From assembly GCA_022647575.1 (NCBI GenBank), contig JALCKY010000002.1, positions 452,917-516,916 on the forward strand: DNA of 64,000 nt. The letters are read 5' to 3'. Source of the stretch: Lachnospiraceae bacterium (lineage in GTDB: Bacteria > Bacillota > Clostridia > Lachnospirales > Lachnospiraceae). Each line of letters opens with the position of its first letter. The first letter of the stretch is position 1. Under the pieces are notes generated by a model. That model was given only the letters and a program-made list of their open reading frames with translations. It searched no databases and was not told where the DNA came from. The translations under genes were made by a program, and so were the position numbers. Below are positions 1 through 64,000 of the stretch, one piece after another.

Positions 1-351
1 TCCCTCCGGCTGATGGAAAAAAGGAAGACGTTCTATCAGAAGGTTTTTGCCGATGATTCGCAGAACTCCGTAACAAAATATTACATGACATATATTATCC
101 AAATGGTAAAAGATGTGATGGCTGCCGCAGAAACAGAGCCGACCGAATATCAGATGCTTGAAGCGAAGCACCACTCTTACGGGATCATCGGACTGCTTAA
201 GGAATGGATCAATGACGAGACGGATCTCTCCGCGGAAGAACTGGCAGAATTTTACTTCGAGCATACACCGCAGTTCCTGAAAGAGGCTTTCCACCGGTAC
301 AGCTTCCGAAGTTCGGAAATCCTCAGCAATGCCGGAAGGCAGGCCCCGTGA
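1..351 (+). CDS. TetR-family regulator, C-terminal part (cut by window start)
   Basis: The frame is open from base 1, so the N-terminal DNA-binding half lies outside the window. The visible ~116 residues are helical and carry the H-x-x-YGIIGLLKEW pattern seen in the ligand-binding C-terminal domain of small TetR-like regulators (seen motif; family known). The gene stops at 349-351. It converges with the small minus-strand gene at 358-534. No target can be inferred. It could also be any all-helical C-terminal domain; the family call rests on one motif. Confidence 0.6.
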   Translation, partial: SLRLMEKRKTFYQKVFADDSQNSVTKYYMTYIIQMVKDVMAAAETEPTEYQMLEAKHHSYGIIGLLKEWINDETDLSAEELAEFYFEHTPQFLKEAFHRYSFRSSEILSNAGRQAP

Positions 352-357
352 ACCGGG

Positions 358-534
358 TCATTCGTGTTTCTGATGATATTTCTGACAAGTGCGCCGATGG
401 CCGCATACTGCGCAGTGGCTCTTCCCCGGCACCTTTTTGTACCTGCAGTAAAGCAGGTAATGTATGACATGGAAGACAGTGATGCCTGCAAGACAGGCCA
501 GAACTGCTATCCCTATGATTCCCAATATTTTCAT
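358..534 (-). CDS. 58-aa single-TM protein with Cys/His-rich tail
   Basis: This short reading frame runs from ATG at 534, preceded by GAGGTAA. Residues 3-30 form one hydrophobic segment (ILGIIGIAVLACLAGITVF and following); the tail carries C-x-x-C at residues 41-44, then another C at 50 and several H. The layout resembles FeoB-associated Cys-rich membrane peptides, although no feoB is visible here, so a metal-handling role is only inference. It has its own upstream promoter (660-688) whose sequence is repeated in front of the cytochrome-like gene at 61564, which supports it being a real gene. Confidence 0.6.
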   Translation of the reverse strand: MKILGIIGIAVLACLAGITVFHVIHYLLYCRYKKVPGKSHCAVCGHRRTCQKYHQKHE

Positions 535-659
535 CGGCTTTACCTCATCTGAATGAAATCGCTGTTTTCATCAGGCTTGTATTCCCGCAGGCTCCCTGAC
601 AGCAGAGGTGCAGCACCGCGAATGCACCGGCCTGTTCATCCCTTTGTGCCCGTACTGCC

Positions 660-721
660 ATAATCATTCCTATGAGCATGTCTGTCAATCATTTTCCGGT
701 AAATTTAACATAGATATAACA
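660..721 (-). promoter_or_regulatory. Promoter with 11-bp-period direct repeats (copy A)
   Basis: Read on the minus strand: TTGACA (688-683), 17-bp spacer, GATTAT (665-660). Upstream lie two half-sites read on plus as TTAACA (705-710) and ATAACA (716-721), 5 bp apart. The arrangement of TTAACA-like direct repeats with 11-bp period resembles PhoP/OmpR-family boxes of Bacillota. The same set recurs at 61634-61695. It would drive the 58-aa gene at 534. Confidence 0.6.
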
Positions 722-776
722 TTCCCTATTAGCATATCACGTTCCCGCATCCTTATGCCCTTAAATGCACTTATTT

Positions 777-821
777 GGTACCTTGACATTTTATACCTGT
801 TTGCATTATTATTTAGGTACC
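777..821 (+). promoter_or_regulatory. ABC exporter promoter flanked by two GGTACC operators
   Basis: TTGACA (784-789), 17-bp spacer, TATTAT (807-812). GGTACC sits at 777-782, one base before the -35, and at 816-821, just after the -10, within TTTAGGTACCTTAT. The same design, with near-identical operators, precedes the MarR gene (20871-20916). Inferred: the MarR protein represses both units. Confidence 0.7.
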
Positions 822-857
822 TTATATAATTATTCAGCTTTTTTAGGAGCATAGCAT

Positions 858-2732
858 TTGCGAAAATTATTTAAATATTTAAAACCTTATACAATATTTG
901 CCATTCTTGCCCCATTTTTTATGATTGGAGAAGTGACGGCAGATCTTTTTTTGCCGCGCCTCATGTCATTTATCGTTAATTACGGCATTACCGGCCTGGA
1001 TATCACCAGCCCTGATAACGGTTCAGAACTCGCCGTAAAGCTTTTGGATATATTCGGCGGCGGTGATGATTCTCCCATGCATCTGATCATCGTCTTTGGA
1101 ATAATGATGCTGGTTCTTACCCTGATTGGAGGTATTTTCGGCATCTGCTGCGCCTTAATGTCGGCAACAGCAGCACAGGGTTTCGGCCGGGATCTTCGCT
1201 GTGACGCATACAGGAAAGTAATGTCTTTATCCATTCAGCAGACCGATACATTTACGACCGGATCCCTGATTACACGCATGACAAATGATATTACGCAGAT
1301 CATGGATTTTATAGAAAGCCTTCTCCGCGGTTTTATACGATGTCCAATGTTTGTCATCGGCGGAATGGTTATGCTGCTTACTCTGAACCTTTCTTTCGGT
1401 TTTGTTCTTCTTTGTACACTTCCGATATTAGTCCTGATACTGTATTTTGTTCTGAAAAAAGCGATTCCCAAATATGCGGACATGCAAGACCGGCTGGATA
1501 AGGTAAACTCTGTCGTTGAAGAAAATGTTAACGGAACGCGTGTTGTCAAAGCCTACAATCGCGAAGGATATGAATGCCGCAGGTTTGATGACGCAAATTG
1601 CGGCCTCCGAAATGTAAACATGCATGTTCTTAAATTAATGGCAGTTATCCCGTCTGTACTCACTCTGATGCAGAGTTTAGCCATCATTGCCGTTATCTAT
1701 ATCGGCGGCTCAAAAATCAGTACTCAGGACCTGGGGATGACGGCTGGCTCCATTATGGCTGCCATCACATATGTTACCCAGGTCATGATGCAGATCACAA
1801 TGGCTACCAACCTGCTGCAGTCTATCTCACGGGCACAGGTTTCCGCTTCCAGAATCAATGAAATCTTACAGACAGAGCCGGTACTTAAAACGATTCCGAC
1901 TGATGCTGAACTGGCTTCTCCTGCTGCTTCAGAGCCTTCCGACGTCATTCTGTCTTTTCAGAATGTATGCTTTCAATATCCGGGCACACATGGAAAACCC
2001 GTTCTTAAAGATATCAATCTGGATATTAAAAGAGGGGAAACGCTCGCTGTCATCGGAGCTACGGGATGCGGAAAAACCACCCTCGCTTCTTTAATTCCCA
2101 GATTCTATGATCCTGTCTCAGGGAACATATTGATTGACGGCAAGCCGCTTAGTTCATTTCCTCTTTCTTCTCTGCGCAAACGTATCGGATATGTCATGCA
2201 GCAGACTGAATTGATTTCTTCTTCAGTTGCCGCAAATATACGATGGGGAAAAACTGATGCTTCTGATGAAGAAGTAAGAAAGGCTGCCGTTGCCGCACAG
2301 GCAGATTCATTCATTGAAAAAATGCCGGGCGCCTACGACTCCTCTATATCCGAAAAAGGAGCCTCCTTATCCGGCGGTCAGAAACAGAGGCTTTCCATTG
2401 CGAGGGCTCTGATCCGCAGACCGGAAATCATTATTCTTGATGATGCAACTTCTGCGCTCGATCTCAGTACCGAAACCGCCTTAAGAAATGCAGTCAGCAA
2501 ATATCTGGCACCCGGTACAACGATCATCATGATTGCACAGAGAATCGCCAGCGTAATGAGTGCCGATCGAATTGCCGTTATTGAAAATGACGGTTCTCTG
2601 CTGTACTGTGCTCCTCATGATGAATTGCTTAAAGTCAGCAATACTTATAAAGATATTTATGATTCTCAAATGCTTTCCGGTGCCTTTCAGACTGTATCCT
2701 CTTCCCTTCGTCATGGACAGGAGACAAAATGA
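858..2732 (+). CDS. Multidrug-type ABC exporter half-transporter with degenerate ATP site
   Basis: This 624-residue half-transporter has an N-terminal six-helix exporter domain (~15-325) and a C-terminal ATPase. The start is TTG at 858, seven bases after AGGAG. Walker A GATGCGKTT is at ~400-408 and the signature LSGGQ at ~504-508. The Walker B reads ILDDATS, with Asp in place of the catalytic Glu, and the switch His is Gln (IAQR, ~561). This is the non-catalytic-site subunit of a heterodimeric exporter of the BmrC/D or TM287/288 type (family knowledge). It overlaps the next gene by ATGA, so the two are translated together. Substrate unknown; regulation by the window's MarR protein is inferred from shared operators. 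Confidence 0.9.
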   Translation: MRKLFKYLKPYTIFAILAPFFMIGEVTADLFLPRLMSFIVNYGITGLDITSPDNGSELAVKLLDIFGGGDDSPMHLIIVFGIMMLVLTLIGGIFGICCALMSATAAQGFGRDLRCDAYRKVMSLSIQQTDTFTTGSLITRMTNDITQIMDFIESLLRGFIRCPMFVIGGMVMLLTLNLSFGFVLLCTLPILVLILYFVLKKAIPKYADMQDRLDKVNSVVEENVNGTRVVKAYNREGYECRRFDDANCGLRNVNMHVLKLMAVIPSVLTLMQSLAIIAVIYIGGSKISTQDLGMTAGSIMAAITYVTQVMMQITMATNLLQSISRAQVSASRINEILQTEPVLKTIPTDAELASPAASEPSDVILSFQNVCFQYPGTHGKPVLKDINLDIKRGETLAVIGATGCGKTTLASLIPRFYDPVSGNILIDGKPLSSFPLSSLRKRIGYVMQQTELISSSVAANIRWGKTDASDEEVRKAAVAAQADSFIEKMPGAYDSSISEKGASLSGGQKQRLSIARALIRRPEIIILDDATSALDLSTETALRNAVSKYLAPGTTIIMIAQRIASVMSADRIAVIENDGSLLYCAPHDELLKVSNTYKDIYDSQMLSGAFQTVSSSLRHGQETK

Positions 2733-4588
2733 CTGAATCAAAAAGACCTTCACTTAAAATAACACCGGGCGGCGGCTTCGGCGGCGGAAAAAACTTTATG
2801 AATGCCCGCGCTTCTTCTGAAAAACCTGCCAATACCCGGAAGACCTTAAAACGACTGTCAGCCTATATCGGAAAAAGTAAAATGCTGCTGTCCGTCATGC
2901 TCATGCTGATGCTTCTCATTACCCTGATTGATATCCTCGGTCCTTCTTTTCAGCAAAGAGCCATCGATACCATCTCCGTCAGCGGTGATTCCGTTTACGT
3001 TGATTTTCCGCATATGGTTCACTATCTGATCATCATGGTCATGCTGTTCCTGGTAAGTGCTGTCCTGACTTATATTCAGGGAATTCTTGCCGCAAGATTA
3101 TCGCAGAGCACAGTATATTCTCTGCGAAAAGAGCTGTTTGATAAATTTGCGCATCTTCCGGTCAGATACATTGATACGCATGCACATGGAGATCTTATGA
3201 GCCGCATGACAAATGATGCGGACAATGTATCTAACGCTGTTGCCCAATCAATCACCGTATTCTTTCAGGCAATCCTCACATTAATAGGTGCTTTCTCAAT
3301 GATGCTGTATTACAGTCCTGTTCTGACACTTGCAGCCATCGTGACAATTCCCATCACCTTTTTTGTATCAAAAATACTTGGGAACCATATGCGCAAGTAT
3401 TTCAAAGAACAGCAGATTCTGCTTGGCCGGTTAAATGGTCATGTAGAGGAAATGGTAACAAGTTACAGAACCGTGGTATCCTATGGAAAAGAAGATGCAG
3501 CTGTCAGTGAATTTTCAGAGACATCAGAGGAGCTTCGAAAATACAGCATCAAGGCCAGAGTCTGGGGTTCCATCATGGGTCCGATCATGAACTTCCTGAG
3601 CAATTTTCAATATGTTCTGATTGCGGCTGTCGGCGGTTTTCTGATATTATCGAAAGTCAGCACCCTGACAATCGGAGCAATACAGGCAATGCTCCAGTAT
3701 TCAAAAAAGTTCAGCCAGCCTATCAATATGATTGCGAATCAGTATTCCATCATATTGACAGCCCTTGCAGGCGCTGAACGTATTTTTGATGTCATGGATA
3801 CGGAGGATGAAATTGATGAGGGAAAGCAGTGTCTTGATGTTCAGTCTGTCTGCGGAGACATTGAGTTCGAGCATCTGAACTTCGGATATGAAAAAGCTCA
3901 TCCTGTTCTGAAGGATTTTAATCTTTCTGTCTGCCATGCCCAAAAAATTGCCATCGTTGGTGCTACCGGATCCGGAAAAACGACTCTGGTCAATCTGCTG
4001 ACGCGATTCTATGAACTGGATGGAGGAAAAATTACAATTGACGGTGAAGATATTACGAAAATTCCGAAGCAAAATTTAAGAAGCATGATTGCCATTGTCC
4101 TTCAGGATACAGTTCTTTTCAACGATACCATCAGAAACAATATAAAATACGGAAAACTGAATGCTTCCGATGAGTCAGTGTTCAATGCTGCCGATACTGC
4201 AATGGCTGACCACTTCATCAGCCGACTGCCTGATGGATATGATACATTGCTTTCCGAATCAGGAAATAATCTCTCTCTTGGTCAAAGACAGCTGCTTGCT
4301 ATTTCCCGTGCGGTTTTAGCCGATCCGAAGATTCTGATTCTCGACGAAGCAACTTCTTCTGTTGACACCAGGACGGAACTGCATATACAAAAAGCAATGA
4401 TGAACCTGATGAAAGGAAGAACATCTCTGGTTATCGCGCATCGTCTTTCTACCATCCGGGATGCTGATAAAATTGTTGTCGTGCATGACGGTCATATTGC
4501 CGAATGCGGAAGTCATGAAGAACTCATGAAATTACATGGTGAATACTTCAATTTATACAACAAACAATACGCCGGTGTGGCAACCTGA
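2729..4588 (+). CDS. Multidrug-type ABC exporter half-transporter, catalytic partner
   Basis: This 619-residue partner overlaps the previous gene by 4 bp. After a Gly-rich N-terminal stretch (~11-20) come six transmembrane helices (~45-330) and an ATPase: Walker A GATGSGKTT (~411-419), a degenerate signature LSLGQ (~515-519), Walker B ILDEATS with the catalytic Glu, and an intact switch His (IAHR, ~569). The two halves complement each other: this subunit's Walker motifs plus the first subunit's LSGGQ make the active site, while the other site is dead. That pattern is typical of heterodimeric type IV drug or lipid exporters in Bacillota. Export substrate is unknown. Confidence 0.9.
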   Translation: MTESKRPSLKITPGGGFGGGKNFMNARASSEKPANTRKTLKRLSAYIGKSKMLLSVMLMLMLLITLIDILGPSFQQRAIDTISVSGDSVYVDFPHMVHYLIIMVMLFLVSAVLTYIQGILAARLSQSTVYSLRKELFDKFAHLPVRYIDTHAHGDLMSRMTNDADNVSNAVAQSITVFFQAILTLIGAFSMMLYYSPVLTLAAIVTIPITFFVSKILGNHMRKYFKEQQILLGRLNGHVEEMVTSYRTVVSYGKEDAAVSEFSETSEELRKYSIKARVWGSIMGPIMNFLSNFQYVLIAAVGGFLILSKVSTLTIGAIQAMLQYSKKFSQPINMIANQYSIILTALAGAERIFDVMDTEDEIDEGKQCLDVQSVCGDIEFEHLNFGYEKAHPVLKDFNLSVCHAQKIAIVGATGSGKTTLVNLLTRFYELDGGKITIDGEDITKIPKQNLRSMIAIVLQDTVLFNDTIRNNIKYGKLNASDESVFNAADTAMADHFISRLPDGYDTLLSESGNNLSLGQRQLLAISRAVLADPKILILDEATSSVDTRTELHIQKAMMNLMKGRTSLVIAHRLSTIRDADKIVVVHDGHIAECGSHEELMKLHGEYFNLYNKQYAGVAT

Positions 4589-4628
4589 CCCACGCTTTTT
4601 ATTCTTCGCTTTCATTTTTCATATACTT

Positions 4629-4669
4629 TTGACATTCATAAATTGCTCAAATATAATAAACAAAGGAGC
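4629..4669 (+). promoter_or_regulatory. Perfect consensus promoter, very short leader
   Basis: TTGACA (4629-4634), 17-bp spacer, TATAAT (4652-4657). Transcription would begin near 4664, inside or right beside the ribosome binding site AAAGGAGC (4662-4669), leaving a leader of about 12 nt for the gene at 4676. Confidence 0.7.
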
Positions 4670-4675
4670 AAAAAA

Positions 4676-5086
4676 ATGAAAAAGCAAACTCTTTTCAGTT
4701 TTATATTCCTTGCAGCCGCAATCGTAATCGTTACGATTCTTTTGACAACCCGGACAGTCACGCCTCTGGATTTTGAAGTAAAGGAGAATGGTTTTGCCTT
4801 GACAGGACCTGAAAAGACTTCCTGCGAAATCAATTACAGTGATATTACATCTCTCGACTATAGTAATCAGGCAGACTTCGGTTCGCCGACAGACGGCGGT
4901 ACTTCATTAAACTGCAGATATGGAACCTGGGAGAATGCAGCCTGGGGAAATTACCGGAATTATACCAGCACTAAAATCAACAGCTGCATTATATGCCGTA
5001 CAGAAGATATGACTGTTGTTTTTAATTACGAAAACGATGATACAACAGAAAGTATTTACAAAGAGATCCAGAAATATTGCAAATAA
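4676..5086 (+). CDS. Small membrane-anchored protein with possible PH-like domain
   Basis: 136 residues from ATG 4676, chosen over an upstream ATG because AAAGGAGC precedes it. Residues 4-25 form one N-terminal transmembrane segment. The outside part has alternating short strands (DFEVKENGFALTG, INYSDITSLDY, CIICRTEDMTVVFNY) ending in a helix, similar to small bacterial PH-domain proteins (family guess from pattern only). It has its own strong promoter and a terminator right after the stop, so it is a single-gene unit. Function unknown. Confidence 0.7.
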   Translation: MKKQTLFSFIFLAAAIVIVTILLTTRTVTPLDFEVKENGFALTGPEKTSCEINYSDITSLDYSNQADFGSPTDGGTSLNCRYGTWENAAWGNYRNYTSTKINSCIICRTEDMTVVFNYENDDTTESIYKEIQKYCK

Positions 5087-5092
5087 TAAGCA

Positions 5093-5130
5093 AGCCCGAT
5101 AGATGCTCTGCACATCATCGGGCTGCTTTT
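5093..5130 (+). terminator. Intrinsic terminator (convergent)
   Basis: AGCCCGAT (5093-5100) pairs with ATCGGGCT (5117-5124), followed by GCTTTTATCCTTTT. It lies between the plus-strand gene ending at 5086 and the minus-strand operon ending at 5129. Confidence 0.75.
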
Positions 5131-6361
5131 ATCCTTTTAAATCCATCAGGAACTCTATAATATATTTTTCAAACACTTCCGCGGCACCCGCTGCAAAATT
5201 CCCTTTCCTGCACGAAGGATAATTTTTTTCATACAGGTCTTTCGTGACCATATACCCTGCCATACCATTGAAAAAATCCAGCAGGATTGTATTTTGGAAA
5301 GGCGAATGGGTTCTGATATTCTGCAGGGTACTTACGCATACTTCCTGCCTGCAGCCTATGATTACTGTTTGATCCGTATAAAAGAAATAAACTTCCGACT
5401 GAACATCCGGTCCGGGGACAAAGGGAAGATTTTTCGATTTTGGCGGGAATGGCATATGCCCCGGCAAAGCAAAGACTTTTTTGCACATATGGAGTCCGGA
5501 ACTGACCGGTGAGCAGCTGATGTCCGGCAGTATCTGCAGAACCGAACTTGCCAAACGCATTCCAAGCAGCGTGCTCATGGAGAATCCAAGTTCAGGCATC
5601 ATCATTTTCTGCATATTTCCCATGTCATCCATATAATCCCACACTGCTGTCAGGATTGGGCACTGGTCTGCCGAAGCACCGGTCGTATAAGCAGCCGGTG
5701 CGCCAGTGATCCGTTTAATCATTCTTTCTGCCGGTGACGCCATATCGCCGGATACTAATCTTGTGTCGCCTTCTTTACTGTTCTCAAGGACAGAAGGGGC
5801 CGTATTAACATTAAAAAGGATTCCGATATACTTTCCATCCTCTGCATCCTTTATACTGAGAACCGGTATGGTATGGTCGGATTTTCCTTTCTCATTTGCA
5901 GCTTGGATGCATCCTTTCTTTGTATCGAGAACTCTGCTTGCATTAATATGGCTTTCTGCATATCCGATTCCAAATACCGCAGATTTCAGATTTTTTTCTG
6001 CCTCTGATGCAGCTTCTTCTGTGGCCTGATGGATTGCGTCGTGAAACAGCTTCCTGCCTTCTTTTTCCCGATCCGTAACAAATTCTTCCGGTCTCCCGCT
6101 ATGAGGCGTTGAAACTGCATGTGAAGTGTGCAGCATAATATAATCGGGCTTAATTTTGAATTTCTCTGCCAGCCTGTTCCTGTGCTCATCCCATCCTGCC
6201 GGATCAATCAAGTCGAAAGATACAAAAATATACTTATGAGTATCTTCAAGAATTAAGACATGCACATATGGCGCGTCATGAACTCCTGTATATTTTTCGA
6301 CAGGATTCGGAAAAACCATGTCAGGAAAATTTATGGCCGTTTCTCCCATACCTGCTTTCAT
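5129..6361 (-). CDS. Neutral-ceramidase-like hydrolase (N-terminal-domain type)
   Basis: 410 residues, RBS AGGAAGG before ATG 6361. The N-terminus (MKAGMGETAINFP..., then SFDLID, and HTSHAVSTPHSG at ~78-89) follows the fold of neutral/alkaline ceramidases, whose metal site uses an HTHSGP-like loop. Here that loop is longer and altered, and the C-terminal ceramidase domain and a signal peptide are absent, so it is likely cytoplasmic. Family members split amide bonds of acyl sphingoids; the real substrate here is unknown. It is the last gene of a long minus-strand operon with a peptide-type importer and two MBL hydrolases, so it probably acts on an imported compound. Confidence 0.6.
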   Translation of the reverse strand: MKAGMGETAINFPDMVFPNPVEKYTGVHDAPYVHVLILEDTHKYIFVSFDLIDPAGWDEHRNRLAEKFKIKPDYIMLHTSHAVSTPHSGRPEEFVTDREKEGRKLFHDAIHQATEEAASEAEKNLKSAVFGIGYAESHINASRVLDTKKGCIQAANEKGKSDHTIPVLSIKDAEDGKYIGILFNVNTAPSVLENSKEGDTRLVSGDMASPAERMIKRITGAPAAYTTGASADQCPILTAVWDYMDDMGNMQKMMMPELGFSMSTLLGMRLASSVLQILPDISCSPVSSGLHMCKKVFALPGHMPFPPKSKNLPFVPGPDVQSEVYFFYTDQTVIIGCRQEVCVSTLQNIRTHSPFQNTILLDFFNGMAGYMVTKDLYEKNYPSCRKGNFAAGAAEVFEKYIIEFLMDLKG

Positions 6362-6380
6362 ACATTTTACCTTCCTGTTC

Positions 6381-7283
6381 TTATCCGAGATCTACAGTCT
6401 TCTCTTCAACATTCCTGATATCATACATAATTCTGACATCATGGCCGCTTACCATCTGATTCATACGGGGTGTAGATACTACACTGTCTCCCGGATGAGG
6501 TGACTTTCTCCCATAAACCGTAACCCCTTCGGGTGCAGGAGGTCCGTTATCAGGTTTTTTACCTCCCTTTCCTTCACATACTTCAGCGGTACCTGCAAGA
6601 ATGTCTCTTCCCAATGCAAGGCACTTTTCGACATAAGATGCATCAAATCTTCCGTTTCCGCCAAGGCAATAATCAAATTCACTTCGTATGCTCATGAGTT
6701 TCTGCATATTATTGACAAACTGGGAAATACTGCCGGATAAATTGCAGAATGGTCCGAATTCATCTCCGGTAAAAAGGATCCTGTTAACACGGTCAAGAAA
6801 TGCAAGACTTCCGGCAGCATGACAGGGTATCTCGAATACTTCGAGTTTTCTCCCCCCAAGTTCTATCACATCACCCTCATGTATAACCGTTTTGGGATAA
6901 TCCTCAATAAACTGAATCCCGGAAAAACTTTTATATGGCTTTGTTGCACGAGGGACTGTCTCTTCACTCATGAATGCTTCTTCAAAGTATCCATTGTTTG
7001 CTGTATGGTCGAAATGATAATGGGTGTTTATGATTCTCCTGACCGGTTTATCCGTCAGAGTCTGCAGATAAATTCTGATATTGCCGGCACCGTAGCCGGA
7101 ATCCAAAGCAACTGCTTCATCTTCGCCCTCAATAAGATACGAATAGTCACCCGAGCTGAGGATCCGCCATACTCCGTCAGCTTCTTTAAAAGATTCAAAA
7201 TACGGTTCATCCATTGGCAGCAGAGAACCATCAAGATTTCTTATTAAAACATTGTGTTTGCAGGAAAAATCCATCATCTTCAT
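6381..7283 (-). CDS. Metallo-beta-lactamase-fold hydrolase
   Basis: 300 residues. The metal-binding motif H-Y-H-F-D-H is at 88-93, with a further His in the CHAAGS segment and an Asp in FTGDEF, so a two-metal site is likely. The usual last His region (PGHG) reads LGGNGRF here, so one ligand may be missing or displaced. No signal peptide. It sits between a membrane protein (gap 30 bp) and the ceramidase-like gene (gap 19 bp) in the importer operon. RBS GGAAGG precedes ATG 7283. Reaction not known; lactonase, esterase or thiolesterase activity are all possible for this fold. Confidence 0.8.
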   Translation of the reverse strand: MKMMDFSCKHNVLIRNLDGSLLPMDEPYFESFKEADGVWRILSSGDYSYLIEGEDEAVALDSGYGAGNIRIYLQTLTDKPVRRIINTHYHFDHTANNGYFEEAFMSEETVPRATKPYKSFSGIQFIEDYPKTVIHEGDVIELGGRKLEVFEIPCHAAGSLAFLDRVNRILFTGDEFGPFCNLSGSISQFVNNMQKLMSIRSEFDYCLGGNGRFDASYVEKCLALGRDILAGTAEVCEGKGGKKPDNGPPAPEGVTVYGRKSPHPGDSVVSTPRMNQMVSGHDVRIMYDIRNVEEKTVDLG

Positions 7284-7313
7284 CTTTCAGTCCTTCCATA
7301 TTATCCCAGACAT

Positions 7314-7988
7314 TTATTGGATAATGACACCGTTTTGATAAGGTTCTTCTTCACCGGGAGTTTCACTGTATGAATTCCGCCGCTCTGCTGCCCCGATCAT
7401 AAAAATGCATATAGAAGAGAAAAGGCATGCAGTCACGGCAGCAGCTTTCATAAGCGGACTTTCACCGCTGTCTGTTAAAACGGAAGATATAAGAGCTGTA
7501 ACAGCGGTTATTGCCAGAAGGCCGGATGTTATCATGCTCCATAAGAATAAGCTTCCGAATGTTGTCCGGTATTCGTAAACCGTCATTTTGCGTTTCTTCA
7601 GGATGCAGTCAGCGAGTTTTGTCAGAAAGAGGATTAAAGAAATCGTCGACGCAGAAGAAGGGATTACCACATACCAAAGCCGGTTAGTCTCTGTCGGTCT
7701 GCTGATTCCATATAGAAATAATGCTGCTGCCATTAATCCCAGAAGCAGGTACAGTGCTTTTGAAAGGATCCAGGCTGAATCACTGCACTCTCTGGAATAG
7801 TAACTGCCGACATACTTTCTCAGGATCTTATTCCTGGTACCCTTTTTATTAGGTACCATGCTTTCGGAATAACCTGCAAAGAATTTATGATAATAATTGC
7901 TGTGATGAAATGAAGTAACTTCCATCAGTTCATTATCATATTCTTCCGTCATTCGGCGATCCCGTCGTTCAATACGGCTCTCCGGCAT
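7314..7988 (-). CDS. Four-TM protein of unknown function in importer operon
   Basis: 224 residues from ATG 7988 after GGGAGGAG. A charged N-terminal ~75 residues (RIERRDRRMTEEYDNEL...) precedes four hydrophobic segments in pairs (~80-97, 107-125, ~148-168 and ~182-200), and a short acidic tail. No enzyme motif seen. The pairs of helices with a charged N-terminus recall 2TM-repeat membrane proteins. Its place between the ATPase gene and hydrolases suggests an accessory role in the same pathway. Not recognised as a named family. Confidence 0.65.
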   Translation of the reverse strand: MPESRIERRDRRMTEEYDNELMEVTSFHHSNYYHKFFAGYSESMVPNKKGTRNKILRKYVGSYYSRECSDSAWILSKALYLLLGLMAAALFLYGISRPTETNRLWYVVIPSSASTISLILFLTKLADCILKKRKMTVYEYRTTFGSLFLWSMITSGLLAITAVTALISSVLTDSGESPLMKAAAVTACLFSSICIFMIGAAERRNSYSETPGEEEPYQNGVIIQ

Positions 7989-8010
7989 TTTTACTCCTCC
8001 CTTTCAATCC

Positions 8011-8961
8011 TCATGCATTGATTTCTTCTACCCTGCAGCAGGAAACAAAGTGGTTCGGTTCTATTTCACGAAGCGCCTGAGGCTCACTGCAGGCTTTTGT
8101 TGCATAAGGGCAGCGTGCTGCAAAACGACAGCCCGGAAGCGGATTAATTGCAGAAGATATCTCGCCCTTCAGCTGTACCCTCTTCATGGGATGCAAAATA
8201 TCCATGGATGGGATAGCCGAAAGAAGTGCTTTTGTATATGGGTGAAGCGGTCTGTTAAAAAGCTGTTCGGAGGGTGAAGTCTCAACCAGCTGCCCGAGAT
8301 ACATGACACTGATGTCATTGGAAATATGACGGACAACTGACAGGTCATGTGTTACGAACATATAAGTAAGCTGGAGTTCTTCCTGAAGATCCATCAGAAG
8401 ATTCAGGACCTGTGCCTGAATAGAAACATCCAGGGCTGAGACCGGTTCATCGCACACAATGAATTCCGGATTCAGTGCAATCGCTCTGGCGATTCCGACA
8501 CGCTGCCGGCGCCCGCCGTCCATTTCATGCGGATAGCTTAAGCGCAGTCTTTCTTCTATGCCGACCTTATCCATCAGGTATTCCGCTCTCTGTTCAAGCT
8601 CAGCACGTTTAAAGTGATGGCTTTCCTTCAGGGGTTCTTTAATAATATCTTCCACGCACATGCGGGGATCTATGGAAGAATACGGATCCTGAAAGACTAT
8701 CTGCATATTTTCTCTGACGCGGCGCAGGTTTCTGCCTTTTACATTGGTAACGTCTTCTCCGTTCAGCGTTATTTTTCCTGAAGTAGAATCCAGAAGCCGG
8801 ATAATCGTACGGCCTAATGTAGATTTTCCGCAGCCGGATTCACCGACAATTCCCATCGTTTTTCCTTTTTCGATTTTCAGCGTCACATCATCAACGGCGT
8901 GATTCGTACCGGATGCCACGCTGAAATATTTCTTTAGATGCTCTACCTCCAAAAGTGCCAT
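8011..8961 (-). CDS. oppF: Oligopeptide-type ABC importer ATPase (OppF/DppF)
   Basis: 316 residues starting at ATG 8961 (AGGAGGT nine bases upstream), overlapping the stop of the previous gene as TAATG; the longer upstream frame is rejected for lack of a ribosome binding site. Walker A GESGCGKST (40-48), Walker B FIVCDEPVSALD, and the signature reads MDGGRRQRVGIARA rather than LSGGQ, a variant common among OppF proteins. The C-terminal Cys cluster (CRFAARCPYATKAC) is the family's zinc/iron-sulfur-like region. It powers import together with OppD. Confidence 0.9.
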   Translation of the reverse strand: MALLEVEHLKKYFSVASGTNHAVDDVTLKIEKGKTMGIVGESGCGKSTLGRTIIRLLDSTSGKITLNGEDVTNVKGRNLRRVRENMQIVFQDPYSSIDPRMCVEDIIKEPLKESHHFKRAELEQRAEYLMDKVGIEERLRLSYPHEMDGGRRQRVGIARAIALNPEFIVCDEPVSALDVSIQAQVLNLLMDLQEELQLTYMFVTHDLSVVRHISNDISVMYLGQLVETSPSEQLFNRPLHPYTKALLSAIPSMDILHPMKRVQLKGEISSAINPLPGCRFAARCPYATKACSEPQALREIEPNHFVSCCRVEEINA

Positions 8962-10052
8962 TACTCTCTGACCTCCTTTTCTGCGATATGAATGCACCTG
9001 CAGAAATGGCTTTCCGATAATCCCTTTAATTCAATGCTGCTTTTTCTGCATTCATCCGTAGCATATTTGCATCGGGGCGAGAAGACACATCCCGATGGAA
9101 GATTCGTCGGATCAGGCGGAAGTCCTTCAATTGGCGACAGACGTTTTGATTTATCATTGAGTTTCGGTACAGAATCGAAGAGTCCCTTGGTATACGGATG
9201 GGCAGTGTGCAGAAAAATATCTTCTTTTGTTCCGTATTCCAGAACATGCCCCGCATATACAATGGCAACCTTATCGCATGTTTCAGCCACAACGCCGAGA
9301 TCATGCGTTACAAGAATCATGGATGTATTGAATTTCAGCTTTAATGAATTGATCATTTCAAGAACCTGAGCCTGAATGGTCACATCAAGCGCCGTAGTCG
9401 GCTCATCCGCCAGAAGCAGCTGCGGGCGGCACGCCAGTGCCATCGCGATCACTACTCTCTGCTTCATGCCGCCTGAGAACTGATGAGGAAATTCCACATA
9501 GCGTTCCGCCGGGATTCCTACCATTTCCAGCATTTCACAGGTCCGTTTTCTTGCTTCATCTTCTGAGCAATGGTTATGTCTCATAATAACTTCAGATATC
9601 TGTTTGCCGATAGACATAACCGGGTTTAACGCTGTCATCGGATCCTGAAAAATCATGGCAATGTCATTTCCACGGATATGAAGCATCGCTCTTTCATCCA
9701 TCTTCAGTATATCCCGGCCTTTTATAAAGACTTCTCCGCCGACAATTTTTGCAGGAGGGGACATGAGAATGCGAAGGATAGCCTTGCATATCGTAGTTTT
9801 GCCGGCACCGGTTTCTCCGACCAGTCCGATGGTTTCTCCTCGATTTAAGGTGAAGGAAACTCCGTTCACAGCATGAATGATCTGGCCGGCAGAAGTATAC
9901 TGAACTGCCAGATCTTTCACTTCCAGAAACGGTCCTTTATACTCTTCTTCGTGTTCATGTCCTGCCGCATTTTCAGAATGATGTCTATGGTCATGTTCCG
10001 GATGATGAGAAGCTTCATTTATCTCTATTTCAGTTCTTTTATCTCTGCGCAT
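8961..10052 (-). CDS. oppD: Oligopeptide/nickel-type ABC importer ATPase (OppD/DppD) with His-rich head
   Basis: 363 residues. Residues 16-34 contain eight His interleaved with acidic residues (HHPEHDHRHHSENAAGHEHE), an extension not usual in OppD. Then a standard ATPase: Walker A GETGAGKTT (~76-84), signature FSGGMKQRVVIAMAL, Walker B LLADEPTTALD, and the C-terminal Cys motif CVFSPRCKYATDEC. The His stretch could bind nickel, zinc or cobalt, so nickel-complex transport is one alternative to peptide transport (inference). RBS GAGGAGAA before ATG; 13 bp after OppC. Confidence 0.9.
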   Translation of the reverse strand: MRRDKRTEIEINEASHHPEHDHRHHSENAAGHEHEEEYKGPFLEVKDLAVQYTSAGQIIHAVNGVSFTLNRGETIGLVGETGAGKTTICKAILRILMSPPAKIVGGEVFIKGRDILKMDERAMLHIRGNDIAMIFQDPMTALNPVMSIGKQISEVIMRHNHCSEDEARKRTCEMLEMVGIPAERYVEFPHQFSGGMKQRVVIAMALACRPQLLLADEPTTALDVTIQAQVLEMINSLKLKFNTSMILVTHDLGVVAETCDKVAIVYAGHVLEYGTKEDIFLHTAHPYTKGLFDSVPKLNDKSKRLSPIEGLPPDPTNLPSGCVFSPRCKYATDECRKSSIELKGLSESHFCRCIHIAEKEVRE

Positions 10053-10065
10053 CGTTTTCTCCTCA

Positions 10066-10947
10066 TCAGTCTTTCAGTTTCGGATCCATCGCATCTCTTA
10101 ACCCGTCGCCGAACATATTGATCGCCAGTACTGTAACGGCAATGCACAGACCGGGGAAGATAAGAAGATACGGTTTTGTCAGTATTTCCGATTTTGCGCT
10201 GGAAAGCATAGCGCCCCATTCCGGTGTCGGCGGCTGAATTCCTAATCCAATATAGGCCAGTCCTGCCGCACCCATGATCGTATTTCCGATACCCATCGTG
10301 AAATTTACAATAAAGGGAGAAATAATATTGGGGAGCATATGCTTGAACATGATTTTCCCCTTGCTGCAGTTGATTGATTTCGCCGCCTCAAGGTATTCCA
10401 TTTCCCTTTCTTTCAGGCTCATAGCACGTACGCCCCGAATCTGATGAGGTATACCGCCCAGTGACATAGCAAATACCGTATTCGCCCATCCGGACCCTAA
10501 GGTGGTAGAGATCAGGATAGCAATCAGGTTTCCGGGTATGGCTGCTATGATATCGCAGATTCTCATGACAACCATATCTACCTGGCCGCCTGCATAACCC
10601 ACCATGGTACCTACGACGACTCCGATCACGATACTGACCAGGGAAGCCAGAAAGCCCAGAGAAAGACTGTAACGTCCGCCATAAAGACAGCGTGTCAGAA
10701 TATCTCTTCCCAGTTTATCCGTCCCGAACAGATGCTGCAGCGACGGTCCCTTATAAACGCTTGAAAAATCCGTACTTGTCGGAGAATATGGTGTCAGCAA
10801 AGGTGCAAAAACCGAAGCAAGAACGAGAATAATCAGAATGATAAGTCCCAGCATTGCGACTTTATCTTTCGCCAGACGCCGCAGCACTTCCGTCGTCACG
10901 CTGGCTCTTCTTTTTTTCGGCATTACTGCAGCTGCTGCATTATTCAT
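10066..10947 (-). CDS. oppC: Oligopeptide-type ABC importer permease (OppC/DppC)
   Basis: 293 residues from ATG 10947 (AAAGGAGC upstream), overlapping the OppB stop by eight bases (ATGAATAA). N-terminal OppC_N helix followed by a binding-protein-dependent permease domain, with the EAA-loop region MEYLEAAKSINCSKGKIMFK that contacts the ATPase. Six predicted transmembrane segments. GTDKLGRDI upstream of the permease domain is the typical OppC/DppC signature. Forms the membrane channel with OppB. Confidence 0.9.
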   Translation of the reverse strand: MNNAAAAVMPKKRRASVTTEVLRRLAKDKVAMLGLIILIILVLASVFAPLLTPYSPTSTDFSSVYKGPSLQHLFGTDKLGRDILTRCLYGGRYSLSLGFLASLVSIVIGVVVGTMVGYAGGQVDMVVMRICDIIAAIPGNLIAILISTTLGSGWANTVFAMSLGGIPHQIRGVRAMSLKEREMEYLEAAKSINCSKGKIMFKHMLPNIISPFIVNFTMGIGNTIMGAAGLAYIGLGIQPPTPEWGAMLSSAKSEILTKPYLLIFPGLCIAVTVLAINMFGDGLRDAMDPKLKD

Positions 10948-11914
10948 GTCTATGTGCTCCTTTCCTGCCATTTCCTTTTCCAAGGCGCACATACTGCGCT
11001 TTTATACGAGGATCAATATATGCATAAATCAAATCAACAATCAGCATGACTGCTGCTGAAAAAATAGCCAGAATCAGCACGCAGGACCGGACTACCGGAT
11101 AATCACGTGCCGTGATGCCGTTTAAAAGCAGTAGTCCCACACCCGGGAAGGTAAAGACCGTTTCAATAACCACGGTTCCGCCGATTGCACCGGCAAAAAG
11201 CCCTCCTAATCCATTAACGATAGGAATCAATGCATTCGGAAGCATATGGCCATAGATAACTTTTCTTTCCGGAAGGCCTTTGGCCCTGGCTGTCGTTACA
11301 AAGTCCGCCCTTATCGTTTCCAGGACGGCACTTCTTGTCTGTCTTGCATTCTGCGCAAGACCTGCAAGCGAACCGGCAATAACAGGCATAATCCAGCATT
11401 GCCAGCTGTCAATGCCATAGGCCGGAAGCCAGTGGAGCTGCTGCGAAAAAAGCATGATCATCAGCAAGGCAAGCCAGAAGCCGGGAATGGAGATTCCGAT
11501 CATGGTGGCAATCATGAGACCGTGGTCCATAGCACTGTTCCGATGCATTGCTGCCGCAATTCCCAGCGGAATCCCTACCAAACCGTCAATCAGCACGCAT
11601 AAAGTTCCAAGAAGGAATGTACGCGGCAGACGCGTCATAAACTCCTGGATGACGGGAACTTTTAAAGAATAGGATGTTCCGAAATCCCATTTGATAAACG
11701 TGTTATAGAGGTATGTGCCGAGCTGAACAATATAAGGCTGATCCAGCCCCATTTTCTGCCGCAGGGCATCAATTTCCTCTTGTGTCGCAGAATCACCGAG
11801 CATCTGCTTTGCAGGATCTCCCGGTACAAAATACAGAATCGTAAAAATCAATATGGCAACGCATACCATAATGACGAGCAGCCACAAGATTCGTTTCACC
11901 ACATACCTTGCCAT
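10940..11914 (-). CDS. oppB: Oligopeptide-type ABC importer permease (OppB/DppB)
   Basis: 324 residues from ATG 11914 with GGAGGAT upstream. Starts MARYVVKRILWLL, the classic OppB/DppB N-terminus, with FVPGDPAKQMLG after the first helix. The EAA loop reads DFVTTARAKGLPERKVIYGH. The C-terminal GITARDYPVVRSCVL motif is typical. Separated from the binding-protein gene by a strong hairpin (11934-11963). Confidence 0.9.
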   Translation of the reverse strand: MARYVVKRILWLLVIMVCVAILIFTILYFVPGDPAKQMLGDSATQEEIDALRQKMGLDQPYIVQLGTYLYNTFIKWDFGTSYSLKVPVIQEFMTRLPRTFLLGTLCVLIDGLVGIPLGIAAAMHRNSAMDHGLMIATMIGISIPGFWLALLMIMLFSQQLHWLPAYGIDSWQCWIMPVIAGSLAGLAQNARQTRSAVLETIRADFVTTARAKGLPERKVIYGHMLPNALIPIVNGLGGLFAGAIGGTVVIETVFTFPGVGLLLLNGITARDYPVVRSCVLILAIFSAAVMLIVDLIYAYIDPRIKAQYVRLGKGNGRKGAHRHE

Positions 11915-11933
11915 GTTATCCTCCGCACAAGAT

Positions 11934-11963
11934 GCAGGTGCAGACCTTATATTCTGCACCTGC
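11934..11963 (-). other. Intercistronic hairpin between binding protein and permease genes
   Basis: Arms 11934-11944 and 11953-11963 pair perfectly over 11 bp with an 8-nt loop. No T-run follows on the minus strand, so it looks like an mRNA-stabilising or processing stem that lets the binding protein be made in excess over the permeases, as in other importer operons (inference). Confidence 0.65.
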
Positions 11964-11974
11964 AATTGTCTTTA

Positions 11975-13708
11975 TTACTGCGCTGCGTATGTAAATGCGC
12001 CCGGAATCAGCTTGTTTTTATCATTCTTGAAAACGGATGTAATCGTGTTTTTATAAACGATGTGATTAATATCACTGCAAAGAGCCATTCCATATGCGTT
12101 ATCGTATGCATGCTGAAGCCATGCATCAATGTTTTCAGAGGTATGGCCGTCTTCTGTCAGAATTGTTTCCAGCATCGTCTGCCATTCCGGATCCTCAATA
12201 AAGTTATCGGTACGATCTTCTCCTGTATTGCTTGTATTAAACCAATGGGAAGCTTCGACAACTCCTGCATCCCCTGCTGTCTGATCAAGGAAAATGTCCC
12301 ACTTGTCAGATTCACCCTTTAAAGTATTGATGGTGTCTCTGTCATATGTTGTAATCTCCATATTGATGCCTGCTTCAAGGAGCATGCTCTGAAGGATTTC
12401 GGCTGTGGGGCTGTAAACGGATTCACACATAAGTTTAAGAGTTTCTCCGTTGTAGCTTGTCTTGGAAAGATATTCTTTTGCACGGTCAAGATCGCTGACA
12501 TTTTCATAATTATCCCATGATTCCCATGCCGTATCATATTCCGGGAATGCTGCAGAAATCAGTGAATGTGCCGGCTGTTCTGAAGTTTCACCAAGGGCTG
12601 CGCAAAGTCCGCTGTTGTCAATTGCGTAGAAAATGGCCATTCTCAGATTCACATCATTGCAAAGACTGTCTTTGCTGCAGTTGCACATGATATAACGCAC
12701 GCCTGTCTGCAGCCATTCCTTAATGGAAAACTGATCTGCATAGCTTCCGCCCTCCTGGAAATCAGCCAGATTGGAGGCACTTACGTTATAGACGGCATCA
12801 ACGGACCCTGTCTCAAGCGCAATAACCTGCTGGGCAGCTTCATCAATAAAATCATAGGTAATTTTATCCGCATTTGCCTGCTGCCTCTGTGTTAAAAGGG
12901 ATGCGTCTGTCTGCCAGTAATTCGGGTTCTTAACAAGTACGACTGATGCCCCGGAAGCATAACTTTCTAGCATATACGGGCCTGTTCCGCACATGTCGGA
13001 AGCAAACTGGCTCTGGCTTGCATTAAAGGCAGCTTCACTGACAATCGGGCACCTTGCCCAGATATTCTTGAGTTCGCCGATCTGGGTTAATTCTGAGCTG
13101 AAGTGGAAAATACACGTTGTATCGTCTACTACTTCAACGCTCTGGAATTTCTTCCATCCGGAAGTCGTTGCATTATTAAGCTGATATTCAAAGCTGAACT
13201 TGACATCGCTTGCCGTAATCGGATTTCCGGCTGAATCCTTGATATAGTCATAGAGATAAACCGTATAGTCACCGCTGCCTGCCTTATGATCATATCCGCC
13301 GAACTCACCTTTCGACTTATCTGCAAGCACCGGATACATGTCGCCGCTGTCATCCTGTTCAAAAAGATCTTCGTATACTTCCTGAAGATATTCAAATCCT
13401 GTATTGGTTCCCCATGGACTCAGCGTGCTCTGAGGCTGAATGGCAACTGTAACGGATGCTACTTTATTATCGTTATTGTAGGACATTGTCGAATCGGATC
13501 CCGATGCAGTGCTGTCTGCTGCTGACGTCGCTGTGGATGCTGCTGACGATGAAACGGAAGCTGCAGATGAAGCTGCTGTGGATGCTGCTGCAGACGAAAC
13601 TGCAGAAGTCGATGAAGACGCTGATGTGCTGGCAGCTGAACTGCCGCAGCCTGCCATTAGACTGGCTGTCATTACTGTCGCCAAAATAAAGGCTATTGCT
13701 TTTTTCAT
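11975..13708 (-). CDS. Peptide/nickel-type ABC substrate-binding lipoprotein
   Basis: 577 residues from ATG 13708 (AGAAGGAG upstream). Signal peptide MKKAIAFILATVMTASLMAG with lipobox Cys at 21, then a ~60-residue Ser/Ala/Thr linker, then an SBP_bac_5 domain (SFEYQLNNATTSGW..., RMAIFYAIDNSGLC). Anchored outside the membrane, it captures the substrate for OppBCDF. The family binds peptides, nickel complexes, plant-derived or sugar-like molecules; the ligand cannot be read from sequence. The start lies 1 bp after the upstream MBL stop, so the two are coupled. Confidence 0.9.
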   Translation of the reverse strand: MKKAIAFILATVMTASLMAGCGSSAASTSASSSTSAVSSAAASTAASSAASVSSSAASTATSAADSTASGSDSTMSYNNDNKVASVTVAIQPQSTLSPWGTNTGFEYLQEVYEDLFEQDDSGDMYPVLADKSKGEFGGYDHKAGSGDYTVYLYDYIKDSAGNPITASDVKFSFEYQLNNATTSGWKKFQSVEVVDDTTCIFHFSSELTQIGELKNIWARCPIVSEAAFNASQSQFASDMCGTGPYMLESYASGASVVLVKNPNYWQTDASLLTQRQQANADKITYDFIDEAAQQVIALETGSVDAVYNVSASNLADFQEGGSYADQFSIKEWLQTGVRYIMCNCSKDSLCNDVNLRMAIFYAIDNSGLCAALGETSEQPAHSLISAAFPEYDTAWESWDNYENVSDLDRAKEYLSKTSYNGETLKLMCESVYSPTAEILQSMLLEAGINMEITTYDRDTINTLKGESDKWDIFLDQTAGDAGVVEASHWFNTSNTGEDRTDNFIEDPEWQTMLETILTEDGHTSENIDAWLQHAYDNAYGMALCSDINHIVYKNTITSVFKNDKNKLIPGAFTYAAQ

Positions 13709-13709
13709 T

Positions 13710-14579
13710 TCATTTCTCCTTCTCTTGATTGTTTGAATTGAAAATCCGATCTTCATGAACACCCAGCATGTTCTTTCCTTTCAGAACACACATGCTGTCT
13801 TTATGTCCTGACCATGGTCCCCATGAACTCGGCACCTGTACCAGACTGTACCGATTTTCCAAAAGCTGATGACAAAGTTCAATGGCGTTGGGCAGACAAT
13901 CTTTACCCAGTGGAGCTCCAAATGGACGCCCATCATGATGTCCGTTAAAAATATCGTCGTAGCGTTCTCCCAAGTCCCGCATCCTCTCCAGATACGGCAG
14001 GGCAGTTTCAATTGTCGTTCCGCCTAAATGAAGGTTATAATTCAAAGCATCCCCGCAGAAAAGTGTCCTTGTTGCCTCATCAAGAAAGATCATTTCCCCC
14101 GGCGCATGCCCCGGACAGAAAAAAGCAGTCACGATTCTGCCGCCTCCGAGGTCAAACTGCTGGCCGTCTGATAAGTCATGCATTTCCGGCATTGGTTCTT
14201 CCGGCTCACGAAGATCTGTTTCAATATCATACGGATAGATTCTCGGATAATTGCGCAGCCATATGAACCTCGTATCCCGTTTCCGCATTTCCAAAGAACA
14301 GGGTATTCTGCTTCGTGCAGCCTCCAAAGGATGTATCCATATCTCTTTAAATTGCCGTGCATTGCCGGTATGATCCGGATCGGCATGAGAAATAACAACA
14401 ATGAGAGGCTTATCGGTTATCTGTTCTACTGCTCCTTTCAGATCTCCAATACCCATCCCGCAGTCAATCAGCATGGCTTTTTCTCTGCCTATCAGAAGAA
14501 AGCAGCTTGCAACATCGAATTCGTCAATTTCCCATGTATCTTTCTTGAACTGAACCATGGGATGCAGTTTTGTGTACAA
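13710..14579 (-). CDS. Metallo-beta-lactamase-fold hydrolase, first gene of importer operon
   Basis: 289 residues starting at TTG 14579 with AAGGAAGG upstream. H-A-D-P-D-H at 65-70, a third-ligand His in CPGHAPGEM, Asp in LFCGDAL and a last His in FNGHHDG complete a two-metal MBL site. A cytoplasmic hydrolase by lack of signal peptide. Its place as promoter-proximal gene before the binding lipoprotein suggests it attacks the imported compound. Lactonase and other ester-cleaving activities are possible; no specific substrate is supported. Confidence 0.85.
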   Translation of the reverse strand: MYTKLHPMVQFKKDTWEIDEFDVASCFLLIGREKAMLIDCGMGIGDLKGAVEQITDKPLIVVISHADPDHTGNARQFKEIWIHPLEAARSRIPCSLEMRKRDTRFIWLRNYPRIYPYDIETDLREPEEPMPEMHDLSDGQQFDLGGGRIVTAFFCPGHAPGEMIFLDEATRTLFCGDALNYNLHLGGTTIETALPYLERMRDLGERYDDIFNGHHDGRPFGAPLGKDCLPNAIELCHQLLENRYSLVQVPSSWGPWSGHKDSMCVLKGKNMLGVHEDRIFNSNNQEKEK

Positions 14580-14677
14580 TTAAAACCTTCCTTTCCTGTT
14601 TTCTTCGCGAAGTTTATGATTTGTGACATTTTTGAAACTGAGCTCATTCTTTTTTTCGTGTAATATTACTATATCCA

Positions 14678-14706
14678 ATTTAAATTGCTTTTAACTTTAC
14701 AGTCAA
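14678..14706 (-). promoter_or_regulatory. Putative promoter of importer/hydrolase operon
   Basis: On the minus strand TTGACT (14706-14701), 17-bp spacer, TTAAAT (14683-14678). Transcript starts about 90 bp before the TTG start at 14579. The interval up to LysR (14580-14889) is otherwise AT-rich and non-coding. Confidence 0.5.
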
Positions 14707-14823
14707 TTCCGTTTAAAACCTGTGTTTCATTCCAAAATTCGATTAAACTTCGGAGCGGGAATATTATAATGAAAGAGAAATAAATTATTTTTTTACAGCT
14801 TCTGTCTGCTGAACCGGCACGGA

Positions 14824-14852
14824 TTGACGCTGTCCGTCGATTTTGTTATTAT
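14824..14852 (+). promoter_or_regulatory. Promoter of the LysR-type regulator
   Basis: TTGACG (14824-14829), 17-bp spacer, TATTAT (14847-14852); start near 14859, upstream of AAAGGAGG at 14877-14884. Its position rules out the upstream Met codon at 14824 region as the true start. Confidence 0.6.
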
Positions 14853-14889
14853 AAAAATGCAAGCAGTATTTTTGCCAAAGGAGGCATCC

Positions 14890-15801
14890 TTGGAAACTAT
14901 TTACATTCAGTACTTTCTTGATATCGCGAGCGGATCAACCTATGAGGAAGTAGCTGACAAATACCATATCTCCCAATCCTCTATTTCAAAATCCATTGCA
15001 CACCTGGAGAACGATCTTGGAGTTGATCTGTTTGTAAAAAAACAGCATCGGGCTTCACTGACTCCCGCCGGAAAAGAATTCTATACAAAAATCAAGGATC
15101 TACAGCCTCGATTTTCTGAAATTCTGCATGATATATCGCGATATGGTTCAAGCAAAAGGATCTCCGTATGCGCAGCTCCAACCTGGGATTCCTTTAATAT
15201 GCGCTATCGTTTCCTTAATTCTGATTTTCATGACCAGTTTCCTGATATTAATGTAGAATTAGTCGAGTATAAGGATATTTACAACTGCACACCGGAAATA
15301 TCCGACGATACATTGGATTTCGGGATCATGCATCTGTTCGAACCGGTAAAAAGCAACTGTGACTATCGAATCCTCTGCCAGGATATTCTATGGGCTCTCT
15401 TTCCAAAAAATCATCCGCTTTCGGTTCTTCCGTCTGTAACACCGGCAGAATTAAAAGACTATACAATTTTTGCCAGTACGGAAACTATGAAGCATACCAT
15501 AAGGGAAATCAATTCTTCCCTTGATTTTCTGCTGCCCACATCCGATCCGTCTGAAAAATACATTATGCGCCGCGAGCAGCTTATCTACCGGACTGCCTAT
15601 GATTCCTCCCAGCACTGTACCATGCTTTACGAATCGGATATTGAAGGGCTTGCGTTAAAAAATGTATGTTCCGTTCCGATAACCGGCGTCCTTTCATTCC
15701 CTCTCGTAATCGCCTGGAAAAAGGGACGTATTCTTTCCGAATACTGTCAGACATTCCTGGATTATTTTGTCCATATGATGTCGGTTCCGGAGCATTTCTA
15801 A
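14890..15801 (+). CDS. LysR-family transcriptional regulator
   Basis: 303 residues from TTG 14890, five bases after AAAGGAGG. N-terminal winged helix-turn-helix (STYEEVADKYHISQSSISKS, then LENDLGVDLF and LTPAGKEFY), followed by a ~200-residue effector-binding domain. Divergent from the importer/hydrolase operon and upstream of MATE/esterase/amidohydrolase genes, so it is the likely regulator of both arms in response to the imported compound (context inference). Followed by its own terminator. Confidence 0.9.
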   Translation: METIYIQYFLDIASGSTYEEVADKYHISQSSISKSIAHLENDLGVDLFVKKQHRASLTPAGKEFYTKIKDLQPRFSEILHDISRYGSSKRISVCAAPTWDSFNMRYRFLNSDFHDQFPDINVELVEYKDIYNCTPEISDDTLDFGIMHLFEPVKSNCDYRILCQDILWALFPKNHPLSVLPSVTPAELKDYTIFASTETMKHTIREINSSLDFLLPTSDPSEKYIMRREQLIYRTAYDSSQHCTMLYESDIEGLALKNVCSVPITGVLSFPLVIAWKKGRILSEYCQTFLDYFVHMMSVPEHF

Positions 15802-15825
15802 CCTCACCTATGAATAATCAGCAAA

Positions 15826-15858
15826 GACCGGTTTATCCGAAAGGATGCCGGTTTTTTA
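15826..15858 (+). terminator. Terminator after LysR gene
   Basis: ACCGG (15827-15831) with ATCC pairs to GGAT and GCCGGT across a GAAA loop, followed by TTTTTTAT. It separates the regulator from the MATE gene, which has its own promoter. Confidence 0.65.
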
Positions 15859-15910
15859 TATAGACAGTAAATGGCCGCATCTCCTTTCTTCCGTTTTAGT
15901 GATGAAAACC

Positions 15911-15954
15911 GTTGCCGATTCTGAATTGACTTTAAAATCCCCGGCAACTAAATT
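15911..15954 (+). promoter_or_regulatory. MATE-operon promoter spanned by an inverted repeat
   Basis: TTGACT (15926-15931), 17-bp spacer, TAAATT (15949-15954). GTTGCCG (15911-15917) and CGGCAAC (15942-15948) form a perfect dyad around the -35, a possible operator for the nearby LysR protein. Drives 16004-19993. Confidence 0.5.
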
Positions 15955-16003
15955 CAAAATAGTAAAGGCAAATCCTTAACACTTCAGGAGAAGGAGAAAT
16001 TGA

Positions 16004-17377
16004 ATGCGCGGAGCAAGTACAGGACGTGTCGGACGGGATCTGACACAGGGTTCAATCTTCAAACTGCTTTCATCTTTTGCCGTTCCTATTATGCTTACAG
16101 GAATGGTTCAGCAGTTATATTCCATGACCGATCTGGCAATTATCGGACAGTTTGTGGGCAGTACAGGCACAGTCGGTGTTTCAACCGGCGGTGAACTGGC
16201 TGATTTTGTAACACCGGTTGCAAGTGCCTTCGCTATGGCCGGCCAGATTTATATCGCACAATTAGCCGGAGCCGGCGAACGGGAAAAACTCAAAAAGGCT
16301 GTCGGAACGCTTATCACTTTAATGCTCGGTCTTTCCGTCGTTTTCATGCTGATCACGATGGTTTTCCACGTACAGATTCTTCAGCTGCTGAACTGCCCTG
16401 AAGAAGCATGGAGCGAAGCTGTAAATTATATGATGATCACGGCTCTTGGTATGCCGTTCATTTACGGCTATAATGCAGTCAGCGGCGTACTTCGCGGCAT
16501 GGGGGAAAGCCAGCGGCCTCTCCTTTTTGTAGTCGTAGCTGCTACCATCAATATTTTCCTGGACCTGTTCCTCGTGGTCGTTATTCCCATGCAGGCTGCC
16601 GGCACCGCTATTGCTACTGTCGCATCCCAGATCGGAGCATTCGTCGCTGCGTATCTGTACATGTACAAACGACGTGAACAATTTGATTTCAAGCTTAGTT
16701 TTTCTTATTTCAAAGTCGATAAGACAGCCCTTAGGATTATCCTTAAACTTGGCATCCCTCAGCTGGTCCGTTCCATTACCGTCCATGGGTGCATGCTCTG
16801 GGTAAAGGCTAATGTCAATTCCTTCGGACTTCTTAGCTCCTCAACGTACAGTATCGGCAATAAGATTGAAAAATTTGTACTCCTCTTCGAACAGGGTGTT
16901 ACAAGTGCAGCCGGTGCTATGATAGGTCAGAATCTAGGTGCAAGGAAACAGGACAGAGTAAGAAAGACGATTATGGCCACCTTATTATTTGCGCTTGCAC
17001 TGACAACTGTCGGCGCTGTGCTTTTCCTGACAATTCCTACGCAGCTTTACAGAGTATTTACAGTAGATCAGGATGTATGTCAACTGGGTATCGTCTTCTT
17101 GAGGATTATGACATTCGGCTGTTTTGTCACTACGATTTCCGGTACGTTTAAAGCCCTGGCAACAGGCGCAGGTGCCGTTAAACTCTGCTTCATGCTTGGC
17201 ATCATGGATGGCGTCAGCCGTGTCGTCATTGACCTGATCCTGACAATGGGACTGGGCATGGGCGTGGAAGGTTTCTACTGGGGCGATGCCCTGTGCGAAT
17301 TAGTTACTTTTGCAATGGCATTTACATACTTTATCAGCGGAAAATGGAAAACCCAGAAACTGCTGATTGACCAATAA
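16004..17377 (+). CDS. MATE-family efflux transporter
   Basis: 457 residues, 12 predicted transmembrane helices. N-terminus GRDLTQGSIFKLLSSFAVPI, then DLAIIGQFVGSTGTVGVSTG and ALGMPFIYGYNAVSGVLRGM are typical MATE (NorM/DinF-like) segments. RBS AGGAGAAGGAG before ATG 16004. First gene of a three-gene plus-strand unit with esterase and amidohydrolase-fold genes, so it may export a breakdown product or the toxic compound itself, by Na+ or H+ antiport. Confidence 0.9.
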   Translation: MRGASTGRVGRDLTQGSIFKLLSSFAVPIMLTGMVQQLYSMTDLAIIGQFVGSTGTVGVSTGGELADFVTPVASAFAMAGQIYIAQLAGAGEREKLKKAVGTLITLMLGLSVVFMLITMVFHVQILQLLNCPEEAWSEAVNYMMITALGMPFIYGYNAVSGVLRGMGESQRPLLFVVVAATINIFLDLFLVVVIPMQAAGTAIATVASQIGAFVAAYLYMYKRREQFDFKLSFSYFKVDKTALRIILKLGIPQLVRSITVHGCMLWVKANVNSFGLLSSSTYSIGNKIEKFVLLFEQGVTSAAGAMIGQNLGARKQDRVRKTIMATLLFALALTTVGAVLFLTIPTQLYRVFTVDQDVCQLGIVFLRIMTFGCFVTTISGTFKALATGAGAVKLCFMLGIMDGVSRVVIDLILTMGLGMGVEGFYWGDALCELVTFAMAFTYFISGKWKTQKLLIDQ

Positions 17378-17403
17378 ACACAGAGAATACGAAGGAGGAG
17401 AAT

Positions 17404-18900
17404 ATGCCACTTTTTAAAGCCAGGACAAAATACGGCATCGTAACCGGAGTTCCGGGTAAGGAACCTCAGACAGCAATATTCAAAGGAATTCCATTCGCCA
17501 AACCGCCTGTAGGCGACATGCGTTATCATGAACCGGTCGAGCTTGACCCCTGGGAAGGCGAAATGGCCTGCGACAGATGGCCGAATGCCCCGATACAGGA
17601 ACCCAGTCCTCATTATCAGGGTCTGCCGGAATCCGAGGATTGCCTGTATCTGAACGTTTTTACGCCGGCGGAATCCCCGGATGACAATCTTCCGGTAATG
17701 GTTTGGTTCTATGGCGGAGGTTTTAACTTCGGGACAATCACCACAGAAGCTTCCGATACCATGCATCGCTGTGAAAGTGCCCGCTATCGCGGGGAAAAAA
17801 TTAATAAACGCGGAGTAATTCTTGTATGCATCAACTATCGTGTCAGCCTGATGGGATTTATGTGCCATCCCGGATTGATTGAACGCGACGGTCACTGCGG
17901 GAATTATGGATTTCTTGATCTTGTTGCAGGAATGAAATGGGTGCATGAAAACATCGCCGCATTCGGCGGGAACCCGGGCAATGTAACTATCTTTGGACAG
18001 TCTGCAGGTGCTGTAAGCTGCCGCATGCTCATGACCTCCCCTCTGACAAAAGATAAGAAATGGTTCCAAAGAGTCATTGTTCAGTCAGGATGCAGCATCA
18101 TGGATCCCGAACCATACCGTTCTTCGGAAGCTGTCGGAGACTGGTGCATGAAAGCTCTCGATTCCTTAGGACTTACCTGGGACAATCTGATTCACGACGA
18201 TCCTAAAGAGCTTGGCAGGATCATGCCCCGACGGGTATATGAGTTATATACCGGGTTAGACAATCCGCAGTTTCCGAAAAAACCGGCTATCTTTACGCCC
18301 TGTCTTGATGGCTATTCCCTTACGGCTGTCCCAGGCGTCGCTTTATATGCGGGTGACTACGACCAAAGCATTGATATCATGTGCGGCACCGTCCTTGATG
18401 ACTGGATGCAGCCTATCAAGCACTGCTTTGAGCCGATAAAAAACGATCTGGTAATCAAACGCGCCGTTGCACTTTCGCCCAGCGTTTCCTGGGGAAGGAG
18501 ACAGATACAGGCAGGTCGGAAACCGGTATATTCCTATTTCTTTGAGCGCAACATCCCGGGCGTTGATTCATCAAGCGGTAAAACCGGGCCGTATCATGGC
18601 GGCGAAATCGCTTATGAATTCGGAACTCTGGAATATATGGAGCATACTTTTACCGATTATGATCATCAGCTTAGCGAGGCAATTCTGGATTACTGGACCA
18701 ATTTTGCCAAAAACGGCAGCCCCAATGGCAGTACCCAGCCTGAATGGCCCGCATTTACGGAAGATACTCCTTTCTCCATGAATTTCCGCGATGACGGCTA
18801 CGATGCAAAAGATCTTGTTGATAATGAAAAGGCAGAGCGCGTCATAAAATGCTGTTCATCAAACCCGGGAATCATCGAAAACCTTGTACAGTATCTTTAA
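17404..18900 (+). CDS. Type-B carboxylesterase
   Basis: 498 residues, the family's usual length. Oxyanion loop WFYGGGFNFG (~101-110), nucleophile elbow GQSAGA with Ser200, and catalytic His in PYHGGEIAYEFG. N-terminal KGIPFAKPPVGDMRY is diagnostic for type-B esterases. No signal peptide, so it is cytoplasmic. AGGAGGAG precedes ATG. Hydrolyses carboxylic esters; with the MBL, ceramidase-like and amidohydrolase genes it points to stepwise cleavage of an ester- or amide-containing compound (inference). Confidence 0.9.
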   Translation: MPLFKARTKYGIVTGVPGKEPQTAIFKGIPFAKPPVGDMRYHEPVELDPWEGEMACDRWPNAPIQEPSPHYQGLPESEDCLYLNVFTPAESPDDNLPVMVWFYGGGFNFGTITTEASDTMHRCESARYRGEKINKRGVILVCINYRVSLMGFMCHPGLIERDGHCGNYGFLDLVAGMKWVHENIAAFGGNPGNVTIFGQSAGAVSCRMLMTSPLTKDKKWFQRVIVQSGCSIMDPEPYRSSEAVGDWCMKALDSLGLTWDNLIHDDPKELGRIMPRRVYELYTGLDNPQFPKKPAIFTPCLDGYSLTAVPGVALYAGDYDQSIDIMCGTVLDDWMQPIKHCFEPIKNDLVIKRAVALSPSVSWGRRQIQAGRKPVYSYFFERNIPGVDSSSGKTGPYHGGEIAYEFGTLEYMEHTFTDYDHQLSEAILDYWTNFAKNGSPNGSTQPEWPAFTEDTPFSMNFRDDGYDAKDLVDNEKAERVIKCCSSNPGIIENLVQYL

Positions 18901-18952
18901 ACATTCATCTGTACATACTTCGGAAAATACTGCTTTATAATAAGGAGACTTT

Positions 18953-19993
18953 ATGATCATAGATTCAAATATGTACTGGCTTCCCGAGGAACTTTTTACA
19001 GATACTGCTTTGCTTAATATGTTCATGTCCTGTATACCTTCCGCTAATGGCTGGTATGGAAAATTCCTTGATATCGAAGGGACCGGCAAAAAACAGATTG
19101 TTCTTGAGAAACCGCAGGGATATCAAAATCTCAACTATGTACAGGGAGATTATGAAATTGAGGTCCAATTAAAAGATCTCGCAGCCGCCGGTGCAGATAA
19201 GGCGCTCTTAAAACTGCCCGGTTGTCAGGAATGGATGTCTCTGGAACTTTGCAGGATTTTTAACGATAAGATTCATCAGCATGCAGTAGACAGCAAGGGG
19301 AAATTAATCCCTCTTGCTGCAGTTCCGCCTGACGGCACAAAAGAAAGTACAGCTGAACTCATCCGCTGTCATGACGAACTTGGAATGACTGCTGTTCAGC
19401 TCAGCGCCCACTATGGAGACAAATATCTGGATGATGATTCATTTTCCGGATTCTTTCGCGTTCTCAATGATCTGGGTATGACCGCTTATATCCATCACAC
19501 GCCCGTTCCGGTCGAATATAATACCTTGTACGAATATAACAACCTCAGGCGGTCTTATGGGCGCTGCGCTGACCAGGAAATTGCAATAGGCCGTGAGATA
19601 TTCAGCGGATTTTTCAATAAATATCCAAAAGTTAAATTTGTGCATTCCATGCTGGGCGGCGGTTTTTTTGCCATTGCTAACATGATGTTCCCAAATCCCC
19701 CAAAAACAAAAGAAACTGTCAGCCGCTTCAGAACAGAGAACGAAAATGCCAGATCCCAGTTTAAAGAACATATATATTTTGAACTTTCACATGCACAGCC
19801 ATGGGGCAGAGCGCAGCTTGAATGTGCTGTCGAGGTACTGGGTGCCGACCATCTGATATTTGGCTCATCCTATCCTGTCCGGCGGGAATGGCTGACTGAA
19901 GGACCGGCATTCATAAAAAATCTTGATATTTCCGATCAGCAGAAAGAATTAATACTTTCAGGAAACGCCATTGCTCTATACCGCCTCGGATAA
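18953..19993 (+). CDS. Amidohydrolase-2-fold protein with altered metal site
   Basis: 346 residues, ACMSD/gamma-resorcylate-decarboxylase-like TIM barrel by its motif order: an N-terminal IDSNMYWLP where family members have D-x-H-x-H-x-x-P, IHHTP (~180-184), FVHSMLGGG (~229-237) and IFGSSYPVRREW where FGSDYP is usual. Thus both His of the HxH pair are replaced (Asn6, Tyr8) and the late Asp is Ser, while middle His remain. The RBS is AAGGAG. It may use different chemistry, a different metal mode, or be non-catalytic. Last gene of the MATE-esterase unit. Confidence 0.75.
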   Translation: MIIDSNMYWLPEELFTDTALLNMFMSCIPSANGWYGKFLDIEGTGKKQIVLEKPQGYQNLNYVQGDYEIEVQLKDLAAAGADKALLKLPGCQEWMSLELCRIFNDKIHQHAVDSKGKLIPLAAVPPDGTKESTAELIRCHDELGMTAVQLSAHYGDKYLDDDSFSGFFRVLNDLGMTAYIHHTPVPVEYNTLYEYNNLRRSYGRCADQEIAIGREIFSGFFNKYPKVKFVHSMLGGGFFAIANMMFPNPPKTKETVSRFRTENENARSQFKEHIYFELSHAQPWGRAQLECAVEVLGADHLIFGSSYPVRREWLTEGPAFIKNLDISDQQKELILSGNAIALYRLG

Positions 19994-20027
19994 TTAAACA
20001 GCTTCTTCCCATCCTTTATCCATTAAA

Positions 20028-20057
20028 AGACCCTGAACAGCAAAATGTTCAGGGTCT
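20028..20057. terminator. Bidirectional terminator
   Basis: A 12-bp stem (20028-20039 with 20046-20057, AGACCCTGAACA arm) and 6-nt loop, A-run before and T-rich after, between convergent genes. Confidence 0.85.
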
Positions 20058-20082
20058 TCTGATATTGCTAATCAATCAATAA

Positions 20083-20841
20083 TCAGCTGTTTTCTTTCCA
20101 TTTCTCAAGAAGTTTTTTTAAACTTTCCTGAAGTTCTTCTTTCTGCTTCTCATCAAGCACGCTGAAAAGCTCCGTGTTCTCTTCGTCAGAAGATTCCAAA
20201 CCGGCTTTTTTTCCTTCTTCCGTAATGACAATTTCTATTCTTCTCTGGTCTTCTTCGTTTTTCTTTCTTTCAACCAGTCCTTTGTTTTCAAGTTTTGTTA
20301 TAACTTCGCTGATTGAACCTGCCTGGATATGCAGGATATCCTGAATATCCTGCTGGAGCATTTCACCATTATGACCTAAGAGTCGTAAAATCTTCATTTG
20401 TGTATCGCCATGTCCGGATCTGCGATGAAGATAATGCCCGCAAGCCCTCATTAAACTGTATAAATCATCTTTCTGCTCATATCCGAACTCTTCGTCCCGT
20501 TCTTCATGCATCCTGCCATGTCCGCTTCGGGCATCTTCTTTTCTTCCTTGATGACGTTTTCCGTCCCTGTTCTCGTCCTGATTATGTTCTTCTCTTTTTC
20601 CTTCGCGGCCTCTTTCGCTTTCATGGCCATGTTTTTCTGTATGTTCATGATTATGTTCCTGACCGCGGTCCGATCTGCGGTTTCTTCTCGAATCCGTTTT
20701 CCCGGCATTACTTTCTTCACCATCACCATTAGTCACCAGCTGACCTGCTTCTATGGAAAAATATGTTTTTCCTTTATCACAGCCCAAATTTTCAGCTGGG
20801 CAATGGTTATGGCACAATGGACAATTCGTTATTGCTGTCAT
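20083..20841 (-). CDS. MarR-family regulator with Cys/His N-terminal motif and charged linker
   Basis: 252 residues from ATG 20841 (GGAAGGAG upstream). Three parts are visible: a Cys-rich head (CPLCHNHCPAENLGCDKG, residues 7-24), a ~90-residue low-complexity linker rich in Arg, Glu, His and Asp, and a C-terminal MarR winged helix (LLGHNGEMLQQDIQDI, then GLVERKKNEEDQRR). The head could bind a metal or sense thiols; the linker is unusual. Its promoter has two operators identical in layout to those before the ABC exporter at 858, so auto-repression and exporter control are inferred. Confidence 0.85.
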   Translation of the reverse strand: MTAITNCPLCHNHCPAENLGCDKGKTYFSIEAGQLVTNGDGEESNAGKTDSRRNRRSDRGQEHNHEHTEKHGHESERGREGKREEHNQDENRDGKRHQGRKEDARSGHGRMHEERDEEFGYEQKDDLYSLMRACGHYLHRRSGHGDTQMKILRLLGHNGEMLQQDIQDILHIQAGSISEVITKLENKGLVERKKNEEDQRRIEIVITEEGKKAGLESSDEENTELFSVLDEKQKEELQESLKKLLEKWKENS

Positions 20842-20870
20842 ATTATTTTCTCCTTCCAGTGTTTTATTTA

Positions 20871-20916
20871 GGTACCTTGTTATAGTATCATTTCGCTGCA
20901 ATTTTGTCAAGGTGCC
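20871..20916 (-). promoter_or_regulatory. MarR promoter flanked by two GGTACC-type operators
   Basis: Minus strand: TTGACA (20910-20905), 17-bp spacer, TACTAT (20887-20882). Operators TTAGGCACC (ending directly at the -35) and AAGGTACCTAAAT (after the -10) are 40 bp apart. Matches the arrangement at 777-821. Confidence 0.75.
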
Positions 20917-21016
20917 TAATTATTTTTATACTTTGACAGGAAAACCAATTCTTCCACCAGGTTATTTTAAATATCCTTACTTTGTTCTTTTCCGTTCCGA
21001 TCCAAGCCATCTCGAA

Positions 21017-22288
21017 TCAGGGGTTGCACCACCCGCAGGGGGAGTAGCCCTCCGCAATCAGCTGGTCCCTGCTTTCATTTGACTCTGCATAATTCTTCTT
21101 TGAGATTTTTTCCGCATACTTGCATCCCGGCAGATGGAATTTCATCGTGTGCGTATTCAGGATATACTTTGCCGAAGTTTCGGTGTCTCCTGCTGCCTCA
21201 TAGGAAATGGTGCTGTCCCAGGACTTACTGCTCTCCTCTGCCGACCCGTACGCCCATGTCGTGCTCGGCTCCGTGCTCCAGGTAATATTTGTCCCGTCCG
21301 ACGTCGCAAGGATTGTCCCCTGCTCATCTGTACGGAACAGGGAAATCCCCTTGTCCCGGATCCGCTCAATCACATCCTGATCCGGCAGGCCGTAGGAATT
21401 ATCCTTCCCGCAGCTCAAGACCATGTATTTCGGACTGACGGCATTCAGCAGCGTCCCGGAATTCGACGTGCTGCTTCCGTGATGGCCGGCTTCCAGGACG
21501 TCCGCCGAAAGGCTGATGCCCGTCCCGCAGATTTCATTTTCCGACGTCTCCTGGGCATCGCCCGTGAAAAGGAAACGGCTGCTGCCGCAGGTCACCAGCA
21601 CGCAGAGGGAATTATCATTTTCCTCTTCATGACTGTAGTTTGTCGGACCGACGACCGTGAAACTGATGCTCCCCATGTTATAGCTGTCGCCGACTTTCGG
21701 CACGACGGGGACAATGCTCTTCTGCGATTCTATGTCCTTCAGCGACTGATACACGCTGGTCGTGCCCGCATATCCCGGCTCCAGCATTTCGGATACCGTA
21801 AAGACGTGCAGCGCGCCAACGATTCCGTTGATGTGGTCGTCATCAAAATGCGACGCGATCACATAGTCGAGCGTGCTGATGCCCTGCTTCTTCAGATAGG
21901 ATACGACGAAGGAAGAATGGTCGCGGTCGCCGCCGTCCATCAGCAGGAAATGCCCATCCGACTCGATCAGCGTCGAATCGCCTTCTCCGACATCCAAAAA
22001 ATGAACCGTCATTTGTTCTGCTCCGGATGTCCTGTCCAGCACATCTGACTGAGCCGATGCAGCTGCTGATTCAGACTGCACTTCGGGCTGCGATGCCGTC
22101 TTTGACGCTGTCGTTTTCTGCGATTCCGCCGAAGACATTTCCGCCTCATTTGATCCGGCAGATTCTGAAGCTGCCGGGTTCGGGGAAATATTTTTCGTCA
22201 CAGAGGAAAAGAATGCGGAAGTTTTTCCGCATCCTGCAAGCATCAGGATAACCGCCAGAATAAAGCAGATTGTTCTTTGTTTCTTCAT
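21017..22288 (-). CDS. ComEC-like MBL hydrolase lipoprotein with C-terminal Cys motif
   Basis: 423 residues. Signal peptide with lipobox LMLAGC, ~70-residue Ser/Ala-rich linker, then an MBL domain like that of ComEC/Rec2: LDVGEGDSTLIESDG, SHFDDDHINGI (HxDDDH), FTGDA and AGHHGSSTSNSG. The last ~45 residues carry HLPGCKYAEKI and SPCGWCNP, a small Ada-like zinc-binding module commonly fused to such proteins. A secreted nuclease or phosphodiesterase is likely. The gene's GC looks higher than its AT-rich flanks, consistent with transfer, but this was not counted. Confidence 0.8.
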   Translation of the reverse strand: MKKQRTICFILAVILMLAGCGKTSAFFSSVTKNISPNPAASESAGSNEAEMSSAESQKTTASKTASQPEVQSESAAASAQSDVLDRTSGAEQMTVHFLDVGEGDSTLIESDGHFLLMDGGDRDHSSFVVSYLKKQGISTLDYVIASHFDDDHINGIVGALHVFTVSEMLEPGYAGTTSVYQSLKDIESQKSIVPVVPKVGDSYNMGSISFTVVGPTNYSHEEENDNSLCVLVTCGSSRFLFTGDAQETSENEICGTGISLSADVLEAGHHGSSTSNSGTLLNAVSPKYMVLSCGKDNSYGLPDQDVIERIRDKGISLFRTDEQGTILATSDGTNITWSTEPSTTWAYGSAEESSKSWDSTISYEAAGDTETSAKYILNTHTMKFHLPGCKYAEKISKKNYAESNESRDQLIAEGYSPCGWCNP

Positions 22289-22425
22289 GATTTCCTATAC
22301 CTGATCCGGAGTTTCCCGGTTTTTTTTCTTTGATGTCTGTTTCAGTTTCTCTTTATCATATGCTCTCATCGGATATTTTCACCGTTTGTTAGAAATATCT
22401 TCATACACTGGACACACTTTTCATT

Positions 22426-22538
22426 TATCATATGTCTTGTAAGATCAATAAAGAAAACAACTTCATAACCTTTTTCTTTTTCATACTCCTTCCCTTTATA
22501 AATCGAGACCGTCCTGCCAACGGTCTCTTTTTATGTCC
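22426..22538 (+). repeat. 113-bp perfect repeat, copy 1, with intrinsic terminator (possible sRNA)
   Basis: Identical to 43143-43255. It ends with GAGACCGT-cctgcca-ACGGTCTC followed by TTTTTAT, a strong terminator on the plus strand although neighbouring genes are all minus. The ~50 bp to its left are similar but diverged between the copies (both contain TTCATACAC-x-GGACACA). A short plus-strand RNA of ~95 nt ending here would explain the terminator. On the minus strand the same DNA also holds AAGGGAAGGAGT-ATG and an 18-codon frame, and a longer open frame, so it may instead be a gene relic. Confidence 0.6.
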
Positions 22539-22869
22539 GGTGATCCGCCGTCAGGGCATAGCTTTCGTCGATCATGACTCCTATGTCTTTATCCGGAATC
22601 GTGCCATCCAGGATGATAGAATTCCAGTGTTCCTTATTCAAATGGTACGCGGGCTGCACTGACTTGAAGGCATCCCTCCAGAAATAGCGGGAGTCCGGGC
22701 TGCATTTCACATTGATCCATACCCGTCCATCCCTGTCGAAGATCCAGGCAAATACTTTCCGGTTTTCCCTGTGGCGCATCACGCACCAGTTCGGGTCATG
22801 GAACGGATAATCTTCAAATACATTGGGATAGCCCAGACAGAATTTTACAGCCTCTTTGCGCGTTTTCAT
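22531..22869 (-). CDS. MmcQ/YjbR-family protein
   Basis: 112 residues, the family's size. Contains the hallmark pattern: MKTRKEAVKFCLGYPNVFED at the start, FAWIFDRDGRVWINVKC, and AYHLNKEHWNSIIL in the second half. The family has a CyaY-like fold with double-wing DNA-binding proposals and no established reaction. The start ATG shares its A with the TGA stop of the upstream TIGR04076 gene, so they are translated together. The end of this gene touches the 113-bp repeat. Confidence 0.85.
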   Translation of the reverse strand: MKTRKEAVKFCLGYPNVFEDYPFHDPNWCVMRHRENRKVFAWIFDRDGRVWINVKCSPDSRYFWRDAFKSVQPAYHLNKEHWNSIILDGTIPDKDIGVMIDESYALTADHRT

Positions 22870-23183
22870 CAGCCCTTCTCCTCATCCAGCGTTTCAATCA
22901 GAAAGCTCACCGGCCGAAATCCGTCATTGCAGGAAATCATGGCAGACTTCTTGTTCTTCATCCACCCGTCGAAGAAGTCTTCCCCTCCGTGCGCCAGCGT
23001 CATGACAAATGAAGACATGCTATCCCAGGCGCTTTCACACATGCCCTCCGGACGGCGGCCGCCTTCCGACAGAAAGACCTGCCCCTCCTGCAGATCACAG
23101 GCATGGGAAATCGGGTTCTCATATTTCGAAGAAAGATCCGGATATGAAGCTTTGCGCATGACGGTGATTCGAACTTTATACAT
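22869..23183 (-). CDS. TIGR04076-family small protein
   Basis: ~104 residues, start placed at the second Met (23183) seven bases from AAAGG; ATG 23186 is an alternative. Pattern MYKVRITVMRKASYPDL, a central CDLQEGQVF, and FRPVSFLIETL at the end are typical of this uncharacterised family in anaerobes. A 5' fragment of a paralogue sits at 43256-43345 next to the second repeat copy, and another member is at 38894. Confidence 0.75.
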   Translation of the reverse strand: MYKVRITVMRKASYPDLSSKYENPISHACDLQEGQVFLSEGGRRPEGMCESAWDSMSSFVMTLAHGGEDFFDGWMKNKKSAMISCNDGFRPVSFLIETLDEEKG

Positions 23184-23277
23184 CATTTATCCTTTCAGAA
23201 GAGCCATATAACTTTTCCCCTCAATGATAGTGAGTTATCTGCAGTAACCTTTCTCTTCTTCTGCTCCCGGATAATCC

Positions 23278-24264
23278 TTATTTCTCGATGGCATCCTGCA
23301 GCATTTTCTGGTACTGCTTCTTCACTGCCGCAGGCGATATGATCTTTATCTTCCCTACGAACTGAAACACCCAGCCATAGAATACCGGGCTTGCGGCCAC
23401 TTTGACCTTCGCGCGGAATTTATCCAGTCTGACTTTCTTTGTCTCGACTTCTTCCCCAAACTTATCAATGATTGTCTTCATCAGAGTATTTTCGCATTCC
23501 AGCGTCACTGTAACTTCATCGCCGCAGAACATCTCAAAGAATTCCTTTCCGTATTCAGCGGCATCGAATCCTTCCGGCGCCGGCACTGCCTGTTCATCCA
23601 GAATCTCTGTATTTACCATCCGGTCCACACGGAACTGGATAATTCCTTCGTGCTTCTCCGAATAACCGATAAGATAGTAAAAATCATTGCTCCAGAACAA
23701 TGCATACGGACTGTTTACATACACCTCACCGTCATGCCGCAGTATGATTTTCTTATCCGGTGTATATTCCTCATAATTAAACCTGATCTTCTTTTTCGCA
23801 TTAATCGCATCTGTAATACTATTCACCACATAGTATATCTTCTCATTGCTCGGCTTTACACGGCCGGCAGTGTATAAATGACGAACCAGATCAGAGGACT
23901 GATACTGACTTGCAAGTTTCGTAAGCTTCCGGATCATTTTACGGCTCTTCTCATCCGTGATAAAACGGGAGGACATGACCGCATCAATCAGGAGTTTAAG
24001 TTCCGGCAGTTCAAATTCGCGCTCACCGAAATAAAACGAACTGTGGTTGGTATGTACCGTTTCAATATCATATCCGGCCTGTACGAGCGTGTCGATGTCA
24101 TCCTTTACCGTCTTGCGGTGGACCGGAATACCGCGTTTCGTGAACCAGTCAATGATCTCATTTGTCGACATCACATGCTGATCATCCGTATTTTCATAAA
24201 GAAGCCTCAGCATGTAGAGAAGGCGGCCCTTTTTATTAACATTTTCAATTTTTTTTGTACGCAT
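23278..24264 (-). CDS. WYL-domain transcriptional regulator
   Basis: 328 residues from ATG 24264 (GGAGGTAATTG upstream). N-terminal helix-turn-helix (STNEIIDWFTKRGIPVHRKT, then VKDDIDTLVQAGYD), a middle region, and a WYL domain (KKIRFNYEEYTP; YALFWSNDFYYLIGY; GIIQFRVDRMV). WYL domains sense ligands, often nucleotides or nucleic acid. The leader holds a c-di-GMP-I-type riboswitch and terminator, so expression is probably tied to c-di-GMP levels. Confidence 0.9.
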   Translation of the reverse strand: MRTKKIENVNKKGRLLYMLRLLYENTDDQHVMSTNEIIDWFTKRGIPVHRKTVKDDIDTLVQAGYDIETVHTNHSSFYFGEREFELPELKLLIDAVMSSRFITDEKSRKMIRKLTKLASQYQSSDLVRHLYTAGRVKPSNEKIYYVVNSITDAINAKKKIRFNYEEYTPDKKIILRHDGEVYVNSPYALFWSNDFYYLIGYSEKHEGIIQFRVDRMVNTEILDEQAVPAPEGFDAAEYGKEFFEMFCGDEVTVTLECENTLMKTIIDKFGEEVETKKVRLDKFRAKVKVAASPVFYGWVFQFVGKIKIISPAAVKKQYQKMLQDAIEK

Positions 24265-24313
24265 CAATTACCTCCATCATAGGCTCTGCTGCGAATTAAA
24301 TGAACCATCTCGT

Positions 24314-24344
24314 AATAAAAAAAGCCTCTGCCATCTGGTAGAGG
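24314..24344 (-). terminator. Riboswitch expression-platform terminator
   Basis: On the minus strand CCTCTACC-agat-GGCAGAGG followed by CTTTTTTTATT, located between the aptamer and the WYL gene. The 5' arm region overlaps the aptamer's 3' side, as expected for transcription control. Confidence 0.75.
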
Positions 24345-24425
24345 TTGACTGCAACTGGCTACCATCCTTGCGGAACAGGTCCTAAGTAGTTTTGCGGCCC
24401 AGTCTTTCGGCTGGTGTGCTTATGA
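24345..24425 (-). ncRNA. c-di-GMP-I (GEMM-I) type riboswitch aptamer
   Basis: The minus strand reads AGCACACC-AGCC-GAAA-GACTGG-GCCGCAAA, then a second stem capped by a GCAA tetraloop and GGATGGTAGCCAGTTGC. These match the GEMM-I order: (G)CAnACC, P2 with GAAA tetraloop, GnCGCAAA, receptor-like stem, GGUAGCC. The G preceding CACACC is the position that reads G for c-di-GMP and A for cGAMP variants. A weak P1 stem is the main reservation. It precedes a terminator and the WYL gene. Confidence 0.75.
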
Positions 24426-24555
24426 TCGATATCGAATACTGCAGGAATACAGCTTGTAAAATGATTATAACATAACGATGCAGAAAATACTGATATTTCG
24501 TCCATTTCCCGCCTGCTGGCCAAAATTTATTCCACAGAACAGCAGGTGCGGTATT

Positions 24556-24909
24556 TCAAATGCCTTTATCTATCCAGTCTTTCCACACATCAGGCCGGTA
24601 TCCAAGAGAAGACTGTTTCCCGTTTCTCACCACCGGTGTTTTAATGATCTGCGGATTTGCAAGAATCTTATCGAGCTTGTCCTCATCTGCCGTATATTTA
24701 ATCAAGGCCAGCAGGTTCTGATCTTTGCCGTCCCAGTCGACCAACTTTTCCATGCCGCCGTTTCCTGCTGCGACAGATTCAAACTCTCCCTTGCTCATGC
24801 CCTTTTCCCGCATGTCAATGAACTGATACCGGATGCCGCGCTCCTTAAAAAAGCGTTCCGCTTTCTTTGTATCGTTGCATTTCTTTGTCCCGAATATCTG
24901 GATATTCAT
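24556..24909 (-). CDS. ArsC/Spx-family thioredoxin-fold protein
   Basis: ~117 residues. Begins MNIQIFGTKKCNDTKKAERFFKERG, with a single Cys followed by Asn-Asp-Thr rather than CxxC, then VVRNGKQSSLGYRPDVWKDW. Typical of the ArsC/Spx superfamily (YffB-like group); arsenate reductase activity is not certain, since the Arg triad is incomplete. ATG 24918 is an alternative start only four bases after AGGAG. Downstream of the riboswitch region but transcribed the same way from elsewhere. Confidence 0.75.
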   Translation of the reverse strand: MNIQIFGTKKCNDTKKAERFFKERGIRYQFIDMREKGMSKGEFESVAAGNGGMEKLVDWDGKDQNLLALIKYTADEDKLDKILANPQIIKTPVVRNGKQSSLGYRPDVWKDWIDKGI

Positions 24910-25058
24910 ATGCTTCATCCCTCTCCTGCCTGCTGTATTCTATATTATACTGAATCGGGCTTATAAGGTATAATTCTGATTTCAAGATATGGATGCCATT
25001 CAAAGCGGAACTGCATCTGGTTTTCAATATCGATTCTTCCGATTTTAAAATGACCGGG

Positions 25059-25439
25059 TCAGGAAATATATTTCAGTCCCCAGTTCGCAATAGCATTGAA
25101 GACAGGGAGCAGATCTTTTCCCTTGTCCGTAAGCGAGTATTCGACATGCGGCGGAATCTCGTTGAACTGTTCTCTGTGGATCAGGTCATTGTCTTCCAGT
25201 TCCCGCAAGGCATTTGTGAGAGCTGTGTTGGTAACATTTCCCAGCATCTTCTTCAGTTCTCCGAAACGCATGGGAGCCTTGATGCAGAGTTCATAGATGA
25301 TCTGCAGCTTCCATTTTCCCTGCAGCATGGAAATGACCGGAGTGACGGGGCAGTTTCCGTTTTCTGTCAGGATGATACTGCTCACCAGCTTGCTGAATTC
25401 TTTGAATGAAAGAGATGTGTTCTTTTTTAATTTTTCCAT
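25059..25439 (-). CDS. HxlR-family regulator
   Basis: 126 residues. HTH typical for the family: CPVTPVISMLQGKWKLQIIY, MRFGELKKMLGNVTNTALTN, DLIHREQFNEIPPHVEYSLT. HxlR proteins often sense thiol-reactive aldehydes or quinones and control detoxifying enzymes. It is divergent from a cupin gene and shares its promoter region with palindromes, so it probably controls the cupin and itself. Confidence 0.9.
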   Translation of the reverse strand: MEKLKKNTSLSFKEFSKLVSSIILTENGNCPVTPVISMLQGKWKLQIIYELCIKAPMRFGELKKMLGNVTNTALTNALRELEDNDLIHREQFNEIPPHVEYSLTDKGKDLLPVFNAIANWGLKYIS

Positions 25440-25494
25440 GCGGGCCTTCTTTGCAGTACAGTATACTTTATGTACTATGTTAAAACAATTTGCG

Positions 25495-25525
25495 TACTTG
25501 TAAGTATTTATATGTTAAGTATAAT
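25495..25525 (+). promoter_or_regulatory. Cupin promoter overlapped by an HxlR-type palindrome
   Basis: TTGTAA (25498-25503), 16-bp spacer, TATAAT (25520-25525). TACTT-gt-AAGTA (25495-25506) overlaps the -35. Other AGTATACT and GTACTAT elements lie at 25455-25480 toward the HxlR gene. Confidence 0.55.
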
Positions 25526-25583
25526 AAAACTATCAAGTAAATACAACAGCGATTTATCAATTTGAAAACGGAGGAATCAGAAA

Positions 25584-25937
25584 ATGAAGAATTACAGCAA
25601 AGTAAGTGTACCTGCAGGGGAGGCAAGAGTTGAGCTTCATGACAAGCTGCAGCTGACCGGTGCAGAGGTAAGTGTGAATACACTCCCGGCCGGAGCAGGT
25701 GTTCCTTTTGTTCATTCTCATAAGAAGAATGAGGAAATCTATGCCATATTGGCAGGAAAAGGCAAGGCAGTCATTGACGACGAGGAGATTGAACTTAGCG
25801 CCGGAGACTGGATCAGAGTGGCACCTGAAGGAAAGAGACAGTTTTCGGCAGCGGCTGACAGTTCTGTCACTTATGCCTGCATTCAGGTAAAAGCCGGCTC
25901 GCTGGAAGGTTATACTGCGGGCGATGCTGTGATGTAA
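25584..25937 (+). CDS. Single-domain cupin protein
   Basis: 117 residues with CGGAGGAAT upstream. Cupin motif 1 G-x5-HSHKKNEEIY-x3-G-G (~37-60) has the metal-binding His-His-Glu set; motif 2 is weaker (RVAPEGKRQFSAA). Small cupins of this type bind a metal and act as enzymes or binding proteins; the substrate is unknown. Probably induced through the divergent HxlR regulator. Confidence 0.8.
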   Translation: MKNYSKVSVPAGEARVELHDKLQLTGAEVSVNTLPAGAGVPFVHSHKKNEEIYAILAGKGKAVIDDEEIELSAGDWIRVAPEGKRQFSAAADSSVTYACIQVKAGSLEGYTAGDAVM

Positions 25938-25944
25938 AAATAAG

Positions 25945-25977
25945 ATGGCGGCCATTGCCTGGCCGCCATTGTTTCTG
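25945..25977. terminator. Terminator after cupin gene
   Basis: ATGGCGGCC (25945-25953) pairs with GGCCGCCAT (25961-25969), followed by TGTTTCTGTT. It is nearly the same hairpin as at 53276-53296. Confidence 0.75.
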
Positions 25978-25998
25978 TTATCCGTTTATGGCTCTGCT

Positions 25999-26547
25999 TT
26001 AATCAAAAGATAATCTCATTAATACAAGTTCCTGCCAGCCTGTATAGCGTGAATGAAAGCCTCTTGGATTGCGGCCGTATTCCCTGAACCCAAAGCTTTC
26101 ATACAATGCAATTGCGCTGCTGTTTTCCGCGACAGCTTCAAGTTCCAATTGCCTGTATCCCGCATCTTTCGCGCACTCAATGCACGCCTCTGTCAAGGCG
26201 CGCCCTATCCCCAATCCCCAAAATTCTTTTTCAACGCTGATTCCGAATTCGGCACGGTGCCTGATTTTTTCTCTTGAGCCGACGGAAGAAAATCCTGCCA
26301 ATCCTACGATTTTGTCATCTATTACTGCGCAAAGTTCTGCTTCTGAAGGACTTGTTTCTTTGCCCGAAAGAAAATCCGCTTCTTCTTCAACACTGAAGCT
26401 TTTCTCATCCGGATAGGAAAGAAGAAAATCCGTTTCTGCATGAACCTTATTAAAGCTGTCAAGCACAGCCTTTGCATCGATGCCTGCCGTGTTTCGAAGG
26501 AGGCATGCTCTGCCATCTTTAAGAGCTATCTCCTTACTGTATTTCAT
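25999..26547 (-). CDS. GNAT-family N-acetyltransferase
   Basis: 182 residues from ATG 26547 (GGAGGTATTGC upstream). Acetyl-CoA site EKEFWGLGIGRALTEACIEC (the R/Q-x-x-G-x-G/A pattern appears as WGLGIGRA) and the family's ALYESFGFREYG near the end. Acceptor substrate unknown. Confidence 0.85.
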   Translation of the reverse strand: MKYSKEIALKDGRACLLRNTAGIDAKAVLDSFNKVHAETDFLLSYPDEKSFSVEEEADFLSGKETSPSEAELCAVIDDKIVGLAGFSSVGSREKIRHRAEFGISVEKEFWGLGIGRALTEACIECAKDAGYRQLELEAVAENSSAIALYESFGFREYGRNPRGFHSRYTGWQELVLMRLSFD

Positions 26548-26694
26548 GCAATACCTCCATCTCATCAAATGAATAATTGTCGAAGTCTTATTCTAAGCTG
26601 CAGACTTTCCTGCCGAGTTCATAAGCATGCTGCAGGTCAATCGGAAACTGAACATCTCGCTGCTTTATTTTATGCTCCAGGTCAAAGACGCCTG

Positions 26695-26898
26695 CGTAAA
26701 GGCGGACTGGATATTCCGTTTATGTTTTTAATGAACTCGCTTCTGGGTGTAAACGGCATCGTATGGGCAACGCCGATTGCCGATTTCAGTGCAATGACGG
26801 CAGCAGTCTGTTCCTGCAAATCAATAAAAGTAAGGTCTGCTTCCCGCAAATGCTTTGAGATTATTTGGGAAGATTTTCCCGCGTTGTTTCCAGGCTGA
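26695..26898 (+). pseudogene. MATE transporter C-terminal remnant
   Basis: The frame GLDIPFMFLMNSLLGVNGIVWATPIADFSA matches the end of MATE efflux proteins (…NG-WA-PIAD). The preceding DNA has no matching frame and no start signal, and no full gene exists here, so this is a relic. It sits next to the duplicated VOC/acetyltransferase cassette. Confidence 0.6.
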
Positions 26899-26913
26899 AT
26901 GCATCTGCATTCA

Positions 26914-27297
26914 TCATATGGTCATTTCGATCTGATTTCCTTCTCCATCCAATATGCAGCTTTCATAGTATCCGTCACCGGTTGTCCGCGGACCGCTGAT
27001 GACTTCGTATCCTGCAGCCTTGATCCGGTACGTCAGTTCATCTACTTTTTCCTTATTTCCAAGACTGAAAGCCAGATGCGCATATCCGGTCCGGCTCAGG
27101 TTCTTTACCTGATCCGGCATCTCCGGCTTCTTCATGATTTCCAGACGGGCTCCGTCTTCAAATGTCAGGAAATAAGACCGGAACCCGGTCTTTTCATTAT
27201 GATATCCGCTGTTTGCCTTCGCATGAAAATATTGGATAAAGAATTCCCTTTCTGCCTCAAGATCGTTCACATACATCGCCGCATGCTCAATCTTCAT
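26914..27297 (-). CDS. VOC-family (glyoxalase-like) protein, copy 1
   Basis: 127 residues in two beta-alpha-beta-beta-beta units: [16 protein letters not shown]... and [19 protein letters not shown]... [17 protein letters not shown]. Metal ligands expected in the family are His5, a Glu near EIMKK, His73-region and Glu at 124. Likely a small metalloenzyme of the glyoxalase/fosfomycin-resistance superfamily. Its start overlaps the upstream acetyltransferase stop by ATGA. Differs from copy 2 at ~9 positions. Confidence 0.8.
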
Positions 27298-27932
27298 TTA
27301 TGCTCTTTCTCCCATTTTTTCATGGCTTCAAGGTCAGCTTCGTCAATCACCCGGTTTCCATGATAATATTTCATATCCTCTTCGTTGAACTCCCGATAGA
27401 CACGGCACGGATTCCCGAAGGCAATGACATTGGCCGGGACATCCTTCGTGACAACGCTGCCGGCACCGATGATGGAATTGTCCCCGATACTTACTCCCGG
27501 AAGAATTGTCGCATTGGCACCGACCCAGACATTCTTTCCAAAAGTCACTTTATCGCAGTACATGAGTTCCCTGTACTTTGGGATGACCGGATGGGATACC
27601 GTTGCAACGGAAACGCCGGGCCCGAATTCACAGCGGTCTCCGATCTCAATCTCTCCGTCATCGATGAAGGAGCAGTCCACATTCACGTAGACGTAATCGC
27701 CCATTTTGATATGCCGCCCATAGCAGAAATAAATCGGCGGCTCGATCCAGGCAAGCGTCTTCTTTCCGAAGATTCTCTTCATCAGGAAATACCGGTGCAG
27801 AAGACCGAGCTTTGAGGAACCGGTCCGGTTGTAGGCACGCATACGCGATTTCGCCTGCGCCCTCTCACGGGGCATGCCCTCACAGTAATCGGAAAAGAGC
27901 ATGCCATTCGCTATTCTCTCCTTCATCGTCAT
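27294..27932 (-). CDS. Maltose/galactoside O-acetyltransferase-like hexapeptide enzyme, copy 1
   Basis: 212 residues, AAGGAGAAC before ATG. N-terminal Maa domain ([22 protein letters not shown]) then left-handed beta-helix hexapeptide repeats ([46 protein letters not shown]). The catalytic His is in VSHPV. Acetylates a sugar or similar acceptor with acetyl-CoA. Followed with a 4-bp overlap by the VOC gene. Confidence 0.85.
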
Positions 27933-27998
27933 GTCTGTTGTTCTCCTTTCTAACCGATAAGGCGGGAATGTACAATAAAGAAAAACGGATAAATGATT

Positions 27999-29843
27999 TC
28001 AATTTTTCACTGTTTCAGCAGCTGCATCGCCTCCAAGGATCTGCATGAATTCCTCACCCGTGATGGTCTCGTGCTCATAAAGGTAAGCCGCCAGCTCATC
28101 CAGCTTCTCTTTGTGCTCTTCCAGGATTTTCTTTGCCTTGTCATGCTGTGCCTTCACGACGGCCACGACCGTCTCATCAATCTTCCTTGCCGTTTCCGGT
28201 GCACAGGAAAGGGAAGTGTCCCCGCCCAGGTAAGCGTTCGTCTGGGTCTCAAGCTCTACCATGCCGATGCTCTCATCCATGCCGTAGCGGGTTATCATGG
28301 CACGGGCAAGCTTCGTAGCCTGCTCGATATCATTGGAAGCACCCGTTGTGATGGAATGGAAAATGACTTCTTCTGCGCAGCGTCCGCCTGTCAGCGTCGC
28401 AATCTTATTCAGGATTTCTTCCTTGCTCATCAGGTATTTTTCTCCCTCATCCACCTGCAGCGTGTAGCCCAGGGCGCCCGAAGTGCGCGGGATGATGGTA
28501 ATCTTCGTGACCGGCGCGGAATGCGTCTGGCAGGCGGCAACCATCGCATGTCCGATTTCATGATAAGCCACGATATGCTTTTCTTCATCCGAAAGGACGC
28601 GGCTCTTTTTCTGGTAGCCGGCGATGACCGTCTCGATGCTCTCCTGCAGGTCCTCCTGCGTCACAATCTGTCTTCCTTCGCGCACGGCCCGGAGTGCCGC
28701 CTCGTTCACGATATTCGCCAGATCGGCACCGGATGCTCCGGCGGCCGTTTTGGCGATCGATGCGAAATCGACATTGTCCGAGATTTTTATTTTCTTTGCA
28801 TGAACCTTCAGGATGGCAATACGTCCCTCCAGATCCGGCAGTTCCACAGGAATCCTGCGGTCAAAGCGTCCCGGTCTTAAAAGAGCCGGATCAAGCACAT
28901 CCGGCCGGTTCGTTGCCGCCAGGATAATGACGCCCTTGGAAGGATCGAAGCCGTCCATCTCCGTCAGCAGCTGGTTCAGCGTCTGTTCCCGCTCATCATT
29001 TGTCGAAAGCCCGCCTGCATCCCGTTTCTTGCCAATTGTATCAATCTCATCGATAAAGACGATGCAGGGTGCATTTTTCTGGGCCTGGTCAAAAAGGTCC
29101 CTTACCTTGGACGCGCCCATGCCGACGAACATCTCGACAAATTCAGACCCGGCAATGGAGAAGAAAGGCACGCCGGCTTCGCCTGCAACCGCTTTGGCAA
29201 GAAGCGTCTTGCCTGTTCCGGGAGGGCCGACCAGAAGGGCGCCCTTCGGACACTGGGCACCGATTGCCTGGTATTTCTGCGGCTCATGCAGATACTGGAC
29301 CAATTCTTCGAGGAGCGCTTTTGCTTCCTCTTCGCCTGCGACATCCGCAAATTTAATGCTGGTCGTCGAAGGCACATAGACCTTGGCGCTGCTCTTTCCG
29401 AAAGACATGAAGGGGTTTCCTGACCCGCCGCCCATCTTCTGCGTCGCCGAACGCATGAGGAACTGCCACAGGAAATAAAAGATGACAAGCGGCAGGATCC
29501 AGGTCAATAAGAAGGAGAGAACCGGGTTTGTCGTCGTTACGATCCGGTCGAACTTGCAGCCGGATTCCAGAAGCCTGTTGACAAGATCCGGATCGTTGAA
29601 TGTAGCCGTCCGGTAATAGGAAGGAGGCGTCGACGTGTCCGTAAAATAGATATAATCACTGTTCATCTGGACAGTTGCGATCTTCTTGTTCGTCGTCATG
29701 TCGAGGAAGGTACTGTAATCGACATCCTGGATCTGATGCTCAAAGAGCGCCGGAATAATCAGGAAATTGAGAAGAATGGTAATGACTGCTACTATAATGC
29801 AGTAAGTGATGATCTGGTTCTTCGGTTGCTTCGCCTGTTTCAT
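27999..29843 (-). CDS. ftsH: ATP-dependent membrane metalloprotease FtsH
   Basis: 614 residues from ATG 29843 (AAAAAAGGAGGAATACGG upstream). Two transmembrane segments (~12-33 and ~108-129) enclose the external domain; AAA+ Walker A GPPGTGKT (206-213), Walker B VFIDEID, second region [20 protein letters not shown], and zinc protease HEIGH. Degrades misfolded membrane and regulatory proteins as a hexamer. The family is usually ~600-650 residues, so it is full length. Confidence 0.95.
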
Positions 29844-29977
29844 CCGTATTCCTCCTTTTTTTTCTATTATATCTTTTTCCAGCATGATTGGAGGAACAAA
29901 TACTGCAAAGTGTCTATCTTACGATTGTCATTCCGCTCTTCATTGCGGTAGAAAATGAATTCAGCCAATACCGGGGG

Positions 29978-30472
29978 TCAGAACTTCCTCTTCATTTGCC
30001 TGAAATAAAAAGATTTATTGTCTACAGCCCTCATCGTTGCCAGGATTCCATCCAAGTGATCATATTCGTGCTGCAGGAGTTCCGAATAATCTCCCTCCAG
30101 GTGCATTTCCCGAGGCTGCATGTCGGCATCAAGATACCGGATATCCGCACGCCGATATCTTGAAACGCGAACCATAAGTCCGGGAAAAGACATGCAGTCA
30201 TCCATGAGTTCATATTTCTCCGAGTCCGGAAAAGTCAGTATCGGATTGATGAATACATAAGGCCTGTTATCAAACATATAAAGCAGGCGCTTCTGTACAC
30301 CGATCTGCGGTGCCGCTACCGCACGTCCTGCTCCATGAACCTTTCTGTACTCCATCAGGGTATCGTGCAGATCCGTTACCCAGCCGGCAATCCGAGGTAC
30401 GTCAGCTTCCGTGACTTCCGTGCTGGTCTCATACAGCTTTGGATCGCCAAGCAGCAAAATTTCTCTTATCAT
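29978..30472 (-). CDS. def: Peptide deformylase (divergent motif 2)
   Basis: 164 residues from ATG 30472 with GAAGGAAG upstream. Motif 1 GRAVAAPQIG (49-58), motif 2 DDCMS (91-95) in place of EGCLS but keeping the metal Cys93, motif 3 HEYDH (135-139). Removes formyl groups from new proteins. The changed motif 2 and presence of an N-terminal ILLLGDPKL are typical of a second, non-housekeeping deformylase in Bacillota; whether another def exists elsewhere is not known. Sits beside a repeated terminator/promoter module. Confidence 0.9.
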   Translation of the reverse strand: MIREILLLGDPKLYETSTEVTEADVPRIAGWVTDLHDTLMEYRKVHGAGRAVAAPQIGVQKRLLYMFDNRPYVFINPILTFPDSEKYELMDDCMSFPGLMVRVSRYRRADIRYLDADMQPREMHLEGDYSELLQHEYDHLDGILATMRAVDNKSFYFRQMKRKF

Positions 30473-30607
30473 AATCTTCTTCCTTCTTAATGGCATGACT
30501 CGTTGCCCATTGAAATTGACAGTTCCATCATCTTGACCTGCGGGCAAGATGCATCGCTCGCAAAAGAGCTCGCTCAATTCATATTTGTCACTGTCTTTTT
30601 CAGTCAA

Positions 30608-30658
30608 ATTATATCATATATCCCCATAAAAAATGCCGCCTCATAATTGAAGCGACAT
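30608..30658 (-). promoter_or_regulatory. Terminator plus extended -10 promoter module, copy 1
   Basis: Minus strand: a terminator hairpin (ATGTCGCTT…GAGGCGGCAT, then TTTTTTATGGGG, 30658-30625) is followed at once by TGATATAAT (extended -10, TATAAT at 30613-30608). It ends the upstream gene (30681) and starts the deformylase gene. The same module occurs at 61017-61067. Confidence 0.6.
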
Positions 30659-30680
30659 TACGCGATTTCTTCTAGCTTGT

Positions 30681-31355
30681 TCATTTCAATATTTTTACAA
30701 TCATACTTTCTTCGGCATCCGGCAGTGTTTTATGCATGTGTTCCAGAATTCTTTCAAAAGAATCCTCCGGCCTTTCCCGATAGGCTCCCCTGCAGTTATT
30801 CTTTCCAAGCCAGTCTTCACTTACTACATATCGTGCAATACCCCAGCCATATTCATTCCCGTTTTTATCTATCTGATTCTCAAATGTCTGAACCGTAATA
30901 TAAGTCTGCATCTGAAGACGCGTTATGACCGTTTCAAATCCTGTATTTCCGCCTTTGCGGTAATTGCCAAAAGCCTTGAGTTCCTTTGACAGGCAGCTTC
31001 CGTGTTCTGTAAGATAATTCATGATCTGCTTGTCTTTTCTTGCCGCCAGGCCGTCTTCATATCTTGCATCAAAATCATATCCGTCCCGCCGGTAATTCGC
31101 CAGATATTTGTACCATTTTTTGCTTACATAGCCTGCCTTATTATGGAAAAGCTTTCCATAGGCAATATTCCTTCCCTGTGCGATTTCGCCTTTCCATTCC
31201 CATGGCCCGTTTACTCCGTCAACAAACCAATATTCTTTTGGCGTGCATTCTTCAACGGAAAAACCAGGAATTTCATTTGCAAAAAACGGCATAAAGCCGG
31301 TCTCTTCGACCAGCTTTGTAAGTTCTTCTGAATTGTGAAGAGTAGGAAATAACAA
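30681..31355 (-). CDS. AlkZ-related DNA-glycosylase-like protein
   Basis: 224 residues from TTG 31355, five bases after AGGAGG. Pattern FANEIPGFSVEE, GPWEWKGEIAQ, RRDGYDFDARYEDGLA, RLQMQTYITVQTFE is characteristic of a protein group related to the AlkZ/YcaQ glycosylases (shorter than true AlkZ, so function not established). Acts presumably on nucleic acid. It is followed downstream by the terminator/promoter module. Confidence 0.6.
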   Translation of the reverse strand: MLFPTLHNSEELTKLVEETGFMPFFANEIPGFSVEECTPKEYWFVDGVNGPWEWKGEIAQGRNIAYGKLFHNKAGYVSKKWYKYLANYRRDGYDFDARYEDGLAARKDKQIMNYLTEHGSCLSKELKAFGNYRKGGNTGFETVITRLQMQTYITVQTFENQIDKNGNEYGWGIARYVVSEDWLGKNNCRGAYRERPEDSFERILEHMHKTLPDAEESMIVKILK

Positions 31356-31386
31356 CTTTTCCTCCTAAAAAGTACTTTGTATTTTC

Positions 31387-31950
31387 TCAAAATCTCTCGG
31401 ATCCACCCGGCACCCACATACGCATCTCTTCCCGCAGATTGATTACTCTGTCGCTGTCTGTCCGGAATGTGCCGTCGCCGTTTGCATGCAAGGTAGGCAG
31501 GAACTCTTTCGTTTTATCTACCCAGAGCTGATTGCATTCGAGGATAACCAGACCGTATTTTTCGATGTAATCGATCACCCGGCACTCCAGCCCTGCAATG
31601 CATTCGCAGATAAGCGGTGCCTTAGCCGAAGTGCCTTCGAATGGCGTAAGTGAGAATTCTGTGAATTTATCAATTTCCCTGCCCGAACAGGTTCCTATCC
31701 CCACAACCTTCTCCGCCATATCCGCAGAAGGAATGCAGATGCCGCATTCCTTTGTCTGCATCATGGTTTTGAAAGAGCTGTTCCACACACCTGTTGATAT
31801 GGCTATGCGGCAATGCTCCGAATAGTCGATTGCCATCATCCAGCTGATCGTGCAGATATTATCCTTCTGTCCGTCTCTTGTCGTAAGCAGGACGACCGGA
31901 CCGGGCTCAATATAGGTAAATGCCTTCTGGAGCTTGTCCTTTTCAAGCAT
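31387..31950 (-). CDS. Flavin reductase-like FMN-binding protein
   Basis: 187 residues, AGGAGGTAGG before ATG 31950. Split-barrel flavin-binding fold: VVLLTTRDGQKDNICTISW, WNSSFKTMMQTKECGICIP, and CSGREIDKFTEF. Members reduce FMN with NAD(P)H or serve as flavoredoxins. Similar in role to the next gene; both sit between FtsH/PDF and alcohol dehydrogenase genes. Confidence 0.85.
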   Translation of the reverse strand: MLEKDKLQKAFTYIEPGPVVLLTTRDGQKDNICTISWMMAIDYSEHCRIAISTGVWNSSFKTMMQTKECGICIPSADMAEKVVGIGTCSGREIDKFTEFSLTPFEGTSAKAPLICECIAGLECRVIDYIEKYGLVILECNQLWVDKTKEFLPTLHANGDGTFRTDSDRVINLREEMRMWVPGGSERF

Positions 31951-32029
31951 TTCTTCCTACCTCCTATCATCAATCAGGGACATCGCCATAACTGCCGCAA
32001 GGACAGCTTCCCTTATTTTCTTCATCGCT

Positions 32030-32557
32030 TTACTTCAGAATTTCGTATGCGGATTCGACCTCCGCGATATACATCACGGAAAAGTCCTTGGATGGAAATG
32101 ATTCATCTGCCACTTCAGCATCAAGGAAATTTCCCTCTTCCAGCTGCTGCCTGAAAAATGGCCTGCATAGAAGGACATACTTTCCTTCCGTATAGGTCGG
32201 CTGTCCGTCGATATCCGTAAGCGTAAGTCCGGAACTTTTGATCTTATCCGGCTCATCCGCTCCGGAATGACTGCCGAGATATCCAAGAGCCTTCCTGACA
32301 TCCGCATCGCTGAAATCAAAAAAGGTCAACGTGAACCGTCCGCTCGCATCGATGAATTTCTTCGTGTAGCGCTGCGGGCGGATATAGACTGTCACTGTTT
32401 TTTTATTACAGACATTGCCAAATCCGCCCCATGCAGCTGTCAGCGTATTTGCCGCACTCTTTTCTGCAGCACTGACCAGGAACCAGTTCTCCTCGAACAT
32501 CGTCATAGGGTTTACATGCTTCGCAATTTCTCCCGGTTCCATTTTTCTTGTTTTCAT
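32030..32557 (-). CDS. Flavin reductase-like protein 2
   Basis: 175 residues, AAAGGAAATTTTC before ATG 32557. Same split-barrel fold: ENWFLVSAAEKSAANTLTAA, GGFGNVCNKKTVTVYIRPQRYT, and FTLTFFD. Belongs to another subgroup than the previous gene (flavoredoxin-like). It lies 46 bp after the alcohol dehydrogenase stop, so they may be co-transcribed. Confidence 0.8.
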   Translation of the reverse strand: MKTRKMEPGEIAKHVNPMTMFEENWFLVSAAEKSAANTLTAAWGGFGNVCNKKTVTVYIRPQRYTKKFIDASGRFTLTFFDFSDADVRKALGYLGSHSGADEPDKIKSSGLTLTDIDGQPTYTEGKYVLLCRPFFRQQLEEGNFLDAEVADESFPSKDFSVMYIAEVESAYEILK

Positions 32558-32603
32558 GAAAATTTCCTTTCCGCCTCATACAGGCATTCCATATATGTTT
32601 GCT

Positions 32604-33770
32604 TCATCTGTAAGACTTCTCATAGATTTCAAGATAATCGTCATCAGAGAGCGGAAGCGGATCTGCCGTGATGTCTCCGCCGAGCACCTTGTGTATCATC
32701 CCGGGGAACTTCTTCAGTTCTTCCTTCGTGATGCCGTTATCGCTCATCTTAAGATCCGCGCAGCCCACAACGGCGATCAGGCTGTCAAGCGCTTGAATGA
32801 AGTCCTTCCCGGAAGACGGATTTTCTGCGCCCATCGCTTTTGCCATCCGGATCATAGGGCCTTCGGCCGCTTTCCTCTCGGCGAAGAAGTCAAAATAGGC
32901 ATGGCTGATCATGATCAGGCCGGCTCCATGGACCAGGCTGTCATGGAAGCTTCCCATGACATGCTCCATCGTGTGTTCCGAAGTGCAGAGCATATAGTAG
33001 CCGGCAAGGGTGTTCGCCAGCGCCATATTTGCCCTGGCCTCTTTATCGTTCCCGTCCCTGTATGCCCTGGGAAGGTTCGCCGCAATCAATTCGATCGCCT
33101 TCAGGGCGAACATTTCTCCCATCGGATGTTCTTTCGTATTGACGACGCTTTCCGCCGCATGGAAGAAGGCATCCATGCCCTGGTATGCCGTGAACCTCGG
33201 GGAAACGCTCATCATCAGGTCGGAATCGACGACGGAGATCGTCGGGAACATGGAATAGAAGAAGATTCCGGTCTTCTCATTGACTTCATCATAGGAAATG
33301 ACGGAGGCCATATCCACTTCGCTGCCGGTGCCCGCCGACGTCGTGATGCATATGATCGGAGCCGCCGGATTTTCCGGGTTCTTCTTGCCGCCATTTTCGC
33401 TCAGGGAATAATCCCAGATGTCCCCGCCGTTCGTCATCATCAGCGCGATGCATTTGGAGCAGTCCATGACGGAACCGCCGCCCAGCGCCACGATGAAATC
33501 GCAGCCTGTATCCTTTGCCTTCTTCGCCCCGTCCATGACATTGTCTCTGGTAGGATTCGGACGGATCTCGTCAAAAAGCTCATGCTCTACGCCCGCAAGC
33601 TCCATTTCCTTCTCGACCCGGGCAAGGTAGCCATACTTCTTTGCGGACTGACCATTCGATGTGGCGATCAATGCCTTTTTTCCGGGGAGCTTCTCATTTC
33701 TCAAATGATTCAGGGCACCCGCCCCGAACAGAACCCTGGTCGGCATGTCGAATACGAAATTGCTGTACAT
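32604..33770 (-). CDS. Iron-containing (NADH/NADPH) alcohol dehydrogenase, butanol-dehydrogenase type
   Basis: 388 residues, AGGAGGATT before ATG 33770. Nucleotide-binding GGGSVMDCSK (~97-106), metal ligands in SEHTMEHVMGSFHD and LVHGAGLIMI SH. Family members reduce aldehydes to alcohols with NAD(P)H using Fe2+. The divergence pattern (FGAGALNHL, FDEIRPNPTRDNV) is that of the BDH/YqhD group. Upstream AraC-type regulator reads the same strand, 123 bp away, and likely controls it. The unusually long opposite-strand frame over this gene is a shadow. Confidence 0.9.
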   Translation of the reverse strand: MYSNFVFDMPTRVLFGAGALNHLRNEKLPGKKALIATSNGQSAKKYGYLARVEKEMELAGVEHELFDEIRPNPTRDNVMDGAKKAKDTGCDFIVALGGGSVMDCSKCIALMMTNGGDIWDYSLSENGGKKNPENPAAPIICITTSAGTGSEVDMASVISYDEVNEKTGIFFYSMFPTISVVDSDLMMSVSPRFTAYQGMDAFFHAAESVVNTKEHPMGEMFALKAIELIAANLPRAYRDGNDKEARANMALANTLAGYYMLCTSEHTMEHVMGSFHDSLVHGAGLIMISHAYFDFFAERKAAEGPMIRMAKAMGAENPSSGKDFIQALDSLIAVVGCADLKMSDNGITKEELKKFPGMIHKVLGGDITADPLPLSDDDYLEIYEKSYR

Positions 33771-33893
33771 AATAAAATCCTCCTGTAAGAAAGAAAGTCA
33801 TCTTTTCCTGATGCTGACTTTATTCTACAGAAGGACTGTCCCGGTTTCAGTGGCAATTCTTATGTTTATTAGTGGTATATCTTTATGTGTGCC

Positions 33894-34847
33894 CTATCTT
33901 CCATCCCGGACAAACTGCCGGGGCGTCTTCCCGTAATAATCCCGGAACGCCTTATGGAAGTTGCTCTTGTCGGTGTACCCGACCATCGGGACGATCTCCT
34001 CGATTGACAGGTCGGTATTCCGCATCAGGAAAACGGCACGTTCCATCCTCTGTGACAGCAGTATGTTGGAAAATGTCCTTCCCGTTTTCTTTGAAAGCCT
34101 GTCCGAGATATAGGCTGGATGATACCCGAACTCAGAAGAAAGCATCCCAAGCGTCACATGGTCGAGGTGTTCCTCCATATAGCGTTCCATCCTTCCGATC
34201 ACATCTTCATTTTCCGGCCCATCACCGGATTTCCTGAACTGCCGTGCCAGCATCATGACCAGCGTCTGCGTCATGGGCTTCAGGATTGCCTGCGTCCCCG
34301 CATTCTTATTGGCGTACTCTGCAGCCATCAGCTCGATCTGCGTCCGGATGGAACCGTCCTGCAGATTCTCAAGATGGATGAATTCATCGGAAAAGCTGTT
34401 GATCTTCGGATCCAGGAAGAAATGGAGCAGCCTCCGGTCGGCGGATACCGTTTGCAGGAAGCTCCGGTAAAAGACCTCTTTCCTGATCAGCACGCCGATG
34501 ATGACGATGTCCTTATTTCCCGCACCATAGAGGGCATAGCCGGAAAACGGCTGGCCGATATAGCATTCATTCTCCCTGACCGTCACATGGTTGTCAAACC
34601 GATAGCTCTGGGCCCCGTAATCTCCCGTATAAGCGTAATTGATGAAGAAGAAATCCTGCCTGTGGAATTTCTCATGGATTTCCTTTCCCTTGAAAACACA
34701 GACCATGATATCTTCATCAGAATCCCCTAGCCACTGGGAAATCAGTTCTTTCCGCTTCCCGATCCTGTGCTCCTCAAAATTCCAGTTCAGGTTCGGGAAA
34801 TCAGCTCCAAGCTTTTCTATGGATTCTGCGACTGATAAAACACCCAA
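33894..34847 (-). CDS. AraC-family transcriptional regulator
   Basis: 317 residues from TTG 34847, nine bases after AGGAGG (34857-34862); an upstream ATG frame start lacks any ribosome site. The N-terminal ~200 residues are a cupin-like sensory part (FINYAYTGDYGAQSYRFDN) and the C-terminal ~100 are the double HTH (VTLGMLSSEFGYHPAYISDR; LSIEEIVPMVGYTDKSNFHK; FRDYYGKTPRQFV). Probably activates the adjacent alcohol dehydrogenase in response to an aldehyde, alcohol or sugar. Confidence 0.9.
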   Translation of the reverse strand: MGVLSVAESIEKLGADFPNLNWNFEEHRIGKRKELISQWLGDSDEDIMVCVFKGKEIHEKFHRQDFFFINYAYTGDYGAQSYRFDNHVTVRENECYIGQPFSGYALYGAGNKDIVIIGVLIRKEVFYRSFLQTVSADRRLLHFFLDPKINSFSDEFIHLENLQDGSIRTQIELMAAEYANKNAGTQAILKPMTQTLVMMLARQFRKSGDGPENEDVIGRMERYMEEHLDHVTLGMLSSEFGYHPAYISDRLSKKTGRTFSNILLSQRMERAVFLMRNTDLSIEEIVPMVGYTDKSNFHKAFRDYYGKTPRQFVRDGR

Positions 34848-35039
34848 TATGAGCAGCCTCCTGTGAAATCGCACCCGTTGCACTTTTTGTTTACACATAT
34901 TGTAACTGATGCCTTCGAAACGGTAAATATGATCTGAACAAAAACTGCACCTGGTAAATAAATTATTTGCATCAGCACCGGTAAAACAAATTCTTCCAAT
35001 AACACATGGCAGTTAAATGAATATTCAATAGAATAATGT

Positions 35040-35190
35040 TATAATCAACTGTTAAAAAAACAGGGTGGAAACGCAGCAAAAACCTTGTTACGGTTTTGTT
35101 GTGGGTCGCAGGCTAAGATAAGTACGTAATCCGGCCGGAGACAAAGACGGGTACCGTCAGTCTTCCGGTATGAATCGTAAAGGATGAAGG
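35040..35190 (+). other. Structured untranslated leader with extended -10 promoter
   Basis: TG-t-TATAAT at 35037-35045 gives a start near 35052 and a ~146-nt leader before ATG 35198. Two stems are visible: CAGCAAAAACC with GGTTTTGTTG (one bulged A) at ~35075-35101, and a GCCGGAGAC…GTCTTCCGGT stem at ~35134-35171 with GACGG-gta-CCGTC inside. The pattern is not one I recognise among common riboswitch classes. The genes behind it form the fumarate-reductase-like locus. Confidence 0.4.
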
Positions 35191-35197
35191 ATCAGAT

Positions 35198-35722
35198 ATG
35201 CGAAAGATGCTCTCAACGATTTTCGGGCTTATATGTGTGCTGATTTTTATCGTGCATTCTTTTTATGCATCCGGGCTCATGTTCGGATTCTTTACGTTAA
35301 CACCCATACTGCTGATTCTCGGAAGAATCCTGATTACGTGTCTTATGATCCATGTCATTCTCAGCCTCCCGTTCGTGCTCGTGAAGCTGCTCAAAGGAGG
35401 ACGGCTTTATATCCGTCTGAACAGGACATCCCTTATCCAGTATGCGGCAGGACTGCTTTTGCTTGTCTTCGCTTTTTCCCATATATTTTATCTTGTCCAT
35501 CAGCCGGAACCCTGGTCCTGTACATTGATCATCCTGACGATGGCAATGGCAGGAATACATTTATTCATCGCTGTTCCGAAAAGTTTTATCACGCTGGGAT
35601 GGTTGCGTGAAGATACGGATCTGAAGAAGGCAAAAATCGTTGCCGTTTTCGCAGGGATCCTGCCGACCATATTGTCAATTGCTGCATTTCTTACCTATTA
35701 TCCGAACTATTTCAGAGGCTGA
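35198..35722 (+). CDS. Five-TM protein, possible cytochrome-b anchor of the fumarate-reductase-like locus
   Basis: 174 residues, AAGGATCAG before ATG. About five hydrophobic helices carrying His at ~20, 52, 92, 97 and 118 within or near the membrane. It stops three bases before the flavoprotein gene, the order anchor-flavoprotein-iron-sulfur of b-type Frd/Sdh operons, so a heme-binding anchor role is inferred. No clear family motif was seen, so this rests on position and helix pattern. Confidence 0.55.
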   Translation: MRKMLSTIFGLICVLIFIVHSFYASGLMFGFFTLTPILLILGRILITCLMIHVILSLPFVLVKLLKGGRLYIRLNRTSLIQYAAGLLLLVFAFSHIFYLVHQPEPWSCTLIILTMAMAGIHLFIAVPKSFITLGWLREDTDLKKAKIVAVFAGILPTILSIAAFLTYYPNYFRG

Positions 35723-35724
35723 CA

Positions 35725-37290
35725 ATGGAACTGCTGATTATCGGCTGCGGTCTTGCAGGCATATCCGCGGCAATTGAAGGAGCAAAAAGAGGATACGGAA
35801 TCACGCTGATTTCCCCGTATCCGCCGGAACGCGCGCAGTCTGTCATGGCTGCAGGCGGGATTAATGCGGCGCTGAATACAAAAGGGGAAGACGACTCCGT
35901 AGAACAGCACTTTGACGACACCATGAAATCCGGTGCCGGCTTATCAGATGAGGCGGCTGTCCGCGGGCTGACGGAGCATGCACCGGAATTAATCCGGGAG
36001 CTCGCAAAAGAAGGAGTCGTATTCAGCCGGGACGAAATGGGGAACCCGGATCTTCGGTATTTCGGAGGTCAGAAAAAGAAACGGACCGTTTTCTCCAAGG
36101 CCGGAATCGGCAAGCAGCTCGTGAACGGACTTCACGGAGTGATGCTTCGCTATTGTGCGCAGGGGAAAATCAGGACCCTGGAGAATACAAAGTTCATCGA
36201 ATGCATCCTGAAGGACGGGCATTATGCAGGAATCCTTACAGAAGATATGATTACCGGGGAAATTTCCTACCGGACATCCGACGCGCTGATTGTCGCAAGC
36301 GGAGGCCTGAACGGATTGTTCGGCAAGACGACCGGATCCAGTGTAAACGACGGTTCCGTCACGGCTTCGCTTTTTGCCTCCGGCATAAAAGCGGCTAATC
36401 TGGAAATGATCCAGTATCACCCTACGACGATTGAGACGCCGCAGAAACGGATGCTGATTTCGGAAGCCGCACGGGGCGAAGGCGGCCGCCTCTTCACGAT
36501 GCGGGACGGCCGGCCCTGGTATTTCATGGAAGACTGGTATGGGGAGCATGGGAATCTTATGTCCCGCGATGTCGTCTCTCAATGCATCTATAAGGTATGC
36601 GATGAAATGAACCTCGGACTTGACGGAAAGAAACAGGTCGGCCTTGACCTGACGCATCTGGACGAGGGTACGGTTCATGAAAAACTTGCGGAAGTGACGG
36701 ATGTCTGCCGGACATTTCTTAACATCGACCCGTTAAAGGAATATATCCCGGTCTACCCGGGGATTCATTACTTTATGGGCGGGGTGTACGTTGACAGTGG
36801 ACATCGTTCGACCCTGCCCGGCCTGTATGCCGCAGGTGAATGTGCCTGCCTGTATCACGGTGCAAACCGTCTCGGAGGCAACTCAACGCTTGGTGCCATT
36901 TACGGCGGACAAACTGCCGTACAGACGGCAGGTGCCGATCAGCTTACATGCATTCATGCAGACGAGGAAGCGGACGATGAAATCCGTCGTCTCACAAAGC
37001 GGTGCCATATTGATTCATCCGGTGAGAAGCCCTCCGTTTTCCTTAAAAGCCTGCAGGATGTCATGAATGAATCCATGGGAATCATGCGCACGGAGACAAA
37101 ACTCACAGAAGCGGTTTCAAAGCTTACGGAAATGAAAACACGTAAGATTTCTTATCGAAGCGGACACATCAGTGAAGCACTGGCAGCGGAAAACCTGCGG
37201 CTGCTCGGAGAGGCGATGTGCCGCAGCGCCCTGGAACGCAGGGAAAGCCAGGGGAGCGCAGATGCGGAAGGACTATCCGGAACGCGATGA
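35725..37290 (+). CDS. frdA: Fumarate reductase/succinate dehydrogenase flavoprotein-like, frameshifted near C-terminus
   Basis: 521 residues as read. FAD-binding LIIGCGLAGISAAIEGAKRG, substrate-site patterns YHPTTIETP, SEAARGEGGRLF and HGANRLGGNS. At ~37251 a GGGG run shifts the frame: the true C-terminus (ESQGAQMRKDYPERDDVHF...) continues in the +1 frame to 37396, matching the family's normal ending. Either a recent mutation, ribosomal slip or assembly error. Reduces fumarate or a similar unsaturated acid. Start ATG follows the anchor gene by two bases. Confidence 0.8.
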   Translation: MELLIIGCGLAGISAAIEGAKRGYGITLISPYPPERAQSVMAAGGINAALNTKGEDDSVEQHFDDTMKSGAGLSDEAAVRGLTEHAPELIRELAKEGVVFSRDEMGNPDLRYFGGQKKKRTVFSKAGIGKQLVNGLHGVMLRYCAQGKIRTLENTKFIECILKDGHYAGILTEDMITGEISYRTSDALIVASGGLNGLFGKTTGSSVNDGSVTASLFASGIKAANLEMIQYHPTTIETPQKRMLISEAARGEGGRLFTMRDGRPWYFMEDWYGEHGNLMSRDVVSQCIYKVCDEMNLGLDGKKQVGLDLTHLDEGTVHEKLAEVTDVCRTFLNIDPLKEYIPVYPGIHYFMGGVYVDSGHRSTLPGLYAAGECACLYHGANRLGGNSTLGAIYGGQTAVQTAGADQLTCIHADEEADDEIRRLTKRCHIDSSGEKPSVFLKSLQDVMNESMGIMRTETKLTEAVSKLTEMKTRKISYRSGHISEALAAENLRLLGEAMCRSALERRESQGSADAEGLSGTR

Positions 37291-37373
37291 TGTGCACTTC
37301 AGGAAGACAATGGCTGCTTTTTACTGCAAGGGAGAAATTTCAATCACCGCGGAAGAAGTCGGGAGGATGTTTT

Positions 37374-38041
37374 ATGACAGCAGCAGTCCGGATTAAGCGG
37401 AACGGAGGGTTTAAAACCTATCAGGTTGAATATACGCCTGATACGACGATTGCAAAAATCCTCGATGAAATCAATGAAACGGAAGAAGACCCGATCGCCT
37501 GGGACTGCAGCTGCCGGCAGAAGATGTGCGGAAACTGCGCCATGCTGATTAACCGCCGCCCTGCCCTTGCCTGCATCACATTTCTCAAAGATCTCGGAAA
37601 CGTGATTACGCTGGAGCCCTCTGAGCAAATTCCCGCTGATCAAAGACCTGAAAGTAGACCGAAGCAGGATGATCGAGCTGAGGAAGATTTTGAATGTATA
37701 TCCGGAAGAAGGTGCAGATGCCGACTGGCAAGAACATGACCGGCAGTATCTGGCAGCCTCCTGTCTTTCCTGCGGCTGCTGCCTGGAAGTCTGCCCGAAC
37801 TATAACGGCAGGGATCTGTTCGGGAGGTGCGGCCCTTTCCAACAGCATGTTCAAGGAAATCAGCCAGGAGAGCAATCCCGAAAAACGCAGGGAACGGACC
37901 AGGGTATATAAGAAAACCCAGTTCAGGGACTGTACGAAATCACTGTCATGCGTAACTGTCTGTCCGATGTCGCTTCCTATGGCATCTACATTTTCCAGAC
38001 TCAATGCCTGTGCCTTTGGACAAATGAAAAGAAAACCGTAA
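37374..38041 (+). pseudogene. frdB: Fumarate reductase iron-sulfur subunit, two frameshifts
   Basis: Starts ATG 37374 seven bases after GGGAGG. In three successive frames it encodes: a 2Fe-2S ferredoxin domain (CSCRQKMCGNC...LAC); then, after an extra base near 37617-37620, the segment LSKFPLIKDLKVDRSRM and SCLSCGCCLEVCP; then, after another extra base near 37822-37826, CTKSLSCVTVCPMSLP. All three cluster types of FrdB are therefore present but broken by two +1 shifts. It may be a pseudogene or a consensus error; together with frdA there are three shifts in ~600 bp. Confidence 0.75.
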
Positions 38042-38072
38042 AGAGCATGACATTCAATTCATCAGCCAACCT

Positions 38073-38897
38073 CTATGACAGTGCTTCTTTCGGGCAGTTC
38101 CTGACGCACTCCATGCAGAGGATGCATTCCGTGCCGTTCTTCCGGTTTCTGGATGGATTCATGACATCGACTTCCATCGGGCAGACCCGGGTACATTTCC
38201 CGCAATGGATACACTTGGCTGCATCCGGCTTGATCCGGATCAATGAAAAATAGCTCATCGGCTTCAGGAATACGGTGATCGGGCATAAATATTTGCAGAA
38301 GGCCCTGTTGTCTTTCAGGAGAAATGCCAGCACGATTCCTGCCGCGTAGTAAATAATGTTTCCCGCAATAAAGGCAGTAAACATGATGCGATCAAGTCCC
38401 GGGATCTGCAGAAGGAAAAGCGCCGCGACAAAGATCAGCGATATGCCGAAAGTCAGTATCCTGAGCCAGCCAAGGCCTTTTCTTCTCTGCCCGGCAGGCG
38501 TCTTGTACGGCAGCAGATCAAGGATCATGGCCGTCCAGCATGCATAGCCGCACCAGCCTCTCCCAAAGATCAGCGGGCCGAAAATTTTCGCCACGGCGTA
38601 GTGGATGGTGGCAGCTTCAAACACTCCGGAAAATAAATAGAACCAGAATCCCTCGATCTGCATATTCTCATGGCAGATCAGACCCAGGTAAACCAGCATG
38701 TAAGAGCCGACGGCGAACTGGATAAAATGCCTGGCATATTTATATTTCTTCACAAACAGGAACAGCCCGATGGAGATGCAGCAGCCTATATAGGAAAAGT
38801 TGAAAAGATAGAAGATGTTATGCAAGGCAAGCCATAGGATCACCGCCACGGCCTCAAAGATCAGGAACATCAGAACCGGTATGCGATACTTCTTCAT
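38073..38897 (-). CDS. Membrane ferredoxin (NapH/NosR-like 4Fe-4S) protein
   Basis: 274 residues. Five to six transmembrane helices, a GRGWCGYACWTAMI motif and CKYLCP motif in the membrane part, and two C-terminal 4Fe-4S motifs CIHCGKCTRVCP and CILCMECVRNCP. Typical of membrane electron-transfer proteins. Convergent with frdB, 31 bp apart, and translationally coupled (ATGA) to the upstream TIGR04076 gene. Could feed electrons to an oxidoreductase such as the fumarate-reductase-like enzyme (inference). Confidence 0.85.
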   Translation of the reverse strand: MKKYRIPVLMFLIFEAVAVILWLALHNIFYLFNFSYIGCCISIGLFLFVKKYKYARHFIQFAVGSYMLVYLGLICHENMQIEGFWFYLFSGVFEAATIHYAVAKIFGPLIFGRGWCGYACWTAMILDLLPYKTPAGQRRKGLGWLRILTFGISLIFVAALFLLQIPGLDRIMFTAFIAGNIIYYAAGIVLAFLLKDNRAFCKYLCPITVFLKPMSYFSLIRIKPDAAKCIHCGKCTRVCPMEVDVMNPSRNRKNGTECILCMECVRNCPKEALS

Positions 38898-39082
38898 TTC
38901 CCCATATCCATTCTTTCGATTTTAAAAATGACCGGCCTGGTTCCGTCATTGCGGCAGAAAATGAACTCATCCCCTATGTTATAGCAGGGACATTTTCCGC
39001 TGTCAGGTACTGCACAGTATTGTTCCTGCAGTTCCGGAAACAGCTTTTTATCCAAGACCGTGACCTTTACCTGATATTCCAT
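38894..39082 (-). CDS. TIGR04076-family small protein, 62 aa
   Basis: 62 residues from ATG 39082 (AAGGAGAAAA upstream); the longer upstream frame has no ribosome site. EYQVKVTVLDKKLF, a GKCPCYNIGDEFIF segment with two Cys and RPVIFKIERMDMG. Same family as 22869 but shorter. Overlaps the following ferredoxin gene by ATGA, so these act together. Confidence 0.7.
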   Translation of the reverse strand: MEYQVKVTVLDKKLFPELQEQYCAVPDSGKCPCYNIGDEFIFCRNDGTRPVIFKIERMDMGK

Positions 39083-39245
39083 AATCGTTTTCTCCTTTAC
39101 AAGGCAATTCAGCAAATACCGGGTGTCACATTTGTATGATTTTAGTATATCATCCATTCCCTTGGAAAAACTATTTTCTTTCGTATGTGACCCAACCGGT
39201 CTATTCCTGCATTTCACCCCTTGTTTTCGGCCACTCACGCCGAAA

Positions 39246-39292
39246 CTGTAGACAGCAGATTCATCCGGATATTATAATCCAGCTGTCGACAG
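39246..39292 (+). promoter_or_regulatory. Two CTGTnGACAG sites around a TATAAT box
   Basis: CTGTAGACAG(C) at 39246-39256 and GCTGTCGACAG at 39282-39292 form a near-perfect inverted pair (10 of 11) around TATAAT (39273-39278). Located just upstream of the LytTR pseudogene and DUF3021 gene, so probably their former operator. Confidence 0.55.
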
Positions 39293-39309
39293 AAAGAGAG
39301 GTGCTTCAT

Positions 39310-39658
39310 TTGAAAACAGAAATCAGGATATCCCCTGACATCACGGAACCTTATGCTGTCATCTACGCAGGGAAATGACGGATGAGATTTCTTCATTGGC
39401 AGAAATGCTGAATCATGTGAAAGGAAATGTCCTCACCGCATTTGATAAAGAACGCATCATCATCCTGAAACCGGAGGAAGTCTATCTTGTACGTGTGGAG
39501 GACGAAAAGACGATGGTTTATGGAAAAGAGGATTCCTACATCTGGACAGCGTGGAGCCGTCCATGAGCGGCATGATGCTTTTAAAACTCAAAAACGGCAT
39601 GAAGGATTATGTATCCAGAAAATATCTGCCGTCACTGAAAAATTATCTCGGAATCTAG
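39310..39658 (+). pseudogene. LytTR-domain regulator, decayed
   Basis: TTG start after GAGAGGTG. Three pieces line up with a LytTR protein: KTEIRISPDITEPYAVIYAGK; after a one-base loss at AAATGACG, the segment MTDEISSLAEMLNHVKG…IILKPEEVYLVRVEDEK; then, after loss of about 25 codons at ~39542, LDSVEPSMSGMMLLKLKNGMK and SRKYLPSLKNYLGI. The gene lacks the part normally holding much of the recognition strand, so it is non-functional. The adjacent DUF3021 gene is intact. Confidence 0.75.
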
Positions 39659-39667
39659 GAGGCTGTT

Positions 39668-40108
39668 ATGAAAAAGAATGTATTCAGGACAGTTTTTATG
39701 GGGATGGGAATCGGCCTGTCCATATTTGCCTTAACCGGCATCATTTTCAATATCCTGTATCAGGGAGACTTTGTGCTGCATAACTGGTCCTATACAAAAA
39801 TGGCCGTCGGCAGCATGGCAGTAGGAATCGGCTTCTCCCTTCCTTCGATGGTCTACAGGAGCAGACGTCTTCCATTTGCGATGAAAATACTGATCCATAT
39901 GGGAATCGGATGCACCGTCATGCTGGTCACTGCTGCTTATGTCGGATGGATTCCGTTTGAAGCCGGCTGGAAAATAAGTCTGGTCAGCGTCCTGTTCGAA
40001 ATTGTCATTGCCTTCCTGATCTGGTTCGGATTTTCCCGTTATTATAAGAAACTGGCTGTGCAGATGAATGAAAAAATCAAGGAAAAGGGCAGCAAAGATA
40101 ACACATGA
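39668..40108 (+). CDS. DUF3021-family four-TM protein
   Basis: 146 residues, TAGGAGGCTGTT before ATG. Four hydrophobic segments (GMGIGLSIFALTGIIFNILY; AVGSMAVGIGFSLPSMVY; ILIHMGIGCTVMLVTAAYVG; LVSVLFEIVIAFLIWFGF). DUF3021 proteins pair with LytTR regulators and often repress or sense for them; here the partner is broken. Confidence 0.85.
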   Translation: MKKNVFRTVFMGMGIGLSIFALTGIIFNILYQGDFVLHNWSYTKMAVGSMAVGIGFSLPSMVYRSRRLPFAMKILIHMGIGCTVMLVTAAYVGWIPFEAGWKISLVSVLFEIVIAFLIWFGFSRYYKKLAVQMNEKIKEKGSKDNT

Positions 40109-40164
40109 ACTATCAGCAGGCCCGCCTGATAGAAGGCACTTACATTCATCTTATATCACTCATT

Positions 40165-40187
40165 AATTTATGAGCAGCTCATAAATT
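40165..40187. promoter_or_regulatory. Perfect 23-bp palindrome
   Basis: Arms of 11 bp (AATTTATGAGC and its complement) with one central base. An operator for an unknown dimeric regulator; the HxlR protein at 40729 is the nearest candidate. Confidence 0.6.
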
Positions 40188-40265
40188 TGCTGATATCTTC
40201 TATTTTCATAGCCATCGGATTATCCTATGCAGGAAGCAGAAAACCAATCCAAGGAGGAATCAGCA

Positions 40266-40556
40266 ATGAATGTAAAAGCTTATCTTCAGGTAATCATGAC
40301 TATTGACCCGGAAAATCGTGCAGCTGCAGCAAAAGTCTATACCGATTATCGCCAGCCGTTCCTTGATACCATCCGGGGCGCTATGACAAAAGAGCTCCTC
40401 ATCCGTGACGAAGACGTCCAGGTCATCCACGGATTTGACAGCATGGAACACGCAAAGGCATATCTGGATTCCGAACTTTTCAAGACAAAAGTCTTCCCAG
40501 GCCTTCAGCCTACATGGGCTAAGGATCCCGATATCCGGTTCTACAGCGTTGCCTGA
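40266..40556 (+). CDS. Small dimeric alpha/beta-barrel-like protein
   Basis: 96 residues from ATG 40266 (CCAAGGAGGAATC upstream). Sequence KAYLQVIMTIDPENRAAAAK, LLIRDEDVQVIHGFDSMEHA, SELFKTKVFPGL matches the antibiotic-biosynthesis-monooxygenase/dimeric barrel layout in length and order. Enzymatic role unknown. Ends in a terminator; the HxlR gene follows. Confidence 0.65.
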   Translation: MNVKAYLQVIMTIDPENRAAAAKVYTDYRQPFLDTIRGAMTKELLIRDEDVQVIHGFDSMEHAKAYLDSELFKTKVFPGLQPTWAKDPDIRFYSVA

Positions 40557-40581
40557 CTATAATAAATGATATGTAAGTTCC

Positions 40582-40610
40582 GGCCTGCCAATCGGCAGGC
40601 CTTATTGTTA
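40582..40610 (+). terminator. Terminator after 40266 gene
   Basis: GGCCTGCC (40582-40589) with GGCAGGCC (40594-40601), then TTATTGTT. Confidence 0.7.
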
Positions 40611-40622
40611 AAGACAACACTG

Positions 40623-40678
40623 CACTATTAAAGTTGCTCCACTATTAAAGCTCCACTATTAAATTTGATAGTTACTAT
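40623..40678 (+). repeat. Three direct repeats CACTATTAAA plus ATAGT-t-ACTAT palindrome
   Basis: CACTATTAAA at 40623-40632, 40640-40649 and 40654-40663, then ATAGTTACTAT (40668-40678). The ACTAT/ATAGT halves recall HxlR (YodB/HypR type) sites, so auto-control of the HxlR gene at 40729 is likely. Confidence 0.6.
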
Positions 40679-40728
40679 GATTTTCCCGCATAAAATGTTA
40701 TGCTTTCCTTCAGGAAAAGGAGGACACC

Positions 40729-41103
40729 ATGTATCAGAAAAAACTCGAAGCCGACATTCGCTGTCCCCTTGAATATGGCCTTCAGGTCTTCGGCGGAAAA
40801 TGGAAATCGCGGATTGTCTGCGTCCTAGCCGGGAAGGAATCCCTGCGTTACAGTGAGCTCCGCATGGAAATGGGAAACATTACGGATGCCGTCCTGGCCA
40901 CGACACTGAAGGAACTGGCTGCAGATAAGATCATTTCACGCAAATCCTATGATGAGATACCTCCGCGTGTGGAATATATGCTGACCAAAAAAGGACAGTC
41001 TGTCGTGCCGATTCTGCAAAGCATCTGCCACTGGGCAGGACAGTTCGAAAAAGAAGATTCGGAAATGACTATGATACAATGCCGCCGCTGTGATTACCGC
41101 TAG
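40729..41103 (+). CDS. HxlR-family regulator 2
   Basis: 124 residues, AGGAAAAGGAGGACACC before ATG. CPLEYGLQVFGGKWKSRIVC, LRYSELRMEMGNITDAVLATT, KIISRKSYDEIPPRVEYMLT; ends with a Cys-Arg-Arg-Cys tail (CRRCDYR), which is unusual. The N-terminal Cys (12) matches the redox Cys of thiol-sensing HxlR regulators. Probable target: its own promoter (40623-40678) and perhaps the 40266 gene. Confidence 0.9.
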   Translation: MYQKKLEADIRCPLEYGLQVFGGKWKSRIVCVLAGKESLRYSELRMEMGNITDAVLATTLKELAADKIISRKSYDEIPPRVEYMLTKKGQSVVPILQSICHWAGQFEKEDSEMTMIQCRRCDYR

Positions 41104-41143
41104 CATATTTGTTTTTAATTACAGCTTTTCTATGTATCTGTTT

Positions 41144-41254
41144 TCAGTGCAGCTGCGCAGCCAGCTCAATCTCATCCTCATCACTGCAGCCTGTCGGCGT
41201 AAAGCCGGCTTTCAAGTAAAGCTTCATAGCAATCTGAATTAATCTTGTTTCCAT
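41144..41254 (-). pseudogene. GNAT acetyltransferase C-terminal remnant
   Basis: 36 codons: MKLYLKAGFTPTG and following match the last part of GNAT enzymes, in a short frame from ATG 41254. It lacks the acetyl-CoA site. A relic or miniature gene. Confidence 0.45.
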
Positions 41255-41313
41255 TTACAATATCCTTTCTTCAAATCGGGATTTGCACATTTGTCGGTAT
41301 TATTATAACTGAA

Positions 41314-41357
41314 TAAAAGAGCTCCTTACCACTGAATTTTCTCAATGACAGGGAGCC
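41314..41357 (-). terminator. Terminator after GNAT gene
   Basis: Minus strand: GGCTCC...GGAGC with inner CATTGA/TCAGTG pairing, followed by TCTTTTATTC, just beyond the stop at 41379. Confidence 0.6.
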
Positions 41358-41378
41358 TTCCTTTTCCTCATTTTTAGT

Positions 41379-42005
41379 TTAAAACAGCTGTCCCGGCAGT
41401 TTCAACTTTTTCTTCGGTGGAAATTCTTTGTCGAATTTCTCCACGTCAATGTCATCCACATAATATCCCTGCGGCGTCTGATATACGCCTGTAATATCAT
41501 TGAGATATCCGGGGATCAGTTCCTTGCAGAGAAAAAATGACGCATCGGCATCTTCCGGAAGGTCATGATATCTGATGCCAAATTTGCCGGCATAATCAAA
41601 TCCGCTCTTTCCGTAAAAGTCAATGTTGCCTTCAAGCAGAACTGCTCCGAAGCCAAGCCCTGCAGCCTTCTCCATAGAATAATCCAGCAGCACTTTTCCG
41701 TAGCCCCTGCTCTTTAATTCAGGAATAATACTGATAGGCCCCATTGTAAGGACATCTATTACTCTGCCGTCATCAGCTTTGATGGCTGTCTTCATGAACA
41801 TATTCTGCCCAATCAGACTGCCATCCTTTTCCATGACAAAGTCCAGTTCTTTTACAAAAGCCGAATCTTCTCTGAGTACATGAATCACATAATGCTCACT
41901 GCAGCCCGGGCGATAAACATTCCAGAATGATTCTCTGACAAGACTTTCAATTTCTCTGTAATCTTCTTTCTTTTCTAAGCGAATGATACAGTCATTTTTA
42001 TTCAT
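41379..42005 (-). CDS. GNAT-family N-acetyltransferase
   Basis: 208 residues from ATG 42005 (CAGGAGGAAAAACC). CIIRLEKKEDYREIESLVRE, acetyl-CoA site IIPELKSRGYGKVLLDYSME (the RGYGKVL loop), then FYGKSGFDYAGKFGIRY. YhbS-like. Leader contains a strong hairpin (42040-42080). Confidence 0.85.
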   Translation of the reverse strand: MNKNDCIIRLEKKEDYREIESLVRESFWNVYRPGCSEHYVIHVLREDSAFVKELDFVMEKDGSLIGQNMFMKTAIKADDGRVIDVLTMGPISIIPELKSRGYGKVLLDYSMEKAAGLGFGAVLLEGNIDFYGKSGFDYAGKFGIRYHDLPEDADASFFLCKELIPGYLNDITGVYQTPQGYYVDDIDVEKFDKEFPPKKKLKLPGQLF

Positions 42006-42034
42006 TGGTTTTTCCTCCTGATGATTATTAACAG

Positions 42035-42080
42035 CAAAACCGGGAGGCTTGCACGAGATTGAATTACGCAAACCTCCCGG
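42035..42080 (-). terminator. Strong hairpin in GNAT leader (terminator or attenuator)
   Basis: CCGGGAGG (42080-42073) pairs with CCTCCCGG (42047-42040), extended by GTTTGC/GCAAGC with one mismatch, followed by TTTTGCTGTT on the minus strand. Position 35 bp before the GNAT start and 130 bp after the 42210 gene allows it to be either that gene's terminator or an attenuator. Confidence 0.6.
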
Positions 42081-42209
42081 ATACGCTGGATGCAATCTCC
42101 AGGATGTTATTCTTATTCAAACAGCTTTCTCCTTTTAGTAAATATATATATACATGATCGCTTCCATCTGAATAGTGCATAAAAATCTAATAATTTGTTC
42201 TTCGTTTCT

Positions 42210-42470
42210 TCATTTTTCCGTATGTTCAGCCCGGGATTTCTCTGTATCTTCCTGTGAATTCCGTATCAGACTCGCCTTTTTCTCTTTCCGTTCCAGTATG
42301 AATCCGAAAATCATGACAAATGGCAGCGTCAGCATCATAACCGCACAGCCCGGGCCGCAGCAGCCTGAGCTTCCTCTGCCGCCTCCGCCGCCGTGATGGC
42401 CCAGCATGCTGCCGAGAAACATGCCCGCCAAAAAATCGTCATCATCGAATTTCTGAATGTTCCCTTCCAT
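42210..42470 (-). CDS. Gly/Cys-rich single-TM small protein
   Basis: 86 residues from ATG 42470. Acidic start (FDDDDFLAGMFLGSML), a GHHGGGGGRGSSGCCGPGC run, one membrane helix (AVMMLTLPFVMIFGFI), basic tail. The PGCAVMML…GF core is repeated in the overlapping upstream gene. Function not known. Confidence 0.6.
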   Translation of the reverse strand: MEGNIQKFDDDDFLAGMFLGSMLGHHGGGGGRGSSGCCGPGCAVMMLTLPFVMIFGFILERKEKKASLIRNSQEDTEKSRAEHTEK

Positions 42471-42588
42471 GGTCTGCTTTTCCCCCTCCGGTCTTCCTAA
42501 AGAAACCAAAAAGCATGACAATTGGCAGCATCAGCATCATGACGGCACAGCCCGGGCCGCCGCCTTTCTTTGAATCATGATTTTCCAT
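42442..42588 (-). CDS. 48-aa paralogue with GPGCAVMML motif
   Basis: ATG 42588; ENHDSKKGGGPGCAVMMLML then PIVMLFGFFRKTGGG. Shares the GPGCAVMMLxLPxVMxFGF core with the next gene and overlaps its start by 29 bp in another frame, so the pair arose by tandem duplication. Weak ribosome site (AGAGAAAC). Small and low-supported alone, but the paralogy supports coding. Confidence 0.5.
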   Translation of the reverse strand: MENHDSKKGGGPGCAVMMLMLPIVMLFGFFRKTGGGKADHGREHSEIR

Positions 42589-42739
42589 TGTTTCTCTGTA
42601 TTCCCAGTAGCTCATGAGACAATTATATTCTATTTCAAGTATATCGGATGTATTATTTACGCAGAAAACGGGAGCTGGACATTTTTTTATCCTCCTCCCG
42701 TCAAACTTTCATTATCCTTTTCGTCAATAGCCTGATTCT

Positions 42740-43059
42740 TCATGGCTTTACCTGTTCCAGATATTCCACTGTTTTCCCATGCTCTTTTGCATATTCAACC
42801 TCGGATCTGGTCGATTTGCCGATGTAGCCATCGACATTAATGACAAATATGCCGTCTGCAAGATCAATCTCCGTTTATGCATGTCATCCAGTATTTCCTT
42901 CGTACCGGGCGTCCATACTTCCTCATCGCCTGCATGGCCGAATAAGCCAACAGAAATCACAATATTGCCTTCCAGCGTCAGTCTCTTCTGCTGTTCCAGA
43001 AAAGCGTCCTTGAATTTCGTGCTCCCGCAGAGGGTTATGATCCGATATTTTCCTATCAT
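42740..43059 (-). pseudogene. Nucleoside-deoxyribosyltransferase-like protein with a frameshift
   Basis: Starts YRIITLCGSTKFKDAFLEQQ ... FGHAGDEEVWTPGTKEILDDMHK. One missing base near 42870-42875 shifts the frame; the correct continuation IDLADGIFVINVDGYIG and SEVEYAKEHGK reads on to TGA at 42740. All parts present, so a single-base break or sequencing error. Weak ribosome site (GGGGAAAATGCA). Confidence 0.65.
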
Positions 43060-43142
43060 TGCATTTTCCCCAATATTTAAAGTCAGTCTGATTTTTCACC
43101 GTTTTTTGAAAATGTCTTCATACACAGGACACAATTCCCCGG

Positions 43143-43255
43143 TATCATATGTCTTGTAAGATCAATAAAGAAAACAACTTCATAACCTTTTTCTTTTTCA
43201 TACTCCTTCCCTTTATAAATCGAGACCGTCCTGCCAACGGTCTCTTTTTATGTCC
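43143..43255 (+). repeat. 113-bp perfect repeat, copy 2, with intrinsic terminator
   Basis: Base-for-base identical to 22426-22538, including the GAGACCGT/ACGGTCTC terminator with T-run on the plus strand. The flank at 43090-43142 is a diverged relative of 22373-22425. Immediately followed on the plus side by a TIGR04076 gene fragment instead of the YjbR gene, so this locus is a copy of 22.4-23.2 kb with an internal deletion. Confidence 0.65.
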
Positions 43256-43345
43256 TCCCGCTTTTTTTCAGGTCCTCATACTTCGCGGAAAGATTCGGAT
43301 AGGAAGCTTTACGCATCACGGTAATTCGTACCCTATCATCATTTT
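43256..43345 (-). pseudogene. TIGR04076 gene 5' fragment
   Basis: Minus-strand frame RVRITVMRKASYPNLSAKYE and following matches the start of the gene at 23183 at most positions, then ends at the junction with the 113-bp repeat. The rest of that gene and the YjbR gene are missing. Confidence 0.65.
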
Positions 43346-43590
43346 TCTCTCTGAATACTTCTAAAATTCTGTAATTCAAAACGGTATTTCTGCTTCACTT
43401 CCGGATATTTTTCATGGTCCACTTCACTTAAGAACATCGCAAGCGGCCGGATCCAGAGGCTGCCGTCACCGTACAGTTTCCGGTAGACGACATATTCCTC
43501 CTCCGTCTCGGAATTCCTGGCGATATCCTCGACCAGATAATAATCACCTTTGAAATGACGATAGACCCGCTTCAATTCCAGCTTTCTCAT
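43339..43590 (-). CDS. DUF1653-family protein
   Basis: 83 residues from ATG 43590, overlapping the NERD gene stop by [44 protein letters not shown] are the DUF1653 signature (small beta-barrel of unknown role, present in many Bacillota). Last of the minus-strand defence-like cluster; the 3' end overlaps the TIGR04076 fragment by 7 bp. Confidence 0.8.
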
Positions 43591-44426
43591 TCTGTTTCTG
43601 CTCCCTCCGCATTCCTCGTATATCTGCATTTAGGGTAATTGCTGCAGCCATAAAATTTCCTGCCGGCATTTGCTCCCTGTCTTGCCATCCTTAAGATAAG
43701 TTTTCCGCCGCACTTTGGACAGACCAACAGATCCGGCATTTCACTATTTTCAGGTGCCGGCGATACCACAGCCGGTTTCTGCATCCCGCTCTGCACCGGT
43801 TTCTTATATTTTTCATTAATGTCTTCAATATGCTGCTCTTTCAGCGCCTGATCCGCATGCGTCAATATCTCAAGCTTTTCGTAGACTGCTGTCACCTCAT
43901 CCTCATCCAGGACGTCATCCGATTCATCCCAGATATTCCGGACAGTCGCGTAAAGCCTATCCCTTTTGATGACATGTATATCCGAGCTTTCCACCGTGAC
44001 CTTCTTCAATTCACATCTTTCGGAAAATGCAACAATGGAAAAGAGCGGAACCTTGCCGTCAAGATATTGTCTGAGCCATTTCAAATGCGTGCGATTCTGC
44101 AGGATCGGATTATAGAATCTGTTCTTTTTCCGGTTCGGCAGCATCACCGTCCAATAGGCTGATTTCTCATCTCCAAAGACCCAACCTGAATAATTCTTGC
44201 TTTCGATGACAAAAATCCCCTTCCGGCAAATGAACACGACATCAATTTCGGAAGTCTCTCCATTTGTCTTCGGCACATACAGATTTCGCAGCACTTTTCC
44301 GCTGCGTCCGAAGAGCTTCACAAGATTCAGTTCGCGTTCTGTCAGCTTCTCTCCGCGGCAGCCAACCCAATTGGCATCAAAGATCTCATCAAGAAGCCTG
44401 TCAATCAGACCTTTAGACATAGGCAT
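43587..44426 (-). CDS. NERD-domain nuclease-like protein with topoisomerase-type zinc ribbon
   Basis: 279 residues. N-terminal NERD domain ([33 protein letters not shown] with the E-x-D...E-x-K nuclease pattern), C-terminal zinc finger [11 protein letters not shown]…[13 protein letters not shown] of the topoisomerase-1 type. NERD proteins are thought to be DNA-processing nucleases. 18 bp after the methyltransferase gene in a coupled cluster. Confidence 0.85.
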
Positions 44427-44443
44427 CTTCTACAATAATAAAC

Positions 44444-45034
44444 TTATGATTTTTTTAAAATTGCATTCAGCCATTTTTCTTCCGCCCGTTCCGGCCGCAC
44501 GTCTCCGGTAATCCAGGTTTCTTCGATTACAAGATTCCCACAGCGGTCGGTCAGCTGCTTAAGAGAGTCTTTCGTCAGATCCAGAAAATAACGGTCATTC
44601 CGTTCACCTTCAAAATTTCCATACTTAAATGAAACATACAGATAGCCACCCGTTTTCAATGCTGTCGCCATTTTTACAAATACAGCTGCAAGTTCTTCCC
44701 TTGGCAGATGAAGGAGCGATGCACAGGCCCAGATGCCATTATATTGTTCCCTGACATTTAAATCCTGAAAGCGCATGCATTTAACTGAAATTCCTGTATT
44801 CTTCGAAGCGATCCTGCAGAGCTCTTCTGATCCGTCAATTGCATCCATGCAGTATCCAGCCTCCAAAAATGCTTTCGTATCGCGTCCGGAACCACAGCCG
44901 AAATCAAGGATATAATCACCCGGTTCGAGATGCTTTAAAAATTTCATGCGTAAATCAGACACATTCGCCGAAAATGTATCAGTGCTGTATTCTTCCGCTT
45001 TCTTGTTATAATATTCAATCGTTTTGTTATTCAT
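44444..45034 (-). CDS. SAM-dependent class I methyltransferase
   Basis: 196 residues from ATG 45034, overlapping the HNH-gene stop by eight bases (ATGAATAA). Motif I ILDFGCGSGRDTKAF, AIDGSEELCRIA, then ASLLHLPREELAAVF. No DNA-recognition domain, so it resembles small-molecule or tellurite-type (TehB/UbiE-like) methyltransferases more than restriction-modification enzymes. Coupling to a nuclease gene is noteworthy. Confidence 0.85.
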   Translation of the reverse strand: MNNKTIEYYNKKAEEYSTDTFSANVSDLRMKFLKHLEPGDYILDFGCGSGRDTKAFLEAGYCMDAIDGSEELCRIASKNTGISVKCMRFQDLNVREQYNGIWACASLLHLPREELAAVFVKMATALKTGGYLYVSFKYGNFEGERNDRYFLDLTKDSLKQLTDRCGNLVIEETWITGDVRPERAEEKWLNAILKKS

Positions 45035-46163
45035 ATTTCCATTCTGCGAAGCCAAGATTTTTCGCGCTCTGATAAGAAGGTTTCACGATCAGAGAGAGTT
45101 CTTTTTCAAATGCTTCCCTCTCTATCCCCGGCGCGTATAATTTCTCCCGGACTTCATCACTGTTCACGTGTTCCTTTTCACATTTATCGAACACCGTCCT
45201 GATGTGTTCATTCTCCCATATGGCGCAGTAAGATTTATATTCTTCTTCGCAGAGCAGCGGAAAGAAATGCTTCCAGTTGGGGAGATTGTTTCCTTTGCTG
45301 CTGTTGATGCTCTTTGTTGTCGGTACCAGATCCCAGAGCTCATCATGGGCGACATACGACCATGGCACAAAATGATCCAGTGAAATCTTATTCCCATCAA
45401 TAATTTCCATATCATGTGCATAAATATTTCGGATTCTGCAGTGCTCAGCGACAGCCCTCCAGAAATTCTTAGCCTTCTCCATTTTTCTCTCCGTCGGAGG
45501 CTTCAGCTTGTCAGAAATGCCCGGTACACTGGGGTTGCGTTTCTGCAGATAGCATACCAGATTGTAATTGATCCAGCCGGAGATGATTGCCTGGTTCCGC
45601 GTCAGATAATCCATCCAGTCTTTTTGGATATGGATGGTCCGGTCAAGTCCGCTCTCTTCGCCGAAATGATAAATGACAGAGGGATTCAGGTTAACCCGTG
45701 TGATGACATCCTTCGTGCTGCCCCAGACACTTCCTTTGACGTCATGAAGAAACGGAGCCTGCAGACGATAAGGCACCATGTTGGTTAATGTCGTTTCATA
45801 CTTCTTCAGCCTCTTCGACATCTCACCCTTTTTCGTATCAGAATCATTTTCAGCTAATACAAGAAACTCGTGAATTTTCCGCGGTTCCGCTGAAGCGGTC
45901 AGTCCGCTCTCTCCCTGAAGGTCCAGTACAAGTTTTTCCAGTGTATCCATCGGGCCAAGATTCAGATGGTATTCGGATACCATATACCAGGCTTCCGTAA
46001 TCATATGGTGAATGATTTCGCTGAATGTTGCTGATTCTTTTCCGTTCATGGCAAAATCAAGAACGCCTTTAAACCAAAATATTTTATACGACTCGCTCAT
46101 GTCGTTAAAAATCCTGGAGAAAGACTGGATTGGAAGAGCTGAACTCTCCGGAAGATTTATCAT
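45027..46163 (-). CDS. HNH endonuclease-domain protein
   Basis: 378 residues from ATG 46163, eight bases after GGAGG. The ~260 N-terminal residues have no recognised domain (mostly helical). The HNH part is KISLDHFVPWSYVAHDELWD followed by VPTTKSINSSKGNNLP: catalytic His in DHFVPWS, then Asn/Lys-rich ending. Likely a nucleic-acid cutter in defence. 3' end coupled to the methyltransferase. Confidence 0.8.
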   Translation of the reverse strand: MINLPESSALPIQSFSRIFNDMSESYKIFWFKGVLDFAMNGKESATFSEIIHHMITEAWYMVSEYHLNLGPMDTLEKLVLDLQGESGLTASAEPRKIHEFLVLAENDSDTKKGEMSKRLKKYETTLTNMVPYRLQAPFLHDVKGSVWGSTKDVITRVNLNPSVIYHFGEESGLDRTIHIQKDWMDYLTRNQAIISGWINYNLVCYLQKRNPSVPGISDKLKPPTERKMEKAKNFWRAVAEHCRIRNIYAHDMEIIDGNKISLDHFVPWSYVAHDELWDLVPTTKSINSSKGNNLPNWKHFFPLLCEEEYKSYCAIWENEHIRTVFDKCEKEHVNSDEVREKLYAPGIEREAFEKELSLIVKPSYQSAKNLGFAEWKYE

Positions 46164-46201
46164 GATTTCTTCCTCCAAACTTCAATGCGTTTGATAAATC
46201 T

Positions 46202-46327
46202 CTAAGATTCCGAAGGCCTCTGATCGACTGATTTGCCGATTATCAAGGTCAAATATAAAATAATACTGCTAATCCACTGCTGCAACACAGACATATCAAC
46301 CGCTTTTTGAAAAATCAGATTCTCCAT
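46202..46327 (-). CDS. Possible 41-aa membrane peptide
   Basis: ATG 46327 begins one base after the Nudix stop; the frame encodes one hydrophobic segment (WISSIILYLTLIIG). There is no clear ribosome site, so it may be non-coding. Listed because it fills the Nudix-HNH gap of an otherwise compact cluster. Confidence 0.25.
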   Translation of the reverse strand: MENLIFQKAVDMSVLQQWISSIILYLTLIIGKSVDQRPSES

Positions 46328-46328
46328 A

Positions 46329-46718
46329 CTATTCTTCAAGTGCTTTCAATTTTTCTATAATGGTCAAATCCGCCGGCAGCCAGTCGACACTATCTAGGTT
46401 CTCTTTTGTCAGCCATTTTGCTGCTTCATGTTCTTTTAGAACCAGCGAGCCGGACCGGATTGTGCAAAGATAACAACCCATACTCAAATGGAATTCAGGA
46501 TAATCGTATTCGATGATATCAAATAAATCCCCTACCTCAATATCAGTTTCTAATTCCTCACGAATCTCTCTCCTCAAAGCCTCCTGCGGTGTCTCTCCTT
46601 GCTCTATTTTTCCGCCTGGGAATTCCCAGCCATCTTTAAAAGCACCATATCCCCGTTGAGTAGCAAAAATTTTTCCATCATGTTTAATAATAGCTGCCAC
46701 GACTTTTACTATTTTCAT
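46329..46718 (-). CDS. Nudix hydrolase (MutT-like)
   Basis: 129 residues. Nudix box GGKIEQGETPQEALRREIRE followed by ELET, with all Glu of the motif. Close to 8-oxo-dGTP diphosphatases. It starts one base after the helicase stop TAA, with GGGAGAG inside the helicase end, so translation is coupled. Helicase-DUF3427 plus Nudix is a recurring pair in bacteria (from memory), suggesting a joint nucleotide/DNA function. Confidence 0.9.
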   Translation of the reverse strand: MKIVKVVAAIIKHDGKIFATQRGYGAFKDGWEFPGGKIEQGETPQEALRREIREELETDIEVGDLFDIIEYDYPEFHLSMGCYLCTIRSGSLVLKEHEAAKWLTKENLDSVDWLPADLTIIEKLKALEE

Positions 46719-46719
46719 C

Positions 46720-49635
46720 TTACTCTCCCATCAGATACGCATAGATGTCATCTCTCACCGGCACATCCATATGATACTCTATTTCAAATGCATCATCATG
46801 TGTCGCTTCCATCTGCACCGGCTGCGGATCTCCTACTGTTTTCATTTCACCAAGGAAATAAAACTCCTTCGCTTCCTGATCATCCTTATTTTTCCGAATA
46901 AATAGGTATATTCTGTTGTCTTTATCTTCAGGCATTCTCTTGAAAATATGATTGGCATCGGCCGAATCCGTTTTTCTTGGATGCTTTGAAAGTGCAATCA
47001 ATTCGTTTGAGGAAATGAATCTGTCTTCATAGGCAATCGCATTTTCTGCTTTTTCGTAATTAATAAATACCGGCAAAGTCTTCGTTTCCCTGTCATAGAA
47101 ATAACCACCGATATTTTGCGCATTCATGTTTACTTTCCAATTAAGCAATCGGCATACATCTTCATAAGTATATTTTTGATATAACTGCAGTGCTGTATCA
47201 TGATACCGTTCACCGTAAAACTGCTGATTTCTCAAGATTCCGAAATCCAGCAACTCCCTCACCTGTCTGCAGAATTCCTCATCCTTCAAAAGCTCTGAAA
47301 AATGCTCTGTGATACGATAGCCACCATTCTCACCTTTTTCAATGAAAACACAGCTTCTATATTTCTCTTTCTCAGCTTCTTTACCGAAACCATTTGTTAA
47401 AACACGAACCGCCGACGCTTCTTCCAGTGCCGAAACCTGCATGCCGATTAATTCATTAATACGAATATAATAGGTTTTCATGCGGTCATGAAATGCAATC
47501 AGATGGTTCAGAATTTTCAGTTCATCCGCACGTTTTCCTTTGGCAAGTTTCCGGCATATAAACTCAAGGTCTGCTGCTTTTTCTTTCGAAAATCTCACTT
47601 TATATTCCGGTTCGTACTTTGCCAGAAAAGCATAATAGGATCCACATTTATCAAACACTTTTGTGATATCGATTGCTCCGTATATATCAAAATCCAGTAC
47701 CGATGGAATATGTCCCAATTTATATTTCAGATTCTGATAAGATTCTTTAATCAGTCTCAGATCATTTGTTTTTGCATGGTCAATGGAAGAGTATATCTTC
47801 TTCCTGGCAATCTCATCGAAATGGATACTGGAACTTCCCGGAATGATTCTTGTACCTTCCGCCACATACCTGCGCATATTGTCTTTGTTATAGGAGCGAT
47901 CACCTGACAACGCAACCGGAATCATATAGTTCTCTTCATAATTCCCGATAAAGTCGAGAACAACAACGAATTCTTTATGATCAGCTTTTCTCAGACCTCG
48001 TCCCAATTGCTGGATAAAGATAATCGGGCTTTGCGTAGGCCGCAACATAATAATTTGATTGATTTCGGGGATATCGACTCCCTCATTAAAAATATCCACC
48101 GTAAAAATATACTGAAGATAATCATCTCTGTCATCGCTTACCAGACGGTTAATACATTCTTCTCTTTTTTCCTGGCTGTCATCCCCGCATACGAATTCAG
48201 AGCGGACACCATGTTCATTGAATAATTCCGCCAGTCTACCTGCTTCTTCCTTTCGACTGCAGAAAATCAAACCTTTAACGCGACTGCCGCTATATCCATA
48301 GTAATCCGCTTTCTCTAAAATATAGCGAACACGCTCTTCAGTAACAAGGTGATTGAAATCTGTTTTATCATCAATTTCTTTCCCATCTACTTTCAGATCC
48401 GTTATTCCAAAATAGTGGAACGGACAAAGCAGATTCTCTTCCATTGCCTGCTGCAGACGTATTTCATATGCGATATTGTGATCAAACAGTTTATAAATAT
48501 CGTAGCCATCTGTCCTGTCCGGACTAGCAGTCATACCTAGCCAAAACTCGGGATGGAAATAATTCATGATACGTCGATAGCTTTCGGCTCCTGCCCTATG
48601 GGCCTCATCAATTACAATGAAATTAAATTCGTCCGGTGTAAAAACACGGTATATTTCCGGTTTTGACAAAGTCTGAATCGTCGAGAAAACAAAGTCCTTA
48701 TCAGTTTCTTTTTCATTTCCTGTCAAAAGTCCGAATGTTTTTGTTTTTCCAAAAACACGCTGATAGCTTTCTATAGCCTGTCTGTCAATCTGTGCCCGAT
48801 GAACAACAAAAAGGACTTTCTTCGGATTTTCTTCTCTCAATGCAAAAGCAGAGGCATAGGTCTTTCCTGTCCCAGTTGCTGAAATTAACAGAGCTTTATC
48901 CTTGCCAGCTTCTCGTATTTTTGTCAAATTTTCAATAAAGCCCAATTGCATCGAATTTGGCTTTAATTTATATTGTTCCAGTGAAATAACTTCCTGCTGC
49001 CTTGCGATTTCGCGTTGCTGATGAACTGTTTTATAGAGGAGCATATATTGATCAATCATCTCCTCATAACTTTGAGCACAGCTATCATTCCACATGGAAT
49101 TAAATTCATCCAGAATATCTTTTACAAATTCTCCATTTTCCGTCGAAACCAGTTCTGTATTCCATTCTTTATTTGTTGTCAAAGCACGACCGGTAATGTT
49201 GCTGCTGCCGACAATAATGCGATAAATTCCATCCTTTTGAAAAACGTACCCTTTGGTATGAAAGCCTGGTCCTTTTTCTTCTTCATCAACATGGTATATT
49301 CGAAGTTCAATATTCTTAAGATCATGTAATTTTTTCAGGACAACGGGGTCCGTCATAACCTTGTAATCAGTAGTAAGTATTTTCCCCTGGATCTGTTTCT
49401 GTTCAAGTTCCTTGAGAGTCTGAAGAAGTGGTTCGATGCCGCCCTGCGTAATAAAAGCGACACTGATTAAAAATGAATCACACGAAAGAAGCTCATCTTC
49501 TATCGAAGATAAGACTTTCTTCCCTACCATGGCGTTGTTTGTAATTAGCTGCGGTTTATACGCAAGATTTGATTCAATCCTTCTATCAATAAAAGCCGTT
49601 TCAACAGCATTACGTATTTCCTGCTCATACCCCAT
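46720..49635 (-). CDS. PLD-nuclease/superfamily II helicase/DUF3427 protein
   Basis: 971 residues. N-terminal phospholipase-D-type nuclease (FHTKGY His126/Lys128, then IIVGSSNITG), helicase core with Walker A ISATGTGKTY (~251-260), Walker B VIDEAH (~341-346), motif VI QQLGRGLRKADHK, and a ~300-residue C-terminal DUF3427 region (GGYFYDRETKTLPVFINYEK; LYLFIRKNKDD-like end). A restriction- or repair-type DNA translocase/nuclease. First gene of the minus-strand cluster 49.6-43.3 kb. Confidence 0.9.
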   Translation of the reverse strand: MGYEQEIRNAVETAFIDRRIESNLAYKPQLITNNAMVGKKVLSSIEDELLSCDSFLISVAFITQGGIEPLLQTLKELEQKQIQGKILTTDYKVMTDPVVLKKLHDLKNIELRIYHVDEEEKGPGFHTKGYVFQKDGIYRIIVGSSNITGRALTTNKEWNTELVSTENGEFVKDILDEFNSMWNDSCAQSYEEMIDQYMLLYKTVHQQREIARQQEVISLEQYKLKPNSMQLGFIENLTKIREAGKDKALLISATGTGKTYASAFALREENPKKVLFVVHRAQIDRQAIESYQRVFGKTKTFGLLTGNEKETDKDFVFSTIQTLSKPEIYRVFTPDEFNFIVIDEAHRAGAESYRRIMNYFHPEFWLGMTASPDRTDGYDIYKLFDHNIAYEIRLQQAMEENLLCPFHYFGITDLKVDGKEIDDKTDFNHLVTEERVRYILEKADYYGYSGSRVKGLIFCSRKEEAGRLAELFNEHGVRSEFVCGDDSQEKREECINRLVSDDRDDYLQYIFTVDIFNEGVDIPEINQIIMLRPTQSPIIFIQQLGRGLRKADHKEFVVVLDFIGNYEENYMIPVALSGDRSYNKDNMRRYVAEGTRIIPGSSSIHFDEIARKKIYSSIDHAKTNDLRLIKESYQNLKYKLGHIPSVLDFDIYGAIDITKVFDKCGSYYAFLAKYEPEYKVRFSKEKAADLEFICRKLAKGKRADELKILNHLIAFHDRMKTYYIRINELIGMQVSALEEASAVRVLTNGFGKEAEKEKYRSCVFIEKGENGGYRITEHFSELLKDEEFCRQVRELLDFGILRNQQFYGERYHDTALQLYQKYTYEDVCRLLNWKVNMNAQNIGGYFYDRETKTLPVFINYEKAENAIAYEDRFISSNELIALSKHPRKTDSADANHIFKRMPEDKDNRIYLFIRKNKDDQEAKEFYFLGEMKTVGDPQPVQMEATHDDAFEIEYHMDVPVRDDIYAYLMGE

Positions 49636-49766
49636 TTTTATCCCTCACTTCAATAAAATTCTATCACCGATTATTTCAATAAAAAAGGTATTTTGCTTTT
49701 AAACACAAATTAAAATATCATTTTTATCTATGGTATACTTATAAAAACGAAATATGAGGGCCCCCA

Positions 49767-50165
49767 ATGAATAGAAATGTTCGTTACGTCTTAGTTGAAG
49801 GTGCATGTTTAATCATCGCTATAATTGGCATTCTCTATATTGTTTCGCGAGTAACTGCTGATTATACAAAGAAATCCACTGTATCGGTTACAGTGGAATC
49901 TGCTGCCTCTTCCATTATGCTAAACTATGAGGCGGATTTCTCTGCCGGCTCATACCAGGTCGGCAAAGATCTGCCCTCCGGGACATATGATATTACACTT
50001 GTAAGTGGTAACGGAAATGTAGTAGCTGTTTCCAGCGGGCTTAATACAGTTTTCGGAACATCAACTGATAGTTATATCAGTGAATATAAAGGTATTAAAC
50101 TGCTAGAAAATGATACCCTTCTGCTAACGCAGGATGTTATTGTACATTTAAAGGCAACTGCTTGA
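49767..50165 (+). CDS. Secreted/anchored protein with YxVGKDLPSGTY motif
   Basis: 132 residues, TGAGGGCCCC before ATG. One N-terminal helix (~7-28), then a Thr/Ser region and a beta-rich outer domain with AGSYQVGKDLPSGTYDITLVSGNG, a motif seen in many uncharacterised surface proteins of Bacillota. Possible promoter TATACT at 49733-49738. Role unknown. Confidence 0.65.
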   Translation: MNRNVRYVLVEGACLIIAIIGILYIVSRVTADYTKKSTVSVTVESAASSIMLNYEADFSAGSYQVGKDLPSGTYDITLVSGNGNVVAVSSGLNTVFGTSTDSYISEYKGIKLLENDTLLLTQDVIVHLKATA

Positions 50166-50620
50166 TACTCTGTCCCCTGCTATTGTGGCAAACCAGCAAA
50201 AAATCTTTTTCCATCCGTTTTAAAAAGAAACGATTCCGATACGTCTCCGGGGTTTGACCCCCGGACACTTAATTAAAAATCTAATAAAACAGGGGGTTTG
50301 TGGCGCCGTCAAAATCAAGTGCAACATTAGTAACTAGTTAAATTAATCAACCATCAAACAAAAGTTCAAAGGAAAATCAATCAAGTATCTGATTTAATAT
50401 TCATTAATATCTATTTTAGATTTTTGTGCTTTTGCATTTTTTTCTAATATATATCGGGCAAAAATCCCAGCATTAATGAAAGACATTCATCAAAAGATCA
50501 TTGCAGAGCGTTCATTCGGCTTTAATTTATATTTTGCTTTTTATAACCACAAGTGGCACAGATCTCTCCATCACCGAAAATCGTAAAAAAGAGTGAATCG
50601 AGTAAGCGAAATAATGGGTT
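50166..50620. other. Gene-poor 455-bp stretch, possible mobile-element relic
   Basis: No supported gene. It contains a CCGGGG/CCCCGG hairpin (~50249-50266), a GTTGCACTTGATTTTGACGG-type sequence (minus strand, ~50309-50329) reminiscent of IS30-family ends, and on the minus strand near 50525-50590 a frame ending GDGEICATCGYKK, likely the tail of a zinc-ribbon gene. None is enough for a call. Confidence 0.25.
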
Positions 50621-50896
50621 TTACAAGTAAATTTCATTTAAAATATCATTTTCATCAAAATTGAAATGGGGATTATTTTTCAGAGCCAAACCAAATGCCG
50701 GTCTGTGCATTATCTCAGTCGCTTTTTTTGAACCTTTCCAAATCTCAAAAGTGTCAAACTCTTCTTTTGTAATTCTATGATATTCAGGTGCATTCACAGC
50801 CCCGGTAAGAATCTCCATAGCATATAGTTTATCGGAGAATTTACCAACCGACACCCAATTTCCGATTTTCAGTCGTTTATAGTCTTTATAATTCAT
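50621..50896 (-). CDS. 91-aa protein of unknown function
   Basis: AGGATGACG before ATG 50896. KIGNWVSVGKFSDKLYAMEI, then EYHRITKEEFDTFEIW and an acidic C-terminus (NFDENDILNEIYL). No signal peptide or membrane segment. Not recognised; the length and ribosome site support coding. Confidence 0.5.
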   Translation of the reverse strand: MNYKDYKRLKIGNWVSVGKFSDKLYAMEILTGAVNAPEYHRITKEEFDTFEIWKGSKKATEIMHRPAFGLALKNNPHFNFDENDILNEIYL

Positions 50897-50915
50897 AACT
50901 CGTCATCCTATTCTT

Positions 50916-51071
50916 TTATGAGGCAATCCTTTTTTCAAGCTTGAATGCCTTCCTGCAGTCCTCCGGGAATACAATTTTCCTTCTCTGCTGCCTTTCGTCG
51001 CCGTCGAAGAAGCCAAGATGATATTTGCTGTAATCCTCGACCTGCAGGGTTTCCGCCAGTGTTATCTGCAT
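50916..51071 (-). pseudogene. 51-aa C-terminal fragment of unknown protein
   Basis: Frame ETLQVEDYSKYHLGFFDGDE then KIVFPEDCRKAFKLEKRI looks like the end of a larger protein. No ribosome site before ATG 51071 and it starts within 18 bp of the glycerate-kinase stop, so it is probably a truncated gene. Confidence 0.35.
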
Positions 51072-51088
51072 TATTTTGCAGATAATAT

Positions 51089-52321
51089 TTACCGTTTAAT
51101 CAGGATAACCGATAAATCATTCACGTTCGTTCCGGTCGGCCCTGTAATAATGAGGCCATCGCTTTTCTGCAGTCCGTTATATGCATCGTTCTCTTCCAAT
51201 ATCTTATATATGAGCAAACCCTTCTGAGCCAGCAGGGCTTTCGTATTTTCGTCTGTATATCCTCCGGCGGCATCAGTGGGACCATCTGTCCCATCGGAAC
51301 CGATGCTGAAGACAGCCGTATTATAACAGATATCAAGATGTTCCGCCGCACTGAGTGCGAGCTCCTGATTCCGTCCTCCCCTCCCATGGCCTTTTAAATG
51401 GACGATTGTTTCACCGCCGGCAATATAGGCCGTACTCCTCTTCACGTTTTGATGGCTCAGGGCAATATCACCCATGAACGCGCCTGCTTCCCGCGCCTCA
51501 CAATCCAGATGGTCGGTGAGAAATACCGTTTCATACCCGCAATCACCGGCTGCTTTTTCTGCGGCACGGCATAGTTCCCGAACGCTTCCGGTTATAACCG
51601 TTTCAACATTTGTCAATACTTTAGGCGTTTCCTGCCTGAGCAGTTCTTTTGCATGATCTGTCAGTATCAGATGATATTTTTTCACAATGGCAAACGCGTC
51701 TTCTTTAGTAGAGGAGTCTGGATATGCCGGACCCGATGCAATCATGTCCAATGGGTCTCCCAGAATATCGCTTAAGACAATACAGTATACTTTAGCAGGA
51801 CTGCAAAGTTCTGCAAAGCGTCCGCCCTTTACCGCTGAAAGCCTTTTGCGTATGGTATTCATTTCCGTTATATCCGCACCGGATGCAAGCAGCTGCTTTG
51901 TGATACCCTGCAGCTCCTCTCCGGAAATCAGCGGCTTTTCAAAGAGTGCCGAGCCACCGCCGGAAAGAAGAAACAGAACCGTATCCTGTTCCTTTAGTCC
52001 CTGAACAGAATCCAGCGCTGCCTGCGTTGCAATAAACGAATTTTCATCCGGGACCGGATGGCCTGCTTCAAAGCATCTGTAGTTCGCAATAGCCCCCTTT
52101 ACGTGTTCATACTTTGTTACCACCACACCTGAGCGGATACGACTTCCCAGCGTGCGGTCCGCTGCCTGCGCCATTTGCCAGGCGGCTTTCCCCGCTGCAA
52201 CAAGACGCAGTTCTCCGGTTCCGAAATCCTTTCCTTTGAGTGCCTTTGATGTTGCTTTATCCGGAAGCACTGTACTGATGGACTCTTTTATAATAAAATC
52301 CGCATCTTCCCTGAGTGTCAT
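51089..52321 (-). CDS. Glycerate kinase, type 2 (MOFRL)
   Basis: 410 residues from ATG 52321 (GGAGAACGGAGAG upstream). DUF4147 N-domain (VAAGKAAWQMAQAADRTLGS; EAGHPVPDENSFIATQAAL; LFLLSGGGSALFEKP) and MOFRL C-domain (GGETIVHLKGHGRGGRNQEL; SIGSDGTDGPTDAAGG). Phosphorylates D-glycerate to 2-phosphoglycerate. Shares strand and terminator with the truncated DapA-family gene upstream, pointing to a lost sugar-acid pathway. Confidence 0.9.
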   Translation of the reverse strand: MTLREDADFIIKESISTVLPDKATSKALKGKDFGTGELRLVAAGKAAWQMAQAADRTLGSRIRSGVVVTKYEHVKGAIANYRCFEAGHPVPDENSFIATQAALDSVQGLKEQDTVLFLLSGGGSALFEKPLISGEELQGITKQLLASGADITEMNTIRKRLSAVKGGRFAELCSPAKVYCIVLSDILGDPLDMIASGPAYPDSSTKEDAFAIVKKYHLILTDHAKELLRQETPKVLTNVETVITGSVRELCRAAEKAAGDCGYETVFLTDHLDCEAREAGAFMGDIALSHQNVKRSTAYIAGGETIVHLKGHGRGGRNQELALSAAEHLDICYNTAVFSIGSDGTDGPTDAAGGYTDENTKALLAQKGLLIYKILEENDAYNGLQKSDGLIITGPTGTNVNDLSVILIKR

Positions 52322-52444
52322 AGGACTCTCCGTTCTCCTTTTTCTGATAATTATTATTTTTGCCGCCTGTCTTTCCGGTATCTTCATTCAGCATATATCC
52401 AGTGGTACTTTACAGACAGGTGCAAGAAAGGTTTCGTTATCCAG

Positions 52445-52482
52445 AAAAGGGCCGCTTCCGAAACCGGAACCGGCCCTTTCTA
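52445..52482. terminator. Terminator between DapA fragment and glycerate kinase
   Basis: AAAGGGCCG (52446-52454) with CGGCCCTTT (52471-52479) around a 16-nt loop; T/A-rich on both sides, so it can act both ways. The glycerate kinase must have its own promoter beyond it. Confidence 0.7.
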
Positions 52483-52531
52483 TTTTATAACAAATCATTT
52501 TAATTGTCAGTCAACCGCTTTAAAATAAATT

Positions 52532-52822
52532 TCAGATCAGGTCGGCTTCCTTCATTGTTTTTCTGAATCCTTCGGTCGCTTTCCCTTCCGGTGTCGGAAG
52601 ACTCGGCTTATAAGGCGATCCCACATCCTGACCGCGCAGGTTTGCCATATCTTTTGCAGCTACCGGGAAGCTTGCCGCATCCATGGACATTCTCACAGGA
52701 TTTAACTTGAACTGTGCTTCCAGTGATCCTTTGAGATCTCCCGCCATAAATTTGTTGTAGATGTCCGTAATCAGTTCCGGCATGAAATTGCCGGCTGTGC
52801 ATACGCCGCCTACTGCACCATG
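52532..52822 (-). pseudogene. DapA/NanA-family aldolase, C-terminal ~95 residues only
   Basis: GAVGGVCTAGNFMPELITDI, then PVRMSMDAASFPVAAKDMAN, VGSPYKPSLPTPEGKATEG is the end of a dihydrodipicolinate-synthase/N-acetylneuraminate-lyase family enzyme. The catalytic Lys and N-terminal two-thirds are absent; at ~52822 it meets the integrase fragment, so an insertion event cut the gene. Likely a 2-keto-acid aldolase partner of the glycerate kinase. Confidence 0.75.
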
Positions 52823-52827
52823 GCAGA

Positions 52828-53045
52828 GAGAACCTTTTTATCAACAGCGATGGTGTACCGCTGACCAGGAATACCATACGTCTTGTCGTGGAAAAAATCC
52901 CCAGACATCTCCCGTTTGAACTTTCCGCACACCGGCTCCGCCATAACTTCGCTACCAACTACATTCTGGACCAGTATCAGAAGAATGGCCAAATCGATGT
53001 CTATCGGTTAAAAGCAGTGATGGCCTTTTTAAGTGATTCATATAG
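52828..53045 (+). pseudogene. Tyrosine recombinase (phage integrase) C-terminal fragment
   Basis: Frame LFINSDGVPLTRNTIRLVVE then ELSAHRLRHNFATNYI and DVYRLKAVMAFL carries the H-x-L-R-H core and a partial second catalytic segment. The catalytic Tyr region is lost after VMAFLSDS. Start is lost too. A relic of an integrated element next to a tRNA-like end (53166-53192). Confidence 0.75.
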
Positions 53046-53165
53046 GTGGGGCTTTTTCCTTGATTTTACACGGTTTCTTTAATTTTCCTTTCCCATGATT
53101 CCTTGCTGAAACCATTAAAAAATTGCCAAAAAGCCCGGAAATAGAAGCTTTTTGGCGATCTGAGA

Positions 53166-53192
53166 TGCGCCTCCGGGGGCTCGAACCCGGAC
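53166..53192 (-). other. tRNA 3'-end-like sequence (possible att scar)
   Basis: The minus strand reads GTCCGGG-TTCGAGC-CCCCGGAGGCGCA: a T-arm (CCGGG/CCCGG with TTCGAGC loop) and acceptor-like 3' strand. The 5' half (D and anticodon arms) is not found within the following bases, so it is not a functional tRNA. Integrases often target tRNA 3' ends, so this may be an attachment-site remnant. Confidence 0.45.
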
Positions 53193-53275
53193 ATACCGCC
53201 GAAAATGCTGATAAAATGGGAGGATTTAACATCGTTCATGCGTTTGTAACCGGAGTTGTAACCGGAAAATAAAGG

Positions 53276-53302
53276 TGGCGGCCTTGTTGGCCGCCATCAA
53301 TT
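53276..53302. terminator. Terminator-like hairpin
   Basis: TGGCGGCC (53276-53283) with GGCCGCCA (53289-53296), then TCAATTTTAG. It shares the GGCGGCC/GGCCGCC stem with 25945-25969. Confidence 0.6.
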
Positions 53303-53353
53303 TTAGAGCTTATTTCGGACCCGCAAAACCCTGGGTATACCTGAATGTCATTA

Positions 53354-54187
53354 TTAGTTTATTATTTTTATAATCTCCCTGCAGGATTTCAAGACATCAC
53401 TAAGCTCCAGTTGCCCCACATACAGATTCTTATTACGGTAGCTCCCCCATCTTATTCGGCACGCTTCATCATTTTCTATCTTCTCAAGGATTCCCAATGC
53501 TGAAGCTTCATTCATGACGGTATTCCGATAGGTAAATGTCCTGGCAAATGCCTGCTTTAAATTCTCTGTCTGCAGTTCATTTGATTTCATTTTCCAGATT
53601 TCATATACATCATAGAAGTCCTTGCTTCTTCCGTTAGCTTCAGCACGATTAAGGATTGTCTGTACTTTCTCCGCCAGAACTGTTTCGAGCGGATAAGCCC
53701 GGATTCTGATCACTTCATCCGTCACCATCATATAGTCAATCTTTTCTGCTGCCGGCGTAACCGGGTCACCAGTTGCTATATCTATTCCAAAACGGACACG
53801 GATATTCGCCAGGTGTCCTGTTAAATGGAAGCGGTATCCACCATACTCATCTTCATCCCGAATTGGTTCCCCTTCATCGTCACGCTCAAACCAGACATTT
53901 TCCTGATCATGCTGACCAATTATCCGATCAATTACTTCTGTCAGGGATTGTTTTTCCATCGAGAATCCATTCAGCAGGAAGTCAATATCCTTGGTCGCAC
54001 GATTGCTCAGACCCAGGACTGATGACATCAGAATCCCTCCCTTAAGTGTAAAATGATCCGAATATTCACTTTCCGACATTTTCTTCAGAAACTCATCAAA
54101 GAAAAACTGGCTAAGCAGCGTATTGAACTGCACACCTGTTTTTTTCGACTTGTTCCTGAGTCTTGCAGTTATGCTTTCCTTATTCAT
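53354..54187 (-). CDS. abiEii: AbiEii-type nucleotidyltransferase toxin
   Basis: 277 residues from ATG 54187, overlapping the AbiEi stop by eight bases (ATGAATAA). FTLKGGILMSSVLGLSNRAT then KDIDFLL is the DNA-polymerase-beta-like NTase motif (G-G...D-x-D) of AbiEii/MenT toxins. AYPLETVLAEKVQTILNRAE and RSKDFYDVYEIWK complete the family. Adds nucleotides to RNA acceptors such as tRNA in known relatives; together with AbiEi it gives phage abortive infection. Confidence 0.9.
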   Translation of the reverse strand: MNKESITARLRNKSKKTGVQFNTLLSQFFFDEFLKKMSESEYSDHFTLKGGILMSSVLGLSNRATKDIDFLLNGFSMEKQSLTEVIDRIIGQHDQENVWFERDDEGEPIRDEDEYGGYRFHLTGHLANIRVRFGIDIATGDPVTPAAEKIDYMMVTDEVIRIRAYPLETVLAEKVQTILNRAEANGRSKDFYDVYEIWKMKSNELQTENLKQAFARTFTYRNTVMNEASALGILEKIENDEACRIRWGSYRNKNLYVGQLELSDVLKSCREIIKIIN

Positions 54188-54779
54188 CAACCGCTACCTC
54201 AAGGATTTCTTCCAGTTTCTTCGATAAACCAAAAACTTTCGCATAATCTCTTAGTTTCCATATATCTTTATCTTTCCGTTTCAGATACAAATGGATTGCC
54301 TTGGAAAAGATCTCCGGATCCTGCTTCGCCCTGCTTCGGATAAGGTCGCAGACTGTGCGTTCCATGTCATAAGCACGGACTTTATTTCCCATTTCAGTCA
54401 GACACTCTGTCTGACCAATCATATACCATTTTCCAATGATAAAATGTACGGTCACTTTGTCTGAGAAATGGGAAGCATTATAACCTTGGGGGACTGTAAC
54501 TTCCTCCTTGAAGGGAACCCTGTCCGTAAGGCCATGCAGGCTGAGCGCCGACTGATAAGAATATATACACTTCTGATTGCGCTGCTGAAATATAAAAAGC
54601 TCATCATAATTCTCATAAGAGGGCACAAGATAAATACCTCTCCCGATCCTTTCAAGCTTCCCCCTACGGGTAAGCGATGTAAAGTACCAGGAATCTATGC
54701 CTTTTTCAGAGGCATCCCGTTTCGTCACGAGGCCGTTATGCTTTTTTGCGATATCTTCAATAATCTCTGCATTTGTCAT
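54180..54779 (-). CDS. abiEi: AbiEi-type antitoxin
   Basis: 199 residues. N-terminal winged helix (GLVTKRDASEKGIDSWYFTS; LERIGRGIYLVPS) and a C-terminal AbiEi domain (RVPFKEEVTVPQGYNASHF; RAYDMERTVCDLIRSRAKQD). Type IV antitoxin and transcriptional repressor. Its promoter holds inverted repeats covering the -10, as expected for negative auto-control. Confidence 0.9.
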   Translation of the reverse strand: MTNAEIIEDIAKKHNGLVTKRDASEKGIDSWYFTSLTRRGKLERIGRGIYLVPSYENYDELFIFQQRNQKCIYSYQSALSLHGLTDRVPFKEEVTVPQGYNASHFSDKVTVHFIIGKWYMIGQTECLTEMGNKVRAYDMERTVCDLIRSRAKQDPEIFSKAIHLYLKRKDKDIWKLRDYAKVFGLSKKLEEILEVAVDE

Positions 54780-54796
54780 ATGTTGTTCTTCTTTTC

Positions 54797-54837
54797 ACGC
54801 TTTATTCTATTATATATAAAGCGTAAATAGAAGTCAA
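54797..54837 (-). promoter_or_regulatory. abiE promoter with inverted-repeat operator
   Basis: Minus strand: TTGACT (54837-54832), 17-bp spacer, TATAAT (54814-54809). Arms ACGCTTTAT (54797-54805) and ATAAAGCGT (54816-54824) are perfect 9-bp repeats bracketing the -10. Confidence 0.75.
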
Positions 54838-54864
54838 ACATTATGAGTCATATTATCCGTGTTT

Positions 54865-55047
54865 TCAATGATATTTCCGGCAGGTGAGTTTTCTTGTCCT
54901 GGCCGTATGTCTAGACCAAATGAATTCCTTCATGGACGGTTTGAACGCCTCATGGCATTCCTGGCAGACATGCTTCATGCAATTCATTGGTAACTTTAGC
55001 AGGCAGCACTGAACATTTCAATGGCAGTACGGACATTTCAATTTCAT
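54865..55047 (-). pseudogene. Zinc-ribbon protein with internal stop
   Basis: ATG 55047 after GGAGAAATGAA. Codons give KLKCPYC then an in-frame TGA, and further CQECHEAFKPSMKEFI…KLTCRKYH. Two C-x-x-C pairs normal for a small zinc ribbon, one now degraded; non-functional. Confidence 0.5.
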
Positions 55048-55172
55048 TTCATTTCTCCGTAATGATTCTCCTGGCCGGGAACCTTGAGTTTGAACTATTC
55101 GGAATTTCCGGATAGTTGCTTTCTCTTTAAGTTCTCCATCGAAAAGGATTTTCTTAAATGGATAAATTATAC

Positions 55173-55233
55173 TCTAATTAAAGAAAACGGTAATATTTTT
55201 TAATTAGACGTCTCTTATAATATTCTAATTAAA
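55173..55233. repeat. Three TCTAATTAAA sites in AT-rich intergenic region
   Basis: TCTAATTAAA at 55173-55182, inverted at 55199-55208, and direct at 55224-55233. Minus-strand TATAAT boxes lie between. Possibly an operator cluster of the zinc-ribbon pseudogene; the region 55048-55313 has no gene. Confidence 0.45.
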
Positions 55234-55313
55234 ATTATACATCTGAACAGGTTCGCAATATTTTACCAGTTCTGCTGCCGTATGCCTATGAACAGCCTAT
55301 CATCATAAACAGG

Positions 55314-56315
55314 TTATTTTTTACTTTTCTGTTCCAGCTGCTTTATACTGTCCAGGTAATCCTGCTCCACGCTGCTTAATGTTTTTGCCTTGTATTTTTT
55401 ATACTCCGTCTGCGCCTTATTCATTGCCTGATCATGGCTGACAGTCCCATTTCCAATCAGAAGGTTTTCTCCTGTGGAGGTCAGAATGCCATCGAGATGT
55501 TTGGCCCATTCCTCCATCGTCATTGGTATCTCACGCTCTGCCTGTCTCTCTGCAAAATCAAGATATCCGGAAACAAGCTGGCCCATTGCACGAAGCTCTT
55601 TCTCATCCAGATAGTTCTTTGCAGTCTTCGCTTCACGGAGCGTAGGCTGGTCTCCTGAAAAAGTCATCAGGCCCATAAAATCTTTTTCCGCGTCAGCACG
55701 ATGATAGATCACCTCCGCAGCGGTCTCGCCGGAAACGGCATAATGAATCTTGTTCTGTACTCGTTTAAAAAACTGTATGGAGACTTCCGCGTCAGGATTA
55801 TAATCTACGCTCGTTGCATAGATTTCCAATACCTGGCGATAGAACACTTTTTCAGAAGCCCGGATGTCACGGATTCTCTCCAGCAGTTCCTTAAAGTATC
55901 CGCCGCCGCCAAGCTCTTTCAGACGGTCATCATCCATCGCAAAACCTTTTTTGATGTATTCCTTTAAGATGTTTGCTGCCCATATACGGAACTGCACGCC
56001 ACGCTGGGATTTGACACGATAGCCAACGGAGATGATAACATCAAGATTATAAAATTTTGTAATATTGCTCTGTGTTCTTCCCTCCATAGCACCGTGCTGA
56101 CTGGTTGTTGCAAATTCTGCAACAACCACTTTTTCATCCAATTCTCCTTCAGCAAAAATGTTTTTAATGTGACGTGAAATCGTTGACTTATCCCTTTGAA
56201 ACAGCTCTGCCAATTGCTCTTGCGTAAGCCACACCGTTTCGTTCCGCATATTGACATCTATCTTCGTCAGACCATCTTCGGTCTGGTAGATTATTACTTC
56301 TCCACGGTCGTCCAT
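55314..56315 (-). CDS. RhuM-family protein
   Basis: 333 residues, CCGGAGGACGGCAGC before ATG. VWLTQEQLAELFQRDKSTIS (helix-turn-helix-like), then GRTQSNITKFYNLDVIISVG and QFRIWAANILKEYIKKGFAM, C-terminal Fic/DOC-like region VIYHRADAEKDFMGL. RhuM proteins occur in pathogenicity and defence islands; the activity is not well settled. Next to AbiE and Fic genes. Confidence 0.85.
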   Translation of the reverse strand: MDDRGEVIIYQTEDGLTKIDVNMRNETVWLTQEQLAELFQRDKSTISRHIKNIFAEGELDEKVVVAEFATTSQHGAMEGRTQSNITKFYNLDVIISVGYRVKSQRGVQFRIWAANILKEYIKKGFAMDDDRLKELGGGGYFKELLERIRDIRASEKVFYRQVLEIYATSVDYNPDAEVSIQFFKRVQNKIHYAVSGETAAEVIYHRADAEKDFMGLMTFSGDQPTLREAKTAKNYLDEKELRAMGQLVSGYLDFAERQAEREIPMTMEEWAKHLDGILTSTGENLLIGNGTVSHDQAMNKAQTEYKKYKAKTLSSVEQDYLDSIKQLEQKSKK

Positions 56316-56491
56316 GCTGCCGTCCTCCGGTTCTGATTCTTTTTACAACTTTTCCTTTGTGTTGCAAGTAATAACTGTCTCAATTTCCTCATCGAAATCT
56401 TCTCATGTCCAAATTATAGCATGCCCACCATTTTGTGACCATCGTAGCATCAGGATTTCGGTGAAGTCACAATTTGTGATATCACGAAGGA

Positions 56492-56590
56492 TTATTTTCT
56501 TCTCTTCATGTAATGCAGTTCGATATCGTACCCAAGGGCCTCCATCCTCTTTACAAAAGTCTTGCTGACGACCCCGTCTGATCTCTTAAT
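56492..56590 (-). pseudogene. HTH-antitoxin-like C-terminal fragment
   Basis: Minus frame SKTFVKRMEALGYDIELHYM then KRRK resembles the end of small XRE/HigA-type antitoxins (...RVMEALGYDIEI...). The upstream part is in another frame and overlaps a terminase remnant on the opposite strand. Confidence 0.4.
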
Positions 56591-56651
56591 CACACCTACG
56601 GCCTGACAAAAGATGCCTTCTCCCAGCGCACTGCCGCAATCAGTCTGCCGC

Positions 56652-56807
56652 AGCGATCCTGCTGGAAATATTAAAGCAGACAAGGAAAAATCTACAGAGA
56701 AGATCAACGGTGCCGTGGCAACCATCATGGCGATTGACCGCGCGATCCGCTTCGGCAGCAATTCAAGTGAATCAATTTACGATTTCAGGGGAATACTATT
56801 TATCTGA
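56652..56807 (+). pseudogene. Phage terminase large subunit C-terminal fragment
   Basis: DPAGNIKADKEKSTEKINGA then VATIMAIDRAIRFGS…ESIYDFRGIL matches the extreme C-terminus of TerL (nuclease-domain end). Prophage relic; nothing else of the phage remains here except the integrase piece at 52.8 kb. Confidence 0.7.
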
Positions 56808-56861
56808 GGATTGTTTCCCCTTATTTTTATGCTGTTTTTACGGGAATATAGCCCTTGCACA

Positions 56862-56899
56862 TTGACTTTTCCCTTATTATATGACAATATTTAAGGGAA
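56862..56899 (+). promoter_or_regulatory. Fic promoter with TTCCCTTA dyad
   Basis: TTGACT (56862-56867), 17-bp spacer, CAATAT (56885-56890). TTCCCTTA (56869-56876) and TAAGGGAA (56892-56899) form a perfect 8-bp dyad across the spacer and -10. Further TTAAGGGA occurs at 56911-56918. Confidence 0.55.
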
Positions 56900-56918
56900 A
56901 TAAAGGGAGGTTAAGGGA

Positions 56919-57968
56919 ATGAGAGAATTCAACTACTCAAAAATCAGAGAACAAAAATGGGACTCTGATATCCTTGGATATATAGCAGCCATCTATAAAG
57001 AAGCTGGAAAACAGGAGCAATACCTGAAGCAGCGGCCGGAAGCGCTGGAAAAGCTCGTGGAAATTGCTAAAGTGCAAAGTACCAAAGCATCAAATGCAAT
57101 CGAAGGTATCGTCACCACCAACACACGAATCAAACAGCTGGTGGAGGAAAAAACGACACCAAGAAACCGTGATGAACAGGAAATTGCCGGATACCGTGAT
57201 GTCCTTAATGTCATTCACGAAAGTTTTGATGCCATTCCGATTTCCAGAAACTATATCCTGCAGCTGCATAAAATCATGTACAGCCACATGAACAACCCTA
57301 TCGCAGGGCAGACAAAAAATGTTCAAAACTATATCAGTGCTGCTTATCCGGATGGACATACCGAAATTCTGTTTACTCCACTTGCTCCATTTGAAACGCC
57401 GGAAGCACTTGACAGAATTTGTGAAGAATATAATCGAGTGATTGGAAACATGGAAGTGGAGCCTTTGATTGCCATACCAGTGTTTATTCATGACTTTTTA
57501 TGCATCCATCCCTTCAATGACGGGAATGGCCGAATGAGTCGATTGCTCACAACCTTGCTTTTGTATCGAAATGAATTTTATGTTGGAAAATACATTTCAT
57601 TGGAAGCAAAAATCGCACAGGCGAAAGACCTTTATTACGATGCCCCCCTGAGCCGGTCACAGGACGGATGGCACGAAGGCCGTGAGGATCCTATTCCGTT
57701 CATCAAATATCTGCTTGGAATTATTCTGTCAGCTTATAAGGACTTTGAAGATAGATTTTCCATTGTTGAAACCAAGCTGCCTGCCATCGACATGGTAAGA
57801 AAAGCCACACAAAACAAAATCGGAAGATTTAGCAAACAGGACATCCGGGAGTTGTGTCCTTCACTAAGTATCAGTTCCATTGAGGGCTCTTTGCGTAAGC
57901 TGGTAAAATCCGGCGAACTTGTACGTGAAGGTACTGGAAAATCAACCTGCTATCTTCGATTGAAGTAA
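56919..57968 (+). CDS. Fic-domain AMP-transferase, class II with N-terminal inhibitory motif
   Basis: 349 residues, GGGAGGTTAAGG before ATG. Inhibitory SKASNAIEG-type helix at ~57-64 (STKASNAIEGI), core H-P-F-N-D-G-N-G-R motif (HPFNDGNGRMSR ~198-209), C-terminal winged helix (RFSKQDIRELCPSLSISSIE). Such Fic proteins add AMP to a target protein; the built-in inhibitory motif means no separate antitoxin is needed. The promoter dyad suggests auto-repression through the C-terminal HTH. Confidence 0.9.
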   Translation: MREFNYSKIREQKWDSDILGYIAAIYKEAGKQEQYLKQRPEALEKLVEIAKVQSTKASNAIEGIVTTNTRIKQLVEEKTTPRNRDEQEIAGYRDVLNVIHESFDAIPISRNYILQLHKIMYSHMNNPIAGQTKNVQNYISAAYPDGHTEILFTPLAPFETPEALDRICEEYNRVIGNMEVEPLIAIPVFIHDFLCIHPFNDGNGRMSRLLTTLLLYRNEFYVGKYISLEAKIAQAKDLYYDAPLSRSQDGWHEGREDPIPFIKYLLGIILSAYKDFEDRFSIVETKLPAIDMVRKATQNKIGRFSKQDIRELCPSLSISSIEGSLRKLVKSGELVREGTGKSTCYLRLK

Positions 57969-58086
57969 ATACCCTTAATCATACAGTGCATCGTACAGTG
58001 CATAAATCATGTTATAGGGGGTATATTTTTACATTTATTAAATTTATTCCCCGTATATAGTAATATTATGGCATATTTGCTTTTAA

Positions 58087-58206
58087 TTACAGCTTTACTA
58101 TACTCCAATCAATACTCACATATCCATCGACTTTTTTCCTGCTTATAGCAACACCGTCTACTGGATATAAAAGGTCTCCATTCTTTGACAAATAATTACG
58201 ACATTA
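58087..58206 (-). pseudogene. Unidentified C-terminal fragment
   Basis: Frame FLSKNG-like LLYPVDGVAISRKKVDGYVS then IDWSIVKL ends at TAA 58087. It reads like the tail of a conserved protein, with no start. A similar 25-bp end sequence (AGCTGTAATTAAAA) recurs at 41103-41129. The rest of 57969-58279 has no supported gene. Confidence 0.25.
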
Positions 58207-58279
58207 ACGTGCCCACTAATTTTTCTCTTCCGCGAGCGATGCATCTTGCCCGAAGGACAGGATGATGAGGCTGCATTCA

Positions 58280-58663
58280 TCATATGGTCATTTCGATCTG
58301 ATTTCCTTCTCCATCCAATATGCAGCTTTCGTAGTATCCGTCGCCGGTTGTCCGCGGGCCGCTGATGACTTCGTATCCTGCAGCCTTTATCCGGTTCGTC
58401 AGTTCATCTACTTTTTCCTTATTCCCAAGACTGAAGGCCAGATGCGCATATCCGGTCCGGCTCGGGTTCTTTTCCTGATCCGCCATCTCCGGCTTCTTCA
58501 TGATTTCCAGACGGGCTCCGCCTTCAAATGTCAGGAAATAAGACCGGAACCCGGTCTTCTCATTATGATACCCGCTGCTTGCCTCCGCATGAAAATATTC
58601 GATAAAGAATTCCTTCTCTGCCTCAAGGTCGTTCACATACATCGCCGCATGCTCGATCTTCAT
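58280..58663 (-). CDS. VOC-family (glyoxalase-like) protein, copy 2
   Basis: 127 residues. Differs from the 26914 copy at about nine scattered residues (for example K17 for R, E22 for Q, P67 for L), with domain layout intact and the same 4-bp overlap with its acetyltransferase. Both copies therefore appear functional. Confidence 0.8.
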
Positions 58664-59298
58664 TTATGCTCTTTCTCCCATTTTTTCATGGCTTCGATAT
58701 CAGCCTCGTCAATCAGACGGTTCCCATGGTAATATTTCATATCCGCTTCGTTAAACTCCCGATAGACACAGCATGGATTACCGAAGGCGATGACATTCGC
58801 CGGAACAGCCTTCGTGACAACGCTGCCGGCACCGATGATGGAATTATCTCCGATACTCACTCCCGGAAGGATCGTCACATTGGCACCGACCCAGACATTC
58901 TCTCCCAGAGTCACTTTATCGCAGTACATGAGTGCCCTGTGCTTCGGGATGACCGGATGGGATACCGTTGCAATGGAAACGCCGGGTCCGAATTCACAGC
59001 GGTCTCCGATCTCGATCTCTCCGTCATCGATGAAGGAGCAGTTCACGTTCACATAGACGTAATCGCCCATCTTGATATGCCGTCCATAGCAGAAATAAAA
59101 CGGCGGCTCGATCCAGGCAAGCGTCTTCTTTCCAAAGATTCTCTTCATCAGGAGATATCGGTGCAGAAGGCCGAGCTTTGAGGAACCGGTCCGGTTGTAG
59201 GCACGCATACGCGATTTCGCCTGTGCCCTCTCACGGGGCATGCCTTCACAATTATCGGAAAACAGCATGCCATCCGCTATTCTCTCCTTCATCGTCAT
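58660..59298 (-). CDS. Maltose/galactoside O-acetyltransferase-like enzyme, copy 2
   Basis: 212 residues. About 16 differences from copy 1, including D-to-A in VTKAVPANV and R-to-C in NPCCVY, all outside the His region. The catalytic VSHPV segment is kept. Preceded by a CCCCCTTTT tract on the plus strand rather than copy 1's GGAGAAC, so it may be translated less efficiently. Confidence 0.8.
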
Positions 59299-59366
59299 GT
59301 CTTTTGTTCCCCCCTTTTTACCGATAAGTTTTTCTTTCTGTATATTGCATTACGGCAAACCGGAAT

Positions 59367-60548
59367 CTATTCATCTGTCGATATATCATATTTTTTTATA
59401 TCTATCATGACAGTGCCTTCGGCAGAAAATGACATCTGATCGGCGGAGGGTTCTGTATAAATAACTGAACTGAGGACCTGCCTGCCGTCATTCACGAATA
59501 CTTCCGCACTGAAAAGATCCAGTATGATACGAAGTTTCAGGATGCCGTCCTGCAAATCTGTTCTGCATTTTCTGGAATCGATCATATCCCGCCGGCTTCC
59601 GGAAAATGTCCGGTCGAATATAAGCATAGAATCAGCCGGCGTGTAGGTAACGGAAGTATAGAACTGATTATCCTTGGCAAACCGAAACTCGAAGCGGCTG
59701 CATGAATATATTCTGTCCGGGGTGCCTTCATTGTCTTTGTTTTCCCCATGTTCCTGAGTCTTCCCTGCCCTGAAGTTTACCGTCAGTTCAATGTCTGCCC
59801 TGCGGCCCTTGATCTTCGGGAATGTCTTCCCGCCTGTGACAGCTTCATTTTCATAAACCACTTCATCCTTCCGGCACGCGTTGATTTCCCTTACAGGCAT
59901 CTGGATGAGTCTTCCCTCCTTCACGGAAAGCTCACGCGGAAGGCACATCTGGCCGAACCATTTGGTATCCGGCATCAAGAGTGAGACGGTATCCCAGTTC
60001 TGCATCCACCCGACCATGATTCTCCGTCCGTCCGGCGCAAGGAGTGTCTGTGTCGCATAGAAATCCAGGCCGCTGTCGATCGGATGGATTGTTTCTTCCG
60101 CGAAATGTCCGTCCTGCGGACTGCAGTTTCCAATCATGCAGAGAGTGCCGTAGCCGCCGTGATACTCCCCTCCGTCAGCCAGCATCTGCTGTGCGCTTGC
60201 CAAAAGCACCCATTTCCCATCCAGTTCAAAGAAATCGGGGCATTCCCACATCCTGCCGAAACGGTTCCTGTTGGATGCCAGTACCGATCCGAACTTCCAT
60301 TGGATCGCATCTGCGCTTCTGAATAAGAGGATCTGCCCGCTGCCGTCTGAAGACCGGTTTGCAATGACGCAGGCATAGGTTCCGTCTTTTTCCTGCCAGA
60401 TTTTCGGGTCACGGAAGTCTGCCCTGCTTCCTCCCTCCGGAAGGACCGAACCATTTAACACGGGATTTCCTTCATATTTTACGAAATCCGTTCCGTCTCC
60501 GAATGCAAGGCACTGCGTCTGGATATCTGTTTCTCTGCCGTCAGGCAT
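59367..60548 (-). CDS. GH32 sucrose/fructan hydrolase, C-terminal part (split gene)
   Basis: 393 residues from ATG 60548 with AAGAAGGAG upstream. Contains the RDP motif (RADFRDPKIW), general-acid motif ECPDFF, and GWMQNWD, then a beta-sandwich domain. The catalytic Asp motif WMNDPNG lies in the upstream frame (60541-60909); the two overlap by eight bases (ATGCCTGA) in different frames. GH32 enzymes need both parts in one chain, so a frameshift is likely; restart at ATG 60548 would give only the second half. Confidence 0.75.
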   Translation of the reverse strand: MPDGRETDIQTQCLAFGDGTDFVKYEGNPVLNGSVLPEGGSRADFRDPKIWQEKDGTYACVIANRSSDGSGQILLFRSADAIQWKFGSVLASNRNRFGRMWECPDFFELDGKWVLLASAQQMLADGGEYHGGYGTLCMIGNCSPQDGHFAEETIHPIDSGLDFYATQTLLAPDGRRIMVGWMQNWDTVSLLMPDTKWFGQMCLPRELSVKEGRLIQMPVREINACRKDEVVYENEAVTGGKTFPKIKGRRADIELTVNFRAGKTQEHGENKDNEGTPDRIYSCSRFEFRFAKDNQFYTSVTYTPADSMLIFDRTFSGSRRDMIDSRKCRTDLQDGILKLRIILDLFSAEVFVNDGRQVLSSVIYTEPSADQMSFSAEGTVMIDIKKYDISTDE

Positions 60549-60909
60549 CTCCTTCTTTTCGTTCGCCGGTATACATCAGCATCAGCCGTCCGTCCGGAAG
60601 CGTGACTGCGCTCCCTGAGAAGCATCCATCATGGTCATAAACCTCATCCGGTGCCATTGCTGCCGGAAGGAAGCTCCAATGAAGCAGGTCGCTGCTTACC
60701 GCATGTCCCCAGTGCATCGGCCCCCATGCGGATCTGTACGGATAATACTGATAAAAGAGATGGTACATGCCTTTGTAGAAAATGAACCCGTTCGGATCAT
60801 TCATCCAGCCGGCCCTCGGCGTCAGATGGAAGGATGGCCTTTCCTGCGGCCTGATTTTTTCCCCGGCTTCCGATTCATAGCTGCGGGCTTCACGAAGCAA
60901 TTCACTCAT
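60541..60909 (-). CDS. GH32 sucrose/fructan hydrolase, N-terminal part (split gene)
   Basis: 122 residues, GGAAGATAATC before ATG 60909. FHLTPRAGWMNDPNGFIFYK holds the catalytic nucleophile Asp; AWGPMHWGHAVSSDLLHW and LMLMYTGERKE follow, then the frame ends. See the C-terminal part. Promoter is in the terminator/promoter module at 61017-61067. Confidence 0.75.
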   Translation of the reverse strand: MSELLREARSYESEAGEKIRPQERPSFHLTPRAGWMNDPNGFIFYKGMYHLFYQYYPYRSAWGPMHWGHAVSSDLLHWSFLPAAMAPDEVYDHDGCFSGSAVTLPDGRLMLMYTGERKEGDA

Positions 60910-61016
60910 TGATTATCTTCCTTTTCCGGATACGGACGATGGAACTGATACCGCACGAATCATGCATCTGCCGCCGCAGATTCGATTCGTATTGGTCGCT
61001 GTTTTCTATAAGTCAG

Positions 61017-61067
61017 ATTATAGCATATATCCCCAGAAAAAATGCCGCCTCGTGATGGAAGCGGCAT
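61017..61067 (-). promoter_or_regulatory. Terminator plus extended -10 promoter module, copy 2
   Basis: Minus strand: hairpin ATGCCGCTTC-catcac-GAGGCGGCAT then TTTTTT, followed by TGCTATAAT (TATAAT 61022-61017). Nearly the same ~65-bp stretch is at 30596-30662. It ends the cytochrome-like gene and starts the GH32 gene. Confidence 0.6.
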
Positions 61068-61162
61068 GGAACAATTTCGCTTATTTTGTTTAAAAATGTC
61101 CTGATTAAGAGGCTCGTCCTTTGGATGCCGGTCCGAAACTAAAATTCCTAATCCTGAATTTT

Positions 61163-61564
61163 CTATAGCTTTGTAATCATGTGGAAAATGATGACCGCCA
61201 TGACGGATATCGCCATCGGACGATGGACTTTTGTAAGGCTGCTCTTTTTCCCATAAGCAATAAAAATCCCTAAAATCGCCGTGAGCGACATGAGCATGAC
61301 AGCGAATATGCCGGAATAAGATACCCTGACATTGATAATCTGCCAGCAAAGATGCAGAACCGCAAATGCACCGGCGCCCATGCCAAAATACCGATGATAT
61401 TTCACAAGCAGTTTCATGAAAAACTGATAGGATTTCCTGAAGGTATTGCCTTTGGGCATTTTCGCAATCCATGCTTTAAAGATACGTTTTACCAGGAAAT
61501 TCGCCACCGATATGAAATAACATATAGCCGTGGCCCAGCCAAGCACTTCCCCAAATTTGCTCAT
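61163..61564 (-). CDS. Small four-TM protein with paired His (possible b-type cytochrome)
   Basis: 133 residues, AGAGGAGAAGATCC before ATG. Four hydrophobic helices; His in YHRYFGMG, VLHLCWQ, VHRPMA and FHMITK sit in two helix pairs, a layout common for diheme b-type membrane cytochromes (inference from pattern). Promoter with TAACA repeats (61634-61695) identical in design to that of the 58-aa Cys-rich gene. Terminates in the module at 61042. Confidence 0.6.
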   Translation of the reverse strand: MSKFGEVLGWATAICYFISVANFLVKRIFKAWIAKMPKGNTFRKSYQFFMKLLVKYHRYFGMGAGAFAVLHLCWQIINVRVSYSGIFAVMLMSLTAILGIFIAYGKKSSLTKVHRPMAISVMAVIIFHMITKL

Positions 61565-61633
61565 ATGGATCTTCTCCTCTGCGTCCGGATTTTACAAACA
61601 TCAGCCTATTCATCCGTTTATCTTCGTACTGTC

Positions 61634-61695
61634 ATAATCCTTCCTGCAGATATCCATGTCAATCATTTCCCGTAAAATTTAACATAGAAATAACA
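61634..61695 (-). promoter_or_regulatory. Promoter with 11-bp-period direct repeats (copy B)
   Basis: Minus strand TTGACA (61662-61657), 17-bp spacer, GATTAT (61639-61634); upstream TTAACA (61679-61684) and ATAACA (61690-61695), read on plus, 5 bp apart. Matches 660-721 over ~45 bp at about 80%, including bases next to the -10. The rest of 61696-61952 shows only a GGGC-aaat-GCCC hairpin near 61777-61788 and no gene. Confidence 0.6.
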
Positions 61696-61952
61696 TAGCA
61701 TAAACGGCCCGGAAATTCAGTATCAGCGAAGGTCAGTGCATCTGGATCTGGGTATCTCATTATTAAATCCTCCAGGGCAAATGCCCCTGAGTAAAATATA
61801 CGAGTTTAGATGGAAGCACTTTGTAAGTACCGGTTTGCGATCCATGATACAGCAGAGCAAGTTTTCCTGATTAAAGAGCTTACTTCTGGGTGCCAATTCT
61901 GCTTGATTTTAAAGAGTTTTTCCGAGGACAGAAGAAAGTGTCGAAACAGTAT

Positions 61953-62950
61953 TTATTGATATATTTTATCTCCTATCAATTTCGTGATTTTCTCCGATTC
62001 TTCTGTCAGCGCACCGTCTTGCGTGAGGATCGGTGTATCCAATACTGATTTGATTGTCATAACCGTCTGTGCCGCACGGGCAACTGTCTTCTGGGATTCC
62101 GGCTTGTACTTGCTGTAGTCATTACCCTCCTGATTAAAGATATCCTCCATATTCCAGACCAGCGGGAGCATATATGTATCCAGATGGGCCAGCAGATTGT
62201 AGAACATATTAGATCTTCTACGGATAACCGAGCACTGCACTGAAGCCGTATCCAGCGACGCAGCTATTTCATCCGCCTGTGCCTTGTTCGCCAATGCCTT
62301 ATCCAGTTTCTCGTCCGATTTCGCGCCTACGACGAGGCCCATGACTGCCAGTGCCGGCCCGGCAATCAATCCTCCAAGTACAACTGTCCCGCCGGCCATC
62401 CCCAAGCCGCCGGCTGATAAGGCTCCGCCCCCGAAGAAGGCAAGTGTTGCATTGTATGCCGCAGCTCCGCTAAGTGTTGAGATGGCTGTTCCGGTAGATG
62501 CCGCTGCAAATGTTGCCGCCCCGCCCCAGGCAGCCAGTCCCGTCAGCACACCGCTCGCAACACCCATGGCCGTCCCACCGACGACCTGTGCCGCAAACTG
62601 TTCCAGCTGCTTCAGCTCCTTGAAATCTTCCTGCGTGATATGAAGGTTCTTGAGTTCCTCGAGACCTTCCGTGTTCCGGAAATCCACGTTCTTGATTTTT
62701 TCGAATGTGTTCAGAATCCTTTGACGCTGTTGTTCAGGACAAATATCTTTTCCAGTCCCAGGGTGTTCAGAGAATCAGATACTTCCTTTCTCTGGAGTTC
62801 AAGTTTGTCTTTGGATTTCTTCACGGAATCATTTGCCAGTGTATTGATTTTATTTGCCGTATCGTTCGTTCCGACTGCCTGCACTGTCTTCCCGGCGCCG
62901 TAAATGCCTGTCACCGCCGCAATTCCAATGAACAATAATGGTAATGGCAT
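61953..62950 (-). pseudogene. Glycine-zipper membrane protein with a single frameshift
   Basis: Two frames make one protein: 62950-62711 (PLPLLFIGIAAVTGIYGAGK, ending SVKGF) and, after a missing base near 62706-62712, NTFEKIKNVDFRNTEG… to 61953. The second part is rich in Gly/Ala helices (GGTAMGVASGVLTGLAAWGG). An inner-membrane or spore/phage-defence-type protein by appearance; function unknown. AAAGGGGAGC precedes ATG 62950. 11 bp after the TerB-like gene. Confidence 0.6.
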
Positions 62951-62961
62951 ATGCTCCCCTT

Positions 62962-63801
62962 TCAGTCTTTCAGCAGGGCCTGAATGCCCTGCATAATGAT
63001 ATTCCTGCGGTTCTCCAGCTCATCAACCTGTGTCCGTACCTCATTGTATGTCCTTCCAGATTCCTTGAGCCACTGTTCTTCCTTGGATACGGCAATCATG
63101 GTCTTCATTGCCGATTCCATTTCCTGTATGATTTCTGTCTCCACTTTCAGTTCATTTCCCGCAAATCGAATGAGATCATGCTCATCCGCAGCACAATTGC
63201 CATCCGCATAGGCTGCCGCAATCATATTCCATATTAAAAGCCGGCCGCTTACCGCTGCATCTTTCTCTTTTGAGGAATTCCAGATAGTCTTGGCAACTGT
63301 ATCATGGATATTCTGCTCATAATTCCCATTCTCAGCTGCCTGAATGACTGCCGTGCATTCAGCAATCAATGCATCCTTATCGGATGAAAAACTCGGATCA
63401 ATCTCGCTGCCTGCGGACAGGAAAACCGCTTTTTCATCTTCTGTAAAATCCCTGTCGCTGAACATCAGAAGGTATATAACTTTCATGGCATCGTGGACTG
63501 TCAGATAGTTCTGCTTCGCCTGTGCTGAATGCAGGACTTCCTTTGCTGATGCCTGGGACTCTTTCCGGTCATTATTGTGCTTTACGATTGCCTGACCTGC
63601 ATCGGATGCCATTTTGGAAAGACTGCCGGGAATATCCTTCGGGTCAATCGCGTCTGCCGTGTCTTTTACCTTGGTAACTGTATCATTTACCGCATTGGTC
63701 AGATTCTTCTGGATCTCTTTTGCATCAATGTTTTTCGTTGCTTCTGCAGCTTTAGAGGCCGCATCCGCCAGAGTCTTCGCCAAATTGTCAAATAAGGCCA
63801 T
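62962..63801 (-). CDS. TerB-like helical protein
   Basis: 279 residues, GGGAGGAAAAAAAG before ATG. First ~75 residues are an amphipathic Ala/Lys/Asp repeat region (phasin- or apolipoprotein-like), followed by a TerB-like domain: VIYLLMFSDRDFTEDEKAVF and NMIAAAYADGNCAADEHDLI with paired acidic metal-binding patterns. Tellurite-resistance-type stress protein family. Upstream of the frameshifted Gly-zipper gene in one unit. Confidence 0.75.
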   Translation of the reverse strand: MALFDNLAKTLADAASKAAEATKNIDAKEIQKNLTNAVNDTVTKVKDTADAIDPKDIPGSLSKMASDAGQAIVKHNNDRKESQASAKEVLHSAQAKQNYLTVHDAMKVIYLLMFSDRDFTEDEKAVFLSAGSEIDPSFSSDKDALIAECTAVIQAAENGNYEQNIHDTVAKTIWNSSKEKDAAVSGRLLIWNMIAAAYADGNCAADEHDLIRFAGNELKVETEIIQEMESAMKTMIAVSKEEQWLKESGRTYNEVRTQVDELENRRNIIMQGIQALLKD

Positions 63802-63814
63802 CTTTTTTTCCTCC

Positions 63815-64000
63815 CTACAGTTTCAGTGGCATGTCCGAAGACATCAGATCATCAAATTCATCCTTTGTTTCAAACTGGACTTCATGTCCCAACACACTCT
63901 AGATGGCCGCATTCCCTTTCAGATATCCGTCCGTATCATTGGCAAGGACTGATTGGTCCATGACCTGGAATCCGGCTTCAAAAGTCTCGATATGGCGGCC
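63815..64000 (-). pseudogene. C-terminal part of unknown gene with in-frame TAG (cut by window end)
   Basis: The minus frame FEAGFQVMDQSVLANDTDGY LKGNAAI then TAG at 63901-63899, then SVLGHEVQFETKDEFDDLMS and MPLKL to TAG 63815. The natural codon at the stop is probably Gln (CAG). It ends 13 bp before the TerB-like gene, so likely the same operon. The family is not recognised. Confidence 0.5.

Follow-up and report, generated by a model that had tools for sequence, protein, structure and literature searches.

This locus raises the question of why two promoters some 20 kb apart, one preceding an ABC exporter and the other a MarR-family gene, should carry the same pair of operators. Within the 64,000-nucleotide stretch of Lachnospiraceae bacterium DNA analyzed here (the window), each promoter has a GGYRCC site immediately next to its −35 box and, past the −10 box, a GGTACC site, the operators being 39 bp apart at the exporter promoter and 40 bp apart at the MarR promoter. 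A preliminary description had proposed TTGACA-N17 promoters bracketed by GGTACC-type operators at these distances; both promoters and both spacings stand, with the correction that one of the four sites reads GGCACC. The TATTAT element assigned to the exporter at N17 in fact sits at N18, position N17 reading TTATTA. We place the start of the MarR gene at the ATG at 20841, downstream of a GGAAGGAG box; the TTG start at 20910 in the open reading frame list falls within the MarR promoter.

Table 1. Predicted features of the exporter and MarR loci (window positions)
Feature	Position	Strand	Basis
Exporter promoter, upstream operator: GGTACC within TTATTTGGTACCTTGA, abuts −35 box	777..782	+	Other-species matrix, rank 4
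Exporter promoter, −35 box TTGACA	783..788	+	Sequence
Exporter promoter, −10 region: TTATTA (N17) or TATTAT (N18)	806..812	+	Sequence
Exporter promoter, downstream operator: GGTACC (TTTAGGTACCTTAT)	816..821	+	Other-species matrix, rank 2
ABC half-transporter A, 624 aa, TTG start; degenerate ATP site IIILDDAT, switch-loop Gln (IAQR)	858..2732	+	
ABC half-transporter B, 619 aa; ILILDEAT, IAHR, LSLGQ signature	2729..4588	+	
MarR-family repressor, 252 aa: N-terminal Cys head, Arg/His-rich linker, wHTH	20083..20841	−	PF01047, E 3.9e-15
wHTH of MarR protein, residues 146–212, recognition helix GSISEVITKLE	20206..20406	−	Profile, model
Cys head of MarR protein, residues 7–24, CPLCHNHCPAENLGCDKG	20770..20823	−	Alignment
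MarR promoter, downstream operator: GGTACC (ACAAGGTACCTAAA)	20871..20876	−	Matrix, rank 1
MarR promoter, −10 box TACTAT, N17 from −35	20882..20887	−	Sequence
MarR promoter, −35 box TTGACA	20905..20910	−	Sequence
MarR promoter, upstream operator: GGCACC within ATTAGGCACCTTGA, abuts −35 box	20911..20916	−	Matrix, rank 3

The exporter is heterodimeric, as first proposed: its two adjacent half-transporters each combine PF00664 with PF00005 (transmembrane and nucleotide-binding domains), and one ATP site is degenerate (IIILDDAT and IAQR in subunit A). The drug export named in the preliminary description is putative: none of the 25 NCBIfam matches listed for each subunit reached its cut-off. A chance open reading frame upstream of the exporter (CPYCHNH), considered as a possible remnant of the MarR head, was rejected; when this region was aligned to the MarR gene with blastn, the one match was the shared operator, and outside it nothing scored better than E 1.4.

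Operator specificity was approached through other species. A matrix was built from eight operators of four other species, all from promoters of MarR genes with a cysteine head and none from the window. Its top four sites in the window were, in order, 20871, 816, 20911, and 777, scores at which 40 random windows averaged 0, 0, 0.025, and 0.025 sites. An AT-flanked GGYRCC operator lies in the gene's own promoter in 7/7 headed MarR genes and two operators do so in 6/7, the window's gene being included and four of the seven having also supplied matrix operators. No headed gene was selected on the basis of its operators: L124/L149, L127, L134, and L146 were found by a DNA pattern for the head, L201 by a search with a paralog lacking the HTH (described below), and L207 by profile. 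L146 repeats the layout of the window MarR promoter, with 40 bp spacing and TTGACA-N17. Across 72 MarR genes, AT-flanked sites occur upstream of 19 of the 29 that have the recognition-helix motif and 2 of the 43 that do not, counts that ignore relatedness and use a helix motif written after the sequences had been seen. No other MarR gene found in this genome carries the recognition helix or AT-flanked sites; only the window protein, among those found, has both a matching helix and sites.

The preliminary description had the MarR protein acting on its own gene and on the exporter. Because the matrix picks exactly these four sites and the other MarR genes found in the genome lack helix and sites, it is very probable that the protein binds the two promoters, repressing its own gene as well as the exporter. 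We consider it highly likely that this MarR protein regulates itself and in addition a heterodimeric ABC exporter to which its gene is not linked, and that a signal releases it from both promoters. Sequence and comparison establish the operators, the promoters, the protein family, the operator specificity, and, in relatives, the autoregulatory layout. The binding, repression, and release that we infer would proceed as follows. MarR dimers would recognize AGGTACCT-type dyads, one dimer per promoter lying over the −35 box and one just beyond the −10 element, and in this position would exclude RNA polymerase at both loci. A signal, most likely received by the head with its four cysteines (through metal, Fe-S, or thiol chemistry) or by the usual MarR ligand pocket, would cause release from DNA, such that exporter and repressor are both produced and the fresh repressor resets the switch.

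The MarR domain scores 55.9 bits against PF01047 (cut-off 24.6), and the Foldseek matches listed for the predicted model are MarR-type proteins. The model has a pLDDT of 63.6 overall, which is poor, and of 84–91 in the wHTH blocks; it is too weak to judge the head. Ahead of the domain lies a conserved C-x2-C-x3-C-x6-C motif, present in the window protein, and six aligned headed proteins share invariant C7, P8, C10, C14, C21, and G24. In L207 the four cysteines are retained (CPCCPNHCTKENLNC). L201 lacks the His of HCP, which points to a four-cysteine rather than a Cys/His site; of the Cys/His-rich head described originally, the cysteines are borne out by conservation and the His is not. As the four cysteines are conserved, metal or thiol sensing by the head is plausible, and its sequence would fit metal, Fe-S, or thiol chemistry without telling them apart. 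Among 392 genomes of the order, the head pattern, which is too strict for L201-like variants, was found in 1/392, the organism's own. A protein search of genome contigs with the MarR sequence returned 92 stretches that matched a word, of which 0 encoded a relative.

The head also bears on an alternative in which the MarR protein senses heme or porphyrin and the exporter removes heme, in the manner of PefR and PefCD. CP is a heme motif and CP pairs are present in the head, but the L201 head keeps the four cysteines while lacking the second CP and the His. The wiring is the same as that of PefR, a MarR-family repressor of Streptococcus agalactiae: in the available part of the published account, its ligand is heme or porphyrin, its inverted repeat (TAAAATAGTTCTCACGATAACTA) occurs only before pefRCD, where there are two copies, one inexact, and before pefAB, and gel shifts were obtained at both promoters, PefCD being an exporter and pefAB a second efflux operon (PMC2858704). 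The PefR operator given there differs from those of the window, however, and we consider heme sensing unlikely.

Control of the exporter by a headed MarR was also looked for in other genomes that encode the head. Six such genomes were searched for the exporter, four with a headed MarR (G434–G437) and two with head-only proteins (G438 and G439). There were 34 matches in 5/6 genomes, 30 of them with loci, and an operator scan of these 30 loci gave one weak site (L169), within the matched stretch. The 16 exporter matches in 3/4 of the other headed-MarR genomes have no convincing operator within 1.5 kb flanks, and the fourth such genome, G437, has no exporter match. A gapless −35/operator 16-mer matched the MarR promoter only in G434, G435, and G436; in G437 it missed the MarR promoter and gave three matches with two mismatches. 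In G009, a genome of the same genus with the nearest exporter relative (46%), the exporter and the nearest MarR gene have no operator in common, their longest shared word being a 10-mer. Among the genomes examined, the link between a headed MarR and the exporter thus appears in this genome only. Its absence from every other genome examined would suit a reading in which MarR acts strongly at its own promoter alone and the exporter sites are a recent weak copy with no effect on expression, as would the upstream exporter site, which is off consensus (TTTGGTACC) and has the lowest of the four matrix scores. Yet, of all sites in the window, the second exporter site has the second-best score, and both promoters keep the operators at the same place with respect to the −35 and −10 elements; we consider such a copy improbable.

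A different regulator might instead bind both promoters, the MarR gene being merely another target. A candidate is the product of a same-strand gene, taken to be TetR-like, that precedes the exporter and ends at window position 351, but this gene is back to back with a presumably flavodoxin-like gene, and such a divergent neighbor is the more usual partner of a TetR-like regulator. Moreover, the operators track the MarR recognition helix, and the same operators precede the headed MarR gene itself in other species; we regard control by another regulator as very improbable.

The sites themselves are rare in this arrangement. There are nine copies of GGTACC in the window (mean in shuffles 4.4, with nine reached in 1/100) and three GGYRCC pairs spaced 30–48 bp, the third of which (36892/36931) lacks TTGACA. 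The window has two instances of GGYRCC abutting TTGACA with a second GGYRCC 36–43 bp further on, against 0 in a set of 200 random windows that keep its dinucleotide frequencies. The pair-spacing and TTGACA scans find only the two promoters, confirming the earlier statement that the remaining GGTACC copies lack this setting. In the 3.03 Mb genome, the 14-mer WTTAGGYACCTTRW with at most one mismatch matches seven places, four of which are these sites (its backward control matches 16), and all three perfect matches belong to the four. A 46-bp MarR-type promoter pattern with at most three mismatches, which fixes the spacing at 40 and does not cover the exporter's 39, matches the MarR promoter and one place with broken operator letters (2 places; backward control 0). 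Because the backward controls of the other motif patterns equal or exceed the real matches in number, counts alone prove nothing; positions do. The finding that, by the preliminary description, would have spoken against it, such an operator pair in front of numerous unrelated genes, was not made in the genome-wide searches. That the two promoters are alike by chance is hardly credible: GGTACC is a short palindrome and mildly over-represented in the window, but the arrangement is seen twice against 0 in 200 random windows, the WTTAGGYACCTTRW sites are near-unique in the genome, and the same sites are predicted independently from the operators of other species.

The oddest by-product of the analysis is a MarR paralog of 125 aa in the same genome (L033, 8200–8577) that keeps the head and the dimer helices and has lost the whole DNA-binding domain. 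One speculative reading, which we find doubtful when taken as a whole, is that the four cysteines form a portable sensor head, fused to MarR in Bacillota and Fibrobacteres and produced from the MarR operon as a small protein on its own in Desulfovibrio-like genomes, and that the HTH-less paralog would pair with MarR and remove it from both promoters, by analogy with the Id protein in animals. If confirmed, a fused or same-operon head together with a paralog devoid of the DNA-binding domain would mean that control by MarR has two components. A literature search for MarR proteins without a DNA-binding domain gave no fitting title.

The work assigns a concrete operator to the MarR subgroup with a four-cysteine head, of which profile and literature searches found no description, and the tie between headed MarR and exporter allows signal and cargo to be sought jointly. 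No match was found in the literature for the MarR family, a GGTACC operator, and an ABC transporter in combination; a match for AGGTACCT with a MarR-family repressor concerns a catabolic operon, and among the matches listed for AAGGTACC with MarR none was recognized as this system. The nearest iron-sulfur MarR paper among the matches listed, in the part available, describes iron sensing by SlyA (PMC12506092).

Among known systems, the exporter is closest to TM287/288 (PDB 3qf4): TM288 is the best solved match to subunit B, whereas for subunit A P-glycoproteins rank ahead of TM287, which leads the bacterial chains. Both pairs consist of two half-transporters, and TM287/288 likewise has one degenerate ATP site. 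A MarR gene stands directly before the exporter pair in 13/40 regions, and three of these 13 (L096, L098, and L099, of the same genus) have AGGTACCT upstream, as do two additional MarR genes from the phylum that are followed by an ABC gene (L213 and L214). The 13 MarR-ABC-ABC operons resemble the window in joining MarR to a two-gene ABC exporter, with AGGTACCT in three, but in them MarR adjoins the exporter and no head was seen. The zinc regulators AdcR and ZitR share the MarR fold and would share metal sensing, as proposed here for the window protein; the latter scores 24.7 bits against the NCBIfam AdcR equivalog (cut-off 175), and the AdcR operator differs from those of the window. PefCD, like the window exporter, is of ABC type, and we know of no cysteine head in PefR. 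In the published portion considered here, pefR differs from the window gene in sharing one operon with its exporter, and by eye the AGGTACCT-type operators do not match the PefR repeat. The wiring itself, one MarR protein serving its own promoter and a second efflux promoter, is alike in the two systems and on that account is already known from PefR.

The promoters of the heterodimeric exporter and of the MarR gene share one layout, in which a GGYRCC site abuts TTGACA and a second GGYRCC site follows, with the two operators 39 bp apart in the exporter promoter and 40 bp apart in the MarR promoter. Scanned as GGYRCC abutting TTGACA with a second GGYRCC 36–43 bp on, the layout occurs twice in the window and in none of 200 random windows with matched dinucleotide frequencies, confirming the earlier proposal that one two-operator promoter is common to both transcription units. 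Another pair of GGTACC copies, 16 bp apart, lies at 7836–7857, within the minus-strand ORF 7314–7988.

Coordinates of the promoters, head-bearing ORFs and paralogue
Feature	Location	Strand	Basis
Exporter promoter	GGTACC 777-782, TTGACA 783-788, -10 at 806-812, GGTACC 816-821	+	sequence
MarR promoter	GGCACC 20916-20911, TTGACA, N17, TACTAT, AACAA, GGTACC 20876-20871	-	sequence
Head-bearing ORF	L139 3849-4187	-	stop to stop
Head-bearing ORF	L130 4058-4411	+	stop to stop
Head-bearing ORF	L140 6458-7435	-	stop to stop
Head-bearing ORF	L147 2190-2627	-	stop to stop
Paralogue of the window MarR, 125 aa	L033 8200-8577, own genome contig 3	-	alignment

Operators from other species identify the same four sites. 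A DNA pattern of the cysteine head alone (CPxCxNHCP type), scanned over genome contigs, returned 30 stretches; read by eye, 14 resemble real heads and 16 resemble chance frames. The head precedes a MarR domain in four loci (L124 and L134, Solobacterium MAGs; L146, a Lachnospiraceae MAG; L127, a Fibrobacteres MAG), and all four promoters carry two GGTACC sites, 40 to 55 bp apart. A matrix built from the eight operators of these four headed MarR genes, the window sequence being excluded, places its top four sites in the 64-kb window at 20871, 816, 20911 and 777, in that order; the fifth-best, at 7852 (score 14.4; a random window would be expected to hold 0.05 such sites), falls within an ORF and is the second of the GGTACC copies at 7836–7857. 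Two more headed MarR genes, found by protein or profile searches blind to operators, have two sites 46 bp apart (L201) and a single site (L207). Counting the window's own, at least one operator site is present in the promoter of all seven headed MarR genes found (7/7), and two sites in 6/7. The exact AGGTACCT pair occurs at one place in 5 of the 10 genomes behind the head loci, ahead of the headed MarR gene in four and ahead of a head-plus-MarR operon in the fifth (Pseudodesulfovibrio L140/L151); the reversed pattern, our chance baseline, produced 16 hits spread over four genomes as well, which makes the position of these pairs, rather than their number, informative.

A profile search with PF01047 found 13 places in the genome containing the window, 8 above the cut-off. 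The recognition-helix motif (GSISEVITKLE in the window MarR) and the operators come together only in the window MarR: the MarR-like paralogues L222–L226 and L230 have neither the motif nor an AT-flanked site upstream, and in four of them the 250 bases upstream contain a GGYRCC in a different flanking context. We compared 72 MarR genes (ORFs of at least 110 aa, with duplicates and genes with fewer than 150 upstream bases dropped). AT-flanked sites lie upstream of 19/29 genes with the motif versus 2/43 without (Fisher p 2.4e-8, a guide only, as the motif was written after reading the sequences and relatives are not independent); one gene, L140/L151, enters this count twice, as a miss. In the phylum's other genomes, the 13 relatives nearest by profile (E up to 1e-20) divide as follows: seven (L207, L209–L211, L213–L215) carry one or more AT-flanked GGTACC copies upstream, three have variants (GTCAGGTACTTGAC in L216 and L218, AGGTAGCT/AGCTACCT in L212) and three (L208, L217, L219) have neither. 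The MarR genes of L216, L218 and L006 carry paired GTCAGGTAC(T/G)TGAC sites around their promoters, a variant of the GGTACC-type operator. On sequence grounds, the window MarR very likely controls both its own gene and the exporter.

The operators are scarce across the genome (11 contigs, 3.03 Mb, completeness 94.3%). The 14-mer WTTAGGYACCTTRW, allowing one mismatch, occurs at seven places, four of them the window operators (reversed control 16); all three perfect matches are window operators, and the three non-window places have an altered core letter. As this 14-mer was derived from the four window operators, their own scores are no evidence, and it is the rarity of further places that counts. 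The gapless 16-mer WTWAGGTACCTTGACA, allowing two mismatches, occurs at five places (reversed control 14), namely three of the four window operators and two others, both with two mismatches. The 46-bp MarR promoter pattern, which does not cover the exporter's spacing, has one true match. Because these scans yield few places beyond the window operators, the predicted regulon comprises two promoters.

The exporter subunits differ in their ATP-binding motifs: A has IIILDDAT and a switch-loop Gln, and B has ILILDEAT, a switch-loop His and LSLGQ, which identifies the pair, as judged from these motifs, as a heterodimeric exporter in which one ATP site is degenerate. The best solved match to B is TM288 of TM287/288, and TM287 is the top bacterial match to A, behind P-glycoproteins; none of the NCBIfam matches listed for the subunits reached the cut-off. 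In 40 exporter regions picked from a longer listing, two of them from the window's genome, a MarR gene lies immediately ahead of the pair in 13, three of which (L096, L098 and L099, same genus) have an upstream AGGTACCT (some 450 bases ahead of the ORF in L098). MarR control of such exporters through this operator class would thus be ordinary, and the window system stands apart by its cysteine head and by the 20 kb between MarR gene and exporter. AGGYRCCT occurs elsewhere in seven other regions of the 40, and at L097, the genome's other MarR-exporter locus, the promoter has a repeated motif of another kind. In the headed-MarR genomes G434, G435 and G436, WTWAGGTACCTTGACA matches only at the MarR promoter (reversed controls 11, 9 and 7); in G437 that promoter went undetected, and three hits, each with two mismatches, fell elsewhere (reversed control 10). 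Three of these four genomes have 16 exporter hits between them, and a convincing operator lies within 1.5 kb of none of them; G009, the nearest exporter relative, has exporter and MarR without a common operator. The proposed exporter link thus comes from the window genome and its operator match.

The invariant residues of six aligned headed proteins are C7, P8, C10, C14, C21 and G24; neither the His nor the second CP is among them, both being absent in L201. The head has no Pfam match (E up to 0.1), and metal, Fe-S or thiol chemistry there may be inferred. In four Desulfovibrio-like genomes (L139, L130, L140 and L147), the head forms the end of a separate ORF, rich in Cys/His or Gly/Arg; a headless MarR gene comes next, and GGYRCC sites paired at 57 to 60 bp precede the operon. 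Fusion in one lineage and adjoining genes in another, the usual sign of joint function, suggests that head and MarR work together. Heads also occur elsewhere. Coriobacteriales L122, L123 and L142 encode proteins of 304–329 aa (stop to stop) that resemble membrane proteins on inspection, with a C-terminal CPLCxNHCPLSSPxCN and no apparent MarR domain, and small head-only proteins lie in L138 (minus strand, around 1657), L119 (298–323) and L120 (4258–4283). One head-only protein has a His-rich tail and is flanked by two genes that presumably resemble UbiD and UbiX; another is Lys-rich, of 87–89 aa. About 0.6 kb behind the L124 headed MarR gene is a plus-strand gene (1343–2026) that we take to resemble rubrerythrin, a hint of oxidative stress.

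The paralogue in L033 aligns with the head and the first and last (dimer) helices of the window MarR and lacks residues ~149–220, the wHTH. For the parts shared with the window MarR (head and dimer regions), pS and pN are 0.78 and 0.22, and the pN/pS ratio of 0.28 (bootstrap 0.18–0.42) indicates that the protein was kept by selection, though perhaps mostly before the wHTH was lost. Such a paralogue is found in one of 391 genomes of the class, that of the window. Its ORF lies 35 bp behind a gene that we assume to be amidohydrolase-like, and a scan of the surrounding 17-kb stretch found no operator.

Among the matches listed in a literature search, no paper concerned a GGTACC-type MarR operator, and a study that mentions six MarR regulons of lactic acid bacteria does not name one in the part available (PMC3616900). 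The nearest precedent for the wiring of the window MarR is PefR. Its inverted repeat, according to the part of the report available, occurs only ahead of pefAB (once) and of pefRCD (twice, one copy being inexact), and PefR shifts both pefAB and pefRCD in gels and is released by heme (PMC2858704).
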